Position numbers and translations under genes: made by a program
Source: Sunxiuqinia indica
Lineage (GTDB): Bacteria > Bacteroidota > Bacteroidia > Bacteroidales > Prolixibacteraceae
Direction of reading: 5' to 3'
Length of the DNA: 64,000 nt
Assembly (NCBI RefSeq): GCF_009847015.1
Contig: NZ_WVEM01000006.1
Location: 124,001-188,000 of the forward strand
The notes under the pieces: generated by a model
Told to the model about the DNA's origin: nothing
Database searches by the model: none
The model's input: the letters and a program-made list of their open reading frames with translations, nothing else
Shown here: positions 1 through 64,000 of the stretch, piece after piece
Numbering within the stretch: position 1 is the stretch's first letter
Layout: every line of letters starts with the position of its first letter

Positions 1-1782
1 AACAACTTTATCAATTGTTGCAGTAACAGCCGACATATCGGAAATATCCGCACCCATGCCGACAATATCAACTACAAATACAACAACTCCTTCAACATCA
101 CTTGGAGGGGCATAAGAAACAGTGTATGTCCCGTCGCCATTTACAGTAATAACATCGCCATTCCCGTTAGGAGACCAATCTGCATCGGCGTAATACATTG
201 ATGCGTCATAACTACCAGCGGCACCATCTTTCAACGTTATTCCACTGATCGTAAAGGTGACATCAATACGATTACTGAAAACCAGGTCGGCTGTATTAAT
301 GCCAGGGTCAGCTTTCGTTGAACCATATTCGTTATATATTTCCAAACGCAAATTACCTTTCTCTTCAATGTCGCCAATAGCCAACTTGGAATTATCAAAC
401 GCGATTTCTGTCCCTTGAGGTCCATTGTCACTTCCACCACCAGTCTGCGCAACCAAATGGAAAGCCGTGTACTGAGGGGCAGAAGCATCTCTTGCACCTA
501 CCCACATATCAGTCACATTACCCGACAAATCCTTTTTAATTTGAAGAATACGTAAGTGGTTATTGGCATCAGGCGCAAAACTTGCCCAATTGATCAAAGT
601 AAAGGAAGGAACGGTGACATCAAAAGAGTAAATACCTTTGTCATCCAACGAATAGGTTCCGTTAGTTGTTGTTCCGTCAGGAGTTACAAATACAACTGAT
701 TCGTCGCTAGAATTCATCGTCATGGAGAAACTTCCATACGCCGATGGATCAGGAGTACCCAACCAATCGGGATAATCTTCAGGAGCTTGCCAGCCGTTCA
801 TCATCGAACCATCAAGATTAGCCCAATCCAATGGATTGCTTTCCGAAAGCTTCCAGACGATAGTTGTACTAACAGTTTTTGATATGATATCTTGCCATCC
901 ATCAGGCAATTCTGGTTCAGGGTCTGCATATTGGTAATTATCCGCATAATCTTTTGAAACATAATTGAAGACATACCACCATTCTTGCTCATCATTATTA
1001 TCTCGATAGATGGCTACCCTCAACTGATTTTCAGTCAAATCAAGAACTTTTACATTGGTATTCCAGTTTTTTGCATTAGGAGCGACAGCCGCCAAACGAA
1101 TAATAGTAGCATCAGTCGTACTCAGTGTATGATTTTTCACATTTAGATCAAAAACACCTTGTTCCGTTACATCTCCTTCATTTGGTTTATACGAAGTTAA
1201 ATGAGGCCCACCGATCAAATCAAAAGTCATCTCTGCAGCATAGTCCTGATCAGTAGCGCCAACAGATGATCCAGAAGGATCCCAATTTATTTCATAATTC
1301 CCCCAAACTTGTTCCTGAGAAGGATCCGCAAAATACATTGGTCCATTAGTCAGTCCATATTTCCCGTTATCAAGGATCCAGGTCTTGGATTCGCCAACAC
1401 CACCGGTCAACATGTTCCATAATGGATCATCAACATAGCTTAGGTTTGTTGTTGTAATGGAAATCACCATGGTATCAGCTTGCACAAATCCACCGGCACT
1501 TTGTACTCCATAAACGAATTTATATTCTCCGGGAAAAGCGATTTTTACCGTATCTTTTAGTTCTGTAGAACGCCCTGCCGGTGTAACCCATAGCGGAGTC
1601 ACTCCCGGAGTTAAACTTTCGAGGATAATCATGTTTGGGTCGTCAGCATTTTGGGTAATGCTGTATTGCAAATCGTCTTTGGAAATTATTTTTCCAAGCG
1701 AGAACTCATCAGGCTGGCAGGATGCAAAAGCCAGGACCAAGCCTAAAAGAGCTACAAATATATTTAACTTGCGTGTGTTCAT
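1..1782 (-). CDS. SusE/SusF-like surface lipoprotein, cut by the left window edge
   Basis: An open frame runs on the minus strand from ATG at 1782 to the window edge without a stop, so at least 594 residues are encoded and the C-terminus is missing. The N-terminus is a lipoprotein signal: a hydrophobic stretch ending in LAFASC, with Cys22 as the likely lipidated residue. The rest has no obvious catalytic motif. Its Ig/PKD-like beta-strand composition, the early segment beginning FPGEYKFVYG and the Trp/Gly/Asp-rich segments fit the third protein of susCD loci, which binds glycan at the cell surface. It starts 19 bases after the susD stop on the same strand, so it is probably co-transcribed. 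The substrate cannot be read from this window. Confidence 0.75.
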   Translation of the reverse strand, partial: MNTRKLNIFVALLGLVLAFASCQPDEFSLGKIISKDDLQYSITQNADDPNMIILESLTPGVTPLWVTPAGRSTELKDTVKIAFPGEYKFVYGVQSAGGFVQADTMVISITTTNLSYVDDPLWNMLTGGVGESKTWILDNGKYGLTNGPMYFADPSQEQVWGNYEINWDPSGSSVGATDQDYAAEMTFDLIGGPHLTSYKPNEGDVTEQGVFDLNVKNHTLSTTDATIIRLAAVAPNAKNWNTNVKVLDLTENQLRVAIYRDNNDEQEWWYVFNYVSKDYADNYQYADPEPELPDGWQDIISKTVSTTIVWKLSESNPLDWANLDGSMMNGWQAPEDYPDWLGTPDPSAYGSFSMTMNSSDESVVFVTPDGTTTNGTYSLDDKGIYSFDVTVPSFTLINWASFAPDANNHLRILQIKKDLSGNVTDMWVGARDASAPQYTAFHLVAQTGGGSDNGPQGTEIAFDNSKLAIGDIEEKGNLRLEIYNEYGSTKADPGINTADLVFSNRIDVTFTISGITLKDGAAGSYDASMYYADADWSPNGNGDVITVNGDGTYTVSYAPPSDVEGVVVFVVDIVGMGADISDMSAVTATIDKVV

Positions 1783-1801
1783 ACTTTCTTCTTTTTTAAT
1801 A

Positions 1802-3397
1802 TTATTTCCAACCGTCATTTTGAATCAATACTCCATCAGACAAGCTGATTTGCGTTTGAGGAATAACTTGAAAACCTTTGGTCGCCATAATTTTCGACTT
1901 TTCAATCTTCTTGGTTACTTCTACTCCACCGTTCAATACTGTTTGAGTTGTTGCAATGGTATTTGCAGCAGTTTCCAAGCCTTGGCGCAACAGATCCCAG
2001 TAGCGGATGCCTTCCAAAGCAAACTCGTAACGGCGCTCAGCCAACAGATTTGCCGGACTGACCGTTTTACTGTCCAATCCTGCACGTAAACGTATTTCGT
2101 CAAAATAGTCCTGAGCATTTGAGCTACCTAGTTCGGCTGCCATCAACAGCACATCGGCATAGCGAATGACCACGTAATCCTGATATTGGCCGATCATGAA
2201 GTTGGAAGCACCGTTTATTTCAGCAACATCCTTTCCGTCAGGATTAGACAATGGAATGTATTTTTTTGAAGCATAGCCCGTGTATTCGCGCTGATCGCTG
2301 TTGTCAAAATCCAATCCTTCTTCTGCAATACCAATAATAGAGGCTTCTTTGCGCACATCATCTTCTTCGTAGGCATTGTATAATGATGGAAGCACTGTGC
2401 AAGATCCCCAACCTTTTCCATAGGGAGAAAAAGACTGTGACCGTAATCCTAACATCACCATCCAATGATTGCCATCGGTGTTTCCGTCGTAATCTGACGT
2501 AATGTTGTATTTAATGGCGAAAACGGTTTCCTTGTTGTCTTTTCCCGCATAGGTTGTGGTCAATCCATCACCAGCTTCATTTGGGGTAGAGGAAGCTGCG
2601 GGCCACAGGTTTTTATACTCTTCAACCAATCCATACTTATCGGCGGTAATGATATCTTCCAGGCCTTGTAGCACATCGCCTTTGGCAATGGTTAACAAAT
2701 CAGTTTTTCCGTAATAACCGGTATAGAAAAGATAAACTCGAGCAAGCATGGCTTTAGCTGCCCATTTATTAACTCGGCCCGGCTCAACAGTTTCGGCTCC
2801 ATTTGTAGCAGCAAATTGCAAATCTTCGGCAATCAACTTGTATACATCATCCGGATTGGCTTGTGGAATGTTTTCATTAGATGGTTCAGTTAACAGCGGA
2901 ACATTCTCCCAAAGACGAACCATATCGAAGTAGACATAAGCTCTTAAAAAACGAGCTTGCGACTCAATATTATTGCGTAATTGAAGGTCTTCGCCCCATT
3001 CTATCTGATCCATTTTCGAGAGCAAAACATTACAACGATAGATTGCTTTGTAATATGCTTTCCAATAGTCATTAAGCATATCCACTTCGGCAGGAGAACG
3101 GGATAAATCAAACTCATCAGCAACCTGATAGTTATAGCTATCTGATACCCCTGTTGCTCCAAAGCAATTATCGGACAGCACTTCTGCCATAACAGGGAAA
3201 GCCATTCCATTTCCGGCAGAATAAACCACCTGAAGTCCATCGTAACAACCTACAATAGCCAACTCCGCATCATCGGTTGTTTTATAAAAGTTTACATCAG
3301 TAAGCGACGTAATTGGCTCACTATCCAAAAAGCTCTCTGAGCAGGCACTCCATAAAAACAGGCCCAGAGTCAATATATATATGTGTATTTTTTTCAT
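1802..3397 (-). CDS. SusD-family nutrient-binding outer-membrane lipoprotein
   Basis: The 531-residue product begins with a lipoprotein signal (lipobox WSAC, Cys near residue 19) followed by the usual SusD start, SESFLDSEPITSLTD. The N-terminal SusD-like region, the helical TPR-type core and the C-terminal RagB/SusD block with ERRYEFALEG ... RYWDLLRQG are all present, and the length is typical. Proteins of this family sit as a lid on a SusC barrel and capture oligosaccharides or peptides. The gene lies 13 bases downstream of susC and 19 bases upstream of the SusE-like gene. No glycoside hydrolase or polysaccharide lyase is in the window, so the ligand is unknown. Confidence 0.95.
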   Translation of the reverse strand: MKKIHIYILTLGLFLWSACSESFLDSEPITSLTDVNFYKTTDDAELAIVGCYDGLQVVYSAGNGMAFPVMAEVLSDNCFGATGVSDSYNYQVADEFDLSRSPAEVDMLNDYWKAYYKAIYRCNVLLSKMDQIEWGEDLQLRNNIESQARFLRAYVYFDMVRLWENVPLLTEPSNENIPQANPDDVYKLIAEDLQFAATNGAETVEPGRVNKWAAKAMLARVYLFYTGYYGKTDLLTIAKGDVLQGLEDIITADKYGLVEEYKNLWPAASSTPNEAGDGLTTTYAGKDNKETVFAIKYNITSDYDGNTDGNHWMVMLGLRSQSFSPYGKGWGSCTVLPSLYNAYEEDDVRKEASIIGIAEEGLDFDNSDQREYTGYASKKYIPLSNPDGKDVAEINGASNFMIGQYQDYVVIRYADVLLMAAELGSSNAQDYFDEIRLRAGLDSKTVSPANLLAERRYEFALEGIRYWDLLRQGLETAANTIATTQTVLNGGVEVTKKIEKSKIMATKGFQVIPQTQISLSDGVLIQNDGWK

Positions 3398-3410
3398 TAT
3401 CCTTCAGATT

Positions 3411-6400
3411 TTAGAATTTAACATTAAGGCCAACTAAGAATGTTCTCGGACGAGGATAGTAGCCCACATCAACACCTGATGAGCCATTTTCAACTCCATA
3501 ACCAACTTCAGGATCCATTCCGTTATACTCAGTAAATGTAAAGGCATTTTGAGCAGATGTGAACAGTCTCACCTGGCTGAGGTATTTGTTATTAATCAAC
3601 TTCGCAAAATCATACCCTAAGGTAATATTGCTAATTCTCAAGAAATCGCCATCCTTCACAAATAAGTCAGAAAAGAGATAGTTGATGTTTGTTTCGGTTA
3701 CTCTGGGAATCGTATTTGAAGTCCCCTCGCCATGCCAACGACCAAGAAATTCAGTTGTGTAGTTAGCAAATGCACTTGAATGATTTCGGTAGGTTTGTAC
3801 AATTTGATTTCCGGCGACTCCATTTGCAGACATCGAGAAATCGAAATTCTTATAGTCAAATCCAAAAGAGAATCCAAACGTATAATCCGGGTTGGGATCG
3901 CCAACCATCGTTTTATCAGCTTCATTGATAACGCCATCGCCATCCTGGTCAACATATCGTACATCACCTGGTTTGGCAGAGGGTTGAATCACTTTCCCTG
4001 CTGAGTTCGTATTCGCTGTTACCTCCGCTTCGTTTTGGAAAATACCATCCGTTTCCCATCCCCAGAAATATCCAATCGGAAATCCAGTCTCGGCCCGGTG
4101 ATAAAACTCCAGTGCATTATCATATAACATGTTGGTTTTTCCATGTACAATACCATCTTCGGTGGGCACTTCAGTTACTTCATTTTTATTTTTGGCGATG
4201 TTTCCTGATATGAAATAATGGAAATCACCAATTTGGTCATTCCAGTTTAGAGCCAGCTCAATACCGGTATTTTTCACATTACCACCGTTGATGTATGGCG
4301 CATCGGCACCCGCAGTTGCAAGTATTGGTGCTTCGAGCAACCAATCTTTTGTGGTCTTGTTGTACCAATCAACTGTTAAGCCTAATCGTGCATCCAAAAA
4401 ACGAGAATCGATACCAATATTGGTTTGTTCCGATGTTTCCCATTGCAAATTTAAATTCGACAACCGACTAGGATAAGCTCCTACTGTATTGCCCGAAGCA
4501 TCGTAATCTGCAGAACCAAAATAATAATTGGTATTTGATGTTTTAATCGGTGCTAAATATTGCCATGGGCTGATATTTTGATTTCCTACTTGCCCCCAGC
4601 TGGCGCGAATTTTCAGAAAGTCCATCCAACTTTGCGCTGATTCTAAAAATCCTTCGTTTGAAGCCACCCAACCAACAGATACCGATGGGAAGTTACCCCA
4701 GCGATGACTCTGGTCAAAGCGTGAAGATCCGTCACGACGAAAAGTCGCATTCAACATATATTTTTCTTGATAGTTGTAGCTTAAACGCCCAAAGTAAGAT
4801 AACAACATCGATTCATCATTTGGAGCACCGCCGTAACTTAATCTGGTTAATTCAGTATTCGTCGTATTGTCGATATAGGCATGATCCAAATCAGAAATAA
4901 TCAGATCGGCATTAGAAACATTGAGCCACGTTCCTCGGTTTCGATAAGCCTCAGTGCCAACAAGTGCAGAAAAAGAATGATCATCAATTTGATAATCGTA
5001 GGAAAGAACGTTGTTCCAGGTTAGCGCGAGTCCTTTACTTAAATTTTGGCTGGCTTCATCATGAGTTCTAAATGCATAAATCGACAACTCATAAGCAGGC
5101 TTGTAGGAGCGGCTTTCTTCGGTGTAAAAATCAACTCCCAAGGTGGTTTTAAAGGTTAAGTTTTTAATCGGATTGATTTCAATATACACATCCCCAAAAA
5201 GTTTTTGATTATTCTTTTTAGATTGATTGTTTAAAACCATCGAGGCATACGGGTTATTTTCTCCTTCAACCCAAGGATCCCAAACCTCTCCATTGTGCAT
5301 CACCCCAGCTCCTGATGTGTTATTCAAAAAGTTACCTTCATCATCATACATCGGTAAAAACGGACTGGTATTAAATGCACCACGCAAGGTATTGTTGTAT
5401 TGATCGCCAACGCCAATTCCTCTTTTCTCAACGTAACCAAAAGTTAAGTGCTGTCCAACTTTTACATAGTCGTCATATAATTTGTGCTCCGTATTAACCC
5501 GGAAATTGTACCTGTCGTAGTTTGAAACAGAAGGTCCACCAACGGTTCCTTCCTGCCCGGTATACGAAAGCGAAATAGAATAAACCGAAGCGTCGGTACC
5601 TCCATTTATTCCCAGTGTGTAGTTCTGAGTAATCGCATCGTCGTATATCATTTCATCAATCCAGTCGGTGCCTTCTCCCATCGCAGAAATTTCATCGGCG
5701 TTAAAATATGGTGCCTTGCCCGAATTGATTGCGGTTTCATTCATGATGACGGCATATTCCTTGCTATTCATCATATCAACCTTCCGTGCAATGTTTTGAA
5801 CGCCATAATACGAATCGAATGAAATCTGAGCACTTCCTTTTTTTCCTGATTTCGTTGTAATCAAAACAACTCCGTTTGCTGCTTGCGATCCGTAAATGGC
5901 AGCCGAAGCAGCATCTTTCAGTACATCAATACTTTCAATATCCGAATTGTTCAGGTAAGAGATATCGCCACTTTGAACACCGTCAACAACATAAAGTGGA
6001 CCGGAGTTTCCAATGGTTCCCAAACCACGCACGGTTACGTTCATCCCTTCGCCCGGTTGTCCTGAAGTAGACGAAATTTGCACACCGGGAGTTTGTCCCT
6101 GTAAAGCCTGAAGCGCGCTTGTTGTGCTTCGCTTTTGAAGCTCTTCCCCGTCAACCTGAATTGTTGCTCCGGTTACCAGTTTCTTTTTCTGAACCCCATA
6201 CCCAACGACCACAACTTCATCGAAGAGTTCAACTTCTTCTTCCAGGGCAACCTGCAGATTTGATTTTCCGACAACCGAAATTTCCTGAGAAGCAAATCCA
6301 ACAAACGAGATCAACAACACATCTTCATTCGATACGCTTAGCGTAAATTCACCATCGAAATTTGTGACTGTTCCATTTGTAGTTCCTTTAATTACAACAG

Positions 6401-6590
6401 ATGCACCGGGGATTGGTGTTCCGGAATCTGCTTCTGTAACAACTCCGGAAATCATGCGCTCTGTAGTTTGAGCATTCCCGGAAAAGACAAGTAGCATTGA
6501 AAAGATTAGCAAGGCCGCACTCAAATGCACACCAAACAATCTTTTAATGGAGTTCTTAAAAAAACTCTCATCATTGCGTTTTTCTTTCAT
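3411..6590 (-). CDS. SusC/RagA-family TonB-linked outer-membrane transporter
   Basis: This is a 1059-residue TonB-dependent transporter of the SusC class. A long N-terminal leader (hydrophobic segment about 22-37, ending at NAQ) is followed by a carboxypeptidase-like regulatory domain (about 46-118), the TonB-box-like stretch DEVVVVGYG (about 124-132), a plug domain (about 140-245, with LYVVDGV) and a 22-strand-type barrel ending in the aromatic C-terminus GLNVKF. It imports ligands delivered by the neighbouring SusD using TonB energy. It is first in the minus-strand susC-susD-susE order. No sigma/anti-sigma pair or hybrid sensor is adjacent on the visible side, so its regulator is not identified. 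Confidence 0.96.
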   Translation of the reverse strand: MKEKRNDESFFKNSIKRLFGVHLSAALLIFSMLLVFSGNAQTTERMISGVVTEADSGTPIPGASVVIKGTTNGTVTNFDGEFTLSVSNEDVLLISFVGFASQEISVVGKSNLQVALEEEVELFDEVVVVGYGVQKKKLVTGATIQVDGEELQKRSTTSALQALQGQTPGVQISSTSGQPGEGMNVTVRGLGTIGNSGPLYVVDGVQSGDISYLNNSDIESIDVLKDAASAAIYGSQAANGVVLITTKSGKKGSAQISFDSYYGVQNIARKVDMMNSKEYAVIMNETAINSGKAPYFNADEISAMGEGTDWIDEMIYDDAITQNYTLGINGGTDASVYSISLSYTGQEGTVGGPSVSNYDRYNFRVNTEHKLYDDYVKVGQHLTFGYVEKRGIGVGDQYNNTLRGAFNTSPFLPMYDDEGNFLNNTSGAGVMHNGEVWDPWVEGENNPYASMVLNNQSKKNNQKLFGDVYIEINPIKNLTFKTTLGVDFYTEESRSYKPAYELSIYAFRTHDEASQNLSKGLALTWNNVLSYDYQIDDHSFSALVGTEAYRNRGTWLNVSNADLIISDLDHAYIDNTTNTELTRLSYGGAPNDESMLLSYFGRLSYNYQEKYMLNATFRRDGSSRFDQSHRWGNFPSVSVGWVASNEGFLESAQSWMDFLKIRASWGQVGNQNISPWQYLAPIKTSNTNYYFGSADYDASGNTVGAYPSRLSNLNLQWETSEQTNIGIDSRFLDARLGLTVDWYNKTTKDWLLEAPILATAGADAPYINGGNVKNTGIELALNWNDQIGDFHYFISGNIAKNKNEVTEVPTEDGIVHGKTNMLYDNALEFYHRAETGFPIGYFWGWETDGIFQNEAEVTANTNSAGKVIQPSAKPGDVRYVDQDGDGVINEADKTMVGDPNPDYTFGFSFGFDYKNFDFSMSANGVAGNQIVQTYRNHSSAFANYTTEFLGRWHGEGTSNTIPRVTETNINYLFSDLFVKDGDFLRISNITLGYDFAKLINNKYLSQVRLFTSAQNAFTFTEYNGMDPEVGYGVENGSSGVDVGYYPRPRTFLVGLNVKF

Positions 6591-6681
6591 ACGTTAAAGT
6601 TTATTGATTAGATATTTCAACTAGTTTAGTTATTGTTTGGAATTAAAAGCTCACCGCTCCAATTCCTCTCCTATGCTTTCT

Positions 6682-6689
6682 CAAAAGTA
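6682..6689 (-). promoter_or_regulatory. Putative -7 element of the susC promoter
   Basis: The minus strand reads TACTTTTG, a full match to the Bacteroidota -7 consensus TAnnTTTG, about 90 bases upstream of the susC ATG. I do not find a clean -33 TTTG at the expected spacing, so support is the -7 match and its position. The rest of 6591-6946 shows nothing else I can name. Confidence 0.4.
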
Positions 6690-6934
6690 GACAAGAACCG
6701 TCCGAAAGGAATGAAAAAATGTTTACGACTGGTAGTCAAATCGTTAATACATACTGCTCATTTGTTAATTTCCACCGGGGCATTTGTTAATCAGCAGCTT
6801 GGCAAATAGCCATATCAATCTGATATACTGACCAGTAACCCAGCAATGTCAAGATTTTCGGAAAATTTGTTTTTTTATGATAAAAGATTTTGTAGTCCGA
6901 ATGAAAATCACAGTAAAGAGTTCATCTCTTTTTA

Positions 6935-6942
6935 TATTTTTG
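6935..6942 (+). promoter_or_regulatory. Putative -7 element for the GIY-YIG gene
   Basis: TATTTTTG matches TAnnTTTG and ends only four bases before the ATG at 6947. If real, the transcript would be leaderless or nearly so, which argues against any start codon further upstream. Confidence 0.5.
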
Positions 6943-6946
6943 CAGA

Positions 6947-7192
6947 ATGAATTTTTACTCGTACGTAATATACAATCAGGAGCATCACCGTTTTTATTAC
7001 GGGTTTTGCCAGGATCTGAAAAAAACCGAGATTGCCCACAACCAAGGGAAAGTGGAAGTTACCAAAGGCCTCACAGGTTGGGTAATTCTTTACAACGAAG
7101 GTTTTGCCAGTAAACAGGAAGCCATCCGCCGAAGCCGGTTTTACCGAACCGTTGCAGGCCAGCGATACCTCAAAAAGATTCTTAATTTTTAG
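6947..7192 (+). CDS. Small GIY-YIG-fold protein with degenerate active site
   Basis: The 81-residue product aligns along its whole length with the short single-domain GIY-YIG proteins (UPF0213/YhbQ-like) common in Bacteroidota: YVIYN for the first motif, FYYGF for the second, then LKKTEIAHNQGK, and a C-terminal QEAIRRSRFY ... YLKKIL. Active members carry Arg in the LxKRxxxHN segment and Glu in the ALxREK segment. Here these positions read Thr and Ser, so nuclease activity is doubtful, although the YG tyrosine remains. The ATG at 6947 is preferred because a promoter element lies just before it. The gene stands alone between susC (divergent) and the SPOR lipoprotein. Confidence 0.8.
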   Translation: MNFYSYVIYNQEHHRFYYGFCQDLKKTEIAHNQGKVEVTKGLTGWVILYNEGFASKQEAIRRSRFYRTVAGQRYLKKILNF

Positions 7193-7255
7193 ATTTCAAC
7201 AATCAATCGTTAATAATCTGTACCACAATGCACAATAAGCCGCATTGCTTTTTCG

Positions 7256-7263
7256 TATTTTTG
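7256..7263 (+). promoter_or_regulatory. Putative -7 element of the SPOR lipoprotein gene
   Basis: TATTTTTG matches TAnnTTTG and lies 35 bases upstream of the ATG at 7299. It also shows that the in-frame TTG at 7245 is upstream of transcription and not the start. Confidence 0.5.
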
Positions 7264-7298
7264 AAGTTCAAAACAACAAAACAATTAAAAAACTAGTC

Positions 7299-7808
7299 AT
7301 GAAAAAAATAATGGTTGCCGTTCTAGCCCTGGGTGTATTATCATCAGGATGTAAGGTTTTTGAAAAACTTAAAAAGGATGATGGACAAACCACCGATACC
7401 ATGCAAGAAGATACTCAGGCAAAAGTATTTTCAGTGCCAGCCACAACTTCTGACGTGAGAGAGAATCCTACTTCGGATCGAATGTATGAAGAGCCGGAAG
7501 AAACGGAAAAGCCAGTACGCGTTCAGAGTGAGACATTTACTTTCGCACAGAAAGAAGATCAGATAAAAAATGAAAGCAGCACTTACTTTGTAATCATCGG
7601 TAGTTTTAGCAGCAACGAAAATGCCAACCGTTATAAGCAAGAGCTAATCCCGCAAGGGTTTAACCCAATTGTATTGCACAGCGAAACCGGCTATTACCGG
7701 GTTTGTGTTAATTCGTATAACGAAGAGCTTGAAGCCAGAAAACGGGTTCACCAAATCAGAAATAATTACCCCAAATACGCTGACACCTGGTTGCTGATTA
7801 AAAAATAA
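7299..7808 (+). CDS. SPOR-domain lipoprotein
   Basis: From ATG 7299 the product has 169 residues. It opens with a lipoprotein signal (MKKIMVAVLALGVLSSGC, Cys18 lipidated). A charged, low-complexity linker (about 20-90) follows, then a C-terminal SPOR domain (about 93-169) with YFVIIGSFSSNENANRYKQE and ending in ADTWLLIKK. SPOR domains bind denuded septal peptidoglycan, so this is probably an envelope protein anchored in the outer membrane and recruited to division sites. It is transcribed alone. A structured terminator-like element follows at 7837-7910. Confidence 0.88.
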   Translation: MKKIMVAVLALGVLSSGCKVFEKLKKDDGQTTDTMQEDTQAKVFSVPATTSDVRENPTSDRMYEEPEETEKPVRVQSETFTFAQKEDQIKNESSTYFVIIGSFSSNENANRYKQELIPQGFNPIVLHSETGYYRVCVNSYNEELEARKRVHQIRNNYPKYADTWLLIKK

Positions 7809-7836
7809 TCGAACGATAGTATCGTTCACATTTAGG

Positions 7837-7910
7837 CTTGGGATTAATGGTATTGATTGGACGGCAAGTAGTAACTTGCGACAACAGTGTTGTTAATCCC
7901 AAGTTTTTTT
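7837..7910 (+). terminator. Branched hairpin with T-run after the SPOR gene
   Basis: An 11-bp perfect stem pairs 7837-7847 (CTTGGGATTAA) with 7893-7903 and is followed directly by seven Ts, as in an intrinsic terminator. Its 45-base interior holds two more perfect hairpins: GCAAGT/ACTTGC (7864-7869 with 7874-7879) and ACAACA/TGTTGT (7881-7886 with 7888-7893). A separate 8-bp inverted repeat sits at 7811-7827. The branched form is unusual for a plain terminator; a small structured RNA or REP-like palindrome is possible. Confidence 0.55.
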
Positions 7911-8008
7911 ATCGCCCAACCATCTACATTCTTGTTCCCAAAATTCAACATGATCCAACCTGCATCAAAAGTGATTCAGTGTCAACTAAAAAAACAGATC
8001 GTCTCTTA

Positions 8009-9160
8009 TTAGATCATAGATGGAACTTGCAGTAACTTTTCGGCTGCTTGCTCCAGTTTACCATTGTCCTTAGCAAAGCACACACGCAGGTAACTCTGGT
8101 TGGTTTTCTCGTGATAAAAAACAGAAGCAGGAGTTGTCCCAATACCAAAATCCCGGGCTAAGCGTTCGGCAAAAATAAAATCCGGCTCGTCTGAAAGTTT
8201 CGAGTAATCCAATAGCTGAAAATAACCGCCTTGTGCATAAACAATGTCGTAGAGGCTGCCTTCCAGCAAGCGGTTAAAATAATTCCGTTTACCCTGAAAT
8301 AATTCTGAGACTTCTTCAAAATTTTGATTTAGCGGCAGGTAATCAGCTAGTGCATACTGCAAGGGCGTATTCACATTGTAAATTTGAATTTGCTGCATTT
8401 TACGAAATTCGCGCATGAGCTTTTCAGGCGCCAAACAGTATGAAATTCCCCATCCATTGATGTTATACAGCGGGCCAAAAGACGAGATGATAAAACTGCG
8501 CTCCACCAACTTGTCATGGCGGGCAACACTTTGATGAATCTGATTATCAAAAATGATGGATTCAAAGATCTCATCGCTCAAAATGATGATGTTCGTGCCA
8601 TTTGTAAGTCGCTGTAATTGGAACAAGTCGTTCTCTGACAAAACAGCTCCCGAAGGATTGTGAGGTGAATTTAGAATGATCATCCGGGTTTTAGAAGAAA
8701 CCATTTTTCGTAGCTCTTCCCAGTCAATTTTAAATGATGGAGCCTTTAACTTCACGTAAACAGGTCGACCACCGTTTAAAATAATCGACGGTGCGAACGA
8801 CTCAAAGGCCGGTTCAAACACGATGACTTCATCATCATCTTTAACAATTGAACTGATCGCCGTATAAATAGCCTGTATTGTTCCCGCAGTAATGGTAATT
8901 TCAGTATGCGGGTTGAACTTCTGAGCATACTTCTTTTCAACCATATCACTAATGGCTTTTCTCAAAGGAAGGACCCCCTCCAGCGGAGCATAGTTATTAA
9001 AACCATTATTGAAGTATTTAGTAGCCAGATCAATCAATTGCTGCGGACAATTAAAATCGGTCTTTCCAACAGCCATATCAATAGCTCCGGATTCTTCGAT
9101 TAGTTTGTTAATCGAGGAAAAAACATTTGAACTCGTATTGGGTAATTTTGATTGCACCAT
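8009..9160 (-). CDS. Class I aminotransferase-fold protein lacking the PLP lysine
   Basis: The 383-residue product resembles methionine aminotransferase YbdL/KAT-type enzymes from end to end: N-terminal QSKLPNTSSNVF, NYAPLEGVLPLR, the NSPHNPSG loop with its PLP-contacting Asn, LSDEIFE with the pyridine-binding Asp, and a C-terminal RVCFAKD with the carboxylate-binding Arg. The segment that should carry the Schiff-base lysine (SFGKTY in YbdL) reads SFGPLY, with Pro about residue 230 (codon CCG at 8471-8473). As read, it cannot form the internal aldimine. The start at 9160 (MVQSK) is preferred over 9190 because a TATTTTTG element lies between them. Role unknown: possibly a binding or regulatory protein. 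Confidence 0.85.
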   Translation of the reverse strand: MVQSKLPNTSSNVFSSINKLIEESGAIDMAVGKTDFNCPQQLIDLATKYFNNGFNNYAPLEGVLPLRKAISDMVEKKYAQKFNPHTEITITAGTIQAIYTAISSIVKDDDEVIVFEPAFESFAPSIILNGGRPVYVKLKAPSFKIDWEELRKMVSSKTRMIILNSPHNPSGAVLSENDLFQLQRLTNGTNIIILSDEIFESIIFDNQIHQSVARHDKLVERSFIISSFGPLYNINGWGISYCLAPEKLMREFRKMQQIQIYNVNTPLQYALADYLPLNQNFEEVSELFQGKRNYFNRLLEGSLYDIVYAQGGYFQLLDYSKLSDEPDFIFAERLARDFGIGTTPASVFYHEKTNQSYLRVCFAKDNGKLEQAAEKLLQVPSMI

Positions 9161-9178
9161 AATTAAGCAATGAGTTTG

Positions 9179-9186
9179 CAAAAATA
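9179..9186 (-). promoter_or_regulatory. Putative -7 element of the aminotransferase-like gene
   Basis: The minus strand reads TATTTTTG, matching TAnnTTTG, 18 bases before the ATG at 9160. It overlaps the region an upstream start at 9190 would have to translate, which supports the shorter protein. Confidence 0.5.
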
Positions 9187-9250
9187 ACAAAAGTGGTGAT
9201 AGTCCATTGAGAGTATGTCTAAAATTACGGAATTAATTCAAACCAATCAA

Positions 9251-9976
9251 TTACTCCATAACTTCTTTTAAAACAACTAATGATTTTAAGTTTGAAGAAA
9301 TATCCAGATGAATTTGATAGTACTTTATCAACTGCTCTAATAAAATAGTCCGCTGACGTTTATCGATTAACAGCTGTTCAATTTTACCTAAATCAAATTG
9401 AAATAATTGTTTAAAGTTTCCAGTGGTTTCAGCATTCATATATTGGTTATGCAAGGGTTCGGAAACAGAGAAAGCAGCCGATTCCAGATCAAAAAAAACC
9501 GTATTGGCATGCTCCGATTTCTGCGGCGCAACACCCAAAAAACGGGTAAGATGAAACAAAAATGCGAGATGAAAATTCGCGATCCCATCCTTCTTCATAT
9601 CCAATAAGGCAATGGCATGATATAGAAAGTCGAATAACTCCGGATTTTCTTCTTCTTCTTTGAGACACTTCAGCAGAATCTCAGCCAAAAAAATGGCCTG
9701 AGAACTTTTTGTGATATCAAAAGGAATATGCTCAAAAGGGATACTAAATCGGACATCTTTCAGCCGCTGCAAATTACGTCCCGGTCGATAATAAACTTCC
9801 AAATCTAACAGGAATAATGGCTGAAAAAGACTTTTCCTCATCGCAGCCTTTTTTTTACGAACCCCATTAATTAAGTATGATTGATTGCCAAACTTTTCGG
9901 TGTAGATCCGGGCAATGATGCTCGTTTCAGAATAATTAATGTGATGCAAAAAGATACCTCGGGTTTTTTCCAGCAC
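9251..9976 (-). CDS. recO: DNA repair protein RecO
   Basis: The 241-residue product starts with the family hallmark LEKTRGIFLHHINYSETS and continues through the OB-fold region (to about residue 80) and the helical C-terminal part. RecO anneals SSB-coated single strands and, with RecR, loads RecA at gaps in the RecF pathway. The zinc-binding cysteines of some RecO proteins are absent, as is usual in this phylum. The start codon is GTG at 9976. The gene lies 15 bases downstream of porZ on the same strand and ends the rdgB-porZ-recO group. Confidence 0.92.
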   Translation of the reverse strand: MLEKTRGIFLHHINYSETSIIARIYTEKFGNQSYLINGVRKKKAAMRKSLFQPLFLLDLEVYYRPGRNLQRLKDVRFSIPFEHIPFDITKSSQAIFLAEILLKCLKEEEENPELFDFLYHAIALLDMKKDGIANFHLAFLFHLTRFLGVAPQKSEHANTVFFDLESAAFSVSEPLHNQYMNAETTGNFKQLFQFDLGKIEQLLIDKRQRTILLEQLIKYYQIHLDISSNLKSLVVLKEVME

Positions 9977-9991
9977 GACCTTTTATTTCTA

Positions 9992-12319
9992 TTAGTGTAT
10001 GAACAGAATCTTGGTGGTGAACGTTTTTTCGCCAGACTTATCGTTTCCAAAAACAACATAAACCCCGGTACTTACCCGGTTGCCGTTCAGGTTTTTTCCA
10101 TCCCAAATAGCTTGCCCACCCAGCGAAGTGGTTTTATAAACCAGGTTTCCACTTATGTCTGTTACTCTCACATCGGTATCAGCCAACAATCCGGTAATGA
10201 CGATATCCCCGTCGTAATCTTCGCGGACGGGATTGGGAAAGGCATACACATCAGCATACTCATCAGCACCTCCCGTTGCCTCACCTCGGTATGAAATAAT
10301 ACCTTCGGGTGTTCCGAAAAACACTTCTCCACTTTGCGGGTTGATGGCTATACTTTGAATGGTGTTCGATAGTAACGGGCTGTTATCTACTGTAAAATTA
10401 AGCAATTCTTCGTCACCATTCTCGGAGACCAGATACACACCGGAGTTTGATGTCCCGAACCACTTGCGGTTTGCCCCATCCACAGCAATCGCAGTCACCT
10501 TTTCGGTTCGCAACAAGGCGTGAAAAATACCATCATTCAAGTCCAGGGCAGGCGGTGTTGCATAAAAAGTACTTTCGTCCCAAATATCCTCGGGATTATA
10601 AAAAACGGCGACTCCGTTGGAAGCACCGATCCAGATAGCACCATCATGATCCTTGGCAATCGAATAAATATCATTCATCCGGTTAATTTCTTCCACCGTG
10701 CCATTGGTGAAGTAAGTTGTTAACTTTAGGTGTCTCCCATCCGTTCCATCACTTTTCCGAACAAAAAGGTCATTGCCCCGCGGTAAAATAATCCATTTAT
10801 CATCATTGCCAGTAATAACAATATCACCAACAACTGTATTATCAACTCCGGGGAACTGGAACGATTCCCAGGTTCCATCTGTTTTATAAACCGACAGGGG
10901 TTCTCCAACCTGGGAGTTGGTAACCCACAGGTTATTTTCTGAGTCGAAAGCCATTCCTCCTATTCTCACATACGCCGAAGCAGAATCTTCGGGGATCGCA
11001 GTTTGTAAGGTACTGTTGAACTGGTCGTGCCGATCGACATACTCCCGGCCTTGCATTTCAACCACTCCAAAGCCCCAGGTTCCAACAAATATATGGTCGG
11101 GGTCGGCCGGGTCGGCCACAACATTTACAATATCTTCAAATGCTTCAAATTCATCGTGCGTCTTTCGGTTAAAAACACTCCAGCTTCCATCGCGAAATAA
11201 CTGGAGCTGCGGAGCCTTATCCAAATTGCCCCATGCATCAGAACGGCCACCGGTTGTGACCCATAAATCGGCACCATTGGTCGTCATCGAAAACACCTGA
11301 TTATCAATAGGACCTTGAGGGGTAATCTGCTCATAATCTCCGCCTGTTTTTTTAACTAATCCTTCGTTCTTATCCGCCAGCCAAACAGCCCCATCTTTGT
11401 CGTAATACCCCTGAGCAACGACAATATCATATACTTTTCTGTTCGGATAATTGTAGTCGATGACATCTTCAACCAGTTGTTCATTTTCATCATAAATACC
11501 CACAAATCCGCCTTGCGAAATAACAATTTGGTTGTCACATACCTGCATGTCAAGCACCTGATCAATAGTTGTCAAATAAGCAGTCCAGTTGTCCCCTGAT
11601 CCTTTATACAACTCATGTTTCCCGGCTGAAGCATTGTAATAGCATGCAATTACGGAGTTACCCAAAAAACCGAGTTGGGTAAATTCTTCACCGGCATGAG
11701 GTATTGTTTCAATCCGGGTCCAATGATTGAAATTCTGTAGGTTTGGCTCATTCGCATCAGCTTTAAAAATACCCTCTTTAGTGGCTGCATACAACGATTC
11801 ACCATCATAGGTCATTGCATTTACAACAACCGGCGAACCGTTTTCGCCAATGTAGTAAGTATCTTTTATCTCCCTCTTATCCAAATTCACAGCAACAATG
11901 CCAAACCCACACGATAAATAGGCTGTTGATCCAACAACCAGAACGTTGTAGATATTCTTGTCCCCCTGAATTTGTTTTCGCTTAATATCAGAAAGATTGA
12001 AAATCTCATCCTCATAAATTAAGTCGAGGTTGCTGTTTTCATAGGCCAGAACAACGACACTATTTTGCTCGCCAAACGCCATTGCCTTTGGCGAAACATC
12101 AGACAATCCATTGATTTGATTCAACTTTCGGATGCTGTTATCAGCCTGGTCGTAAATAAACAGTCCTCCGGTACTAATGCAGTAAACTTTAGTACCGTTG
12201 ACAATTACTTTTTGAGCTGAATAATAGGATAAGTGCCCCATCCACTTGCCAACTCCAACCTGAGCAGAAAGCCCAAATGAAAGTAAAACAAACAGGCACA
12301 GAATGTTAAATCGTATCAT
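9992..12319 (-). CDS. porZ: PorZ-like type IX secretion protein with beta-propellers and T9SS sorting domain
   Basis: The 775-residue product has a signal peptide (cleavage near LSA-Q at about 19-20), then the PorZ-type opening [16 protein letters not shown]. Repeated propeller blades with YxxxxGLF/YxATKEGIF-type motifs (about 30-680) follow. The C-terminal domain (about 695-775) contains AFPNPV and ends in TKILFIH, the T9SS type A sorting signal. PorZ is a surface member of the T9SS attachment complex that helps add anionic LPS to cargo. Its ATG overlaps the rdgB stop by four bases (ATGA), so translation is likely coupled. The CotH protein at 51721 is a plausible T9SS client. Confidence 0.85.
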
Positions 12320-12903
12320 AAATCTGAATTCAATGTTTTCAAATAGTTAGCCAGCTTTTGAACAGCACGCCCACGATGGCTGATGTTATTTTTTTGTTGC
12401 GCATCCATTTCAGCAAAAGATTGACTACATCCTTCGGGCTGAAAAATCGGGTCGTAACCAAAACCTTCTTCGCCTTGCTTCGCTGTCAGAATATCGCCAT
12501 CAACAACTCCTTCAAACTGCTCTTCCCGGCCATCAATAACAAGCGAAATTACGGTTCTAAAACGAGCTTTCCGGTTTTTTATTTCTTTTAGCTGATCAAG
12601 AACTTTCTTCATATTAGCAACAGCATCCTTTTCTTCTCCGGCATACCGGGCCGAATACACTCCGGGAGCTCCGTTCAATGCTTCAATTTCCAGACCGGTA
12701 TCGTCGGCAAAACAGTTGTAGCCATACTTGTTGTAAATGAAAAACGATTTTTCAGCAGCGTTTCCCTCCAGAGTTTCCTTGGTTTCCGGTATTTCTTCGT
12801 TACAATTAATATCTGCTAAACTGAGCAATTGAATTTGTCCTCCCAGTATTTGCTGAAGTTCTTTTAATTTGTGTGGATTATTGGTTGCAAAAACAAGTTT
12901 CAT
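12316..12903 (-). CDS. rdgB: RdgB/HAM1-type XTP/dITP pyrophosphatase
   Basis: From ATG 12903 the protein has 195 residues and begins [15 protein letters not shown], the family's nucleotide-binding signature. The catalytic [12 protein letters not shown] and [12 protein letters not shown] segments follow, then [21 protein letters not shown] and SHRGRAV near the end. It hydrolyses non-canonical purine triphosphates (ITP, dITP, XTP) to monophosphates and so cleans the nucleotide pool. Eleven further codons are open upstream but overlap a separate leader ORF (12908-12994), and the KLVF start is the conserved one. It is the first full gene of the rdgB-porZ-recO group. Confidence 0.94.
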
Positions 12904-12907
12904 ATAA

Positions 12908-12994
12908 TTATAATTTTTTGTTTTTAAAGGCATCATATGGAACTCGCTTATAATCTTCCTCCTGTGTGCAAGAACTTTTATATGCTCGTTTCAT
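12908..12994 (-). CDS. Leader-type small ORF, KRVP peptide family, upstream of rdgB
   Basis: A 28-codon ORF starts at ATG 12994 (an ATG also lies at 12997) and stops four bases before the rdgB ATG, in another frame. The peptide begins MKRAYKSSC and contains DYKRVPYDA. The same pattern, M-(K/N)-R-A-x-K, about nine variable residues, (Y/F)-(L)-K-R-V-P, is encoded just upstream of a barrel gene (43095) and the cotH gene (51568), and a broken copy precedes pepE (44097). Copies differ by a whole codon and keep their frames open, which points to translation. Function is unknown; a translated leader or a short basic peptide are the options. Confidence 0.55.
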
Positions 12995-13084
12995 CATTCG
13001 ATTCAAGAGTTTAGGCAAGTCTTGTTGATCAGAAATCGATCGGAATGAATTGCCTCATTTATTTCTAATTAATTTTAAAGCACT

Positions 13085-13092
13085 CAAATTTA
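13085..13092 (-). promoter_or_regulatory. Putative -7 element of the leader-rdgB-porZ-recO unit
   Basis: The minus strand reads TAAATTTG, matching TAnnTTTG, about 90 bases upstream of the leader ORF. It is the nearest full match before that gene group. Confidence 0.35.
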
Positions 13093-13105
13093 CAAAAACC
13101 TACCA

Positions 13106-13257
13106 ATGACCAATGCAGAAATTATTGATATGCTGATTCAAGACCGAAAAAGGGAGCTCAGTCAGAAAAGCTTGCGGATATGGTTCACCACCTAAAATGC
13201 CCGTTCATGAGCTCAGAAGGCCACTTCATCCATCAAAACGTGCAGTTCATAAAATAA
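13106..13257 (+). pseudogene. Possible frameshifted small gene remnant
   Basis: An ATG at 13106 opens a 29-codon frame (MTNAEIIDMLIQDRKRE) that closes at 13195. A second frame overlapping its end continues with protein-like sequence (EKLADMVHHLKCPFMSSEGH) to a stop at 13255-13257. One frameshift near 13150 would join them into about 50 residues. I do not recognise the family, and this could be chance. Confidence 0.25.
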
Positions 13258-13420
13258 TGTTGAAAAATACACGATCACTTATTACTTATCGTTAAATTAG
13301 CATAGTCAGTTTTTTTTCAGGCAGCCCAAGGGAGTGATGAAGAAAGCCGGGTCACAAAAAAAACAAATCAGTACTAAACCCAGGCATTAAATTTTAATTT
13401 GAATAAACCGGGTCACGAAC

Positions 13421-13525
13421 AAGCAATTTAAATTTTTTTTTGAGTGAATCTGGTTGCTGAGAAGCTGTAAAAGAAATGAATTCGGCTCTCTGTTCATCAG
13501 GAGAAGCAATTTAAATTTTTTTTTG
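13421..13525. repeat. Two identical 22-bp AT-rich direct repeats
   Basis: The same 22 bases (AAGCAATTTAAA, nine Ts, G) occur at 13421-13442 and 13504-13525, 83 bp apart. A shortened relative (TAAAATTTTTTTTCAC) follows near 13550-13565, and the 9-mer CCGGGTCAC occurs twice just upstream (near 13349 and 13409). They precede the DUF6261-like gene. Remnants of local duplication or protein-binding sites are both possible. Confidence 0.6.
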
Positions 13526-13638
13526 GTCCAACGGGAGCAGAGTGAACGCGTAAAATTTTTTTTCACAAAAAAACAGACCAAACCAGCAAAAACAAAAAAT
13601 CAAGTAAGTTCTTTTTTATTAACCCAAAAACAACCCTT

Positions 13639-14379
13639 ATGGAACTAAAATCATTTGTTGCGCTTTACGCGCGACACCTGACCATCGCACACCTGTACTC
13701 GATCAACAAATCGACCGTGGATTATGCCCGGCCGGTTATAGCTGAAATAGGTGGAGTCGCCCAGGCAACTTTCAACCAACTGGAAGCCGACAACCAGGCA
13801 ATGGGCGACCAAATGAACAAAGCTTCAAAGAGTGTACTGACTGCTAACCTGTCCGCGATGGACGAGGATCGAGACGACCGTTTTGCCGAAATAAAGCGAA
13901 ACGTGACCATGCACCTACTCGGGCGCGATGAACTAAAAAAAGAAGCCGCCCAACGCCTGAAAATATTTATGGACCCGTATTGGGATGCAAACGTTATGGC
14001 AATGAATACGCAAACCGGCATTTTGAACGAGCTTTTCAGAAAATTCGACCAACAGCAATCGCTGAAAGCCGATGCCACAGCAACCGATATTTTAGACATG
14101 ATGACCGGTCTGGAAACGGCCAATACCGAATTTGATGCCCTATATCAGGAACGAAATGCCCTGGAAGCCGCTGCCGACGGCCCCTCGGCAACCAGCCTGG
14201 AAGCAGCGGCAGCCAGCAGTTACGAACAGTTTTGTACAGCCATTGAACAAGCAGTCAATTTTACTCCTTCTGAAACGCTCATGACCTTGTTTAACCAACT
14301 GGACGAGCTGCGTAAAACCTACGCCAAACTGATCCATAAAAAGGAGAATAAAGAGGACGGACCAGTTCAGCCTACTTAA
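13639..14379 (+). CDS. Uncharacterised helical protein, DUF6261-like
   Basis: The 246-residue product has no signal peptide or membrane segment. It is predicted to be almost entirely alpha-helical, with long amphipathic stretches and an Ala-rich region about 175-195. It resembles the DUF6261 group of Bacteroidota proteins of similar length (a family assignment from memory). No catalytic motif is visible and no function is known. GC content rises sharply at its start compared with the T-rich repeats upstream. A 12-bp inverted repeat follows at 14393-14436. Confidence 0.7.
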   Translation: MELKSFVALYARHLTIAHLYSINKSTVDYARPVIAEIGGVAQATFNQLEADNQAMGDQMNKASKSVLTANLSAMDEDRDDRFAEIKRNVTMHLLGRDELKKEAAQRLKIFMDPYWDANVMAMNTQTGILNELFRKFDQQQSLKADATATDILDMMTGLETANTEFDALYQERNALEAAADGPSATSLEAAAASSYEQFCTAIEQAVNFTPSETLMTLFNQLDELRKTYAKLIHKKENKEDGPVQPT

Positions 14380-14392
14380 AATGACAATGAAA

Positions 14393-14436
14393 TACCTCCC
14401 GCAGTCAAGGATACAAATCGGTGCCTGCGGGAGGTA
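14393..14436. terminator. 12-bp perfect inverted repeat after the DUF6261-like gene
   Basis: TACCTCCCGCAG (14393-14404) pairs perfectly with 14425-14436 across a 20-base loop, 13 bases past the stop codon. There is no T-run, so it may be an RNA-stabilising 3' hairpin or a palindromic repeat instead of an intrinsic terminator. Confidence 0.45.
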
Positions 14437-14518
14437 GAGTTCAGAACTGAATGCTAACCGCAACTATTCGCGAATTCGTTCAAACCATCCTTTTTTCGTA
14501 TTCCGAACAAAACACAAG

Positions 14519-14567
14519 CCTTTCCGTTTCTAATTACGTTGCTTTTCAACGCAATTACCGGGAAAGG
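14519..14567 (+). promoter_or_regulatory. Extended hairpin in the leader of the small-protein/DUF2254 unit
   Basis: Outer arms CCTTTCC (14519-14525) and GGAAAGG (14561-14567) enclose an 11-bp inner stem with one mismatch (14531-14541 with 14547-14557) capped by a CTTTT loop. It lies 23 bases before the ATG at 14591. Its place fits a 5'-UTR regulatory structure; no known riboswitch class is recognised. Confidence 0.4.
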
Positions 14568-14590
14568 TATACTGAACGAAATTTGAACCA

Positions 14591-14743
14591 ATGAACGATC
14601 TTCCAGACAATGTCCGCTTGCTGAGCATTTATCAAGCTCTTTTATTGTCTGTCAGTTCAATGATTGTTTTCGTTGGCGGGTTGGCTGAGTCCAAACTAGC
14701 TCCGGTCGAAAATTTATTGACACACTTGTATTCTGACGAATGA
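14591..14743 (+). CDS. 50-residue single-pass membrane peptide coupled to the DUF2254 gene
   Basis: A 50-codon ORF (MNDLPDNVRLLSIYQ ...) stops at TGA 14741-14743, and the DUF2254 ATG begins at 14740, giving an ATGA overlap typical of translational coupling. Residues about 10-32 are hydrophobic (LLSIYQALLLSVSSMIVFVGG) and can span the membrane once; the C-terminus is polar and ends YSDE. It is shorter than usual annotation cut-offs. A small subunit or regulator of the DUF2254 protein is the simplest inference. I know no named family for it. Confidence 0.6.
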   Translation: MNDLPDNVRLLSIYQALLLSVSSMIVFVGGLAESKLAPVENLLTHLYSDE

Positions 14744-16113
14744 GTCACCTAAAAAAACGAATTATGCGTATCGGATTTAAATTTATCAAAACAAGACTGT
14801 CCAATAGTTGGGAGGCGATCCACACCAGTTTTTGGTTTATTCCATCATTGATGTTACTCTCTGCCATTGTAGCCGCCTTACTCATGATTGCCCTGGACAA
14901 GACCATCGATATCGATTCTTCCTCTGTGTCTCGAATTTTGTTTGATGTGGGCCCCGAAGGCGCGCGTTCGGTGCTGGCTACCATTGCCGGATCGATGGTA
15001 ACAGTAGCCGGTGTTGCTTTCTCGATTACGATTGTTGCACTTTCTCTGGCTTCCTCGCAATTTGGCCCCCGGTTATTGCGCAATTTCATGAAGGATGTCG
15101 GAAATCAGGTTGCACTTGGAACATTCATCGCTACTTTTATTTACTGTCTGATTGTGCTACGGTCTATTTATGCCGGTGAAGAAAATGCTTTTGTCCCGGC
15201 GCTATCTGTTAACTTTGGGGTTTTGCTGGCCATTGCTAACGTGGGTATGTTCATCTATTTTATTCATCATGTAGCTACCTCAATCCAGGCCGACCAAGTG
15301 GTTGCCAACGTATATTATGAATTGGACAACCGAATCGATCTGTTATTCCCCAATACCATTGAAGCCAAAGAAAATGAAGATAAAGCATCAGATGTTGAGA
15401 ATGAAAAACAAAAATATACCGGCACATACACGATTAATGCCCACAAAAGCGGATACCTGCAAGCAATTGATCGTGATGGCCTTGTAGAGGTCGCTCAGGA
15501 AAACAATTGTCTGATTGATTGTCAATATCGTCCTGGTGATTTTATCGTTCAAGGAAATAAATTCGTAACGGTAGAAAGCATGAACCAATTCGACGATGAT
15601 TTCCAGAGCCATATCGAAAGTCTATTTATTATCGGATCGAAAAGAACTCCGGAACAAGATGCAGAATTTGCTATTCATCAATTGGTTGAAGTGGCTATCA
15701 GGGCGCTATCGCCCGGAATAAATGATCCATATACAGCGCTTACCTGCATTGATCATCTGGGATCAATTTTATGCAAACTGGTCAACCGGAAATTTCCTTC
15801 TCCCCATTTAAAAGATGAAGAAGGCCGATTACGCGTCATCCTGAAAACAACATCGTTCACAACCGTAACGAATACTGCTTTCAGTCAAATCAGACAGTAT
15901 GGAAACAGTCATGTTTCGATACTAAAACGACTATTAGAAAACTTAATAACGATCGCCACGCTTGCTCAACAGCAAGAACAGTCAGCGGTTATTCAGCATC
16001 ATGGCGAAATGATTGAACGGGCAGTACGGGAGTTTGTCCCTGAAAAGGATGACCAGGAAGAGGTCATCTCCCACTACCGTGAATTGATGCACGTTTTAGA
16101 TCAAAAAAACTGA
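14740..16113 (+). CDS. DUF2254 integral membrane protein
   Basis: The 457-residue product matches DUF2254: an N-terminal membrane region with about four transmembrane helices (about 30-52, 85-110, 125-142 and 155-178), including MVTVAGVAFSITIVALSLASSQFGPR, and a large cytoplasmic part. That part contains the family motif ALSPGINDPYTALTCIDHL (about 328-346). Function is unknown; the conserved SPGxNDPxTA loop suggests ligand binding or enzymatic action. A small hydrophobic peptide gene overlaps its start by four bases. An A-run and hairpin follow at 16160-16177. Confidence 0.88.
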   Translation: MSHLKKRIMRIGFKFIKTRLSNSWEAIHTSFWFIPSLMLLSAIVAALLMIALDKTIDIDSSSVSRILFDVGPEGARSVLATIAGSMVTVAGVAFSITIVALSLASSQFGPRLLRNFMKDVGNQVALGTFIATFIYCLIVLRSIYAGEENAFVPALSVNFGVLLAIANVGMFIYFIHHVATSIQADQVVANVYYELDNRIDLLFPNTIEAKENEDKASDVENEKQKYTGTYTINAHKSGYLQAIDRDGLVEVAQENNCLIDCQYRPGDFIVQGNKFVTVESMNQFDDDFQSHIESLFIIGSKRTPEQDAEFAIHQLVEVAIRALSPGINDPYTALTCIDHLGSILCKLVNRKFPSPHLKDEEGRLRVILKTTSFTTVTNTAFSQIRQYGNSHVSILKRLLENLITIATLAQQQEQSAVIQHHGEMIERAVREFVPEKDDQEEVISHYRELMHVLDQKN

Positions 16114-16159
16114 CGTAACTGTGGCAAATACTCATCAGCCAAAAAATCAAAAAAAAAAA

Positions 16160-16177
16160 GGTTGCCGGGAAGCAACC
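16160..16177. terminator. GC hairpin flanked by an A-run
   Basis: GGTTGC (16160-16165) and GCAACC (16172-16177) form a stem over a CGGGAA loop, preceded by at least nine As. Read on the minus strand it is a hairpin followed by Us, a proper intrinsic terminator; on the plus strand it lies 46 bases after the DUF2254 stop. The rest of 16178-16340 holds nothing I can name. Confidence 0.45.
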
Positions 16178-16347
16178 TCATTTGGGAATAATTTCAAAAA
16201 GGGAACGGGAAGGCCGAGAATAATCCTGTTAATCTAAAATCTATCAAGTATTAACAGACTCACTTTCGTATGATATTAAAAATTCTTTTTATAATTTTAG
16301 TTGTCAATCACTTGTATGTTGACCTTCTAAAATTAAGGGGCTTGTTT

Positions 16348-16355
16348 TATCTTTG
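16348..16355 (+). promoter_or_regulatory. Putative -7 element of the comF promoter
   Basis: TATCTTTG is a full match to TAnnTTTG, about 120 bases upstream of the ComF ATG. No clear -33 element is seen at the standard spacing. Confidence 0.4.
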
Positions 16356-16473
16356 TATTACGACTGAATTATAATAGCATCAACCTATTGTTAACCAAAA
16401 GCCAAGGTATATTAACTTAACCTTTTTAAAATATTACAGTTTTTGAAATACTGAGTCACCACAATTGCTCAAA

Positions 16474-17169
16474 ATGCCGTTAACACTGAATTATATAAAT
16501 GCACTTCTGGAGCTATTCTATCCCCGCCTTTGCTTGGTTTGTGGGGAAAAACTAATCGCAGATGAGAACTACATCTGTTTAAAATGCCTACTTCATGCTC
16601 CACGCACCAATTTCCATTTAGAGCCTGAAAACCGGATGGAACAAATTTTCTACGGTCGTGTTCCGATCGAAAGAGCAACCGCCTTTTTTGAATTTAAAAA
16701 AGGGAGCAACTATCAAAAAATTCTTCATCATCTAAAATACAAGGGCATGAAAGAATTGGGTGAATTTATGGGTAGTCGGTTTGCCGGAGAAATCAAAGAT
16801 TCCAACTTCACTCAACATATCGATCTGATTTGCCCGGTTCCTCTTCATCCGCGGAAAGAGCGAAAAAGAGGTTACAACCAAAGCTATCATCTGGCTAAGG
16901 GACTTTCTGATGTTCTGCAAATTCCGATTGAACATGACGCCCTCGTCAGAAAGACGTTTTCAAGTACACAAACCCGAAAAAACCGCTATGAACGTTGGGA
17001 AAACGTGGAAGATATATTCCAGGTTATCAGCCCTGCAAACTTTACAAACAAACACATTTTACTAATTGACGATGTTGTAACAACCGGAGCCACGTTGGAG
17101 GCTTGTGCTGCCACCATTTTTAAAAGCTGCGACTGTAAAATAAGTCTGCTAACCCTGGCCATTGCCTAA
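16474..17169 (+). CDS. comF: ComF-family phosphoribosyltransferase-like protein
   Basis: From ATG 16474 the product has 231 residues. The N-terminus carries a four-cysteine zinc module (CLVCG ... CLKC), followed by the KYKGMKELGEFMG and CPVPLHPRKERKRGYNQS segments. The type I phosphoribosyltransferase PRPP loop HILLIDDVVTTGATLEAC comes near the end. In competent bacteria ComF acts in DNA uptake and processing; in other lineages its role is less clear. An in-frame TTG lies three codons upstream, but the ATG is preferred. It converges on the DUF4249 gene. Confidence 0.9.
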   Translation: MPLTLNYINALLELFYPRLCLVCGEKLIADENYICLKCLLHAPRTNFHLEPENRMEQIFYGRVPIERATAFFEFKKGSNYQKILHHLKYKGMKELGEFMGSRFAGEIKDSNFTQHIDLICPVPLHPRKERKRGYNQSYHLAKGLSDVLQIPIEHDALVRKTFSSTQTRKNRYERWENVEDIFQVISPANFTNKHILLIDDVVTTGATLEACAATIFKSCDCKISLLTLAIA

Positions 17170-17200
17170 CTCAGGAAAAAAACACGCCTAATTATCATTA

Positions 17201-18064
17201 CTAATTCTCTACTTCAGTCCCAGTATAAATGGCTTGTCCACGTTGTACTTCCATCACAGCGAAAAAGCCAAGTCCTCCATTGCTTACATTTCCTTTAGGA
17301 TTGGCTGATGGTCCGCTAAACATGGGAACCTTTTCGCCAGTTTCAAGATCCACTGCTGCAATAAAATCGTAATATTCCTTCGTAATTCCAGCCATTTCCA
17401 GCATAATGGTATCTCCCTGCTCAACAAACTCTCCATTCTCTTCATCAAAATACTGAACAACAGGTCCGTTGATCTCATTACCGTTAAAAAAGCGATCATC
17501 CGCTGTCCAATAATTGTGGATAGAATCCGTATAAAGCACCCCGTTTTTGTAGACTTTGAACAGGTAGTAATCTTCAGTTTCGGCAGGATCTTTACTGTAA
17601 AGCCCCACCTCCCAGCCTTCCCAGCTGGCATTATACGCAACCGCAACTCCCTGAACCGGAGCTGAAGCTTTCATTTCGGTTTCGGCCTCATAAGTTTCCA
17701 GTTGACCATCTCCATTCACATCAACACCCGAAACTGTTAATTTGTAGTGCGCACCAACCACTCCGCTATAGTCCTTTGGCGTTAAATAGATTCCCTGTCG
17801 ATCTGCATCTTCAGTTAGTTGAATGGTTTGAAAATCATTTTCAATAGTAAGCACAGCTCCGGAAACCATTTCTGGAGACTGATTACTAAAATAGGGCGCT
17901 GATTTCCCCAACCAGACTTCGTGTGCTTTTACTTCGTTGGTTATTTCAGCAAAAACAACCAAGCGAGGCTCCCCGGCCTCTTCCAGATCAATGTCTACAC
18001 GTTCGGTGCACGATTGCAGCAAAACAATTAAAAAAGCGATTGAAAATATATATTTGAATGGCAT
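17201..18064 (-). CDS. DUF4249 lipoprotein paired with the TonB receptor
   Basis: The 287-residue product has a lipoprotein signal (LLQSC, Cys19) and the DUF4249 features: an early EPRLVVFAEITNE strand, Ig-like beta structure, and a C-terminal NPKGNVSNGGLGFFAV motif. DUF4249 proteins are almost always encoded beside a TonB-dependent receptor and are thought to act as its surface partner, by analogy with SusD. The ATG lies five bases after the receptor's stop, so the two are co-transcribed and probably co-translated. The ligand is unknown. Confidence 0.9.
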   Translation of the reverse strand: MPFKYIFSIAFLIVLLQSCTERVDIDLEEAGEPRLVVFAEITNEVKAHEVWLGKSAPYFSNQSPEMVSGAVLTIENDFQTIQLTEDADRQGIYLTPKDYSGVVGAHYKLTVSGVDVNGDGQLETYEAETEMKASAPVQGVAVAYNASWEGWEVGLYSKDPAETEDYYLFKVYKNGVLYTDSIHNYWTADDRFFNGNEINGPVVQYFDEENGEFVEQGDTIMLEMAGITKEYYDFIAAVDLETGEKVPMFSGPSANPKGNVSNGGLGFFAVMEVQRGQAIYTGTEVEN

Positions 18065-18069
18065 GATGG

Positions 18070-20424
18070 TTAAAATTTAAAGTTGTAAGTAACTGCCGGA
18101 ATTATCGGAAACAAATAAGTTTTCTCTGCATACGTTTCATTGGGGTTTTCTTCATCCTGGACAAAATTTAGTGCCCAGGTATTCTTTTGGTTGTAAACAT
18201 TATAAATTGAAAAAACCCACTCGCCACTCCATGGTCTTTGTTTCTTGTTTTTAGATTGAAGTGCCAGCGATAAATCAAGTCGGTGATAATCGTCATAGCG
18301 GGCACCATTTCGTTCCGAGTAATACGGAATAACGGTACCATTTACTTCGTAACGCTGCACAGGCAAAGTAACCGGCTGGCCGGTTGAATACACCCAATTG
18401 GCTGACAATGAAACACGCTTGCTTAGCTGGTGATTGAGTACCACACTTAAATCGTGTGTTTTATCAAAAGGTGCGGAGTAGGTTTTGCCGTCGTTAATTT
18501 CAGGAATCTTTCGTTCCGATCGGGACAAGGTGTAGCCGATCCATCCGGTTAATTTCCCTTCGGTCTTCTTCACTAAAAATTCTGCTCCATAAGCCTTTGC
18601 ATTTCCAACCCGGAGTTCACCTTCCAGGTATTTGTTGAGCAACAATTCAGCATGATCTGCAAAATCAATGGTGTTTTTCATGTCTTTGTAATACGCTTCA
18701 ACCGAAAGCTGGTAAACGCCATTCTGTAAATTTCGAAATACCCCAAATGCAAACTGATCGGCAACTTGTGGCTTCACATTTGGACTGGCCGGGAACCAAA
18801 TATCCAGCGGGCTGCCAGCAGTCGTATTCGTAGCCTGCTGAATGCTTTGACGAGACCGGTTGTAGTTGAATTTAAACGACCAGTCCTTTGCAAACAAATA
18901 GTTTATCCCAAAACGTGGCTCCAGGCCCCAATAGTTTTTGTATACCTCTCCGGAGCTATAGATTGTGGAATCAACCACCTCGTAGTTGTTGTCAAAGTCG
19001 TATACTGTTCCCTCCCCAATATTCTGAAAAAGTGATGCCCGGATTCCATACTTCAACACTAGCTTATCGCCTATTTTATGTTGATGCTCCAAATAAGCAG
19101 CATGCTCCAGAGCGTAATTCTTCTCAATAATGTATTCGCCAAATATGGACTGACTGCCAACGCCCATAGCTGCACCAGGATTAAACGTGTGATGAAAGCT
19201 CTGCAGTCCAAACTTCAACGAATGCTCGGGTGTGATGTAATAACTAAAATCAGCTTTCAAACCAACATCTTCTAAATCTGATTCCCAAAGCCAGGATTCT
19301 GGTTCATCTTCCGCGGTGCCTAATTCATAGTCGTAACGGCTCCAAACCGTCGTCAGATTCATAAACAATTTTTGATTGAAAATATGGTTCCACCGGGCAG
19401 TGAAGGTTTTGTTCCCGAAACCCATTCTGAAAAAGGAACTTTTCATCACATCGCGACCAAGATACCCACTAATATAAAGGCGGTTATTCTCGTTGAACCG
19501 GTGAGTCAATTTCAAGCTGGCATCGTAAAAATACAAACGGCTGTCACGCACATCTTCATCCGACGACAAAGGCAAAAACAGATCCATATACGTTCGTCGG
19601 CCAGACAACAGCATGGTGGTTTTATCTTTTTCCAGCGGGCCACCAATTGTTAAACGACTTGAGATGGTGCCAATTCCTCCTGCCCCTTCAAATTTTTTCG
19701 AATTACCATCTTTCATCCGCACATCCAAAAGCGACGATAAGCGACCACCATATTGCGACGGCACATCACCTTTATACAATTTCAAATCTTTGATGGCGTC
19801 ATTATTAAATACCGAAAAGAAACCCATCAAATGCGAAGCATTGTAAACCGTTGCTTCATCAAGTAAAATCAGATTCTGATCAGGACTTCCACCTCGAACA
19901 CTAAAGCCGGAACCACCCTCGGAAGTAGATTGAACTCCCGGCAATAACTGGATGGCTTTAATCAGGTCAACCTCACCCATTAATGCCGGAATCGATTTAA
20001 TGGTATGGGGCTGAAGTTTTTCTACTCCCATTTCAACCTGTTTGATGTTTTGGTCGCGGCGCTCTCCTTTAACCTGAATTTCGTCCAATTCTTCTGACGA
20101 AGGAGTCAGCTCAATCTGCAAGCGGAGATCTTCGGTCATGTCAACTTTCTGTACATAATCTTCATAACCAATGTAACTGCAAATCAAGGTGTATGATGCC
20201 GGTGTAATTGAAAGGGAATAAAAACCATAACTATTACTGATCGTGCCAACTCCCAATTCCTTAATTAATACGGAAGCCCCGATCAGGCTTTCACCACTTT
20301 CAGAATCGAGAATATGACCACTGATGATCTTGCGATCAGCTTTGTCGTCTTCGTCAGCGTGTGCATAGTGCAGCCCCACTGCACCTTGCAATACAGCAAC
20401 CAAGAGAAGTAATTTTCTGAGCAT
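18070..20424 (-). CDS. TonB-dependent outer-membrane receptor with carboxypeptidase-like N-domain
   Basis: The 784-residue protein has a signal peptide (cleaved near AHA, about residue 23), a CarboxypepD_reg-like domain (about 33-120, ISGHILDSESGESLIGAS), a plug (about 130-240, GGSGFSVRGGSPDQNLILLDEATVYN) and a barrel ending in TYNFKF. It belongs to the FecA/CirA-like class that pairs with DUF4249 lipoproteins, not the longer SusC class. Substrate is unknown; siderophores, peptides or sugars are possible. Upstream spacing to the PorT-like gene (about 140 bases) suggests its own promoter, but I find no perfect TAnnTTTG. Confidence 0.93.
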   Translation of the reverse strand: MLRKLLLLVAVLQGAVGLHYAHADEDDKADRKIISGHILDSESGESLIGASVLIKELGVGTISNSYGFYSLSITPASYTLICSYIGYEDYVQKVDMTEDLRLQIELTPSSEELDEIQVKGERRDQNIKQVEMGVEKLQPHTIKSIPALMGEVDLIKAIQLLPGVQSTSEGGSGFSVRGGSPDQNLILLDEATVYNASHLMGFFSVFNNDAIKDLKLYKGDVPSQYGGRLSSLLDVRMKDGNSKKFEGAGGIGTISSRLTIGGPLEKDKTTMLLSGRRTYMDLFLPLSSDEDVRDSRLYFYDASLKLTHRFNENNRLYISGYLGRDVMKSSFFRMGFGNKTFTARWNHIFNQKLFMNLTTVWSRYDYELGTAEDEPESWLWESDLEDVGLKADFSYYITPEHSLKFGLQSFHHTFNPGAAMGVGSQSIFGEYIIEKNYALEHAAYLEHQHKIGDKLVLKYGIRASLFQNIGEGTVYDFDNNYEVVDSTIYSSGEVYKNYWGLEPRFGINYLFAKDWSFKFNYNRSRQSIQQATNTTAGSPLDIWFPASPNVKPQVADQFAFGVFRNLQNGVYQLSVEAYYKDMKNTIDFADHAELLLNKYLEGELRVGNAKAYGAEFLVKKTEGKLTGWIGYTLSRSERKIPEINDGKTYSAPFDKTHDLSVVLNHQLSKRVSLSANWVYSTGQPVTLPVQRYEVNGTVIPYYSERNGARYDDYHRLDLSLALQSKNKKQRPWSGEWVFSIYNVYNQKNTWALNFVQDEENPNETYAEKTYLFPIIPAVTYNFKF

Positions 20425-20563
20425 TTTCTAATTGTTTTCAGTTGTTCTTTATTTTCAGCTTTCTCTATAAGACAACCTTAATACTCAAACGTTGCAGTTT
20501 TTTGTCAAAAAAATGGACTAAATGCAGGAAACTGCGACTACAAGACTCCGAAAACAATCAAAA

Positions 20564-21190
20564 TCAGCGACCTAACCGATAGTACAAACCTGTACTTATT
20601 ACATTGCTATATTGATCATCCAGCCAATAGGAAACAGCTTGCCCCGGCAAATCGCGAATGGGAAGGACTGAATAGCCAAGTCTTAAATCAAGTGTTAGTC
20701 GATCAATAAAGTCGTATCTCATGCCAACAAAAGCCTGAAAATCGAAAGCATTGAATTCGCGTTGTTCAACTTCCGGGATTTCACCATAATTGTCCAGTTC
20801 TTTGCTGTGCACCAGGTATCCGGCCGATAGCCCTGCCAGGATTGAAATCCGATCGCTTGTTCGATATCCCAAAAAGAAGGGTACTTCAGCATAACCCAAA
20901 CGCATGATATATTTTTCAAGGTCTTTTTGTTGCACATTGGTGGTTTTATTCGACGGGTTTTTGCGGCTTCCTTTTTGCGAGTACTTAATTTCCATTCCAA
21001 AGAATAAGTCCCGACTGAAATCCCGCATCACATAACCACCAAGCAACAAACCGGGTTTGCGATAACCATTGGTGTTATCTCCCGAAACCTGAGACGCATT
21101 AAATCCACCTAAAACCCCACCTTCAAAGCGTTGTGCCCGAAGCGCAAAAACGTTCAAGGCAAATAGTACAACAAGTAAAATTCTTCTCAC
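20564..21190 (-). CDS. PorT-family outer-membrane beta-barrel protein
   Basis: The 208-residue product begins with a signal peptide (cleaved near LRA-Q, residue 20), followed by GGVLGGFNASQVSGD. Alternating beta-strands typical of the PorT/outer-membrane-beta-barrel family follow, ending in GLYYRLGR. Such proteins form small eight-stranded barrels; most have no assigned function. The start codon is GTG (21190), one base after the stop of the sirtuin gene, so the two are likely one transcription unit. Whether it takes part in type IX secretion cannot be told. Confidence 0.8.
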   Translation of the reverse strand: MRRILLVVLFALNVFALRAQRFEGGVLGGFNASQVSGDNTNGYRKPGLLLGGYVMRDFSRDLFFGMEIKYSQKGSRKNPSNKTTNVQQKDLEKYIMRLGYAEVPFFLGYRTSDRISILAGLSAGYLVHSKELDNYGEIPEVEQREFNAFDFQAFVGMRYDFIDRLTLDLRLGYSVLPIRDLPGQAVSYWLDDQYSNVISTGLYYRLGR

Positions 21191-21191
21191 G

Positions 21192-21881
21192 TTATTTCAA
21201 TTTTTTAAGTTTCTCTTTCAGAGTAGATACACCAAGTCCGGCTTTCTCCTCAAGAAATTCTATTCCATTTCGATGAACCGGCGGACGCTCGGGATCAACA
21301 ACGAAAATTGGAACTCCATCTTGAGTATAATGAACCAATCCGGCAGCCGGATATACATTGAGCGAAGTACCGACCACCACAAAAATATCGGCTTTCTTTA
21401 CCAGTGGCATGGCCTCATCCATAGCCGGAACCATTTCGCCAAACCACACAATATGTGGCCGAAGCTGAAAGCCCTCTTCACAGGTGTCGCCAAACTTCAA
21501 CTCCCAGCCATCTAAATCATAAATTAAGTCATCGTAACGTGTACTTCTCACCTTTTTTAATTCGCCATGTAAGTGCAGTACTTTCGAACTTCCCGCCCGC
21601 TCATGCAAATCGTCAATATTCTGAGTAATAATTTGCACGTCAAAATCGGCTTCCAGCTCTGCTAAACCAACATGTCCCGGATTTGGTTCGCATTCGTATA
21701 GCTGCTTTCGCCGATCGTTGTAAAATTTCATAACCAATTCCGGATTTCTGTGCCATGCCTCTGGAGTGGCCACCTCTGTGACATCATATTCTTCCCATAA
21801 GCCTCCCATATCCCGAAAAGTACGAATCCCACTTTCCTGGCTCATCCCGGCACCGGTCAATATCACTAATCTCTTTTTCAT
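21192..21881 (-). CDS. cobB: Sirtuin (NAD-dependent protein deacylase), class III, without the zinc cysteines
   Basis: The 229-residue product has the sirtuin motifs: GAGMSQESGIRTFR for NAD binding, QNIDDLHERAG, catalytic His in LHLHGEL, PHIVWFGE and VVGTSLNVYPAAG. FYNDRR carries the Tyr and Arg that let class III sirtuins accept succinyl and malonyl lysine. The usual two CxxC zinc pairs are missing: only one cysteine (GDTCEEG) remains in that segment. It removes acyl groups from protein lysines using NAD. The PorT-like gene follows one base downstream. Confidence 0.9.
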   Translation of the reverse strand: MKKRLVILTGAGMSQESGIRTFRDMGGLWEEYDVTEVATPEAWHRNPELVMKFYNDRRKQLYECEPNPGHVGLAELEADFDVQIITQNIDDLHERAGSSKVLHLHGELKKVRSTRYDDLIYDLDGWELKFGDTCEEGFQLRPHIVWFGEMVPAMDEAMPLVKKADIFVVVGTSLNVYPAAGLVHYTQDGVPIFVVDPERPPVHRNGIEFLEEKAGLGVSTLKEKLKKLK

Positions 21882-22010
21882 GAATATCGCGTTTTTTGTT
21901 TTAAAGATAATTTATTCAAGCTGAAAAACGAAAGGTAGTACTCTTCGCATCCGCGTAATTCGAAATCCAATTACTTTTCAACAGGCCTCATCAATTCAAC
22001 TCTATTTTCC

Positions 22011-22018
22011 TACTTTTG
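22011..22018 (+). promoter_or_regulatory. Putative -7 element of the dnaG promoter
   Basis: TACTTTTG is a full match to TAnnTTTG and ends five bases before the dnaG ATG at 22024. The transcript would have almost no 5' leader. It also rules out the in-frame GTG at 22018 as the start. Confidence 0.5.
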
Positions 22019-22023
22019 TGGCT

Positions 22024-23976
22024 ATGATCGACCAGTCAACAGTTGACCGCATAATGGATGCCGCAGAGATTACAGAAGTAGTCTCGGAGTTTGTAAGTTT
22101 AAAGCGGCGGGGAACCAATCAGCTTGGGTTATGTCCGTTTCACAACGAGAAAACTCCATCGTTTATGGTATCTCCTGCCAAAGGCATTTTTAAGTGTTTT
22201 GGCTGCGGGAAAGGAGGCAATTCGGTTAACTTTATCATGGAGCACGAATCCCTTTCGTACCCTGAAGCGTTGAAGTGGCTGGCCAAAAAATACCACATTG
22301 ATGTCAAAGAAGAGGAAGAAACGGAAGCACAGAAGCAGCTCAAAGACGAGCGCGAAAGTATGATGATTGTTTCGGCCTTTGCTCAGAAGTATTTTACTCG
22401 ATTTGTGTGGGAAGAAAATGAGGGCCGAACTATTGGGCTCAGCTATTTGCGCGAGCGGCAATTGCAGGATAACATCATTAAAAAGTTTGAGCTGGGCTAT
22501 TGCCCGGATGGGAAAGATAAGTTTACCCAAGCGGCACAAAGACAAGGATACCAGATGGAATTCCTCGAAAAAACGGGGCTGACTATCAAACGCGACGATT
22601 GGGTGCGCGACCGCTTTGCCGGCCGGGTGATGTTTCCGATTCATAACGTAGCCGGCCGCGTGATAGCCTTTGGTGGGCGAACACTGAAGGATGATAAGAA
22701 AATAGCCAAATACCTGAACTCGCCGGAGTCGGACATTTATCACAAAAGCCGGGTGTTGTACGGTATCTTTCAGGCCAAGCGTGAAATTACCAAGCAAGAC
22801 AAGTGCTATTTGGTTGAAGGATACACCGATGTGTTGGCCTTTCATCAGGCGGGGATTGAAAATGTGGTTGCCTCGTCGGGAACGGCACTAACGCCTGACC
22901 AAATTCGATTAATCAAGCGTTTTTCACCCAATATAACCATTATTTACGATGGTGACGAAGCCGGAATTAAGGCCTCACTTCGGGGAATTGACCTGGTGCT
23001 GGAAGAAGGGTTGAATGTCAAAGTACTGCTACTTCCCCAGGGTGAAGATCCGGACTCGTTTTCCAGATCGATGAGCTCCACGGAACTTCAGGAATACATC
23101 GATAAAAACCAAACGGACTTCATTCGTTTCAAAACAAATCTGTTATTGAAAGATGCTGATAACGACCCGGTAAGCAAAGCACGACTGATCAACAATATTG
23201 TCCATTCTATATCGGTAGTTCCCGACGCAATTACCCGATCGTTATACATCAAAGAATGCAGTAGCTTAATGGATGTTGAAGAAAATATCTTGTATACCGA
23301 AATGCGTAAGATGATGCAAAAAGAGTCGGAGGAGGTTCGACGGAAGGAATACCGGGATAAAGCAGCCCAACAACGACAACCCGCGCCACCTCCTACTCCA
23401 AAGGTTATCAAAAATCTGTGCGAAATTGAAGAACGAGAGATTTTGCGAATATTGATGAAATACTTTCACACTGAAGTTTTTGAAGAAGAAGGCGAAAACC
23501 CCGAAGAAAAGTTCTCTATTTCAGTTGGACATTTTGTGCTCAGCGAACTGGAGAATGATGGTCTGTATTCAGATAACGAACTGATCAATCAATTTCTGGA
23601 CTTTTTCAGGGAAAATCTGGATAACAAGAAATTTAATCCAAGCCAGTTTTTTACCCATCACCAGGATCAGCGAATCAGTCAAATGGCCAGTGATTTGATT
23701 TCAGAAAAATACACCGAAAGTAAACGTTGGACGAGAGGTGGTGCTTTTGTTGAAGCCGAAGATGAAATTCTGGATTTACTGGTTCCGAAAATCGTTCAGG
23801 AATATAAACTGCGAAAGGTGAAAAACATGCTTTCGGATCTGGAAAAAGGCATCCAGCTGGCAGCAACTGAGAACGACATGGAGAAAGTCATGACGATTCA
23901 GAACCAATATCTCAACCTAAAGAAAGTGGAAAAACACCTTTCCATTCAACTTGGAAACCGAACGATTACCCGTTAA
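22024..23976 (+). CDS. dnaG: DNA primase DnaG
   Basis: The 650-residue primase has an N-terminal zinc ribbon (LCPFHNEKTPSF ... FKCFGCGKGGN, about 36-65), the catalytic core with FAGRVMFPI and AFGGRTL, and a Toprim domain (about 260-345). Toprim motifs are VEGYTDVLAFHQAG, the SSGTAL loop and the metal-binding IYDGDEAG. A C-terminal helicase-binding region follows. It makes RNA primers for replication together with DnaB. Length is normal. The PPOX-type gene begins nine bases after its stop and may share the transcript. Confidence 0.97.
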   Translation: MIDQSTVDRIMDAAEITEVVSEFVSLKRRGTNQLGLCPFHNEKTPSFMVSPAKGIFKCFGCGKGGNSVNFIMEHESLSYPEALKWLAKKYHIDVKEEEETEAQKQLKDERESMMIVSAFAQKYFTRFVWEENEGRTIGLSYLRERQLQDNIIKKFELGYCPDGKDKFTQAAQRQGYQMEFLEKTGLTIKRDDWVRDRFAGRVMFPIHNVAGRVIAFGGRTLKDDKKIAKYLNSPESDIYHKSRVLYGIFQAKREITKQDKCYLVEGYTDVLAFHQAGIENVVASSGTALTPDQIRLIKRFSPNITIIYDGDEAGIKASLRGIDLVLEEGLNVKVLLLPQGEDPDSFSRSMSSTELQEYIDKNQTDFIRFKTNLLLKDADNDPVSKARLINNIVHSISVVPDAITRSLYIKECSSLMDVEENILYTEMRKMMQKESEEVRRKEYRDKAAQQRQPAPPPTPKVIKNLCEIEEREILRILMKYFHTEVFEEEGENPEEKFSISVGHFVLSELENDGLYSDNELINQFLDFFRENLDNKKFNPSQFFTHHQDQRISQMASDLISEKYTESKRWTRGGAFVEAEDEILDLLVPKIVQEYKLRKVKNMLSDLEKGIQLAATENDMEKVMTIQNQYLNLKKVEKHLSIQLGNRTITR

Positions 23977-23985
23977 CGAAAAGAT

Positions 23986-24468
23986 ATGAGAACCCTGTTT
24001 ATTGAAAATCGAGAAGAGATCGACGAAGTAATAAGAGCGTGCAAAACCTGTTTTGTTGCCATGTCTGATAATGACCACCCGTATGTATTGCCGATGAATT
24101 TCGCCTTGGAGAATGACACCATCATCTTGCATTCGGCACAGGAAGGCCGCATGTGGGAGACGATAAAAAAAAATCCGAACATCTGCATTAACTGGACATT
24201 GGGCGAAGAACTTGCCTGGCAAGACGTGAGTGTTGGATGCAGCTATCGTGTTAAATCAAAATCGGTGGTTGTTGAAGGAGAAATTGAAATTGTTGACGAT
24301 TACGATGAAAAATACCGACTGCTCAAGGTTGTAATGGCTCAATACAGCGACCGCGAATTTAAGTTTAGTAAGCCCGCGGTTGTCAATGTCGGCATTATGA
24401 AAGTGCATATTAAAGACATTAAAGGAAAGGTTTTTGGAGCCAAAGCAGTAACTCCCTGGAACTCCTAA
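23986..24468 (+). CDS. Pyridoxamine 5'-phosphate oxidase-like FMN-binding protein
   Basis: The 160-residue product has the split-barrel flavin-binding fold of the PPOX/NimA-like group. An N-terminal helix precedes CFVAMSDNDHPYVLPMNFALENDTIILHSAQEGR and NPNICINWT, and a C-terminal strand region follows with VNVGIMKVHIKDIKGK. Related proteins bind FMN or F420 and some reduce nitro compounds (NimA), but the substrate here is unknown. It lies nine bases downstream of dnaG and its 3' end overlaps the convergent nucleotidyltransferase remnant by four bases. Confidence 0.85.
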   Translation: MRTLFIENREEIDEVIRACKTCFVAMSDNDHPYVLPMNFALENDTIILHSAQEGRMWETIKKNPNICINWTLGEELAWQDVSVGCSYRVKSKSVVVEGEIEIVDDYDEKYRLLKVVMAQYSDREFKFSKPAVVNVGIMKVHIKDIKGKVFGAKAVTPWNS

Positions 24469-24799
24469 GAGTTATCTCCTTTTTGGAGTCTCATTCGATG
24501 TAATTCCTCAACGTCTAGCTTATCCTTTGCCCTTCCGGTGTTGATCTTACTTTTGATTAGATCATCAAACGACAGTACTTGATAAGTTAAATCATCCTTA
24601 TCAACTTTCTCGCTGTCGGCAAAAGCTTCTTTAAACGTTTTCCCGGGACTGAAATTGGTTATCAATTCAATTTCAATCAAAGGGCTTATTTTGATTGAGA
24701 TATTTTGGACCCCCTGTTTTACGAGATCAGGAAATTTACTGATAGAGATTCTTTAATGAAATCAATTATTCTTTGAGGGTAATTCTGTAGTAAGTTCAT
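24465..24799 (-). pseudogene. Decayed nucleotidyltransferase (AbiEii/DUF6036-like)
   Basis: The C-terminal part is readable: IEIELITNFSPGKTFKEAF, then QVLSFDDLIKSKINTGRAKD and DVEELHRM. This is the usual end of nucleotidyltransferase-like proteins of toxin-antitoxin and related cassettes. No ATG opens this frame; an in-frame stop lies upstream near 24754. A second frame from ATG 24799 encodes an N-terminal-like MNLLQNYPQRIIDFIKESL before stopping. The catalytic GGxAxxxHG-type core is missing, so an internal deletion and frameshift have destroyed the gene. Its partner small gene (24796-24984) overlaps it by an ATGA. Confidence 0.65.
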
Positions 24800-24984
24800 T
24801 CGATGATAAAGTTATTTTTTAAATGATTTGGGTGAACTTCTTTTATATCAAACAAATGCATTTCGCAGCACAAGTGAAGAAAAAAAATAAACCGCTCGTG
24901 AGAACTTCGCATCTGCGATTCTCTCATTCTCCGCCGATTAGAATCTTCTTTGGTTTCAAAAAATATACTTTTTTCGTCATTCAT
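24796..24984 (-). CDS. Small hypothetical protein, first gene of the nucleotidyltransferase cassette
   Basis: The 62-residue product (ATG 24984) has the pattern FFETKEDSNRRR, then HERFIFFLHL and a KNNFIIE C-terminus. In my recollection such short proteins precede nucleotidyltransferase genes in Bacteroidota. The stop TGA overlaps the ATG of the broken nucleotidyltransferase (24799), as in a coupled two-gene cassette. The frame is intact, but with its partner lost it may no longer matter. Function is unknown; an antitoxin-like or scaffold role is inference. Confidence 0.5.
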   Translation of the reverse strand: MNDEKSIFFETKEDSNRRRMRESQMRSSHERFIFFLHLCCEMHLFDIKEVHPNHLKNNFIIE

Positions 24985-25072
24985 ATTCTAAAATTAGAAA
25001 ATAATCACCATTCTACAATATCATCAATTTTCACAGATTCTTTAATGTTTTATCTTTAGGCAAAATTACGCT

Positions 25073-26095
25073 ATGATTTTTGTGACAGGAGGCACCGGAT
25101 TGGTTGGATCACATTTGCTGTTTAACCTGCTGAGTTCAGGAAAAAAGGTGCGCGTTTTAAAACGCCCGACCAGCAATGTTAAATGGGTGAAGAAAGTTTT
25201 TTCGTACTACAGCGATCAGTCCGAAGAACTATTTAGCCAAATTGAGTGGGTCGAAGGAGACATTCTGGATTACCACAGTCTGGAAAATTTACTTGTTGGA
25301 GCTACTGAAGTCTATCATTGTGCAGCTATCGTATCTTTTCATGCCAACGACCGCGACAGTATGCTCAATAATAACGTAAAAGGAACCGCTAACCTGATTA
25401 ATGCAGCCATTCACAATAAGGTTAGAAAGTTTGGCCATATCAGCTCTATTGCAGCCTTAGGAAGAACGCAGGATGGTAGCGAAATAAACGAAGAAACCTA
25501 TTGGATACCGTCGAAACAAAAATCGGGCTATAGCCTGAGCAAGTTTTTTTCAGAGATGGAGGTTTGGCGCGGCATCGAAGAAGGACTTGACGCTGTAATT
25601 GTGAACCCATCGATAATTCTCGGTCCGGGAAACTGGGATATTGGCAGCCCCAAGCTTTTTCAAGCAATTGGGAAAGGATTAAAATATTACACCAAAGGAG
25701 AAACCGGATTTGTTGATGTTCGTGATGTTGCTGCAGCAATGGTTCAGCTCATGGACGACAGCAATTTTAACAGGACTAAAAACCAACGTTTCATCCTGAA
25801 TGCCGGCAATATGAGTTATCAGAATTTTTTCAATAAAATAGCTGACAGTTTGCAAAAGCCCCGCCCAAGAACTTTTGCTTCCGATATGATTTTACAAGTT
25901 GCCTGGCGTGCTGCGCGGGTAGCCAGTTTTTTCTCGGGAAAACGCCCGCAAATTACAAAAGAAGCGATATCCGGATCTAACCGGATCAACCGTTACAACG
26001 GGAATAAAATTCAAGAAACAATTGATTTTCATTACCGCGATCTGGATACGACCATTGCTGACATTGCACATCTTTTTCAGAAAGATATTATATAA
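25073..26095 (+). CDS. NAD-dependent epimerase/dehydratase (extended SDR)
   Basis: The 340-residue protein has the extended short-chain dehydrogenase fold: the Rossmann motif VTGGTGLVGSHL at the N-terminus, acidic EGDIL, HCAAIVSF, the catalytic YSLSK (about 159-163) and NPSIILGPG. Members act on nucleotide sugars, dihydroflavonol-like compounds or sterols; this one resembles the DFR/3-beta-HSD branch, and its substrate is unknown. An imperfect -7 element (TATCTTTA) ends about 13 bases before the ATG. A perfect bidirectional terminator overlaps its last bases. Confidence 0.88.
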   Translation: MIFVTGGTGLVGSHLLFNLLSSGKKVRVLKRPTSNVKWVKKVFSYYSDQSEELFSQIEWVEGDILDYHSLENLLVGATEVYHCAAIVSFHANDRDSMLNNNVKGTANLINAAIHNKVRKFGHISSIAALGRTQDGSEINEETYWIPSKQKSGYSLSKFFSEMEVWRGIEEGLDAVIVNPSIILGPGNWDIGSPKLFQAIGKGLKYYTKGETGFVDVRDVAAAMVQLMDDSNFNRTKNQRFILNAGNMSYQNFFNKIADSLQKPRPRTFASDMILQVAWRAARVASFFSGKRPQITKEAISGSNRINRYNGNKIQETIDFHYRDLDTTIADIAHLFQKDII

Positions 26096-26127
26096 AAAAC
26101 GGGTGCTTAGTTAAGCACCCGTTTTTT
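26094..26127. terminator. Bidirectional intrinsic terminator
   Basis: A perfect 16-bp stem (26094-26109 with 26112-26127, core ACGGGTGCTTA) has six As on one side and a T-run on the other, so it works in both directions. It separates the convergent SDR and ROK kinase genes. Confidence 0.92.
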
Positions 26128-26151
26128 TATATATCGATTTGATCAATCTTA

Positions 26152-27126
26152 CTATTCGACTTCCTTCCAAACCAAAGCACTGGCACCAACAATTGCGGCG
26201 TCTCCGAGTCTTAATTCTGAAGGTAAAACTTTAATCTTACCATTAAAGATTGGCAATAAATGTTCCTCCAGGCTGGCTTTTGCTGGTTTAAAAATGTAAT
26301 CACCAGCTGCAGTTGGGCCACCGAATAAGAAAATAGCTTCAGGACTCAAGTGATGAACGGTATCCGCCAGTCCTTGTCCCAACCATTTTCCGGTTTGCTC
26401 AAAAACCTCTAAGGCAACCTTATCTCCTTTCTCTGCAGCATCAAAAATCATTTTAGAATTCAACTCATTAAACGATTTATCAGCCAACAAGCTATCTGTG
26501 GCATTGTCGCGAGCCATAATCTCAAAAGCCGTACGCTTCATGCCTGGTGCAGAACAATAGGCTTCCAAATGCCCCTTTGCAGTACAACCGCACAAACGAC
26601 CGCCCGGTATTAAGGTTGTGTGTCCGCACTCTCCTGCGAAACCATCATGTCCGTAAACCAAGTCGCCATTAACAACCACGCCACTTCCCACTCCGGTTCC
26701 AAGTGTGTACATGACAAAGTTTTTCATGCCTTTGGCTCCACCATAAATCATTTCGCCGATAGCTGCTGCGTTCGCATCATTAGTCAGCGCTAAAGCTTTC
26801 ATTTCGGGGAAACTTTTACGCATAAGTTCAACAAAATGAACAACTCCTTTAAAAGAAAGATTTGGAGCATATTCAATCGTCCCGTTGTAATAATTACCAT
26901 TTGGAGCACCGATACCAATTCCTAAAATTTCGATATCGTCATTCATCAGTTTCACCGACTTAATCAACTCTTGAATCGCAATCGTTAACTCATTGATATA
27001 TTTATCAATATCTCCGTGCGATGGTGTTAAAATTGAGTCTTTAACCATAACCTGACCCTTATTGTCAACCACACCAATTGCCGTATTTGTTCCACCAATA
27101 TCAACACCTATTGTTACTTTTTTCAT
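26152..27126 (-). CDS. ROK-family sugar kinase (glucokinase type)
   Basis: The 324-residue product has the ROK architecture: phosphate-1 motif VDIGGTNTAIGVVD at the start, NDANAAAIGE with the catalytic Asp, GTGVGSGVV, and the family zinc motif GHTTLIPGGRLCGCTAKGH (His plus cysteines). It most likely phosphorylates glucose or a related hexose with ATP. It lies 40 bases downstream of a sugar permease gene on the same strand, a common pairing in Bacteroidota in which the permease imports free hexose for this kinase. Confidence 0.9.
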   Translation of the reverse strand: MKKVTIGVDIGGTNTAIGVVDNKGQVMVKDSILTPSHGDIDKYINELTIAIQELIKSVKLMNDDIEILGIGIGAPNGNYYNGTIEYAPNLSFKGVVHFVELMRKSFPEMKALALTNDANAAAIGEMIYGGAKGMKNFVMYTLGTGVGSGVVVNGDLVYGHDGFAGECGHTTLIPGGRLCGCTAKGHLEAYCSAPGMKRTAFEIMARDNATDSLLADKSFNELNSKMIFDAAEKGDKVALEVFEQTGKWLGQGLADTVHHLSPEAIFLFGGPTAAGDYIFKPAKASLEEHLLPIFNGKIKVLPSELRLGDAAIVGASALVWKEVE

Positions 27127-27166
27127 CTCATTATAATTTTAAATTTTTATTATCTCCAGCAACTAC

Positions 27167-28630
27167 TTACTCAACCGGAATATCTGTATTAATGTTTTTG
27201 CTTCCAATAACTGCATAAAATAACAGATATCCGAAACAAACCACAATCAACCAGTAGCTCGCCTGATAATCAGCCACATCAGCCAACCATCCTTGAATTG
27301 CGGGAAGAATACCTCCACCAGCTACGAGCACCATAAAAATTCCTGAAGCAGCAGCTAAATATTTACCGAGTCCTTCAACCGCAAGGTTAAAGATACTTCC
27401 CCACATGATTGAGGTGCAAAGTCCGACCAAGGCTATGAATAAGAATTTAATTGGAACAGGAACAAGGCCAAAACTCAAACCCGCGGTTCCTGATTGAAAT
27501 GCCGGCATTGAGATCATTGTTCCCTCCGGCCAGAAAATTGCCAACACAATCAAAACGATTCCAAGAAATGAAGTAAAACCTAACATCTTTCTACTGGAAA
27601 CAGTGCTTCCAACTGCAGCACCAGTCAAACGACCAACCAACATCAACAGCCAGTAAAATCCGACAATTCCGCCGGCGATTCCAGCTCCAATTCCTAATCC
27701 CGGCGTATCTCTACCGTCAATAATTCTGTTTGAACTTTCGTAAGCTATTTCACTGACAACTTGCATCCGATATCCGTCAACGCTGGCATTTTTAACATCA
27801 AGAGCTGTGATTTCTTCAAGATAAGCTGCATCGGATTGCTGTTTCTCATATTCAGCAATAATTGTTTCAGCCTGTTCTTCAGTAGGAGTTGTCATGTATA
27901 AGTTGGCAATCCCTGGAGTTCCAACCTCAATACCTACATATACAAAAATACCAATGGCTCCCAAAACAAAATGGCGGAATTTTAAAGCTCCGGACATAAG
28001 TCCGCCCAGTGCCTCTTTAGGTTGGTCGGCATGTGGTTCAGGAATTCGTGTTAATCGAAGAATAAAAAATACCAGAGCAAAAACAGCCATGGCAATGTAC
28101 AGGATCGGATATACATCGGGAATAGAAGCCTTTGTTGCTTCACCAATAAGAATACCTACAAATACCGGGGTAAATGTGGCCATAACTGAGTTGAAAGAAC
28201 CACCCACCTGGATAAGCTGGTTTCCCTTGTTACCTTCTCCTCCAAGTTTATTTAGCATCGGGTTTACTACAATGTTTAACAAACACATGGAGAATCCCGC
28301 AATGAAGGCACCGAGTAAATACACGGCAAAACTTTCAGCGTGTCCTGACAAGTATTGAATGCCGACCCCTACGAACCCAACCGCGACAGCAATAAGTGCC
28401 GTTTTCTTATATCCGACTTTTTGAAGTAAAATACCACCGGGAATACCCATAACAGCATAGGCGATAAAGTTTGCCAGATTTCCAAGCATTCCCAAACTAT
28501 TAGAAACATTGAACTGATTTTTCAGTACGATACCCATCGGTGCTGCCAAGTTGGTAACAAATGAGATCATACCAAAAAGTAAAATCATCATAAAAATTGG
28601 CACTACATAATTCTTCTTACTCTCTTGCAT
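27167..28630 (-). CDS. Sugar:proton symporter, MFS, FucP/GlcP type
   Basis: The 487-residue protein has twelve predicted transmembrane helices, with the N-terminal PMGIVLKNQFNVSNS and FAGFS-type region of fucose/glucose permeases. A hydrophilic insertion of about 75 residues (about 240-315) lies between the two halves. It should carry glucose or a similar hexose across the inner membrane with protons. It is the promoter-proximal gene of the permease-kinase pair. The long charged insertion is seen in related Bacteroidota sequences and is not a frameshift. Confidence 0.88.
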   Translation of the reverse strand: MQESKKNYVVPIFMMILLFGMISFVTNLAAPMGIVLKNQFNVSNSLGMLGNLANFIAYAVMGIPGGILLQKVGYKKTALIAVAVGFVGVGIQYLSGHAESFAVYLLGAFIAGFSMCLLNIVVNPMLNKLGGEGNKGNQLIQVGGSFNSVMATFTPVFVGILIGEATKASIPDVYPILYIAMAVFALVFFILRLTRIPEPHADQPKEALGGLMSGALKFRHFVLGAIGIFVYVGIEVGTPGIANLYMTTPTEEQAETIIAEYEKQQSDAAYLEEITALDVKNASVDGYRMQVVSEIAYESSNRIIDGRDTPGLGIGAGIAGGIVGFYWLLMLVGRLTGAAVGSTVSSRKMLGFTSFLGIVLIVLAIFWPEGTMISMPAFQSGTAGLSFGLVPVPIKFLFIALVGLCTSIMWGSIFNLAVEGLGKYLAAASGIFMVLVAGGGILPAIQGWLADVADYQASYWLIVVCFGYLLFYAVIGSKNINTDIPVE

Positions 28631-29132
28631 AATTAAGTTAATTAAGGATAGTTTTAAATTATTTATTATTATTTAAGGTAATTTCTGTTTATTAACGGAG
28701 CTATGGGAGAATTTAGACTTAAAAGAACCAGAAAATCCGGAATTATAAACAATAGCATAAAAATAAGTTGTGCTAAAACGCAGTTTATTAATCGGTTCCA
28801 TCATGTATTATTTTAGGTTTATTTAAAAAGCATCCCAATGCTCTGTGATTTAGGCAGAGCAAATTTAAAAATTTAAATTGTTTTTCCGGATCAGGATATC
28901 CTGTTTCTCCTAATTTAGGTTCAATCCAAACATGTTGTAAAACTATTTCTCAACATTCAATCATGTTGTTTCAATGGATTTTAATATTGCGACTATTGAC
29001 GCAAGAGCAAATCCGACAGGCTATCAGCGTGTTGCACATGCAACACACCACTGCATAAAAATTATTTGCATCGTTAATCGTGGTTTGAGAAGTAGTCAAA
29101 TTTGGATAAATTGCAAGAGATAAAAAAATCAA
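28631..29132. other. AT-rich regulatory interval between the permease and DksA-like genes
   Basis: No gene is seen. On the minus strand TAAATTTG (28867-28860) is a candidate -7 element for the permease-kinase unit, which would give a leader of about 230 bases. A 7-bp stem (28839-28845 with 28855-28861) would form at the very start of that transcript. A second inverted repeat, GTGTTGC/GCAACAC (29029-29035 with 29040-29046), could be an operator. Confidence 0.4.
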
Positions 29133-29465
29133 ATGGATAAATTGAACAAAGAAGAAATTCGAGTCAGAATTCTGAGGGAAATTGAAAAAACCCGCCAATA
29201 CATTATTGACTACAAAGAAAACACCCAACCCATTACTCCTGAGAATGCGATCGGTCGAATTTCCAGAATGGATGCCATCAACAATAAAAGTGTTGCAGAA
29301 GCGGCTTTGCGGAAAGCAGAAGAAAAACTCTTCAAACTCAACAATGTATTAACAAAAGTTGACGAAGAGAATTTCGGACTGTGTGCCCGCTGCAAACAAG
29401 CTATTCCTTTGGGTCGTCTTCTGATGATGCCTCAAAGTTTGTATTGTGTTCAATGTTCTCATTAA
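29133..29465 (+). CDS. DksA/TraR-type zinc-finger protein
   Basis: The 110-residue product has a helical N-terminal coiled-coil part and a C-terminal C4 zinc finger, CARCKQAIPLGRLLMMPQSLYCVQC, as in TraR/DksA proteins that enter the RNA polymerase secondary channel. The conserved acidic tip of E. coli DksA is not evident, and the protein is shorter. Its last 65 bases overlap, on the opposite strand, the 3' end of the PEP-synthase regulator gene. A role in transcription control with ppGpp is possible but inferred. Confidence 0.87.
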   Translation: MDKLNKEEIRVRILREIEKTRQYIIDYKENTQPITPENAIGRISRMDAINNKSVAEAALRKAEEKLFKLNNVLTKVDEENFGLCARCKQAIPLGRLLMMPQSLYCVQCSH

Positions 29466-30348
29466 GTCCAACCGGATTCGCCGCATCCTGATAGGGAGAT
29501 GTAATTTTTCGTCCACCGTATTCAAAACGTTCATTCATAATATTCAGGATTTCATTAGCGCTGGATTCAACCGGTTTGCTTGATACGTGAATGACCGTAA
29601 AACCACCCTTTTTGAATACAAATGAAGCGTTCCGAATTTCGTTTTTTACCAACTTTTCGTCGGTGTATTTTGAGCTGTCATGACGCGGTAAACTTTTTAA
29701 TCGCTTTATTCGGTGGGCAATCAGGTGTTGCGGGCTAATATGTAAACCAAATACCCTTTTCGGATCAACCTCAAATAACTCCCGGGGTGGCTTAATTCCA
29801 TTCACCAGAGGAACGTTTGCTACTTTCCATCCATACATCGACAGGTACACACTCAACGGTGTTTTCCCCGATCGCGAGACTCCGCACAAAATAATTTCAG
29901 CCTTGTTTAAGCGCTCCGGACTCATTCCATCATCCTGATTCAACGTAAACTCAATCGCATCAATACGATCGAAGTACCGCTGGTTAATCTCGCGAAAAAG
30001 GCCGGGTGATTTCAACGAAGGAATGCCCAATGTGCTATCCAGATAATCGGCCAGCTCACCCATAAAATCAATCTGCTTGACACCCTCTTCCTTTGCTTGT
30101 CTGATCAGGCTCTTTCTTAAGTCGGAATTAACCATCGTATGGGTAATCAAACCTCCGTTCTTTTTTGCCTTAGATACAATCTCCTTCAACTTTTTTTCGT
30201 CCGACACATTAGGAACAATAATAACCGGAACATCGTTGTTCGGATATTGAATCAGAATTGACTGAACCATGTTGTTTCCGGCTAATCCTTTCCCTCCCGA
30301 CACGACATAAATGGGTTTTGTTTTTTCCTTTTTTTCTCGTTCTTCCAC
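29401..30348 (-). CDS. Pyruvate, phosphate dikinase / PEP synthase regulatory protein (DUF299)
   Basis: The 315-residue product belongs to the bifunctional kinase/pyrophosphorylase family that switches PEP synthase or pyruvate phosphate dikinase on and off by threonine phosphorylation. Visible motifs are YVVSGGKGLAGNNM near the N-terminus, the P-loop CGVSRSGKTPLSVYL and YTDEKLVKNEIRNA near the C-terminus. The start is taken as GTG 30348; the first ATG lies 26 codons in, inside the conserved motif. Its 3' end overlaps the DksA-like gene by 65 bases in the opposite direction. The target enzyme is not in this window. Confidence 0.85.
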   Translation of the reverse strand: MEEREKKEKTKPIYVVSGGKGLAGNNMVQSILIQYPNNDVPVIIVPNVSDEKKLKEIVSKAKKNGGLITHTMVNSDLRKSLIRQAKEEGVKQIDFMGELADYLDSTLGIPSLKSPGLFREINQRYFDRIDAIEFTLNQDDGMSPERLNKAEIILCGVSRSGKTPLSVYLSMYGWKVANVPLVNGIKPPRELFEVDPKRVFGLHISPQHLIAHRIKRLKSLPRHDSSKYTDEKLVKNEIRNASFVFKKGGFTVIHVSSKPVESSANEILNIMNERFEYGGRKITSPYQDAANPVGLNENIEHNTNFEASSEDDPKE

Positions 30349-30508
30349 GTTCTTTACACTTTATACTTTGTTTCCAATAAGATAAAATAAAACTTCTATA
30401 AAAAGAGCCAGAAAGTTTTAAAACATAAAAGGAGAGAGAAGAATCAAAAACTCATTATCACTTTGCAAGCAATTCATTATACTTTCCCATCTTGTTTCCT
30501 GATACGAG

Positions 30509-30625
30509 ATGGACATGATCAATGAACTTGTCGCCTGGTTGATTCCATCCTTTTCCACTAAACAATTGATGGTTTTGCGAATCCTAACAACCGGATCGGT
30601 TTTCTAGGGCTTAGTAGGCATCGAG
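30509..30625 (+). pseudogene. N-terminal remnant of an MgtC/SapB-like gene
   Basis: ATG 30509 opens a 32-codon frame (MDMINELVAWLIPSF ... LMVLRILTTGSVF) stopped by TAG at 30605-30607. The frame continues in register with GLVGIE. Together LRxLxxxxxFxGLVGIE resembles the first helix of MgtC-type membrane proteins (GGLIGLERE). The rest of the gene is gone, replaced by the 3' end of the convergent hypothetical gene. Confidence 0.4.
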
Positions 30626-31483
30626 TTAAATACGCTTTAGAAGCTGATCAATACCATTTTCAAAAAAGGACTTGACTCCAACGTATTGTTCATTCGCAGT
30701 TGGCTGACTAAGGGTTTCACTCAACGGTAAAACGGCGCCATTCCAATCGGGAGTCATCCATTTTCCATTGGGTAATTCTTTTAATCCGTCCGTAAGGTTA
30801 TTCGATTTTTCAGACGAAAAACTTAGGTAGAAATAGGGCTCATCAACCATACCGTCGGGAATAGCCCAGCCAAGCCCGATGGTTTTCGAAGCTTCTCCCT
30901 TTTCATTTTGTGCCAGCGTGGCAAAAGTACCGGTATCAAAATGATGAGGCCAGATACGCACCGGTTCAACAATTGAAAAGGTAGCGGCAAATTCTTTCAT
31001 GATCAGCTCTGCATTATGCCGATATCGGATGCTTTCGTCAACCATTTCAGCCAAATGAGCATGACTACAGAAACCATCTTTCAGCAAATCCATATCGAGT
31101 TCGTAGGGCTGTTTCGTTTTTAACTCGCTAACGTCTACTCCCAGTTTTTGAAGTTCAGTTTTTAGTTCAAAGAATGAAGTTTCAAATGATCTCCCTACCA
31201 GTGAAATTTCACTGAGCAGTGATAAATTCTCATCCAGAACCTGGAGTTTTAATTGGTGTAGTTGCAGGCCAACGAACATTCCACGAGGCAATTGACTTCC
31301 CAGAAAAATTTGCTTTTGGGGAACATACTGCATGTTAATATTACTTTTGTCGGGCTTCTCGGGAATGAGATATCGGCCAACCAAGGCGATAAATTGAACT
31401 GCAATGTGTTGCCGATGGAGGTTCTTTTTTAAATCATCATTAAAGGAGATGGATAGCTTTTGCCAACTGTCTGTTTGTTCCAT
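30626..31483 (-). CDS. Uncharacterised third gene of the eanB-eanA operon
   Basis: From ATG 31483 the protein has 285 residues, without a signal peptide or membrane helix, so it is cytoplasmic. The N-terminal half is helical; the C-terminal half has IWPHHFDTGTF and a GLGWAIPDGMVDEPYFYL block reminiscent of DUF5996 proteins (weak, from memory). The HHxD cluster could bind a metal or a small molecule. It begins 10 bases after the eanA stop in an operon with EanB and EanA, so a link to ergothioneine or hercynine metabolism is a fair inference, with no direct proof. A longer start at 31522 would overlap eanA. Confidence 0.75.
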   Translation of the reverse strand: MEQTDSWQKLSISFNDDLKKNLHRQHIAVQFIALVGRYLIPEKPDKSNINMQYVPQKQIFLGSQLPRGMFVGLQLHQLKLQVLDENLSLLSEISLVGRSFETSFFELKTELQKLGVDVSELKTKQPYELDMDLLKDGFCSHAHLAEMVDESIRYRHNAELIMKEFAATFSIVEPVRIWPHHFDTGTFATLAQNEKGEASKTIGLGWAIPDGMVDEPYFYLSFSSEKSNNLTDGLKELPNGKWMTPDWNGAVLPLSETLSQPTANEQYVGVKSFFENGIDQLLKRI

Positions 31484-31493
31484 AATTTCGAGC

Positions 31494-32456
31494 TTAAATT
31501 TTTTGCCAAAGTGAGTCCACAAAGTAATTCCGATTATCGGTAAAATTTTCTACCACTTTAAATCCATGATTCTGAGCCAGCGTTTCAATACCCTGGTAAT
31601 CGAATTTTTGAGAAAGTTCCATGAAAATAGTCTCCCATGGATTGAAATGAAAATCTGTATCCAGGTCGCCAACCGACACTGTTTGTTTCGTTTTGGAGAC
31701 CAAGTAACTTTTCACTTTTCCTGTTTCCGGATTGTATTCGGTATGATGCTCAAAATTGGCTGGATTGAAATTGGCATTGAGTTCTTTATTCAGCCGTAGC
31801 AAATGGTTGAGGTTGAATTTTTCGGTGTGTCCGTGGGAATCATTGTATGCGTTCATAATCACATCGGGTGATTTTTTCAGATCGAAACCGATGAGTACCC
31901 GGTCTCCCTGATGACAGAGACCGGAGAGTTGACTGAAAAAGAGATCAATCTCCTCTTCAGAAAAATTTCCAATGTTTGAACCTAAAAATAAAATAACCTT
32001 GCGTAAGCCGGAGTGGCCATTTAACTTTTTCACTTCCTGAAAATAGTCGCCGGTTTGGGCGCTGACATTCAACAACGGAAGTTCTTTTTTCAAGCTGTTT
32101 ACCAGTTCCACATTGGCTTTGTGGCTGATGTCTATCGGAATGTAACGAAAGCTAACCGAACTTTCCATGAGGAATTGTAACAGGACTTTTGTTTTCAATC
32201 CATCGCCAGATCCTAATTCGATCAAATCAAATCCTTGAACACCATCTTTAAACGCATTGGTAATTTGCTTTCTGTGCGTTGAGAAAATTTCAAATTCACA
32301 ATCAGTGAGGTAATATTCCGGCATTTGCATAATGTCCTGAAAAATGGAACTTCCCTGATCATCGTAAAAATATTTTGACAGAAGGTATTTCGGACTTGCA
32401 GAAAGGCCGTTTAGCGTGTCAGTACCAATTTCGGAAATAAGTGTCTGTTGTTCCAT
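31494..32456 (-). CDS. eanA: EgtD/EanA-type L-histidine N-alpha-trimethyltransferase
   Basis: The 320-residue product matches the length and motifs of EgtD: PEYYLTDCE (about 46-54), the SAM-binding LIELGSGDGLKTK (about 78-90), FLGSNIGNF with the substrate-binding Asn (about 157-165), and YNDSHGHTEKFNLNHLLRLN (about 204-223). EgtD methylates histidine three times to hercynine. The gene lies three bases downstream of a rhodanese-type gene whose features match EanB. That makes this EanA of the oxygen-independent ergothioneine route described in Chlorobium. No EgtB-type sulfoxide synthase is present in the window. Confidence 0.9.
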   Translation of the reverse strand: MEQQTLISEIGTDTLNGLSASPKYLLSKYFYDDQGSSIFQDIMQMPEYYLTDCEFEIFSTHRKQITNAFKDGVQGFDLIELGSGDGLKTKVLLQFLMESSVSFRYIPIDISHKANVELVNSLKKELPLLNVSAQTGDYFQEVKKLNGHSGLRKVILFLGSNIGNFSEEEIDLFFSQLSGLCHQGDRVLIGFDLKKSPDVIMNAYNDSHGHTEKFNLNHLLRLNKELNANFNPANFEHHTEYNPETGKVKSYLVSKTKQTVSVGDLDTDFHFNPWETIFMELSQKFDYQGIETLAQNHGFKVVENFTDNRNYFVDSLWQKI

Positions 32457-32459
32457 GGA

Positions 32460-33779
32460 TTAAGAATAAATTTCAGCATTGCTGTTTTCAGGTATTCCTG
32501 TTTCATACGGATTCTCCGGATCATTGCTCCATTCGAACCAACCACCGTCGAATACCGAAACACGAGGCCAGCCCATCAGCCAGGCATTAAACCAAGCTTC
32601 GCTACCGCGCCATCCGGTACCACAATAAAAGGCCAGATGTTTATCCGGGGTAATGCCAACCTGTTCCCAAATCTTCGCTACTTCATGAAATTCGCGAGTT
32701 GTATGATCCACGTGGCGATAGTTTTCCATGTGATAGGCATCGGAACCGCAGTTGCCAAAAATAGCTCCGGGAATACGGCCCTTTTTTTCGATATAATTGT
32801 AACCGCTTACTTCGCCAATATACTCGGGCCAACTTCTAACGCAAACCAAATCGGCCGTTGAAGAGGCTAGCATTTCTTTCGCTTCAGGAGTGTCAACAGC
32901 AAGTTCAGACTTTACAGGAATATTTACCCCGAAATTTTCAACCGGAGTTTTGGGAACATCATCAGTGGCGATTTCGTATGCCGCATCTTCCCAGGATTGA
33001 AATCCACCATTTAACACCCGAACATCTTTCACGCCTGCATACATCATGATGAAGGCATTGCGGATGGCTCCGATGTCGCCGGCTGCGCTCCCCGGAAATT
33101 CATCATCATTATCGGGAAACATGAATTTCCCGTAGGAAATAACCAGTGTGTCTGACGTTATTCCATGCTTAAGCAACGCTTGCTCCAATTCTTCCGGTGA
33201 TCGGCGATTCCAGGTTTCCGTGGCTTCAAGGGCAAGTGTATCCATATCGATCGCCCCCGGAATGTGACCACTCAAATAAGCATCACGGTTGCGATAATGA
33301 GCATGAACAATGACCACTTTTTTCCCTTCGTACTCCAATGGTCTTTCGCCTGAAATGATTTTGTTTACAAAACTGGCGGGCACTAAATTTTCGAAACGTG
33401 GAAGAAAATCCATCGGTAATTCAGTGTTTGGCGACCACTCATCCTGAAAATGATTGTAAATTTTAATTTGATTGTACCCAGACTTTTGAAAGCGGGTTGC
33501 GATCTCTTCCATTTTATCTTTGGAATAGCCATACAACACAATTTCATGTTCGGGTAAAATTCCTTTCGACCGGACTATTTCAATCCAATCAATATAATTA
33601 CCCCACTTAGCAGGCAGAGTTTTTGCACCTTTGATGTGACCACCTCGCGGTTCATTTTGAAGCGGCCAACCGTTATAGGCATCAACCGGACGGATGTCAA
33701 TAAATTTTGCTTTGGGAGATGACAATAAAGCCACCAACTCATCTGTCGATATTTCAGTAAACATAGATTTATTACTCAT
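32460..33779 (-). CDS. eanB: EanB-type multi-rhodanese sulfurtransferase (hercynine to ergothioneine)
   Basis: The 439-residue product contains three rhodanese-like domains (about 8-125, 130-275, 290-430). Only the last has an active-site cysteine, in FYCGTGWRGSE (Cys386); the first two loops lack it. The Y-C-G-T sequence, a tyrosine 59 residues upstream (Tyr327) and cysteines at 313 and 344 reproduce the spacing I recall for Chlorobium EanB (Tyr353, Cys339, Cys370, Cys412). EanB moves polysulfide sulfur onto C2 of the hercynine imidazole without oxygen. The methyltransferase gene follows after three bases. It could otherwise be an ordinary thiosulfate sulfurtransferase, but the context argues against that. 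Confidence 0.87.
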   Translation of the reverse strand: MSNKSMFTEISTDELVALLSSPKAKFIDIRPVDAYNGWPLQNEPRGGHIKGAKTLPAKWGNYIDWIEIVRSKGILPEHEIVLYGYSKDKMEEIATRFQKSGYNQIKIYNHFQDEWSPNTELPMDFLPRFENLVPASFVNKIISGERPLEYEGKKVVIVHAHYRNRDAYLSGHIPGAIDMDTLALEATETWNRRSPEELEQALLKHGITSDTLVISYGKFMFPDNDDEFPGSAAGDIGAIRNAFIMMYAGVKDVRVLNGGFQSWEDAAYEIATDDVPKTPVENFGVNIPVKSELAVDTPEAKEMLASSTADLVCVRSWPEYIGEVSGYNYIEKKGRIPGAIFGNCGSDAYHMENYRHVDHTTREFHEVAKIWEQVGITPDKHLAFYCGTGWRGSEAWFNAWLMGWPRVSVFDGGWFEWSNDPENPYETGIPENSNAEIYS

Positions 33780-33845
33780 TTAGATTGCTTTCGTTTATAA
33801 CAAACAACAAAATGTATTTGAGTTGGTTTATATGTTTATTTGACC

Positions 33846-34114
33846 TTAATCACTGATCACTTGTACACCTTTCCAAAGTGCGACACACCTTTTGATGCTG
33901 TTTGCTATGCCGAAGGGCTCCGCATCGTGATTTTCCTTACCATCAATTACCCGGTCATCGTAAGATGTGGTTCCGTTCCAGTAGCAAGCCGTCTGAGTGT
34001 CACTATCTTTTAAATATTCTTTGTTTAATGATTCCAATGGGAAATGCCTGTTTCCTTCCACATTGACGATGTCCTGACTTTCAGCGATTGCTTTCCGTTT
34101 CAGGTTGATCTCAT
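33846..34114 (-). pseudogene. DUF427 pseudogene with nonsense and frameshift mutations
   Basis: The main frame encodes a nearly full DUF427 domain: VEGNRHFPLESLNKEYLKDS, WNGTTSYDDRVIDGK and VALWKGVQV. The start is broken. From ATG 34114 the sequence reads MRST, TGA, NGK, where intact members have Trp at the TGA (34100-34102). A frameshift after NGK is then needed to join AIAES and the rest. Two independent lesions make a sequencing error unlikely. DUF427 proteins are small and uncharacterised. Confidence 0.75.
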
Positions 34115-34129
34115 TGCACTATTTGTTGA

Positions 34130-34207
34130 TGTCAACTCACAATCATAGTCGTCAGTAGCTTCATAGCGCGACAAGGATGGACCAATCTAGCTATGTGAGA
34201 ATTGACA
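34130..34207. repeat. Imperfect inverted repeat of about 18 bp
   Basis: TGTCAACTCACA...ATAG (34130-34148) is mirrored by CTATGTGAGAATTGACA (34191-34207) with small gaps, enclosing about 42 bases. It could be the ends of a tiny mobile-element remnant beside the DUF427 pseudogene, or a structured 3' region of the kinase transcript. No other feature is seen in 34115-34238. Confidence 0.3.
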
Positions 34208-34238
34208 GACTGTTTGTTTAACTGAGGAGATGCTCCAC

Positions 34239-37200
34239 CTAGTCAGTGCAACTAACACGATTAATTTCTTTGTCATAGTTAACCGTGAAGTAAAACGTAC
34301 TTCCTTTCCCGACCTCTGATTCTACCCAGATAGTTCCACCCATCTTATCCAGATATCCCTTGCAAATTGCCAGCCCTAGTCCGGATCCTTCGTATTTTCT
34401 TGTCAGATTCAAATCGGCCTGTATAAAGCGCTCAAAAATCGCGTCAATCTTCTCTTCCGGAATGCCATTTCCTGTATCAGACACATAGCATTTTACCTGA
34501 TTTTGCTCCAGTTCAAAACCAAAACTTACCTTTCCCTGGTTGGTAAACTTAATGGCATTGTTTATGAGGTTTGTTAGAATCGAATTCAGTTTATTTCTAT
34601 CTGTTTTTACTCTTGTGCTTTGCAGGTCCTCCGAAATACTCAGAGAAATATCCAAGCCTTTTTTTCTCGCAATTAGTTCAAAAAAATTAAATTGAAATTC
34701 AAAAACTCCAGCGAGCCTAAATTCTTCAATAACAAGAGGAATGTCTCCTGCTTCAATCTTAGAATATTCGATTAGATCATTTATCGTATCCAGAAGTCGT
34801 TCACCACTTTCATTAATAACCTTCGAAAATTCAGCTCTATCATCATCATTTAAGTCGGGCATTTGTATCAGCTCGATAAAGCCAAGGATACTATTCATTG
34901 GAGTTCTGATTTCATGACTCATATTGGCCAGGAATGCCGACTTCAGTCGATCAGATTGCTCAGCCTTTTCTTTCGATTCTTTTAAATCACTAATCATTTG
35001 TTTAGTCGCTGTAATATCTTCTTTTATTGCCAGATAGTTGAGTGTTTTTCCATTTTTGTCTTTTATAGGAGAAATGCGTGCACTTTCCCAATACAAATCT
35101 CCATTCTTCTTTTTATCACAAAACTCACCTTGCCAACTCTTACCTGATAATAAGGTATTCCACAAATTCTTGTAAAATTGAGAATCGTGACAGCCCGATG
35201 ATAACATGTTCGTTTTTTCCCCGATTACTTCTTCTTGAGTATACCCGCTAACCTTTTGAAACGCCGAATTCACATATTCAATCCTTCCTTTCAGGTCTGT
35301 TACGACTATGCCTACAGGGCTCTGTTCAATAGCTTCGCTGAGTCTCAAGTTTCGCTGTTCTTGTTTAATTCGATCAGTAATATCCTGTATTGTTCCATAC
35401 AGTCGGACAACCTTTCCATCTTCTTTCTCCGCCAGCCCAATTGTCCGAACCCATTTTTCTTCACCTTTTTCGCTAATAAAAGGAGTTTCCAAATCGAAGG
35501 GCTTACCGGTATCTACTGCTTGTTTTAAGACTTGTTTAATTGTCTTTTGTGTTTTTAATGGATAATTTTTCAAACCCTCAATTCCTTTCGGAGGTTCATC
35601 ATCAACAGGCAATCCATAGATCCGCTTAGCTTCAGTTGAGTAATAGGGTTTCATGGTTGCAAGATCAAGTTCCCAACCTCCAATTTTCGCTATTCGCCCT
35701 GTTTCATTTAGTAGCTTTTCTCTTCTTATTTGTTCCTTTTCAAGCCTTTTTTGCTCTGTTATATCCCTGAATTCAACAACTCTTACTTTTTTGCTTTTGT
35801 AATGAATCATTCTTCCTTCTAATCTCACCGGGTATCGTTCACCATTCTTTTTAACAGCGATTACCTCATATGATTCTTCATACCCTCCAATAATATTATT
35901 CATGACTAACTCCCGGGCTTCCTCAGCAATTAGCAATAAACCGTTCATGCCAACCAATTCTTCATGCGAATAGCCCGAAAGTTTTGAAAGTCCGAAATTA
36001 CAATCCAGAATAACGCCTTTATCGTGAATGGCTATTCCCCCAAATGATGCATCATGCAATGCCTTAAAACGATGAGCATTTTGCTTGGCTAATTTTTTTG
36101 CTTCTTTTAATTTCTTGTTCTTTCGTTTCAGTTTGTCCTGCGCGTTTTTAAGAGCAGTCACATCTTTAAAAATAGCTACTATTTCGCCGCTTGGTAACTT
36201 ATAAATTGAGTTTTCGCGCCACCTGCCCTCCACACTACCTGAATAATAAATAGGATCAAGATGAGCTTCTTCGCCTGTTTCGTATACTTTTCTGATTGCA
36301 ATAAATAAAGGTGACTCTTCCATGTTGGGGAATCGTTCAGAAAGCTTTTTGCCAATAATACTGTCTTTCGAGGTACTTGTTATTTTTTCAGCTGATGAAT
36401 TAAAATCGACAAAAACAAAATCGTTGCCATCGTCTATCGGTCGATACACCGCAACTCCCGATGGAAGATGCTCAGCTAGCTCCCGGTATCGTTCTTCGTT
36501 TTCTTTTAATTGTTGTTTTATCTTTTTGCTTTCGGTAATGTCCTTCGTAACACCAACAATTCTTACTGCGCTTCCGTGTTTATAACCCTTCCCTATTGTT
36601 TCGAACCATGAAATTTCCCCAGTACCTTTTTTTATCTCATAAACAATTGAATATTCTTTCTCCTGATTTTGTAATGCTTTTGAAATAACGACATTTACAT
36701 TTTCCATATATTCTGGCAGAACATATGAGAAATACGTATCGAAACTATTGTTTATTGTACCTTGGGGAAGTACCAGAAGCTCGTCGGCAACATCTGAAAT
36801 ATACGAATGCACTACCTCGCCGGTATCAGTATTCCATTCTCCCATCCAGATAATATCAGGCAGGCTTTTGGTAATCTGTTCAAATTCATGATTTGCCTGA
36901 GCTAATAGTTGTTTGGTATGAATCTTTTCTGTCAGTTGATTTACATAGACGTAGAGTAGTTCCGCAATTTTCCGGAATTTGGACTCACTCATAACAGTAA
37001 CTTCACGATAAGCACGAATGAACCTTCCTCGATCAACCCCGATTTCATCGGCATAACTGGCAATGTTGTCTTCTTCAAAATCGTCTCCTTTAACTTGCCC
37101 AATTAACCAGTTTGCAATATGTTTACCCCCAACTTTTACACTCACTCCGGCGTCCCATAATCCGGCACTCAAGCATCTCCGAACAGTTGGTCCATCGGCA

Positions 37201-37454
37201 TTGTAGTGTCCAATAACAGAATCTGATCGAAAACAATTACGAGCTCCTTTTTCTGTTTGCCGGATCACATCCGAACATAAGCTGGAAAAATTAGAAGCTT
37301 GTGTAATCGGAGTCCCATCAGGATAAGTTATTATCGAGGCAATCTGGTGCACCTCTGCAAATAAGTCTTGTAGCTTTTGTAGCTCTGCGATTTCGAAAAA
37401 CTCGCTGATATTAATTTGCTCCTTTGCCGTCGTCCCGCTATTTTCCGATTCCAT
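34239..37454 (-). CDS. PocR/multi-PAS sensor histidine kinase
   Basis: The 1071-residue protein has no membrane segments. An N-terminal PocR-type ligand-binding domain (about 15-180) carries the family cysteines (SLCSDVIR, ARNCFRSD, VRRCLSAGLWD). About five PAS/PAC units follow (about 205-815, each closing on an xxDITxxK-type motif), then HisKA with the phosphoacceptor His in NMSHEIRTPMNSILG and a HATPase domain ending GSGLGLAICKGYL and GKGSTFYF. It autophosphorylates on sensing a cytoplasmic ligand. There is no receiver domain; the lone response regulator at 37831, divergent from it, is the likely partner. PocR domains are known to bind small organic molecules. Confidence 0.93.
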   Translation of the reverse strand: MESENSGTTAKEQINISEFFEIAELQKLQDLFAEVHQIASIITYPDGTPITQASNFSSLCSDVIRQTEKGARNCFRSDSVIGHYNADGPTVRRCLSAGLWDAGVSVKVGGKHIANWLIGQVKGDDFEEDNIASYADEIGVDRGRFIRAYREVTVMSESKFRKIAELLYVYVNQLTEKIHTKQLLAQANHEFEQITKSLPDIIWMGEWNTDTGEVVHSYISDVADELLVLPQGTINNSFDTYFSYVLPEYMENVNVVISKALQNQEKEYSIVYEIKKGTGEISWFETIGKGYKHGSAVRIVGVTKDITESKKIKQQLKENEERYRELAEHLPSGVAVYRPIDDGNDFVFVDFNSSAEKITSTSKDSIIGKKLSERFPNMEESPLFIAIRKVYETGEEAHLDPIYYSGSVEGRWRENSIYKLPSGEIVAIFKDVTALKNAQDKLKRKNKKLKEAKKLAKQNAHRFKALHDASFGGIAIHDKGVILDCNFGLSKLSGYSHEELVGMNGLLLIAEEARELVMNNIIGGYEESYEVIAVKKNGERYPVRLEGRMIHYKSKKVRVVEFRDITEQKRLEKEQIRREKLLNETGRIAKIGGWELDLATMKPYYSTEAKRIYGLPVDDEPPKGIEGLKNYPLKTQKTIKQVLKQAVDTGKPFDLETPFISEKGEEKWVRTIGLAEKEDGKVVRLYGTIQDITDRIKQEQRNLRLSEAIEQSPVGIVVTDLKGRIEYVNSAFQKVSGYTQEEVIGEKTNMLSSGCHDSQFYKNLWNTLLSGKSWQGEFCDKKKNGDLYWESARISPIKDKNGKTLNYLAIKEDITATKQMISDLKESKEKAEQSDRLKSAFLANMSHEIRTPMNSILGFIELIQMPDLNDDDRAEFSKVINESGERLLDTINDLIEYSKIEAGDIPLVIEEFRLAGVFEFQFNFFELIARKKGLDISLSISEDLQSTRVKTDRNKLNSILTNLINNAIKFTNQGKVSFGFELEQNQVKCYVSDTGNGIPEEKIDAIFERFIQADLNLTRKYEGSGLGLAICKGYLDKMGGTIWVESEVGKGSTFYFTVNYDKEINRVSCTD

Positions 37455-37792
37455 GCAATTGCCAGATTAACTATTTTTAATTTCTGCTGCTGCCATTAAA
37501 AGTAAATAAATAACTTGAAGAGAAGAGCACTCGTTGGTGGTTTTTTTTTGAACTTCATAAGATAGTATATACTTTTACTGCAAATATCCAGATTTTAAAT
37601 TAGCCAACAGGAGAGTTTTCAGTGAGCATTAAATGAGTTTCAGGTTACCTCCCGGGTTCTGTTATTAACAGTTGATTCAAAGAAATTAAAACTAGTTTTC
37701 CGTTTGTATTTAAAAGTAATAAGATTGACACTTAATTCTACTTACTGATTTAAAAAATAAGATAAACTATGGCATTTGAATAAATCTTTCGA

Positions 37793-37800
37793 TATCTTTG
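37793..37800 (+). promoter_or_regulatory. Putative -7 element of the response-regulator gene
   Basis: TATCTTTG matches TAnnTTTG, 30 bases before the ATG at 37831; a TTTG lies 14 bases upstream of it. The interval 37455-37780 upstream of the divergent kinase shows no other element I can name. Confidence 0.5.
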
Positions 37801-37830
37801 GTTATAACAAACAAGAATAACGATACAACC

Positions 37831-38205
37831 ATGACAATAATAGATAACCCTAAAATACTTATTGCAGAAGACGTTGAATCCAATTTTTTATACCTGAGTG
37901 CTGTTTTAAGCAAAATTAAGGCGAAAATTTATTGGGCTAAAAATGGGAAAGAAGCAATTGAAATCTTTAATAAGGAAGAAATTGATTTAGTGTTGATGGA
38001 TCTTCAAATGCCCGAAATGAATGGCTATGAAGCAACTAAAGTGATGAAAGCAAAACGCCCCGACTTGCCAATTGTAGCGCAAACGGCCTTCGCCATGTCT
38101 GATGATCGGGAAAAGGCGCTGGATGCCGGTTGCGACGATTATCTGGCAAAGCCCATCAAATCAAAAGACCTTTTAAACACGGTAGAAAAATACATGCACG
38201 TCTAA
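37831..38205 (+). CDS. Stand-alone CheY-like response regulator
   Basis: From ATG 37831 the protein has 124 residues and is a receiver domain only. It shows the acidic pair in ILIAEDVESN (Glu13, Asp14), the phosphoacceptor Asp57 in LVLMDLQMPEMNGYE, Thr85 and Lys107 in YLAKPIK. It has no output domain, so it may relay phosphate or act by protein contact. The divergent PocR/PAS kinase 376 bases away lacks a receiver and is the natural partner. The upstream TTG at 37798 lies within the promoter element and is not the start. Confidence 0.92.
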   Translation: MTIIDNPKILIAEDVESNFLYLSAVLSKIKAKIYWAKNGKEAIEIFNKEEIDLVLMDLQMPEMNGYEATKVMKAKRPDLPIVAQTAFAMSDDREKALDAGCDDYLAKPIKSKDLLNTVEKYMHV

Positions 38206-38230
38206 AACTGGTGCACAAAAATATATCATG

Positions 38231-38267
38231 AAAACGTTCATTTCTTTTTAGAGGTGAACGTTTTTTT
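38231..38267 (+). terminator. Intrinsic terminator after the response regulator
   Basis: AAAACGTTCA (38231-38240) pairs with TGAACGTTTT (38255-38264), followed by further Ts, 25 bases past the stop codon. Confidence 0.85.
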
Positions 38268-38302
38268 GTAATGCATTCGGCAACTTAAGACTGATGATTT
38301 AT

Positions 38303-38310
38303 TACTTTTG
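38303..38310 (+). promoter_or_regulatory. Putative -7 element for the dCMP deaminase-S41 protease genes
   Basis: TACTTTTG matches TAnnTTTG, 20 bases before the ATG at 38331. Confidence 0.5.
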
Positions 38311-38330
38311 CCAATTAATCACTTCATTCG

Positions 38331-38756
38331 ATGGAAAATAAACAGTTTTTGCTTGATCAACGTTATTTGAAGATGGCCACTATTTGGGCTCAAAATTCGT
38401 ATTGCGAGCGACGCCAGGTTGGTGCACTTTTGGTGAAAGACAAAATGATCATTTCCGATGGCTATAATGGAACGCCGTCTGGCTTCGAAAATATTTGTGA
38501 AGACGACAATAATAAGACAAAGCCATATGTACTTCATGCCGAAGCCAATGCAATTACAAAGGTTGCAAAATCCAGTAACAGCAGCGAGGGTGGCACCATG
38601 TACGTTACGTCATCTCCTTGCCTCGAATGCGCCAAGCTGATTATTCAAGCCGGAATCAAACGTGTTGTGTTTACCGATAGTTACCGGTTGGAGGATGGCA
38701 TCAATTTACTAAAGCGAGCTGATATTGAAGTCGTTCAGGTTGTAACGGAAGAATAA
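38331..38756 (+). CDS. Deoxycytidylate (dCMP) deaminase family protein
   Basis: The 141-residue product has the zinc deaminase motifs LHAEANAI (His ligand and catalytic Glu) and TSSPCLECAK (two Cys ligands), plus CERRQVGALLVKD and YNGTPSG near the N-terminus, as in dCMP deaminases. It converts dCMP to dUMP for thymidylate synthesis. It has its own promoter element, and the S41 protease gene begins 10 bases after its stop, so the two are likely co-transcribed. Confidence 0.9.
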   Translation: MENKQFLLDQRYLKMATIWAQNSYCERRQVGALLVKDKMIISDGYNGTPSGFENICEDDNNKTKPYVLHAEANAITKVAKSSNSSEGGTMYVTSSPCLECAKLIIQAGIKRVVFTDSYRLEDGINLLKRADIEVVQVVTEE

Positions 38757-38766
38757 ACAAAAGTCA

Positions 38767-40404
38767 ATGAATATAAAAAAGACAAATATTTACATGCCGG
38801 TTTTAATTGCTGTTTCAGTAATTATTGGTATTGTACTTGGCAATAGTTTGACCAAAATACAGGCTCCGTCATCACAAAATTTCCTTCCTCAGCGAGCCAA
38901 TAAACTAAGCACCATTGTTGAATTAATAAATGAGGCATATGTTGACTCAGTCTCAACGAACGAGTTGGTTGAAAAGACAATTCCCGAATTGCTGAAAAAT
39001 TTAGATCCGCATACGGCCTACATTCCTGCAAAAGACATGCAGGAAGTTCATGAAGAGATGCAAGGAAATTTTGGTGGAATCGGTGTACAGTTTTCGATTC
39101 ACAATGATACCGTGCAAGTGGTTGATGTTGTTTCCGGTGGCCCCTCTTATCAATTGGGCATTTTAGCAGGCGACCGAATTGTGACAGTCAACGATTCAGT
39201 CATTGCAGGCGTTAACATCAATAATACAGATGTGTTGAATGTTCTTCGTGGCGAAAAAGGAACCAAAGTAACTGTTGGCGTCAAACGGCGGGGAATCCCC
39301 GACTTGATCGATTTTGAAATCACACGCGGCGACATACCAATTTACAGTATTGACGTGAGTTATATGATTGATGACGTAACCGGTTTTGTAAAAGTAAATC
39401 GATTTGCCGAAAAAACGCACGATGAGTTTGTTGAAGCAATCGAAAAACTGGCCAATGCAGGAGCACAAAAAATCATTGTTGACTTACGTGGAAATCCTGG
39501 AGGTTACCTGATGGCAGTTGTCAACATGGTTAATGAGTTTTTGGACAAAGGAAAGCTAATTGTTTATACCGAAGGAAATTCACAGCCCCGTAAAACCTAT
39601 AATGCTACAAAGTCCGGTATTGCTTTAGACAAAGAAATCATTGTTTTAATTGATGAATATTCGGCTTCGGCCAGCGAAATTTTTGCAGGAGCTATTCAGG
39701 ATAATGACCGTGGATTAGTTGTTGGTCGTCGTTCTTTCGGAAAAGGACTGGTGCAAGAGCAAATTCCTTTTCGCGATGGTTCAGCACTCCGGCTAACTGT
39801 TGCCCGTTATTATACGCCGAGTGGTCGGTGTATTCAAAAGCCCTATGTTGAAGGCGACCAGCTGGATTATTACCACGACATTATCGACCGAGCCGAGCAT
39901 GGTGAGTTTCAAGTAGCTGATAGCATTCAATTCGCCGACTCCCTGAAGTATGAAACGACAGGTGGACGTACTGTTTATGGTGGTGGTGGCGTGATGCCCG
40001 ACTATTTTGTGGCTGCCGATACATCCAGCTATTCCGATTACTATTCGAAGATCACGCAAAAAGCACTGGTTTATCATTTCGCATACCAGTATAGCGATAA
40101 CAACCGGGAATTATTAAATGAACTTAAAACAGCGAAAGAATTTGATAATTACCTGGATGATGCTAAAATTTTGGATCAGTTTTTAGTGTATGCCAACAAA
40201 GAAGGCTTGGAAACCGATCGAAAGGGCCTGGCAAAAAGTGGTGAAATTATTGAAACTCAAATAAAAGCCTACATCGCCCGCAATATTATCGGAGAGGAAG
40301 GATTCTTCCCAATTATTAAGGATATCGATGAAACATTGCAACGGGCAATTCAGCTTTCTCAGTCAAAAAAACAACTTAGTCAGTTACTTGCTGTAACAAA
40401 ATAA
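38767..40404 (+). CDS. C-terminal processing peptidase, S41 family
   Basis: The 545-residue protein has one N-terminal membrane anchor (about 10-27), a PDZ domain (about 95-185, GGIGVQF ... GDRIVTVND) and an S41 protease domain. The catalytic Ser lies in DEYSASASEIFAGA and the Lys in GRRSFGKGLVQ. A long C-terminal helical extension (about 410-545) is common in Bacteroidota CtpA proteins. It acts in the periplasm, cleaving proteins near their C-termini. An ECF sigma gene follows 39 bases later; a role in anti-sigma proteolysis would be speculative. Confidence 0.93.
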   Translation: MNIKKTNIYMPVLIAVSVIIGIVLGNSLTKIQAPSSQNFLPQRANKLSTIVELINEAYVDSVSTNELVEKTIPELLKNLDPHTAYIPAKDMQEVHEEMQGNFGGIGVQFSIHNDTVQVVDVVSGGPSYQLGILAGDRIVTVNDSVIAGVNINNTDVLNVLRGEKGTKVTVGVKRRGIPDLIDFEITRGDIPIYSIDVSYMIDDVTGFVKVNRFAEKTHDEFVEAIEKLANAGAQKIIVDLRGNPGGYLMAVVNMVNEFLDKGKLIVYTEGNSQPRKTYNATKSGIALDKEIIVLIDEYSASASEIFAGAIQDNDRGLVVGRRSFGKGLVQEQIPFRDGSALRLTVARYYTPSGRCIQKPYVEGDQLDYYHDIIDRAEHGEFQVADSIQFADSLKYETTGGRTVYGGGGVMPDYFVAADTSSYSDYYSKITQKALVYHFAYQYSDNNRELLNELKTAKEFDNYLDDAKILDQFLVYANKEGLETDRKGLAKSGEIIETQIKAYIARNIIGEEGFFPIIKDIDETLQRAIQLSQSKKQLSQLLAVTK

Positions 40405-40443
40405 AACCTTAACCGTCATAAAGGTGTAACGACCCAAATAAGT

Positions 40444-40929
40444 ATGACGGTTGAAGAATATAACCAAGCAGTAAATCTTTATGCAGATGGAGTTTTTCGA
40501 TTTGTTTTGAAGAATATCAAAGACCAGGAAAAGGCACGAGATATTGTTCAGGACAGTTTCGAAAAGCTTTGGATGCATAAGCGAACGGTTGATTCAGCCA
40601 AAATAAAATCATATTTGTTTTCTACGGCTTACCATCGAACAATTGATGTAATCCGAAAAGATCAGCGTCAAAAACGTTACGATGATCTGCAACTGCAGGA
40701 TGAAGGGCACAATCAGCAATATTCCGATATTGGCGAAGTGCTGAATCAGGCCATTCGCTTGCTACCGGAAGATCAGCGATCGGTACTGATGTTGCGCGAC
40801 TATGAAGGTTATTCCTACAAAGAGATTAGCGAATTAACCGCTCTGAATGAATCCCAGGTGAAGGTGTATATTTACCGCGCCCGGGTATTTTTGAAGAATT
40901 ATATTGGCAAATTAGATGTGCTTGTTTAA
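40444..40929 (+). CDS. ECF-type RNA polymerase sigma factor
   Basis: The 161-residue product has sigma region 2 (about 8-75, ARDIVQDSFEKLWMHK and AYHRTIDVIRKDQR) and region 4 (about 100-155, LPEDQRSVLMLRDYEGYSYKEIS ... VKVYIYRAR). The next gene, three bases after its stop, encodes a protein with one membrane helix that is the probable anti-sigma factor. The two outer-membrane barrel genes that follow are candidate targets or sensors. Confidence 0.93.
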   Translation: MTVEEYNQAVNLYADGVFRFVLKNIKDQEKARDIVQDSFEKLWMHKRTVDSAKIKSYLFSTAYHRTIDVIRKDQRQKRYDDLQLQDEGHNQQYSDIGEVLNQAIRLLPEDQRSVLMLRDYEGYSYKEISELTALNESQVKVYIYRARVFLKNYIGKLDVLV

Positions 40930-40932
40930 ACT

Positions 40933-41967
40933 ATGAATATTGACCGCACAAATTACGAGATCTACTTTTTAGATTATCTTGATGGTAACTTACCGGATAA
41001 TCAGGTTGATGCGTTTTTAGATTTTCTTCATGATAATCCTGATCTTCATGAAGAACTAAAGGCAGTTTCGGCCATTAAAAAGCTGGAGCCCGATTTGACG
41101 GTTTTACCAAGAAAAGAAGCTCTGAAAAAAAATGCGCTGACTGAATCTTCAGAATTTGATTATCGGGCAATTGCCCTGATGGAAAACGACTTGAGCGTGG
41201 AAGATGAAAAAGCGTTTATTCATGAAATCACCAGCAATCCTGAAAAAGAGCTTTATTTTGACCAATTCCTGAAAACGAAACTTCAAGTTGATCCTAATAT
41301 TGTTTTTACTGACAAGGAACAGCTTTACAAAAAATCAAACACAAAGGTTTTATTGCTTTGGGCAAGTCGCGTTGCAGCGGTTTTGCTCCTTTCCTTTTCT
41401 GTTTATGCTATTTGGAATTATTCAACTACAAATCAACAACCGGTTCAGTTGGCCGAAGAACAACAGCCGGATTTCGAAAAAGAAAAGGTCGTCACTCCGA
41501 ATCAAGCACCGATTGTTTTGAATGAGTCTGAAAATCAGCAACAAATAGAAGAACGCGAAGTCATTCAACCGATTTCGGTCATTCAACCAACCATCACAAC
41601 TCCTGTAGACAAGCAATCAAATCAATTAATCGCCATCAGAGAAACCGTTCCTGCAACTTTAAAACCTAAAAGTATTCAGCTTAAACACGACAATCCGCAA
41701 GCAATTGCGCTGGTTGAAATGAAGAAGAATCAACAGTCGAATGCACCTGATTACCTGAGTATAGATGAATACCTGACAGAGAGAGTATTGAATAAAGACA
41801 AAAATGAATCATTGAGTTTGGGCAATATCTTAACCGCAGGATTAGATGCCGTTTCAAATGTCAGTAATGAACGGGTAGACTACGAAAAAAATGGAAAAGG
41901 AAAATTATCCGAAATCAGTTTGAATACCCGGCTGTTCGCTTTTTCAATTCCGCTAAAAAAAGATTAA
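40933..41967 (+). CDS. Probable anti-sigma factor, single-pass membrane protein
   Basis: The 344-residue protein starts with NYEIYFLDYLDGNL ... FLDFLHDNPDL, the helical N-terminal motif seen in Bacteroidota anti-sigma proteins without zinc. One membrane helix (about 138-157, VLLLWASRVAAVLLLSFSVY) separates it from a Gln/Glu/Pro-rich periplasmic part. The topology and the three-base spacing from the ECF sigma gene support an anti-sigma role. The C-terminal part (about 265-344) has no recognised domain. The signal it senses is unknown. Confidence 0.72.
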   Translation: MNIDRTNYEIYFLDYLDGNLPDNQVDAFLDFLHDNPDLHEELKAVSAIKKLEPDLTVLPRKEALKKNALTESSEFDYRAIALMENDLSVEDEKAFIHEITSNPEKELYFDQFLKTKLQVDPNIVFTDKEQLYKKSNTKVLLLWASRVAAVLLLSFSVYAIWNYSTTNQQPVQLAEEQQPDFEKEKVVTPNQAPIVLNESENQQQIEEREVIQPISVIQPTITTPVDKQSNQLIAIRETVPATLKPKSIQLKHDNPQAIALVEMKKNQQSNAPDYLSIDEYLTERVLNKDKNESLSLGNILTAGLDAVSNVSNERVDYEKNGKGKLSEISLNTRLFAFSIPLKKD

Positions 41968-42084
41968 TTCAAGCTGTAACTTTTCCAAATAGCCGCCCGT
42001 CCTACTAGCGAGAACAAAGCAAACATGTTTCACAAGGCTTTCAAAAAAAAAAAGGAAGTCGACCAAATCACTTGTAAAAACATA

Positions 42085-42092
42085 TAAATTTG
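42085..42092 (+). promoter_or_regulatory. Putative -7 element of the first barrel gene
   Basis: TAAATTTG matches TAnnTTTG and ends six bases before the ATG at 42099, so the in-frame TTG at 42090 is inside the promoter. The leader would be very short. Confidence 0.5.
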
Positions 42093-42098
42093 AATACG

Positions 42099-43007
42099 AT
42101 GAAACGAGCAGTAACAACAACCCTGTTAATTTTCCTTTTTGCTGTGGCACTAGTTGCACAAGACACCACCAAAGTAGGAAAAGTAGTTGAAGTAAAAGAA
42201 GGACCCGGCAGAACTGAAGTGGGATTATTTAGAGACCGGATTTATATTGATGATAATGACGATAACGATACAACACACATACGTTTTGGAAAGCGGAATA
42301 TTGAGATTATAGAGCGAGAGGGACAAACAAACATTAACATGCACCGTGACCGGTTTTGGGAAGATGAAGATAGGGATAAAGACAACTGGAAACATAACAA
42401 TTTTGACGGCCACTGGGCTGGTTTTGAACTAGGCGTAAATGGCTTTTACGATACGAATTACCTCGGAGCCGATGAATTCATGGAGCTCAATCAGCCAAAA
42501 TCGATCGAAGTGAATATTAACTTCTTAGAATATAATATTGCCTTAAAAGAAAATCGGATAGGACTGGTAACTGGCATGGGCTGGTCGATGAACAACTATC
42601 GCTTTGACAACCCGCTTACAATAGAAAAAGTGAATGGAATGATTGTGAAAAAAGACCTTGATCCTGACGGATTTGACAAGTCAAAACTGACGGTTTCGTA
42701 TCTGACCATTCCGCTATTACTCGAATTTCAAGTTCCAGTCAACCGGCGAAGCAATTACCTGTTTATTCAGGGTGGCGTAATTGGTGGCTTAAATATTGGC
42801 TCGCACACCAAGTATAAAACCGACCACACCAAGAGCAAAGATCGTGGAAGTTTCAACATCAATCCATTTAAGTATTCACTTGCCGGGCGGATTGGGCTAA
42901 AAGATATCAGCGTATTTGCCACTTATAGCCTGTCGACCTTCTTTAAAGAAGATAAAGGACCGGAGCTTTTCCCCTTCTCAATCGGAATTGGCTTGGTTAA
43001 CTTCTAA
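42099..43007 (+). CDS. Outer-membrane beta-barrel protein, first paralogue
   Basis: From ATG 42099 the protein has 302 residues: a signal peptide (cleaved near VAQ, about residue 21), an Asp-rich charged N-terminal region (about 45-95, DDNDDND), and a PorT-like barrel starting at GHWAGFELGVNGF. The barrel includes LTVSYLTIPLLLEFQVPV and ends with the aromatic FPFSIGIGLVNF. The gene after the terminator (43182) is a clear paralogue (GHWSGIYLGVNGF). Position after an ECF sigma/anti-sigma pair suggests the operon responds to envelope state. The acidic stretch might bind divalent cations. Confidence 0.82.
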   Translation: MKRAVTTTLLIFLFAVALVAQDTTKVGKVVEVKEGPGRTEVGLFRDRIYIDDNDDNDTTHIRFGKRNIEIIEREGQTNINMHRDRFWEDEDRDKDNWKHNNFDGHWAGFELGVNGFYDTNYLGADEFMELNQPKSIEVNINFLEYNIALKENRIGLVTGMGWSMNNYRFDNPLTIEKVNGMIVKKDLDPDGFDKSKLTVSYLTIPLLLEFQVPVNRRSNYLFIQGGVIGGLNIGSHTKYKTDHTKSKDRGSFNINPFKYSLAGRIGLKDISVFATYSLSTFFKEDKGPELFPFSIGIGLVNF

Positions 43008-43029
43008 TTACAATTTTCAGAAAATAGAT

Positions 43030-43057
43030 AAGCCTGCTACCAGCAGGCTTCTTTTTT
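43030..43057 (+). terminator. Intrinsic terminator between the two barrel genes
   Basis: AAGCCTGCT (43030-43038) and AGCAGGCTT (43042-43050) form a 9-bp stem with an ACC loop, followed by CTTTTTTC. Confidence 0.9.
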
Positions 43058-43070
43058 CAATTTTCATGCT

Positions 43071-43078
43071 TAACTTTG
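43071..43078 (+). promoter_or_regulatory. Putative -7 element of the second barrel gene
   Basis: TAACTTTG matches TAnnTTTG and lies 16 bases before the first ATG (43095), which opens the KRVP-type leader; the same TTAACTTT string precedes the copy at 51568. Confidence 0.5.
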
Positions 43079-43094
43079 TTTAAGGAAATAAGTC

Positions 43095-43181
43095 ATGAAT
43101 CGAGCACGTAAAAAATCCGTCCGCACAAAAGAATCGTTTAAGCGAGTTCCACATGACCCCTACAAAAAGCATCCGATTAGA
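43095..43181 (+). CDS. KRVP-type leader sequence, in frame with the second barrel gene
   Basis: ATG 43095 opens 29 codons (MNRARKKSV ... SFKRVPHDPYKK) that run straight into the barrel gene's ATG at 43182 with no stop. The pattern matches the separate peptides upstream of rdgB and cotH. A basic 29-residue extension would sit badly before a signal peptide. So either the barrel starts at 43182 and this part is a leader, or the leader's stop has been lost. Confidence 0.5.
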
Positions 43182-43982
43182 ATGAAACATTTTGCTCTGA
43201 TATTATCATTAGTAGCTTGCGTATTTTTTGTCAACGCACAATCAACAGATACGTTGCGGGTTAAGCAATCCATGTCACGCCACCAGCCCAATATTATTCA
43301 ACCACATGGTGTAGTAACGGATGGCTTTAATTACTGGGACGATGAATTCAAAGGTCATTGGTCGGGAATTTATCTGGGCGTAAATGGGTTTACCAATGAA
43401 GATTATTCGATGTATCCTGAAGAGGATGCCGATTTTCTAGATGTCAACTTACTGCGATCTACCGTCTTGAATCTAAACCTGGTCCAGTTTTCGAAAAGCT
43501 TGCAGCGAACCCGCAATACGATTGGACTGGTAACCGGATTGGGCCTGGAAATTCAAACTTACTTTCTCGATAAAAAAACAAGTATTGAAAAGGGTGGCTA
43601 TCGCATTGAGCCAATCGAACAGTTTTATGATTCGAAGCAAAAATCCAAGCTCTCGTCGACCTACCTGAGTGTTCCATTATTGGTTGAATTTCAGGTTCCT
43701 TTAAAACAATATGGAAATCGAATTTATCTGGCTACCGGAGTGGTTCTTCAAAAGCGATTGAGTTCGCATACAAAAGTGAAGTACCGTGAAAACGGGAAAA
43801 AGGAAAAGCTGAAAACTCCGGATGACTTTTATATCCACGATTTTCGTTTTTCGGGCATGGTCAAAATCGGCTACCGCTTTGTCAACTTATATGCAACGCT
43901 TGATCTTCAACCATTATTTGTCACCGATAAAGGACCTGAATTATACCCATTTTCAATTGGGGTAGCCTTATTTTCCTTTTAA
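43182..43982 (+). CDS. Outer-membrane beta-barrel protein, second paralogue
   Basis: From ATG 43182 the protein has 266 residues, with a signal peptide (MKHFALILSLVACVFFVNAQ) and a PorT-like barrel sharing GHWSGIYLGVNGF, STYLSVPLLVEFQVPL and a closing GPELYPFSIGVALFSF with the protein encoded just upstream. It lacks the acidic insert of that paralogue. The preceding terminator and TAACTTTG element give it its own transcript. The upstream ATG at 43095 would add 29 basic residues resembling the KRVP leader family; I choose 43182 because it starts a proper signal peptide. Confidence 0.8.
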   Translation: MKHFALILSLVACVFFVNAQSTDTLRVKQSMSRHQPNIIQPHGVVTDGFNYWDDEFKGHWSGIYLGVNGFTNEDYSMYPEEDADFLDVNLLRSTVLNLNLVQFSKSLQRTRNTIGLVTGLGLEIQTYFLDKKTSIEKGGYRIEPIEQFYDSKQKSKLSSTYLSVPLLVEFQVPLKQYGNRIYLATGVVLQKRLSSHTKVKYRENGKKEKLKTPDDFYIHDFRFSGMVKIGYRFVNLYATLDLQPLFVTDKGPELYPFSIGVALFSF

Positions 43983-44096
43983 ACCAGGCTGCTGATAAAT
44001 TTCCTGTTTTATTCTTTTTGATTTTCTTATTTTAGTTGACTTGTTTGAGGTATTGAAATCAATGATGGTTCGAACCATATAAATAGGAATAAACGG

Positions 44097-44177
44097 ATGA
44101 AACGAACATGAACTTTTTTAATCAAAAATTCACAAACAAAGATGATTAAAAAAGTTTATGTGAGCGCGGAGCGGTTC
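44097..44177 (+). repeat. Broken copy of the KRVP leader upstream of pepE
   Basis: ATGAAACGAACATGA at 44097 repeats the first bases of the 51568 leader but stops at codon 5. Further downstream, AAAAATTCACAAACAAAG, ATGATT and GAGCGGTTCCAT follow in the same order as in the intact copies. An inserted stretch and substitutions break the frame. It lies about 55 bases before the pepE ATG, the same relative position as the intact copies. Confidence 0.4.
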
Positions 44178-44230
44178 CATCCGTTCTCAAATTTAAAGTA
44201 CGTTTTAAAAAACTTGAAAATTTTAAACGG

Positions 44231-44941
44231 ATGAAATTATTACTTCTTAGCAACTCAACAATGCCCGGAGAACCGTATCTGGGGTATCCAAAAAAGCAGA
44301 TCCAGCAGTTTTTAGGCAAAAAAAAAGTAAAAGCCTTATTCATTCCCTACGCGGCCGTTAGCTTTTCGTTTGACGACTATGAGCAAAAAGTAAATGAAAG
44401 CTTGCAGGAAATAGGCCACGAGGTCGTTGGTATTCATCACTTCAGGAATCCCGTAAAAGCAGTTGAAGAAGCTACAGCCATTGTCATTGGCGGGGGAAAT
44501 ACCTGGCAGCTGGTTCGTATGTTGCACGATCAGGATTTGATGGACCCGATTCGTAAGAAGGTGAAAGCCGGAACACCTTATGTAGGTTGGAGTGCCGGAT
44601 CGAATGTGGCTTGCCCATCGCTACGCACAACCAACGACATGCCCATTATTGATCCCAAGGGATTTAACACCATCAACCTGGTTTCATTTCAAATTAACCC
44701 CCACTACCTCGATGCGAATCCCCAGGGACACGGTGGCGAAACCCGCGAACAGCGGATATCCGAGTTCTTGGAGATCAACCCCAATGTTTACGTAATTGGT
44801 TTACGCGAAGGAACCATGCTGAAACTGGAAGACAACAAACTGGAACTGATTGGCGAACGCTCGACCCGTATTTTTATTCAGGGAAAAACACCATACGAGC
44901 TAAAGCCCGGCGACGATTTTTCCTTTCTGTTAAAAGAATAG
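44231..44941 (+). CDS. pepE: Alpha-aspartyl dipeptidase (peptidase E, S51 family)
   Basis: The 236-residue product matches PepE: an N-terminal LLLLSNSTMPGEPYLG, the family's IGGGNTWQLVR, and the nucleophile serine in YVGWSAGSNVACP, followed by NPHYLDANPQGHGGETREQRI. It cleaves Asp-Xaa dipeptides in the cytoplasm. Length equals that of enteric PepE. A degenerate KRVP-type leader lies just upstream (44097). No close operon partner; the transporter gene follows with its own promoter element. Confidence 0.95.
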   Translation: MKLLLLSNSTMPGEPYLGYPKKQIQQFLGKKKVKALFIPYAAVSFSFDDYEQKVNESLQEIGHEVVGIHHFRNPVKAVEEATAIVIGGGNTWQLVRMLHDQDLMDPIRKKVKAGTPYVGWSAGSNVACPSLRTTNDMPIIDPKGFNTINLVSFQINPHYLDANPQGHGGETREQRISEFLEINPNVYVIGLREGTMLKLEDNKLELIGERSTRIFIQGKTPYELKPGDDFSFLLKE

Positions 44942-44992
44942 TTAATCATCCTATTTATAACGGCATTTAAAGACGTTGAGGCAAAAAGTTTA

Positions 44993-45000
44993 TACTTTTG
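44993..45000 (+). promoter_or_regulatory. Putative -7 element of the AspT-type transporter gene
   Basis: TACTTTTG matches TAnnTTTG, 21 bases before the ATG at 45022. Confidence 0.5.
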
Positions 45001-45021
45001 TAGCCTTAAAAATCAAATGCC

Positions 45022-46605
45022 ATGGGTTTGTTTAGTAACAGCTATTTTGCACTTTTCCTGATCATTTTAATCGGTTTCATCATTGGCCGGATAAAAATAA
45101 AAGGCATATCGCTCGATGTCTCTGCCGTAATTTTTGTCGCCTTGGTTTTCGGACACTTTGGAATCATCATTCCCAAGGACTTTCAATACCTGGGGCTGGT
45201 ATTATTCATCTTCACCATTGGAATTCAGGCGGGGCCCGGATTTTTTGGCTCGTTTAAAAAGAATGGTCGTGAATTGGCGGTGCTGGCCAGTTTACTAATT
45301 TTCACTTCCAGTCTGATCACCTTTGGTATTTTCCATTTTATGGGAATTGATAAAAGCCTGTGTATTGGCTTGCTAACCGGGGCGTTAACCAGCACGCCCG
45401 GATTGGCTGCTGCTATCGACACAACCGGTTCACCACTGGCATCTATTGGTTATGGTATTGGCTACCCGTTTGGGGTTATTGGCGTCATTTTGTTTGTCAG
45501 CTTATTGCCTCGTTTTCTTCGCGTGAATATCAAGGATGCTGAAGCTCAATACAAAAAGGAAATGTCAGCCGGTTACCCCGAAATCATGCGCAAAAATTTT
45601 GTGGTTGAAAATGAAAATGTCGTTGGTAAAACCATTGGCGGACTGCGTATTCGGTTTATGACTAAAGCGGTTGTTTCGCGTGTCATGCACGGAGATACAG
45701 CAATTACACCTTCACGGGATACAATGCTGCAAAAAGGAGACGTTATTAAAGCTGTTGGAACCGAAGAAGCCTTGAGCCGTGTTCAGTTGTTGATTGGCCC
45801 GGAAACAACGACCGAAATTCCACTGAGCACCCACTATGATGTGCGCTCATTTTTGGTGACCAACAAAGAGATTGTGAATAAAACCCTGGGGCAACTCAAT
45901 ATTCTGAATACCTATAATGCAACAATCACCCGGATTCGTCGTTCGGGAATTAATATTTCACCCAGTCCTTCTTCTAAATTACAATTTGGTGATAAAATTA
46001 TTGTTGCTTGCCATAAAGAAAGCATGGAGCAGGTCGCCCGTATTTTTGGCGATGACGACCGCCGCTTGTCGGACACCGATTTCTTCCCAATTGCGACCGG
46101 AATTATTTTGGGAATCCTGGTTGGTAAGTTAAGCATCAACTTTGGCTCATTCTCCTTTAGCTTAGGACTAACAGGCGGTATTTTACTCACAGCCCTTATT
46201 TTAGGACGTACGGGAAAAACCGGCCCTATTATGTGGACAATGACCGGTGCTGCCAATCAACTACTTCGGCAGTTTGGTTTGTTGTTTTTTCTGGCCGCGG
46301 TGGGTACCGGAGCCGGATCGAGCCTGGTAGAAACCTTCCAGCAATATGGCGTTGAGCTATTTGTGTATGGAATCATCATCACCTTGGTGCCCATGATTAT
46401 AACAACCATTATTGCACGCTATGCACTAAAAATGAATATCCTAACCCTGCTGGGGACCTTAACCGGTAGTATGACCAGTACGCCCGGGCTGGCAGCCATC
46501 GACGGAATGACCGATACCGATGCTCCGTCAGTAGCTTATGCAACGGTTTACCCAATTGCGATGGTGTTATTAATTGTGTTTGTGCAGATTTTAAGTTTGA
46601 TTTAG
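45022..46605 (+). CDS. Aspartate:alanine exchanger-type (AAE/YidE) transporter with two TrkA-C domains
   Basis: The 527-residue protein has the duplicated AAE layout: about five membrane helices with GALTSTPGLAAA, two central RCK/TrkA-C domains (about 195-275 and 280-355), then a second membrane half with GTLTGSMTSTPGLAAIDG. The repeated TSTPGLAA motif is diagnostic. Homologues include the AspT exchanger and E. coli YidE/YbjL; the substrate here is unknown, although it follows the aspartyl dipeptidase gene. A HAD phosphatase gene begins 12 bases downstream. Confidence 0.92.
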   Translation: MGLFSNSYFALFLIILIGFIIGRIKIKGISLDVSAVIFVALVFGHFGIIIPKDFQYLGLVLFIFTIGIQAGPGFFGSFKKNGRELAVLASLLIFTSSLITFGIFHFMGIDKSLCIGLLTGALTSTPGLAAAIDTTGSPLASIGYGIGYPFGVIGVILFVSLLPRFLRVNIKDAEAQYKKEMSAGYPEIMRKNFVVENENVVGKTIGGLRIRFMTKAVVSRVMHGDTAITPSRDTMLQKGDVIKAVGTEEALSRVQLLIGPETTTEIPLSTHYDVRSFLVTNKEIVNKTLGQLNILNTYNATITRIRRSGINISPSPSSKLQFGDKIIVACHKESMEQVARIFGDDDRRLSDTDFFPIATGIILGILVGKLSINFGSFSFSLGLTGGILLTALILGRTGKTGPIMWTMTGAANQLLRQFGLLFFLAAVGTGAGSSLVETFQQYGVELFVYGIIITLVPMIITTIIARYALKMNILTLLGTLTGSMTSTPGLAAIDGMTDTDAPSVAYATVYPIAMVLLIVFVQILSLI

Positions 46606-46617
46606 TAGATTCGAATC

Positions 46618-47322
46618 ATGAGCTTTCAAGATATTCAGGTTATCGCTTTTGATGCCGACGACACCCTTTGGGAAAATGAAAACTTCTTTCGTGAAGCGGA
46701 ACAGCAATTTTGTGAGTTGCTGAAAGCGTATCAACCCCGCGAACAGATCATGGAACAGCTGTTCAAAGTTGAGGTTCAGAACATGGAGATTTATGGCTAC
46801 GGAATTAAAGCCTTCATCTTGTCGTTGGTTGAAACATCCTTGTTAATTTCGGATAAAAAAGTACGCCCGGAAGAGGTGGAGGCCATAGTCGACATTGGCA
46901 AAACCATGCTCAACAAAGACGTTGTTTTATTGGATGGCATTCGCGATGTGCTGGAAGAGCTTGCGCCAAACTATCGGTTGGTATTGGCTACCAAAGGCGA
47001 TTTACTCGATCAGGAGCGGAAGTTAAAAAAGTCGGGCTTACTCAACTATTTTCATCATATTGAGGTGATGAGCCATAAAAAAGAGACCAATTATCAGGCG
47101 CTTTTAAATCACCTGGATATTGAAGCCCGACATTTTATGATGATCGGCAACTCCTTAAAATCGGATGTGCTTCCGGTGATTAACCTGGGCGGAACGGCTG
47201 TTCATGTGCCTTATTGTACCACCTGGGTTCTCGAACAAATGAACCCGGAAGACATCAAAAGTGACCGATTTTTTGAACTAAAGGAAATACGTGATGTTTT
47301 GACATTGTTCACTAAAGCATAA
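46618..47322 (+). CDS. HAD-superfamily hydrolase
   Basis: The 234-residue protein has HAD motif I AFDADDTLWEN (Asp nucleophile and general acid), motif II in VLATKG, a lysine (KK about 168) and motif III MMIGNSLKSDVLP. A helical cap (about 25-105) places it in subfamily I. It is likely a phosphatase of small metabolites; the substrate is unknown. It lies 12 bases after the transporter and 11 before the DUF2797 gene, so the three form one operon. Confidence 0.9.
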   Translation: MSFQDIQVIAFDADDTLWENENFFREAEQQFCELLKAYQPREQIMEQLFKVEVQNMEIYGYGIKAFILSLVETSLLISDKKVRPEEVEAIVDIGKTMLNKDVVLLDGIRDVLEELAPNYRLVLATKGDLLDQERKLKKSGLLNYFHHIEVMSHKKETNYQALLNHLDIEARHFMMIGNSLKSDVLPVINLGGTAVHVPYCTTWVLEQMNPEDIKSDRFFELKEIRDVLTLFTKA

Positions 47323-47333
47323 ATGGCCTGAAA

Positions 47334-48137
47334 ATGGAATACCAAGGGAACATACTAAAAATGAGAACCGAGTTGGATGATCCGATTCAATATCAATTGC
47401 CTATTGGTGATGAGCTGGTGAATATGAATGCGCTCATTGGCCAACTCATTCAGTTTAATTTTGACGGACAAATCAATTGTATTTCATGCGGCAAGAAAAC
47501 CAAGACTTCGTTTAGTCAGGGATTTTGCTACAATTGCTATCAAACAGTACCCGAAGCAGGAGCCGATATCATGCGTCCGGAATTGTCGCGAGCGCAATAC
47601 GGTGTAGCCCGCGATATCAAGTGGGCCGAAGAGCACGACCTGATTGACCACTATGTGTACCTGGCTGTTTCGAGCGAATTAAAAGTCGGTGTTACCCGTC
47701 ATCATCAGGTGCCAACACGCTGGATAGACCAGGGAGCAAGCCGAGCCATTCGCCTGGCCAAAACACCAAACCGACACATTGCAGGCATCATCGAAGTGTT
47801 ATTAAAAAAGCACTTTACCGATAAAACCAACTGGCGGGCCATGTTGCAAAATCAGCTTGATGAATCGATTAAACTAGACGAAGAAAAGCAGAAAGCATTG
47901 AAGCTGATACCTGCCGAACTGCAGCAATACTTCTCCGACGAAAACGAAATACTTGAGCTTCACTACCCGGTAACGGCTTATCCTGAAAAGGTAAAAAGTA
48001 TAACTTTCGATAAACAAGCAGAGATTGTTGGTAAACTGATGGGAATTAAAGGACAATATCTTATTTTTGACAAAAATCAGGTGCTGAATATCCGAAAGCA
48101 CAACGGATACTTTTTAAGGCTTGCTGTTAATTCATAA
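47334..48137 (+). CDS. DUF2797 protein with zinc finger
   Basis: The 267-residue product matches DUF2797: an N-terminal strand region, a C-x2-C ... C-x2-C zinc finger (CISCGKKTKTSFSQGFCYNC, about 49-68), and a central segment (YVYLAVSSELKVGVTR ... RWIDQGASRAIRLAKTPNR) that looks like a GIY-YIG fold. Function is unknown; the GIY-YIG-like part hints at nucleic acid contact. It ends the AspT-HAD-DUF2797 operon. Confidence 0.88.
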   Translation: MEYQGNILKMRTELDDPIQYQLPIGDELVNMNALIGQLIQFNFDGQINCISCGKKTKTSFSQGFCYNCYQTVPEAGADIMRPELSRAQYGVARDIKWAEEHDLIDHYVYLAVSSELKVGVTRHHQVPTRWIDQGASRAIRLAKTPNRHIAGIIEVLLKKHFTDKTNWRAMLQNQLDESIKLDEEKQKALKLIPAELQQYFSDENEILELHYPVTAYPEKVKSITFDKQAEIVGKLMGIKGQYLIFDKNQVLNIRKHNGYFLRLAVNS

Positions 48138-48330
48138 CTGACGGTTCGTTACAGTTGCCAAATTAATAGCTTAAGCACGAAAAGAATTAAAGATTGGTAC
48201 TAGCCTGTTTTTGAACATGTGTGTAAAACATTTATTTAAACGTTGAAATGGATCAAATGACATCCCCTATTGACCATTTTTTCTTTATTTTAGGGTTTCT
48301 AAAAAAACCTGATTGGCAAACAATAAAACT

Positions 48331-49344
48331 ATGGAAATTCAAGATTGGAAAACGATTGGCTTTGGATACCGCAAAACGAACCTGAATGTTCGTTGCTATT
48401 ATAAAAATGGCGAGTGGGGCGAACTGGAACTGAGCGATTCCGAATACCTTAATATACATATGGCTGCTACGTCGTTGCATTACGGCCAGGAAGCCTTTGA
48501 AGGATTGAAAGCCTTTAAAGGGAAAGATGGTAAAGTCCGTGTATTTCGGATGGATGAAAATGCCAAACGCATGCAACACTCGAGCGACGGCATTCTGATG
48601 CCTCACGTTCCTATCGAAACCTTTGAGGAAGCCGTTAAACTGGCAGTAAAAAAGAATATCGAATTTGTTCCTCCATACGGAAGCGGTGCCTCCTTATATA
48701 TTCGTCCGCTGCTGATTGGTGTTGGCCCCGAAATTGGTGTGCGCCCATCGCAGGAGTACTTGTTTATTGTTTTTGTAATGCCCGTGGGACCCTATTTCCC
48801 CGAAGGATTCAAACCAACCGACTTGCTGATTATGCGGCAGTTTGATCGTGCGGCACCACTGGGAACCGGGAAATACAAAGTGGGCGGAAACTATGCGGCA
48901 AGCTTAACAGCCGGCAAAAAAGCTAAAGCCGAAGGTTATTCTGCCGTACTTTACCTGGATGCCCGCGAAAAGAAATACCTCGACGAATGTGGACCGGCTA
49001 ACTTTTTCGGAATCAAGAATAATACCTATATCACGCCGAAGTCAGAATCAATTTTGCCTTCAATTACCAACAAAAGCATCATCCAAATTGCCGAAGATAT
49101 GGGTTTGAAAATAGAGCGCCGGCAAGTGCCTGTTGAAGAGCTGGAAACCTTTGAAGAAGTTGGAGCCTGCGGTACAGCCGCGGTCATTTCTCCAATCAAG
49201 CGAGTTTACGATGCCGACGAGGATAAAGAATACCTCTACGGAAATGAGCCCGGTACCTGGAGTACCAAATTATACGAAAAACTTCGGGCCATACAAGATG
49301 GCGATGCTCCTGATCCATACGGATGGGTGACTGTTATTGAATAA
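48331..49344 (+). CDS. ilvE: Branched-chain amino acid aminotransferase
   Basis: From ATG 48331 the enzyme has 337 residues and is of the larger class IV type. LHYGQEAFEGLKAF, the PLP lysine in GTGKYKVGGNYAASL (about Lys183), YLDECGPANFF and the EEVGACGTAAVISPI loop are all present. It transaminates leucine, isoleucine and valine with 2-oxoglutarate. The upstream TTG at 48313 is not needed. An intrinsic terminator follows at 49367. Confidence 0.95.
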   Translation: MEIQDWKTIGFGYRKTNLNVRCYYKNGEWGELELSDSEYLNIHMAATSLHYGQEAFEGLKAFKGKDGKVRVFRMDENAKRMQHSSDGILMPHVPIETFEEAVKLAVKKNIEFVPPYGSGASLYIRPLLIGVGPEIGVRPSQEYLFIVFVMPVGPYFPEGFKPTDLLIMRQFDRAAPLGTGKYKVGGNYAASLTAGKKAKAEGYSAVLYLDAREKKYLDECGPANFFGIKNNTYITPKSESILPSITNKSIIQIAEDMGLKIERRQVPVEELETFEEVGACGTAAVISPIKRVYDADEDKEYLYGNEPGTWSTKLYEKLRAIQDGDAPDPYGWVTVIE

Positions 49345-49366
49345 ATTACCTCAACCAAAAATATTG

Positions 49367-49403
49367 AAAGCCTTGTTTACAACTAGTAAATGAGGCTTTT
49401 TTA
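49367..49403 (+). terminator. Intrinsic terminator of ilvE
   Basis: A 14-bp stem with two G-U pairs (49367-49380 with 49386-49399) and an AACTA loop is followed by Ts, 22 bases past the stop codon. Confidence 0.85.
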
Positions 49404-49578
49404 TTGGTACCTGCCAAGTTGCAGACACCAATTTGTAGGTGTAGCAACCAGCGCTCGGCCCAACTTCAATACCTCGGGTGAAGTGGACCACCTCAAGTTC
49501 GGTCATCCTAAACTCGATTCAGGATCGGAAGATGCTACCTTTACCCTAAAAAGTGCCTCCTATCTTGTAAAAAATGGA

Positions 49579-49681
49579 CTCCAGAGAGTAGCCCCTACTC
49601 CAAACAGGTTTTAGTCCACTCCAGAGAGGTGACAGAGCATTCCAAAGAGGTTTTAGCCTACTTCAATCAGGAAATAGTGGA
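49579..49681. repeat. Five tandem degenerate 21-bp repeats
   Basis: Units start at 49579 (19 bp), 49598, 49619, 49640 and 49661 (21 bp each), with a consensus near CTCCAAAGAGGTTTTAGCCA. On the minus strand three units read in one frame as the heptads LKPLWNA, LSPLWSG and LKPVWSR, but no start codon opens that frame. The region 49404-49578 holds no gene I can support; an imperfect hairpin GTTGC ... GCAAC lies at about 49419-49447. Confidence 0.7.
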
Positions 49682-49817
49682 CATGTAATGAGAGTGAGTG
49701 TATCTTAAACCTTTTCCCGAGCTTTGAGTTAAGTATATTCATGCACGCACACAAATATGCTTGATTATCTTAGGCTAATTCCAGGTGTCGCAGCGAAAAC
49801 CAAACAATTGTAAAGAC

Positions 49818-50309
49818 ATGAGAGCTATTCAATTTAAGAGCTATGGGTTTCCTGAAAAGGTTCTGGAGATTAAGAAAGTAGCAAAGCCTGTACCGAAGGT
49901 AAACGAAGTTCTAATTCGAATTCATGCGACCGCGATTAATGATTATGACTGGAGTTTTGTCAGAGGTAAACCGTATTTATATCGGTTAATGTTTGGCTTA
50001 TTCAAACCAAAACAGAAAACTCCAGGTATGGAACTAGCGGGCTTAGTTGAAGATATCGGTGTAAATGTTAAGAAGTTCAAAATTGGAGATACAGTCTTTG
50101 GTGATCTATCCGAATATGGCTTTGGCACTTTTGCAGAGTATATCAGCATCAATGAAAATTCAGTAATCAGGAAACCTGATGAATTAAGCTTTGTTGAAGC
50201 AAGCGCTATTCCACACGCATCGGCTCTTGCCCTTCAGGCTCTTAGAGACCTTGGCGAGATAAAGCAGGGACAGAAAATTTTAATTAATGGCGGCGGCGGT
50301 GGTGTTTAA
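49818..50309 (+). pseudogene. Truncated zinc-type alcohol dehydrogenase/quinone oxidoreductase
   Basis: From ATG 49818 about 163 residues match the N-terminal half of MDR-family quinone oxidoreductases: GFPEKVLEIKKV, the GroES-like domain with HATAINDYDWSFVRG, PGMELAGLVEDIG, GDTVFGDLSEYGFGTFAEY, and the start of the Rossmann motif, INGGGGGV. A stop follows directly, where intact enzymes (about 330 residues) continue. No remainder is found downstream, so the 3' half was deleted. Confidence 0.8.
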
Positions 50310-50379
50310 AGGACTGGATATATAAAAGGCACGAATAGTCAGTTCGCGCCAGCGGGGTGTTAATTAAAGTCGCCGGTTT

Positions 50380-50898
50380 TTACTCTTCGGCTTGGTTTAA
50401 TGAGGAATGATGTTCATGAACGATTCTCCAACCATTTTCCGTATCGACGAATAACAGTGATATTTGGTCGTTAACGGTGACCAAGTCGTTTTCGAATTTT
50501 AACTGAAAATCGGAGTGAAGCGTGACGTTGGCGACGTCTCCATAAACCGCGATCTTCATATCATTCATATCGAATTTCTTGACTTCGGTAACCGAACCAA
50601 AAACTCCGCGTTCAAATTCTTCGTTTGCTTTTGCGCCATTGCGAACTTCCCCGTTCTTAAATTCAGTAAACTTGGGGCTGTAGGCGTGAAACGATATGAG
50701 CCGGTCAATATCTCCATCTTTTATGCTTTGTGCGATGCTGTCCATGGTCATCCGAACCTCTTCCTTAGCCTCGGTAAATTCGTCATTAATCAGGTCAACT
50801 TCCTCTTCCTGCATGGCAACTTGTTGTTCTCTCGGTGTGCATGCTGCAATTAAAGCCGCAAGCATGATCGTTAATAAAAATGTCAAATTTGTTTTCAT
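50380..50898 (-). CDS. Lipoprotein with SnoaL/NTF2-like domain
   Basis: The 172-residue product has a lipoprotein signal (LAALIAAC, Cys20), a charged helix (about 25-60), and a SnoaL/DUF4440-like domain: DSIAQSIKDGDIDRLISFHA, then AVYGDVANVTLHSDFQL and GWRIVHEHHSSL. Secreted proteins of this type lack a common known activity; some bind or isomerise small molecules. It is flanked by the truncated oxidoreductase and a gene-poor stretch, and has no operon partner. Confidence 0.82.
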   Translation of the reverse strand: MKTNLTFLLTIMLAALIAACTPREQQVAMQEEEVDLINDEFTEAKEEVRMTMDSIAQSIKDGDIDRLISFHAYSPKFTEFKNGEVRNGAKANEEFERGVFGSVTEVKKFDMNDMKIAVYGDVANVTLHSDFQLKFENDLVTVNDQISLLFVDTENGWRIVHEHHSSLNQAEE

Positions 50899-51567
50899 GA
50901 TTTTGTATTTAATTAATTGATACTTAATTAATAAAATACGAAATTTTTAGTGAGAATGCAATCCCCAAAACTTGTTGTCGCTTTTATTTCGAACCAATGC
51001 CAGTTATTTTCCTTTGGGCTTTTTCTAACGTAGGAGCGGTATTGCCAGTGGTTGTTCTTTTGCAAACGGCAGCGACCAGTTTGTCGGGCTAACTGCCCTT
51101 GTTTCTGCAAAACAATACCGGATATGACGATGGCTTTAGCCTGTCACCCGTTTGCCACGCTTCCACACGATTGCACCTTTTCTTCAGCAATACCTTGCGG
51201 ATTTAAGGCGGAATCAAGGGGGGAGCCGGGATCCAATTGCCGATTGAAACGAATACAAAAAAGGCCGAAATTAGAACTGCAAACGGAAACATGCGGAATC
51301 CAGGAAGAATCGCGCGGGAGCAGGGGCACTAGTCAATAAAACAAAAAACTTTACTCGTGCCTGATTGTTCATGAAAAACAGACACTAATTAGCCACTTTT
51401 TTGACTCTACTTCTGGGTATCATTATTCTTACTTCGAGATGTGGCAATTTCCTGTAAGAGACTGCTATGTCAGACGTTTGCTCAACTATTTCCATGGTTG
51501 TTTTTTCGGGAGTAAACAATTTATTTTTTTGTTACCTACTAAGGAATTAACTTTAAAAGATAATTGG
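50899..51567. other. Gene-poor interval upstream of the cotH leader
   Basis: Only short overlapping frames with unlikely codon use occur here, none with a recognisable domain. Cys- and Pro-rich translations near 51052-51339 look like chance reading. At 51548-51555, TAACTTTA is an imperfect -7 element 12 bases before the KRVP leader ORF. Confidence 0.4.
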
Positions 51568-51687
51568 ATGAAACGAGCATGTAAAAATATTCACACACAG
51601 AAGCATGATTATTTAAAGCGAGTTCCATGTGTTGCAAAAAATAAACAATTACAAACACATGAAACTCCACAACTGACTAGTTATTAA
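51568..51687 (+). CDS. Leader-type small ORF, KRVP peptide family, upstream of cotH
   Basis: ATG 51568 opens 39 codons (MKRACKNIHTQKHDYLKRVP ... TSY) ending 33 bases before the CotH ATG. The N-terminal 20 residues match the peptide upstream of rdgB apart from one inserted codon (Leu). Twelve bases, AAGCGAGTTCCA, are identical in all three intact copies. The peptide is basic and has no signal or membrane segment. A longer frame from 51439 exists but its upstream part is not conserved in the other copies. Confidence 0.55.
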   Translation: MKRACKNIHTQKHDYLKRVPCVAKNKQLQTHETPQLTSY

Positions 51688-51720
51688 AGGGTGACAATAA
51701 TTATTAAATGACAGTAAGGT

Positions 51721-53955
51721 ATGCTTAAGATACTTGTAATATTGTTCCTGTTGTGTTCCACTTTGGTGAATGCACAAACTGCTACCGATGCCGTTGATTA
51801 TAGTTTTAAGCGTGGGTTCTATACAAATAGCTTTCAACTTGAATTATCGAGCGAGACACCGGAAGCCACAATTCGTTATACACTGGATGGGAGTAAACCT
51901 TCCGCTACAAACGGGCAAATTTATTCCGGACCGATAACCATCATTGAAACAACAATGGTCCGGACTTATGCTTATGCATCGAATTATGAGGATTCAAAAA
52001 TTAAAACCCACACGTTCATTTTCCCGGAGCAGGTGAAGCATCAAAAAAACACCATGCTGGAAGACTATGGTTTTGACTATTCGCCAGAAGAAACCGGGAA
52101 AGTGTTCTGGACGGAAGAGATGGACCCGGAAATTGTTAATTCGCCTGAATACGGGAATCAAATTATCGAAGGGTTGAAAGACATTCCTACCTTGTCGATT
52201 GTGATGAAAAAAGAAGATTTGTGGGGTGAAAACGGCATTCATTGGGGATCCAAATTGACCAGTAGAGGTGATTATTTTGAACGGGAATGTTCGATTGAAA
52301 TGATTTATCCGGAAGGATACAAGGGAGACAAATATAAAAACTGGCAGGAGGACTGCGGAATTAAAATACAGGGCGGCGGCGGTCGGTGGGACCAAGGCAC
52401 TTACGATCACAAGCAATCGTTTACCCTGAATTTTAAAAAAACCTATGGTGCCGGTAAATTAAAGAACGAAATATTTGCGGATGCACCCCATGGAAGTGAA
52501 ACAGCCTGTGGCAAATACGATAAAATCGTCCTGCGGTCGGGTCACAACAAGGGGTGGGGCTCCACCTGGGATCGTGAAAAAACGGTTTACACCCGTGACC
52601 AGTTAGGACGGGATTTACAAATATTGATGTCTGGTTTCGGGTCACACGGCACCTTTGTCCACCTTTACCTTAACGGCAAATACTGGGGCTTGTATAATCC
52701 GTGTGAACGACCGGATGACAACTTTTTAGCCAATAATCTGGGCGGCGAAAACGAGAACTATTTTTCTGCAAAAGGGAAAGAGCCTAACGCAAGCGATGAC
52801 CGGTCTGGTGAGCCGGGGCAAAGTAAATCACGTTTTTTTGAAGCGACTTCGAAAGATTATAGTCAAATGTCCTACGCTGAAATGAAAAACTGGGTCATGA
52901 TCGATCAAAGCATCGCCTGTTTCCTGGTATATGGCTATGCCAATCCCGGCGATGGTCCCCAGTATTATTATGGGAACAGTAATAATCCGGCCGGGCCGGT
53001 GGTCTGGATTCCCTGGGATTTAGAGGATTCTTTTGACGGAGGAAGCAGAAGGACCGGAGCGCCGAGCGTGTCTAATATGATCAAATCTCTAAATACCGGC
53101 GATAATGGGTTCCAGGCATTCTGGACGAGTGTCGATTTCAGAATGCGTTTTAATGATTTGGTCTATCAATATTTTTTTAACGACGGCGTGTTGACAGACG
53201 ATCGTGTCATTGCCTATTGGGATAATCTTACCAATTATATCTATAAAGCTATTGTTTGCGAATCGGCCCGATGGGGTGATGAGCGGAGCTCTGACCCAAT
53301 GGATCGGGATCATGAATGGGACGCAGCCCGGCTGGCTGTTAGAAATGATTTAAGAGGACGAGGAGAAGATTTTGTTTCAAAGTTGCAGGAGAGTGGGTAT
53401 TATTCTTATTTACAACCACCAAAATATTTTGTAGAAGGTGTTGAAGTACGTTCAGATAGTTTGAATGTCGGGAAAAACACAAGACTGGGCATTCAACTTG
53501 ACGGGGCTGAGGGAGTTGTTTATTACACGATTGATGGTTCCGATCCACGAACGTGGGACTTGACGGCTTCCGCTTCAGCCAGTGCGATATCCAATCAAAG
53601 TATGACCATAGATAAGAATACAACCGTTAAGGCCAGAACAAAAAATGGCAGTGAATGGAGTCCTTTACATGAGATCCATATTGTCCCGACCAGCAACAAC
53701 ATCAGTGTTGAAATATCTCTGGGTAATACAACTGACAACATTGCTCTAAATGATGCCGGAAAGTTACGCGTATATCCTAACCCGGTAACGGATCGGCTGT
53801 TTTTGTCTAGCGAGAGCGAATTTCAAGTCTTTTCATCAACGGGAGTTCTATTGTTGGAAGGAAAGGGAGATGAAATTCAGATGTCAAATTTTCAAGATGG
53901 CTTGTACTTGATCAAAGTAAATACCGAGGTCTATAAAATATTAAAAATGAATTAA
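51721..53955 (+). CDS. Secreted CotH-kinase-family protein with T9SS sorting domain
   Basis: The 744-residue protein has a signal peptide (cleaved near VNA-Q, residue 19) and a chitobiase/CHB_HEX_C-like domain (about 25-95, EATIRYTLDGSKPSATNGQIY). A CotH-type domain follows (about 130-540, with IKIQGGGGR, KIVLRSGHN, RDQLGRDL, YWGLYNPCERPDD and WIPWDLEDSFDGG), then a second CHB_HEX-like segment (about 590-640). The C-terminal T9SS domain begins RVYPNPVTDRLF. CotH proteins are atypical protein kinases in spore formers; here the target is unknown and the protein is predicted to be exported and surface-bound. The WDLEDSFDGG aspartates could bind metal. Confidence 0.9.
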   Translation: MLKILVILFLLCSTLVNAQTATDAVDYSFKRGFYTNSFQLELSSETPEATIRYTLDGSKPSATNGQIYSGPITIIETTMVRTYAYASNYEDSKIKTHTFIFPEQVKHQKNTMLEDYGFDYSPEETGKVFWTEEMDPEIVNSPEYGNQIIEGLKDIPTLSIVMKKEDLWGENGIHWGSKLTSRGDYFERECSIEMIYPEGYKGDKYKNWQEDCGIKIQGGGGRWDQGTYDHKQSFTLNFKKTYGAGKLKNEIFADAPHGSETACGKYDKIVLRSGHNKGWGSTWDREKTVYTRDQLGRDLQILMSGFGSHGTFVHLYLNGKYWGLYNPCERPDDNFLANNLGGENENYFSAKGKEPNASDDRSGEPGQSKSRFFEATSKDYSQMSYAEMKNWVMIDQSIACFLVYGYANPGDGPQYYYGNSNNPAGPVVWIPWDLEDSFDGGSRRTGAPSVSNMIKSLNTGDNGFQAFWTSVDFRMRFNDLVYQYFFNDGVLTDDRVIAYWDNLTNYIYKAIVCESARWGDERSSDPMDRDHEWDAARLAVRNDLRGRGEDFVSKLQESGYYSYLQPPKYFVEGVEVRSDSLNVGKNTRLGIQLDGAEGVVYYTIDGSDPRTWDLTASASASAISNQSMTIDKNTTVKARTKNGSEWSPLHEIHIVPTSNNISVEISLGNTTDNIALNDAGKLRVYPNPVTDRLFLSSESEFQVFSSTGVLLLEGKGDEIQMSNFQDGLYLIKVNTEVYKILKMN

Positions 53956-54620
53956 AGATAGATAAAGAACTCATTCGTTTAGGATTGTGGAAACATAGGA
54001 TGATCCTTGATGTAGAGAATTTACATTATTTCACAAATCTAAACCGTGTATCTGTTCGACAAGAAATTACCCGTTTAGAGCATAATCAAAAATCATCTAA
54101 AGAAATAAAGACATTAAATTTCAAATTACAACAGGACTTTTTTAACGTATTTGGCAAACCACTACCCCTTCTCTAAGCGCACGCGGCGACAAGTGGCTCG
54201 TGGCTAGTCGTTTGTAATAACAATAAACGAACCTATTGCGCTGAGAAGCATTTCTTAGTATTGTACAATCAAAAAAAATCTGCTGATAACTATTTCATTA
54301 CCGATCGCCGAGAGACTATACCCGAGAGAAAGGATTTGTACCAACTCAAAGCAACATGGTAAATCAGCTACACACTCAGGACAGTGAATATTAAACAGTT
54401 GTGTTCATGAAACTGGGGCAACCGTTGTTTTGAATGAAATTAAACTATCGGTAATCGCATAATGCATCGTTCAAATTCACGAAACAGAGGGCTGTTCACA
54501 CAATTAAATAGCGTTATTTTTCGCTTTGAAAGCTGATTATGAACCTTTACAAATTGCCCCTGTTTTTATAACATAACGCCGTGCAATCGCATGCACAAAC
54601 CATAGGAAACAGGCATCAAA
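53956..54620. other. Interval between cotH and mscS; one doubtful small ORF
   Basis: A frame open from just before the cotH stop contains ATG 54000 and ends at 54176 (58 residues, MILDVENLHYFTNLNRVSV ... GKPLPLL). It looks protein-like but has no recognised family and may be the tail of a lost gene. From 54177 to 54620 I see no gene, terminator or clear promoter. Confidence 0.3.
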
Positions 54621-55895
54621 ATGAACTTCAAAAAAAGAAATAGACGCAAAAAGAGTTGGGACAAATCCGATGAGGACTCCAAAACTAAGTTCATAAATAG
54701 TAAGAGTCAACGGAGGGGAAAACGTGGAGTTACAAAAAGCGCAATAGTAAAAGGAGCAGAAAATCGTCTTAAAAAATTCAGACAATCTACCATTTTGGCG
54801 GTTGCCGTTACAGGTTTTATACTTCTCCTGTTTTCAGGAGGTGATCTGGCATCCATGGAAGAACAAGCGCTTGCCAGCCAACCCGACACCACTGAAACTT
54901 TATCAACTGAGGTGGTAAAAAACTCCAGCACCCAAACCGAAAAAGCAGCAGACGAAGCCATTGGGGCAATTCAGAATATGTGGAACAGCTTTATCGTAAA
55001 CCTTCCAAAAATACTGATTGTCATCATCTGTCTAATACTGGCATGGTTGCTCATCCGGTTTATAAAAGCGATTTTGCGCCGATCATTCAGAGGATTAAAA
55101 AATATTGAGGGAATTACTACTCTTGTTTCCATTGCTATTTGGGTATTGGCCATTGGTGTGGTTTTTAGTATTGTGGCAGGAGATATTCGCGCACTTATCG
55201 GTTCATTCGGTCTTATTGGCCTAGCTTTATCTTGGGCTTTGCAAACTCCAATTGAAAGTTTTACGGGTTGGTTGCTCAACACCTTTCGCAGATATTACAA
55301 AGTGGGTGATCGAATTCGGGTGGGCGATGTTTTTGGCGATGTGTATCGGATTGATTTCCTTTCGACCACAGTATGGGAAATTGGCTCACCTTATCAACCG
55401 GGCTTTGTAAGCGCGGAACAGTCAACCGGGCGACTTGTAACCTTCCCAAATAATGAAATTCTGACCGGAACTGTTATTAATCTCACCGGCGATTTTCCTT
55501 TTGTATGGGACGAACTGGATGTGGTTATAGCCAACGAATCGGATATTCCGTTTGCCATAGAAGTGCTCGATAAAACAGCTAACGACGTGATCGGAAAATA
55601 TATGCGCGAACCGGCCAAACGTTATTCTAATATTTTGTATAAAGCAGGCCTAAATGAAGAAGTGTCCGAAAAGCCGGAAATATTTGTTGCGGCAAGTGAT
55701 TCATGGACCAACATAATTGTCCGCTATTTGGTTGGCGCACGCGAACGGAGAAAATGGAAAACTGATCTTCTGCTAAAAATTACTGCTGAAATCAACAAGG
55801 CAGAATACAAAAACAAAATTATCCCTGTTTATCCTCGGCAGCAAATCCAACTTATTGATACCGATGGTATTCCAGTGGGTCAAGGGAAAACGTGA
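54621..55895 (+). CDS. MscS-family mechanosensitive channel
   Basis: The 424-residue protein has a basic N-terminus (about 1-50), a first hydrophobic segment (about 57-73), then two or three membrane helices (about 125-205). The pore region follows, IGSFGLIGLALSWALQTPIESFTGW, with the MscS middle domain YYKVGDRIRVGDVFGDVYRIDFL and the FPNNEILTG motif. It should open under osmotic down-shock in the inner membrane. The very basic first 40 residues are unusual. No operon partner is apparent. Confidence 0.9.
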   Translation: MNFKKRNRRKKSWDKSDEDSKTKFINSKSQRRGKRGVTKSAIVKGAENRLKKFRQSTILAVAVTGFILLLFSGGDLASMEEQALASQPDTTETLSTEVVKNSSTQTEKAADEAIGAIQNMWNSFIVNLPKILIVIICLILAWLLIRFIKAILRRSFRGLKNIEGITTLVSIAIWVLAIGVVFSIVAGDIRALIGSFGLIGLALSWALQTPIESFTGWLLNTFRRYYKVGDRIRVGDVFGDVYRIDFLSTTVWEIGSPYQPGFVSAEQSTGRLVTFPNNEILTGTVINLTGDFPFVWDELDVVIANESDIPFAIEVLDKTANDVIGKYMREPAKRYSNILYKAGLNEEVSEKPEIFVAASDSWTNIIVRYLVGARERRKWKTDLLLKITAEINKAEYKNKIIPVYPRQQIQLIDTDGIPVGQGKT

Positions 55896-55980
55896 GCAGG
55901 AATACTCTTTTCTTAATGGCAAAAGAGAAACGCTTTGTTGGATATTTTGAACGACATAACCGTGCTCATAAAAATTTAGC

Positions 55981-55994
55981 TTGCATGTAATAAT
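55981..55994 (+). promoter_or_regulatory. Shared palindromic motif upstream of the second ECF sigma gene
   Basis: TTGCATGTAATAAT lies 35 bases before the sigma factor's TTG start. Thirteen of its 14 bases recur at 57200-57213 before another gene of the cluster. The core is a near-palindrome (TTRCATGTAA), suggesting an operator or a sigma-specific promoter element. Confidence 0.5.
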
Positions 55995-56029
55995 CTTTGA
56001 TTTATGCCACCAACTAAATAAAAACAACA

Positions 56030-56521
56030 TTGAGTAGCGATTTTTATAATACATTTATTTTGCCGTTTGCCGGAATAATCATCAAGTTATGTCGGGCGTA
56101 TACGAATTCGCAAGAAGATTTCGAAGATTATTATCAAGAGGTCTGCTTACAAATATGGAGGAGTAAAGATAACTTTCGAGAACAATCGGAATGGAGTACC
56201 TGGGTTTACCGAATTTCGCTAAACGTTTGCTTGACCTTACTGAAGAAAAAGAAAAATAACAGGCAGCATTTTGTATCGGACTCTTTACCGACTGAAGAAA
56301 CTGAAGATAACTATGCATTTTCAGACGAATCTCTAGATCTGTTGTATATGGCTATTCGGAAACTATCAGAAATTGACAGAGCTATTATTATGCTTTATCT
56401 GGAAGAAAAATCCTATCAGGAAATTGCCGATATTATAGGAACAAACCCCAATAATATTGGTGTCCGTGTTCAACGAATAAAAACCAGACTAAAAAAAATA
56501 TTAGATGGAAAAATCAATTGA
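56030..56521 (+). CDS. ECF-type RNA polymerase sigma factor (TTG start)
   Basis: The 163-residue product has region 2 (FEDYYQEVCLQIWRSK and WSTWVYRISLNVCLT) and region 4 (LSEIDRAIIMLYLEEKSYQEIADIIGTNPNNIGVRVQRIKT; about 110-155). No ATG exists between the upstream in-frame stop (56015-56017) and the conserved region, so TTG at 56030 is the best start. The downstream membrane protein gene overlaps it by 17 bases and is probably its regulator. The motif at 55981-55994 may mark autoregulation. Confidence 0.9.
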   Translation: MSSDFYNTFILPFAGIIIKLCRAYTNSQEDFEDYYQEVCLQIWRSKDNFREQSEWSTWVYRISLNVCLTLLKKKKNNRQHFVSDSLPTEETEDNYAFSDESLDLLYMAIRKLSEIDRAIIMLYLEEKSYQEIADIIGTNPNNIGVRVQRIKTRLKKILDGKIN

Positions 56522-57161
56522 AAACATCTGGAAAGAAGGCTTTTTGAAAAGTGATGCCTTAGTTGCACCCAAAATAAACGATCTGTACAACAAAAAGTCA
56601 ATTCATATCATTGATAAATTCAAACGAATGTTTCGCATTAATTTAATTGCAATCGTTGTATTCTCTTTTGCTTTTTTAATTGTATCCTATTTTGTGGGAA
56701 TACCCTTAACGGGCGCCATATTTTTTGTAACACTTACCGTACTTGTTGTTATTAATAAAAGCTTGCTGAATGGGTTAGAGCGTATCGATAAAGGTGAAAA
56801 CAGCTATCAATACCTCAAAGAATTTGATCAGTGGATTAAAAAGCAGGTCGCAGTCAACAAACGGATATCAAAGGTTTTGTACCCGGTTATATTTATGTCG
56901 CTTATTTTAGGCTTTTGGTTTAAAGATGCTGAGGGTATCGCACTAGGCGAACGACTATTGAGTGAGGTTCTAAATCGTTTTCCTGATATGCACCTGATCT
57001 ACGGAATCCCATTAATAGGAATCGTTGTTCTAATTTTAGTTCTAGGTTTGTTGGCGTTTTTTGGTGGTCGAATTTACCAATGGGATTTAAACATTGTTTA
57101 TGGCAGGGTATTTAAAAAACTGGAAGAGTTAATGACTGATCTGGAAAGCTTAAACACTTAA
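56505..57161 (+). CDS. Four-helix membrane protein, probable regulator of the ECF sigma factor
   Basis: The 218-residue protein starts inside the sigma gene (17-base overlap), so the two are translationally coupled. A soluble N-terminus (about 1-42, ENIWKEGFLKSDALVAPKINDLYNKKS) precedes four predicted membrane helices (about 46-64, 66-84, 126-142 and 164-186). It resembles sigma-linked membrane proteins of Bacteroidota in which the N-terminal part holds the sigma factor. No zinc anti-sigma motif is present. The anti-sigma role is inferred from context. Confidence 0.65.
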   Translation: MEKSIENIWKEGFLKSDALVAPKINDLYNKKSIHIIDKFKRMFRINLIAIVVFSFAFLIVSYFVGIPLTGAIFFVTLTVLVVINKSLLNGLERIDKGENSYQYLKEFDQWIKKQVAVNKRISKVLYPVIFMSLILGFWFKDAEGIALGERLLSEVLNRFPDMHLIYGIPLIGIVVLILVLGLLAFFGGRIYQWDLNIVYGRVFKKLEELMTDLESLNT

Positions 57162-57199
57162 AAGCGGTCCGATTATAAGGGGTTAAAAAAAGACAAGCC

Positions 57200-57213
57200 T
57201 TACATGTAATAAT
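57200..57213 (+). promoter_or_regulatory. Shared palindromic motif upstream of the 57253 gene
   Basis: TTACATGTAATAAT lies 39 bases before the ATG at 57253 and matches the motif at 55981-55994 in 13 of 14 bases. It contains the perfect palindrome TTACATGTAA. Confidence 0.5.
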
Positions 57214-57252
57214 TATTGCTTTGAGCTACTAACCAGAAAAACATTATAAATT

Positions 57253-57705
57253 ATGACATTACAAGAAGCCTATAACCTTTTTGAACGTTTAAAAACCAAA
57301 ACAACGAATAAAGCTGAACGAAAGGTTTATGAGAAATTTACTCGTGTGCTTAGCAAACTGACAAGAACGGGGTTATCAGAGGAAGAAATTCAATCCATAG
57401 AAGTAGAACTTGATCGTTTGAATCTGGACTCAACCTCAGGGAACAGCAAAAAATACCATCAGAAAGCACTTAGGAATTTCGAAAAATATTTAAAGGACAC
57501 CTTCTCTTTAATTTCTAAAGGGTATTACACCAACCTGGGGATAGGCTTAGGATCATCTTTCGGAATTCTTTTGGGAATTGTGATTTTATCGAGTTTTGAG
57601 CGGTCATTAGGTATTGCCTATGGTATTTCTTTCGGAATGCTAATCGGCTTAATTATTGGTCGTAGCATGGATGGTAAGGCGGCAGCAGAAGGCAAAGTAT
57701 TATAA
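57253..57705 (+). CDS. Small membrane protein with glycine-zipper helices
   Basis: The 150-residue product has a helical, charged N-terminal part (about 1-92) and two C-terminal hydrophobic helices rich in small residues (about 96-115 and 119-138, GIGLGSSFGILLGIVI and YGISFGMLIGLIIGRSMDG), resembling glycine zippers. Similar proteins are common in Bacteroidota and have no known function. The motif at 57200 suggests it is controlled like the ECF sigma gene, so it may be part of that regulon. Confidence 0.7.
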   Translation: MTLQEAYNLFERLKTKTTNKAERKVYEKFTRVLSKLTRTGLSEEEIQSIEVELDRLNLDSTSGNSKKYHQKALRNFEKYLKDTFSLISKGYYTNLGIGLGSSFGILLGIVILSSFERSLGIAYGISFGMLIGLIIGRSMDGKAAAEGKVL

Positions 57706-58309
57706 TTAACACCGAAAAATTCAACAGGAATAAAAGCGCTTAACACAATTAAGTACCCGATTAACCGACAAAGAAAGTTCTACAGTGCCTCTCCCCTCCA
57801 TCGGTCTCCAATGAATTACCATGAGCGCTATACCTGAAAAACAATCAGGCATGCGTCGTTTTACCTATTGACAAAAATCTGTACTTTAAGCATTTTCCGA
57901 TAGCTCTCGGGAAAGTGTGGCCATTCCAGGATCAATAATATTCATAACTAATTTGCCAGTCAATTATTTGCAAAGTCTTGTTTTTTAAGTATGTTCGTAT
58001 GTTATTGAAAAATAACAGGCTTAAAGGCAAAGCTATTTATTCGTACTGCGAGAGCGCTGGCAGGCAACAATACCGTGTAGATAGATTGAAGTTAGATATT
58101 ACCAACAACAACATTTTGCTTCAGCTTCAGCTAAAAACATAGCCTCATCAGTGCAAACGTAAAAAGACGAATGGTATTTTAAATCAGCACAAAGTGTACC
58201 TTTTTTGAAAGGTTCGGTTGGCTCTGTCATTAGAATGATTACCTATTTCCAATAATGTTTTGTTAATTCTTAACGTTTTTTCTGCAGTAAAAAGATTTGT
58301 ATCTCGAAC
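57706..58309. other. 604-base interval without a supported gene
   Basis: The longest frame of note is a 47-codon ORF at 57999-58142 (MLLKNNRLKGKAIYS ...) with no recognised family and no promoter element close by. I see no terminator, repeat or RNA gene. Confidence 0.35.
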
Positions 58310-60619
58310 ATGCAAAATAAAAAACACAATAAGGATCGAATTCCTGATGAGAATGACTTTCAAGCTAACGATAGCCTTTATCGTGAAATATTTGAAAACT
58401 GTTCCGCTGCCATAGTGGTGTTTGAAGCCGATGCTGAAATTACAATGGTAAACGAGGCCTTTTGTAAATTAAGTGGCTATTCAAAAGAAGAACTAACAGG
58501 CACTAAGTGGACCGATAAAATGCCTCCTGAGGAAATCGAACGATTAAAGGAATATAACCGAAAAAGAAAGCTTGGTAGCCCCGATGTTCCGACTGAATAT
58601 GAAGCCGTCTTTTTTACCCGGGAAAAAAAACTTCGTTCAGCTCTTTTTTCTGCGTCACTAATTAAATCAAGTATGAGAACAGTTTTAACTGTGATTGATA
58701 TTAGTGAAAAGAAGCAAGCGCTGGAGAAACTACAAATAAGCGAAGAGCGATTTCGAACCATGGTAGAGTATGCCGCCGACATTGTTTTTTCGATCTCCAA
58801 AGATGCTGTTTTCACCTATATTTCCCCAAATTGGAAAGAAATCCTGGGCCACGATGTTGACGAAATTATCGGTACTTCCTTCATTCCACTCATCCATCCT
58901 AATGATATTGGAAGCTTAAGAACGAAGATGGCTAAGCATTTCTCAACCGGGAAAAAATTTAGCGGAGTTGAATATCGGGTAAAACATAAAAATGGGAGTT
59001 GGAGATGGCATTCAGCCAGCACATCCCCACTTGTCACGTCCGATGGAGAAATAAGCTCTTTAATTGGTATCGCCCGTGATATTACTGACAGAAAGAATAT
59101 GGAAGAGAGTTTAGCCGAAAACGAACTCTTTTTTAGAGAATCACAACAAGCAGCAAATATTGGTTCGTTCAAGTATAATATAGAAGAAAAATACATGGAA
59201 TTATCAGAAGTACTGGAAGATATTTATGGATTTGAGCGAAGCATTGATGAAAAAATTAATCATGACTGGGAGACCGTTTTGCATCCCGATGACCGGGAGT
59301 ATATTCAAAATTACCTCTGTGAAGTGATTATAGATAAACAAAAACAATTTAACGCAGAATATCGAATCATTCGAAGATCGAATAGTGAAACCCGCTGGGT
59401 TCACGGTATCGGCAAGCTTGTTTTCGATGAAAACCGGAAACCAAAATCATTAATAGGTACAGTCCAGGATATCACCTATCGGAAACGATCAGAACAAGCC
59501 CTTCGTGATCATCAGATTCAACTGAATATTGCTTTAAAAATTGCTCGTTTAGGTCCCTGGGAATTGAACATGGAAGAGAACTTATTTCATTTTAACGATA
59601 CGTTTTATTCCATTTTCAGAACCAACAGTCAGGAGATCGGCGGTAATACCATGACACCAGAAGAATATGCCAATAGATTTGTTTATCCGGATGATCGTTA
59701 CCTAGTTGCCCAGGAGACCGAGAAAGCAATGAATACCACAGATGCTGAATATACATGCCAAATAGAACACCGTATGCTGTACGCAAATGGCGAAATGGGC
59801 TATGTTGCTGTTCGATTTGCAGTTGTTAAAAATGACAAAGGAAAAACAATAAAGTGTTTTGGCCTCAACCAAGACATTACCTCAATTAGGAAAGCTGAAA
59901 ATAAGCTGAAAGAAAGTGAAGCTCAGCTTCGCGAATTAAATTCGATGAAAGATAAGTTTTTCTCCATCATTGCCCATGATTTAAAAAGCCCTCTTTCGGC
60001 AATTGCTGGTTTAAGCGAACTACTTGCGGAAAACGTAAACGCAAAGGATCTTGATGAAGTTGAAACATTATCAACCTTTATTTTACAATCCTCAAAGAAA
60101 GCAATTGAGCTACTTACCAATCTGATGGAGTGGTCGCGATCAGAAACAGGCAGAATGGAATTCACTCCTAAGAAGCTTTCACTGCACGAAACGATCAATA
60201 AAACAGTTGAAATTTTCACTCTTAATGCTCAAAGCAAAAGGATTACTATAAATAGTGATATTCCTGAAAGTCTATATGTCTTTGCTGATTTGGCTATGCT
60301 TAGTACCATTTTACGCAATCTGATTTCAAATGCGCTAAAGTTTACCTTTCCAAATGGAAAAATTGATATTTCTACTACGGAAAATAAAAATGAAGTAATT
60401 GTTGAAGTAGCTGATAATGGCAAAGGGATGTCTGAAGAGACAATAAAAAAATTATTTCGGATTGATGAAAATATATCTTCAATGGGGACCGAGAATGAAA
60501 AGGGAACCGGTTTAGGGTTGATTCTTTGTAAAGAATTTGTTGAAAGACATGGTGGTCGTATTTGGGTGAAAAGTGAAGAAGGTAAAGGCTCTAGTTTCTA
60601 TTTCTCTATTTCAAAATAG
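58310..60619 (+). CDS. Multi-PAS sensor histidine kinase
   Basis: The 769-residue cytoplasmic protein has four PAS/PAC units (about 25-135, 148-262, 275-393, 405-520; the middle ones with the PAS_3 signatures YRVKHKNGSWRW and YRIIRRSNSETRWVHG). HisKA follows with the phosphoacceptor in SIIAHDLKSPLSAI (about 547), then a HATPase domain (NLISNALKFTFPNG, DNGKGM, GTGLGLILCKEFV). No receiver or output domain is fused and no response regulator is adjacent. PAS_3 domains can sense redox or small ligands. The nitrate genes lie 570 bases downstream on the same strand, but a link is only positional. Confidence 0.92.
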   Translation: MQNKKHNKDRIPDENDFQANDSLYREIFENCSAAIVVFEADAEITMVNEAFCKLSGYSKEELTGTKWTDKMPPEEIERLKEYNRKRKLGSPDVPTEYEAVFFTREKKLRSALFSASLIKSSMRTVLTVIDISEKKQALEKLQISEERFRTMVEYAADIVFSISKDAVFTYISPNWKEILGHDVDEIIGTSFIPLIHPNDIGSLRTKMAKHFSTGKKFSGVEYRVKHKNGSWRWHSASTSPLVTSDGEISSLIGIARDITDRKNMEESLAENELFFRESQQAANIGSFKYNIEEKYMELSEVLEDIYGFERSIDEKINHDWETVLHPDDREYIQNYLCEVIIDKQKQFNAEYRIIRRSNSETRWVHGIGKLVFDENRKPKSLIGTVQDITYRKRSEQALRDHQIQLNIALKIARLGPWELNMEENLFHFNDTFYSIFRTNSQEIGGNTMTPEEYANRFVYPDDRYLVAQETEKAMNTTDAEYTCQIEHRMLYANGEMGYVAVRFAVVKNDKGKTIKCFGLNQDITSIRKAENKLKESEAQLRELNSMKDKFFSIIAHDLKSPLSAIAGLSELLAENVNAKDLDEVETLSTFILQSSKKAIELLTNLMEWSRSETGRMEFTPKKLSLHETINKTVEIFTLNAQSKRITINSDIPESLYVFADLAMLSTILRNLISNALKFTFPNGKIDISTTENKNEVIVEVADNGKGMSEETIKKLFRIDENISSMGTENEKGTGLGLILCKEFVERHGGRIWVKSEEGKGSSFYFSISK

Positions 60620-61186
60620 CATAATTACTACGCTGAATGTGAGAAGCCTTGAATTAACATCTAATGGATATTAAAGTAAAAGACACTGTTCGTAATCAAA
60701 CAGACAATTAACAGACTAAGAAACCCGTCCGCGTACCGCTATGCCTTAAGCTGATTCTATAGGCTATGATCCCAATCATCTTAAAATGGAGTTTCAAATT
60801 GCCTCGCATAGTATGCTGAGTAAACACCAGCTTTCAACTGACAAATAATCTTTTTGTTAGCGTTAAGTTAACAAAGCAATCAAAATGACAAGTTCATCCC
60901 TTTCAGTCAATCAAATAGAAATGCGAAGAATGATAAACGATAGTCGTTCTCAGCTTATTTACAACACATTAGTGGTGTTTCCCTAAATTAAACCATACAA
61001 TAAAGCGCTATTTTTTATGTCTTTTAACCATGTTTTACATGGTCATATTGCATCATATTATAAGCAATAATATCAATTTAATGTTTTATTAACAGATAAA
61101 ATGACAAAATGATAGCTTTCTTTCCATTTCTTTGAACAAACGTTTTAAGACAAAACGATCTTTAATAATTAAAAAAATAGAAGAGT
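60620..61186. other. Upstream region of the nitrate genes
   Basis: No gene is seen. Inverted repeats include ACCATG/CATGGT (61027-61032 with 61038-61043, loop TTTTA), about 145 bases before narK, and TTGTTA/TAACAA near 60855-60875. Either could be an operator for a nitrate- or redox-responsive regulator. No perfect TAnnTTTG is found close to the narK start. Confidence 0.35.
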
Positions 61187-62578
61187 ATGGGAAATTCTAA
61201 ATCACAAAAAGCGGCAAAAATTAACTTATTCAGTTTAAAGACCGTTCAGATGAGAACATTCCACATCACTTGGTTCTCATTCTTTTTATGCTTTTTCGGC
61301 TGGTTCGGAGTTGCCCCTTTAATGGCTGTTATACGAGAAGAGCTGCTTCTTTCGAAGTCGCAAGTCGGAAACATCATCATTTCATCGGTAATGATTACCA
61401 TTTTTGCCCGCCTGTTTATTGGTTGGCTTGCCGATAAAATCGGACCACGAATTACCTATACCTGGCTGCTCATTCTCGGATCAATTCCTGTCATGCTGGT
61501 GGGACTAAGCAATGACTACACCTCTCTGTTGATTTTCCGGCTGATGATTGGCGTCATAGGTGCCTCGTTTGTGATTACCCAATTCCATACTTCCCTCATG
61601 TTTGCGCCCAACGTGGTAGGAACAGCCAATGCTACAACTGCCGGCTGGGGAAACTTGGGTGGCGGTGTAACCCAAATGGTAATGCCCATAATTTTTGCAG
61701 CCTTATTAGGCTTCGGATTTATAGAAAGTCAGGCATGGAGACTGGCCATGATTGCCCCCGGGATATTTATGATCATCATGGGAATTGTCTATTATAAATA
61801 CACCACCGATACTCCGGAAGGCAATATAAAAGACCTTCGAAAAAAAGACCCCAATTTTGAGTTTAAGAAAAAGGCCGACAAAGGTGCCTTCTTGAATGCG
61901 CTAAAAGATTACCGCGTATGGGGCTTGTTTATAATTTATGGAGCTTGCTTTGGAATTGAACTAACCATCAATAATATCGCGTCACTCTATTATGTCGACT
62001 ATTTTAGTTTGGATGTAAAAACAGCAGGATTAATAGCCGGCTTGTTTGGACTGATGAACATATTTGCTCGTTCAGTTGGGGGAATATTGGGCGACAAATC
62101 AGGAATCAAATTTGGACTCAGAGGACGGGTCTACTTTCTATTTTTTACGCTGCTAATCGAAGGATTTGCAATCATGCTGTTCAGCAAAATGACCGTCCTA
62201 CCGCTTGCGATTGGATCAATGATTCTGTTTAGCCTCTTTGTTCAAATGTCAGAAGGGGCAACATTTTCTGTCGTGCCATTCATTAATAAAAAGGCTGTAG
62301 GTACCATCTCCGGAATTGTTGGAGCAGGCGGAAATGCCGGAGCTGTTGCTGCAGGATTCCTATTCAAAATGGAAGGGATATCCTATCCTCAGGCGCTTTT
62401 TATTATCGGGATGATTGTCGTTTGTATTTCACTCATCGCCTTTTTCATTCGTTTTTCTGAGGAAGCGGAACTGGAAGCCCAGACTGAAATGCAAGAGTTG
62501 ATAGACTTCAAAGAAAAATTGAAAGTTAATCCTGCCTATGCGTACAGCAACACTCAAAATACAATCAAAAAATATTAA
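61187..62578 (+). CDS. narK: Nitrate/nitrite transporter NarK (MFS)
   Basis: The 463-residue protein has twelve membrane helices and the nitrate/nitrite porter signatures: FFLCFFGWFGVAPLMA in the first helix, RLMIGVIGASFVITQFHTS, GWGNLGGG (first nitrate signature) and GIVGAGGNAGAVAAGF (second). It imports nitrate or exchanges it for nitrite. Its stop overlaps the start of the nitrate reductase gene (TAATG), so the two are coupled, which points to nitrate use by the downstream enzyme. Confidence 0.94.
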   Translation: MGNSKSQKAAKINLFSLKTVQMRTFHITWFSFFLCFFGWFGVAPLMAVIREELLLSKSQVGNIIISSVMITIFARLFIGWLADKIGPRITYTWLLILGSIPVMLVGLSNDYTSLLIFRLMIGVIGASFVITQFHTSLMFAPNVVGTANATTAGWGNLGGGVTQMVMPIIFAALLGFGFIESQAWRLAMIAPGIFMIIMGIVYYKYTTDTPEGNIKDLRKKDPNFEFKKKADKGAFLNALKDYRVWGLFIIYGACFGIELTINNIASLYYVDYFSLDVKTAGLIAGLFGLMNIFARSVGGILGDKSGIKFGLRGRVYFLFFTLLIEGFAIMLFSKMTVLPLAIGSMILFSLFVQMSEGATFSVVPFINKKAVGTISGIVGAGGNAGAVAAGFLFKMEGISYPQALFIIGMIVVCISLIAFFIRFSEEAELEAQTEMQELIDFKEKLKVNPAYAYSNTQNTIKKY

Positions 62579-64000
62579 TGCCGATGAAGGTAGGAGAATA
62601 CAAATCAACATGCTCATATTGCGGTGTAGGCTGTGGAGTACTCGTAAACCGGCTGCCCGACGGAAAGGTTAAGGTGAAAGGTGATCCTGATCATCCGGTC
62701 AACCGGGGTAAATTGTGCTCCAAAGGGTTGAACCTGCATTATGTGGTCAACAATCAATCCGACCGCTTGCTGTATCCTCAAATGCGGTTAGGAAAAGGGC
62801 ATCCACTGCGCAAAGTAGAATGGCCTGAAGCTGTTGATCGTGTTGCTACCGTTTTCAAATCGTTAATCAAAAAATTCGGCCCGGATTCAGTTGGATTTTA
62901 CGTTTCGGGCCAATGCCTGACCGAAGAATATTACGTGGCCACCAAATTGGCCAAAGGCTTTTGGGGCACCAATAATATTGATACCAACTCGCGCCTTTGC
63001 ATGAGCTCCGCTGTGGTTGGCTACAAAATGCAATTGGGCGAAGACGCGGTACCTGCCTCTTATGAAGATCTTGATTTAGCAGACTGTTTTTACATTACCG
63101 GAGCGAATCCGGCCTGGTGTCATCCCATTTTATTTCGCCGGGTAGAAGCTCGAAAGGCTGCTGACTCGGATGTTAAAATCATTGTAGCTGACCCTCGCCG
63201 GACTCAAAGTTGCGAATCAGCCGACCTTCATCTGCAACTTAAACCGGGCACCGATGTGTACCTCAACAATGCCATTGGGCGTTGCCTGATTGAAGATGGG
63301 TTGTTGGATTGGGACTTCGTACGCAACTATGTAAATGGCTTTGATGAATACCAGCAGCAGGTAATGAAACTCAGCGTAGACGAATCAGCACAAATTTGTG
63401 GTGTTCCTGTAAAAGACATCCGTTTAGCAGCCAAATATATTGGAGAATCCAAAGGCTACATTTCGATGTGGGCCATGGGTTTAAATCAAAGTGTAATTGG
63501 AGTCAATAAAAATCTATCATTGATCAACTTGTCGTTGATTACAGGCCAAATTGGCAAACCAGGTTCGGGACCATTTTCACTAACCGGTCAACCCAATGCC
63601 ATGGGAGGACGCGAAGTGGGCGGCATGTGCAACTTACTGCCGGCACATCGTAATCTGGATAATGAAGCTCACCGGAAAGAAGTAGCAGATTTTTGGGGGG
63701 TTAATGAAGTTCCGGCAAAAGTTGGTTACAGCGCCACCGAAATGATCGATGCTTTGGAAACTGGAAAACTCAAAGCAATCTGGATTATTTGTACCAACCC
63801 CATGGTTAGTCTGCCCAATGCCAATAAAGTTGAAAAGGCATTGCAAAAAGCTAAGTTTGTGGTGGTTCAGGACATTTCCGACAAATCGGACACCTTGCCA
63901 TTCGCCGATGTGGTGCTGCCGGCAGCGGGCTGGCTGGAGAAAGATGGTACGATGACCAACTCGGAGCGACGCATTAACTACATCAACCACGTAGTAAAAG
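62578..64000 (+). CDS. nasA: Nitrate reductase catalytic subunit (NasA/NarB/NapA type), cut by the right window edge
   Basis: The frame from ATG 62578 is open to the window end (474 codons seen). It has an N-terminal 4Fe-4S site (Cys12, Cys15, Cys19, Cys47 in TCSYCGVGCGV ... KLCSKG) and the molybdopterin core with the Mo-ligand Cys141 in NSRLCMSSAVVGYK. ITGANPAWCHPILF, VADPRRTQSCESADLHLQL, GQPNAMGGREVGGM and DGTMTNSERRIN are also present. These match assimilatory nitrate reductases, which lack a Tat signal as this one does. It reduces nitrate to nitrite in the cytoplasm. Coupling to narK by TAATG fits. Only the C-terminal part is missing. Confidence 0.93.
   Translation, partial: MPMKVGEYKSTCSYCGVGCGVLVNRLPDGKVKVKGDPDHPVNRGKLCSKGLNLHYVVNNQSDRLLYPQMRLGKGHPLRKVEWPEAVDRVATVFKSLIKKFGPDSVGFYVSGQCLTEEYYVATKLAKGFWGTNNIDTNSRLCMSSAVVGYKMQLGEDAVPASYEDLDLADCFYITGANPAWCHPILFRRVEARKAADSDVKIIVADPRRTQSCESADLHLQLKPGTDVYLNNAIGRCLIEDGLLDWDFVRNYVNGFDEYQQQVMKLSVDESAQICGVPVKDIRLAAKYIGESKGYISMWAMGLNQSVIGVNKNLSLINLSLITGQIGKPGSGPFSLTGQPNAMGGREVGGMCNLLPAHRNLDNEAHRKEVADFWGVNEVPAKVGYSATEMIDALETGKLKAIWIICTNPMVSLPNANKVEKALQKAKFVVVQDISDKSDTLPFADVVLPAAGWLEKDGTMTNSERRINYINHVVK

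What the first reader, a model, noticed from the sequence alone, without database searches (positions are those of the whole stretch)
12908..51687. Dispersed family of short KRVP peptides encoded just upstream of unrelated genes
Three intact short frames (12908-12994 before rdgB, 43095-43181 before a barrel gene, 51568-51687 before cotH) share M-(K/N)-R-A-x-K, a variable middle, and (Y/F)-(L)-K-R-V-P. A broken copy precedes pepE (44097). The only length change in the aligned part is one whole codon, and twelve bases (AAGCGAGTTCCA) are identical in all three. They sit between a promoter-like element and the main gene. They could be regulatory leader peptides, a family of small basic proteins, or a spreading repeat that brings a promoter and start region with it.
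Basis: seen in the sequence. Interest (0 to 1): 0.8.

Follow-up and report, generated by a model that had tools for sequence, protein, structure and literature searches.

The report
Mobile repeat that lands on start codons
The "KRVP peptides" are copies of a short, hairpin-forming mobile DNA element, widespread in Bacteroidales bacteria, that inserts mostly at the first codon of unrelated genes and leaves that start codon intact; no enzyme that moves it has been found yet.

Summary
The repeats are real, but the peptide reading fails. The window frames and the pepE copy belong to a roughly 90-nt element with dozens of copies in this 5.25 Mb genome (19 exact 12-mers; 45 BLAST matches) and in many other Bacteroidales. 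The unit is ATGAA|ACGAGC...GCGAGTTCCAT...NNN|ATGAA. At rimO, tyrS, aroK and ppk a congener has the uninterrupted site, exact to the base, so the element is mobile. The right ATGAA is usually a gene's start: 38 of 48 copies here, 66 of 93 elsewhere, against about one third of ATGAA sites outside ORF interiors. The small frame starts because ATGAA is repeated on the left. It is lost or stopped in one species at 5 of 8 shared sites, while the gene's ATG survives at all 8. A hairpin at the right end pairs the start codon with a conserved CAT and covaries at the next three positions. I found no Rfam family and no description in ten literature searches. The mobilising enzyme is unknown; my best guess is single-strand (HUH-type) transposition in trans.

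The parts
12904..12994 (-). element copy before rdgB; left ATGAA 12990-12994, right ATGAA begins with the rdgB start codon (ATG 12901-12903)
   Evidence: shared with congener G004 (L088), not seen in the 170 nt upstream in G006, G005, G001 (L097, L107, L115)
12937..12947 (-). conserved GCGAGTTCCAT: 3' arm of hairpin P1; its CAT also opens hairpin P3
43095..43181 (+). element copy before the gene starting at ATG 43182
   Evidence: in G004 the small frame has a stop at codon 3
   Evidence: left ATG deleted in G004
51568..51658 (+). young element copy; right ATGAA at 51659 opens only 5 codons; the next long ORF starts 62 nt further on
   Evidence: (98% identical to the query)
51616..51627 (+).

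Best explanation
A non-autonomous mobile element of about 85-105 nt (about 190-220 nt in copies with extra internal sequence). It inserts at the pentanucleotide ATGAA and leaves ATGAA on both sides, without terminal inverted repeats. ATGAA is a common gene start in these genomes. An insertion there recreates the start codon behind the element's own A/T-rich stretch, so it is tolerated; insertions inside genes are presumably purged. The short frame is a by-product of the repeated ATGAA at the left junction. Shown: mobility, exact junctions, 5-nt repeat, start-codon preference, covarying hairpin at the right end. Inferred: the element moves as a folded single strand, acted on in trans by an HUH-type (Y1) nuclease, with the internal GTTCCAT pairing alternately with the left ATGAAAC (hairpin P1) and the right ATGAA (hairpin P3) to define both ends. 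I give the HUH step about 0.35.
For: Empty sites in congener G004 at rimO, tyrS, aroK and ppk with no base gained or lost at the joint. Four further congeners lack it at rimO, three at tyrS and aroK, one at ppk, so G000 gained it. 29 of 61 genomes searched, own included, have matches (two of these, G051 and G052, look like chance), and so do many named Bacteroidales. The left 6th base is A in 171 of 172 copies, including 23 of the 24 whose right 6th base is not A, so the repeat is only ATGAA. Starts: 38 of 48 (p 1.4e-10) and 66 of 93 (p 5e-15). P3: 116 of 192 copies are perfectly complementary at N1-N3, with 13 different words; N1 pairs in 90% of 127 copies against 43+-4% shuffled. 18 copies run straight into another copy.
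Against: No gene with these ends as its own was found in 120 Y1/RAYT loci, which are part of 251 matches in four overlapping searches; L312 has element copies within about 0.6 kb upstream of a Y1 gene, in a high-copy genome. RAYT subclass-2.6-like genes carry their own repeats in the three loci examined and are absent or weak in element-rich G011, G014, G016 and G024; in G000 only fragments were found. RNAalifold found no consensus structure for 48 G000 copies. P3 pairing beyond N3 fails in the Bacteroidales set, and in G000 N2 and N5 do not exceed shuffled pairing clearly. The folding strand is unresolved: tandem G-A pairs favour the sense strand, but A-C exceeds G-U mismatches at N1-N3 in the Bacteroidales set. 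4 of the 12 youngest copies are not at starts (read).
Confidence: 0.82

Rival explanations
1. Regulatory leader (RNA switch): the element is a 5' leader whose hairpin P3 hides the start codon, while the alternative P1 extension frees it; copies form a regulon.
For: The start codon is paired in P3 with covariation. P1 and P3 compete for the same CAT. RNA folds of 8 of 10 correctly placed copies have z of -2 or lower (range -1.15 to -3.65).
Against: Downstream genes are unrelated (RimO, tyrosine-tRNA ligase, shikimate kinase, FolD, aspartate kinase, polyphosphate kinase, RdgB). Copies come and go between congeners. Some copies precede no ORF. No Rfam match.
Confidence: 0.12
2. Regulatory leader peptide or small basic protein.
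For: An ATG frame of 20 or more codons in 27 of 48 G000 copies; 34 of 48 share the frame; one-codon length difference between subfamilies; 8 of 21 substitutions synonymous in subfamily 1 against 20% expected.
Against: The frame is lost or stopped in at least one species at 5 of 8 shared sites. The conserved DNA lies in all three frames in other Bacteroidales. The left ATG is replaced in 9 of 48 G000 copies.
Confidence: 0.03
3. Folded att-like site moved by a tyrosine recombinase (integron-like single-strand recombination), ATGAA being the crossover sequence.
For: P1 resembles the layout of attC sites as I recall it: 7-nt outer boxes ATGAAAC/GTTCCAT, a short spacer (GA/GA), inner boxes GCATG/CATGC, variable loop.
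Against: The boxes do not fit RYYYAAC/GTTRRRY (consensus recalled, not searched). The right-end hairpin P3 has no counterpart that I know of. No recombinase family was searched.
Confidence: 0.15
4. Retro-element: an RNA copy is inserted by a reverse transcriptase or group II intron machinery in trans.
For: Tandem G-A pairs, which stabilise RNA, lie on the sense strand; G-U slightly exceeds A-C in the G000 P3 pairs.
Against: In the Bacteroidales set A-C exceeds G-U. Element-rich G009, G014 and G016 show no RVT_1 match.
Confidence: 0.06

Closest known systems
REP / REPIN elements with REP-associated tyrosine transposases (RAYT, TnpA-REP), especially RAYT subclass 2.6 of Bacteroidetes (PMC6006769, passages read)
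   Same: Short, non-autonomous, hairpin with conserved mismatches, many copies, mobiliser expected in trans; subclass 2.6 genes are said to be flanked by atypical secondary structures copied elsewhere in the genome.
   Different: No GT[AG]G foot; about 90 nt with two hairpins; inserts at ATGAA; not the flanking repeat of the RAYT genes examined.
IS200/IS605 non-autonomous derivatives (general properties from PMC6006769 and PMC8266576, passages read)
   Same: Short target left at the left flank, no terminal inverted repeats, subterminal hairpins, internal word that can pair with the cleavage sites.
   Different: Same pentanucleotide at both ends, one shared candidate guide instead of one per end, right hairpin includes the ATG of the junction; no autonomous copy found.
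Rickettsia palindromic elements (recalled, not looked up)
   Same: Small mobile repeat compatible with gene function at its insertion point.
   Different: Those lie inside reading frames and become protein; this one sits at the start codon and stays outside the protein.

Membership tests
RAYT/REP element | GT[AG]G tetranucleotide 5' of the hairpin foot | tested here: not met
   Upstream of P1 is variable host sequence; left end is ATGAAACGAGC
RAYT/REP element | copies flank the cognate RAYT gene | tested here: not met
   120 Y1/RAYT loci (some overlapping) of 251 matches read for the ends; three RAYT 2.6-like loci have other repeats; L312 has copies upstream of a Y1 gene in a high-copy genome
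RAYT/REP element | RAYT in the same genome | tested here: inconclusive
   Element in 19 of 24 genomes with a RAYT 2.6-like match of 60 bits or more (fragments in G000, G020, G027 counted) and in 10 of 37 without (Fisher p 8e-5, not corrected for kinship)
IS200/IS605-type element | fixed short target flanking the left end, no inverted terminal repeats | tested here: met
   ATGAA on both sides; empty sites exact
IS200/IS605-type element | hairpin at each end with a guide just 5' of each foot | tested here: inconclusive
   Two hairpins but only one candidate guide, between them
IS200/IS605-type element | an autonomous relative encoding Y1 transposase with the same ends | tested here: not met
   None seen in the 120 loci read
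classical DDE MITE | terminal inverted repeats | tested here: not met
   Left ACGAGC..., right ...NNN varies by copy
IscB/OMEGA element | IscB (RRXRR) gene in the genome | tested here: inconclusive
   0 of 37 genomes, but the family rang in no control genome either
leader peptide | start and frame conserved between species | tested here: not met
   5 of 8 shared sites lack an intact frame in at least one species
known Rfam RNA family | match to a curated model | tested here: not met
   No match reaching a gathering score at an element in the window (E up to 10) or in 6 loci with copies (E up to 1); sub-threshold overlaps only
integron attC site | R boxes RYYYAAC and GTTRRRY (recalled) | tested here: not met
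   ATGAAAC and GTTCCAT

The most novel reading that the evidence does not exclude
A new class of start-codon-homing mobile element. A single internal guide (GTTCCAT) pairs in turn with the left and right ATGAA, so one 7-nt word finds the target, defines both ends and reforms a working start codon. An unknown trans-acting enzyme of Bacteroidales moves it.
Probability: 0.3. Interest if true: 0.9.

Novelty: new variant of a known kind. Interest (0 to 1): 0.72.

Why it matters
It shows a way for a mobile element to live in compact genomes at little cost: land on the start codon and rebuild it. It replaces the translation-initiation region of dozens of unrelated genes in one genome, so it may change expression in many Bacteroidales. 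It also warns gene finders: the small frames it creates look like conserved leader peptides but are not. A guide-like word that matches the target, with an unidentified enzyme, is a directly testable question.

Tried and rejected
Leader peptide or small protein: rejected. Rfam RNA family: none. RNAalifold on the MAFFT alignment of 48 G000 copies: zero pairs; pairing was then counted from fixed blocks, in which P1 is near-invariant in the Bacteroidales set by construction of the search pattern. IscB: none in 37 genomes, uninformative control. Reverse transcriptase: does not track the element. Y1 transposase of any kind: present in element-free genomes too. RAYT subclass 2.6: statistical association but own repeats. 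Longer target duplication from the upstream flank: not supported in G000 and family relatives; in the Bacteroidales set 15 of 127 matched at 3 nt against 7.1 shuffled (p 0.002), and 60 against 38.6 at the last position alone, falling to 5 of 96 against 2.4 at 3 nt once element-like flanks were dropped. A gene repeatedly lying between two copies: only 2 unrelated ORFs. Plasmids and phages: no match; one viral contig has a copy. A first motif pattern was too strict and found nothing. One fold (L203) used wrong coordinates and is ignored.

Counts and filters: a loose scan listed 97 candidate stretches, with another filter (at most 4 mismatches and a right [AT]TGA near the expected place), kept 48. 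The window copies at 43095 and 44097 fell outside that set. One search uses all 48; one search uses a differently filtered set (40 G000, 20 family, 106 Bacteroidales copies; the last group may include the viral contig L306). In one search the right end was chosen partly by likeness to ATGAA and by pairing, so 166 of 172 is inflated, and a few of the 172 rows are chance; the comparison of the 6th bases is not affected by the choice. Gene functions of ten downstream proteins were checked; the phosphatase match was below its cut-off. After checking I lowered the retro-element rival from 0.07 to 0.06, because the A-C/G-U counts point both ways.
Full report
What was checked. The three short frames, the shared 12 bases and the broken copy are present at the stated places. 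The 12-mer occurs three times in the window against 0.27 expected with up to one mismatch, and 0 of 100 shuffles reach three. In the whole 5.25 Mb genome (G000) it occurs 19 times against once for the reversed control; 18 of the 19 lie in elements. A 16-base left-end pattern gave 42 matches with up to 2 mismatches against 4 for its control, and a 97-nt query gave 45 matches at E up to 1.

The unit. Aligned copies show one repeat: left ATGAAACGAGCATG, a variable loop that often holds ACACAGGAG, then GCGAGTTCCAT, an A/T-rich stretch, and a right ATGAA. The distance from the left to the right ATG is about 90 nt in most G000 copies. In 38 of 48 curated G000 copies the right ATG opens an ORF of at least 80 codons. 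The 10 exceptions include the window copy at 51568.

It moves. Orthologues of 11 downstream genes were found in congeners with one joined query, and 40 of their upstream regions were fetched. At rimO, tyrS, aroK and ppk the closest congener G004 lacks the element. When the element is left out of G000, the flanks align to G004 across the joint with no gap there. G006, G005 and G001 also lack it at rimO, tyrS and aroK, G003 at rimO and G005 at ppk, so these are gains in the G000 line. At rdgB, ptp, folD, lysC, pgm and a membrane-protein gene G000 and G004 share the copy, as they do at the 43095 and pepE sites of the window. rfbB could not be judged. The 51568 copy could not be compared, because synteny with the fetched G004 stretches ends at window position 49469. 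Ten of the downstream proteins were checked against NCBIfam; nine pass a model cut-off, and their models align from residues 1 to 7 of the protein as read from the right ATG, so that ATG is the native start.

The repeat is five bases. In 172 copies the base after the left ATGAA is A in 171, although the base after the right ATGAA is T, G or C in 24. tyrS (ATGAAC) and lysC (ATGAAG) show the same with relatives to compare. So the directly repeated sequence is ATGAA and the element proper starts ACGAGC. Where an upstream gene's stop overlaps the start codon (aroK, as I read the flanks), the left ATGAA also keeps that stop.

Preference for start codons. In 469 kb of G000, ATGAA occurs 121 times at first ATGs of ORFs of 80 or more codons, 238 times in other non-coding positions and 1647 times inside ORFs, with element copies masked. 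Against the start plus non-coding background (34%) the 38 of 48 has p = 1.4e-10. In the Bacteroidales loci it is 66 of 93 against 239 of 764 (p = 5e-15), with 13 tandem copies set aside. ORFs were called by a crude rule, so the backgrounds are approximate. Among the 12 youngest G000 copies 8 are at starts (p = 0.02), against 30 of the other 36 (Fisher p 0.24), so selection may add to any insertion preference. The flanks beyond ATGAA look like ordinary gene starts, except that the sixth base is A in 92% against 68%.

Structure. Of 10 correctly placed copies folded as RNA, all show P3 and 7 show P1 in the register drawn here. P1 pairs AAAC-GA-GCATG with CATGC-GA-GTTCC, with a conserved tandem G-A mismatch. 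P3 pairs CATNNN(NN) with (NN)NNNATG, so the downstream start codon is in the stem. P3 covaries. In 127 Bacteroidales copies the first N pairs in 90% of copies against 43+-4% when partners are shuffled, the second in 85% against 54%, the third in 86% against 77%; positions four to six do not pair there. In G000 positions one and four exceed the shuffles clearly and three less so, while two (with many G-A mismatches) and five do not. Over 192 copies 116 are perfectly complementary at three positions, with 13 different words, and two further words (CGA/GAG and GAG/CGA) give tandem G-A pairs. Sliding the partner lowers the pairing in all three sets (all). Related copies inflate such counts, but 13 words are not one event. 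The left ATG can pair with the same CAT that P3 uses, so the two ends compete for one guide-like word. Which strand folds is open: tandem G-A pairs favour the sense strand, A-C against G-U counts differ between the sets, and in DNA parameters both strands fold weakly.

Distribution. 29 of 61 genomes searched, own included, have matches; two single matches (G051, G052) look like chance. The listed records are Bacteroidales or Bacteroidota by title, including Marinilabilia, Anaerophaga, Thermophagus, Draconibacterium, Maribellus, Parabacteroides sp., Paludibacter and Dysgonomonadaceae, apart from two contigs titled only 'Bacterium BMS3Abin03'. There was no match in the plasmid and phage collections and one copy on a 4.6 kb viral contig. 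G000 itself is unnamed; that it belongs to or near Prolixibacteraceae is my inference.

Not a peptide. 27 of 48 G000 copies have an ATG frame of 20 or more codons and 12 of the 48 encode KRVP from that ATG; 34 of 48 share one frame. Between G000 and G004, 5 of 8 shared copies lack an intact ATG frame in at least one species: ptp (AGG in G000), folD (ACG/AGG), lysC (GTG in G004), 43095 (stop at codon 3 in G004) and pepE (ATG deleted in G004, stop at codon 5 in G000). The gene's ATG is intact in both species at all 8 (read by eye). In other Bacteroidales the conserved block lies in all three frames. Distinct substitutions in two G000 subfamilies are 11 synonymous of 34, about 20% expected (p = 0.07 without transition correction).

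Who moves it. Unknown. Y1 transposase genes are widespread with and without the element. The one found in G000 sits among GC-rich REPs. None of the 120 Y1/RAYT loci read carries the element's ends as its own. L312 of Anaerophaga has a full copy and two partial ones just upstream of a Y1 gene, one of them with a REP-like insert. A RAYT subclass whose motifs fit subclass 2.6 of PMC6006769 (passages read) scores as REP_Tyr_transpos. It is matched at 60 bits or more in 24 of 61 genomes, 19 of which have the element against 10 of the 37 others (Fisher p 8e-5 uncorrected). Three such loci carry other repeats. Reverse transcriptases do not track the element.

Mechanism offered. Single-strand transposition fits best: a fixed pentanucleotide target, no inverted terminal repeats, ends set by imperfect hairpins, and an internal word complementary to the target. 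This part is inference. The start-codon habit follows if ATGAA is the target, because insertion there rebuilds the start codon behind an A/T-rich stretch.

Literature. None of the listings I saw describes it. PMC6006769, PMC3733652, PMC8266576 and PMC2864571 were read in passages only. Motifs outside Rfam and papers outside the held library cannot be excluded.

Noticed in passing
L278 from 948, L287 from 2845, L297 from 857 (Anaerophaga-type loci): Copies of about 212-218 nt in which the middle of the element is replaced by sequence holding a REP-like palindrome, with the left end and right-end sequence kept; the same insert sits at all three loci. Other inserts (192-201 nt copies) are in L217, L221, L281 and L292.
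   Followed up: partly
L004, L020, L023, L029 (G000); L049 (G004); L190, L195, L204, L219, L221: Tandem copies abut at a shared ATGAA; L003 has two copies 129 nt apart. Where age can be judged by eye (L003, L004, L029) the copy nearer the gene is the better preserved.
   Followed up: partly
G000 C2:126164-127770 and G004 C2:47473-49433: A tandem pair of subclass-2.6-like RAYT genes in G004 (one with a stop), of which G000 shows only N-terminal fragments, plus a further fragment on C33.
   Followed up: no
L127 (G000 C35:109986-110327): The single Y1-domain match found in G000 with PF01797 lies among GGGCTTTAGCCC and CCGGATTTATCCGG repeats unrelated to the element.
   Followed up: partly
L306 443-582: A 4.6 kb viral contig has a copy; the next ATGAA, 72 nt after its GTTCCAT, is the start of a 137-aa ORF, but the right hairpin is imperfect.
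   Followed up: yes
window 42099-42112: A sequence ATGAAACGAGCAGT, close to the element's left end, with no element behind it; it looks like an ordinary gene start.
   Followed up: no
L187 890-989 (G027): A left-end-like ATGAAACGAACATG followed about 90 nt later by GTGAGTTCCAT, roughly 0.5 kb from a Y1 gene; no right ATGAA follows.
   Followed up: partly
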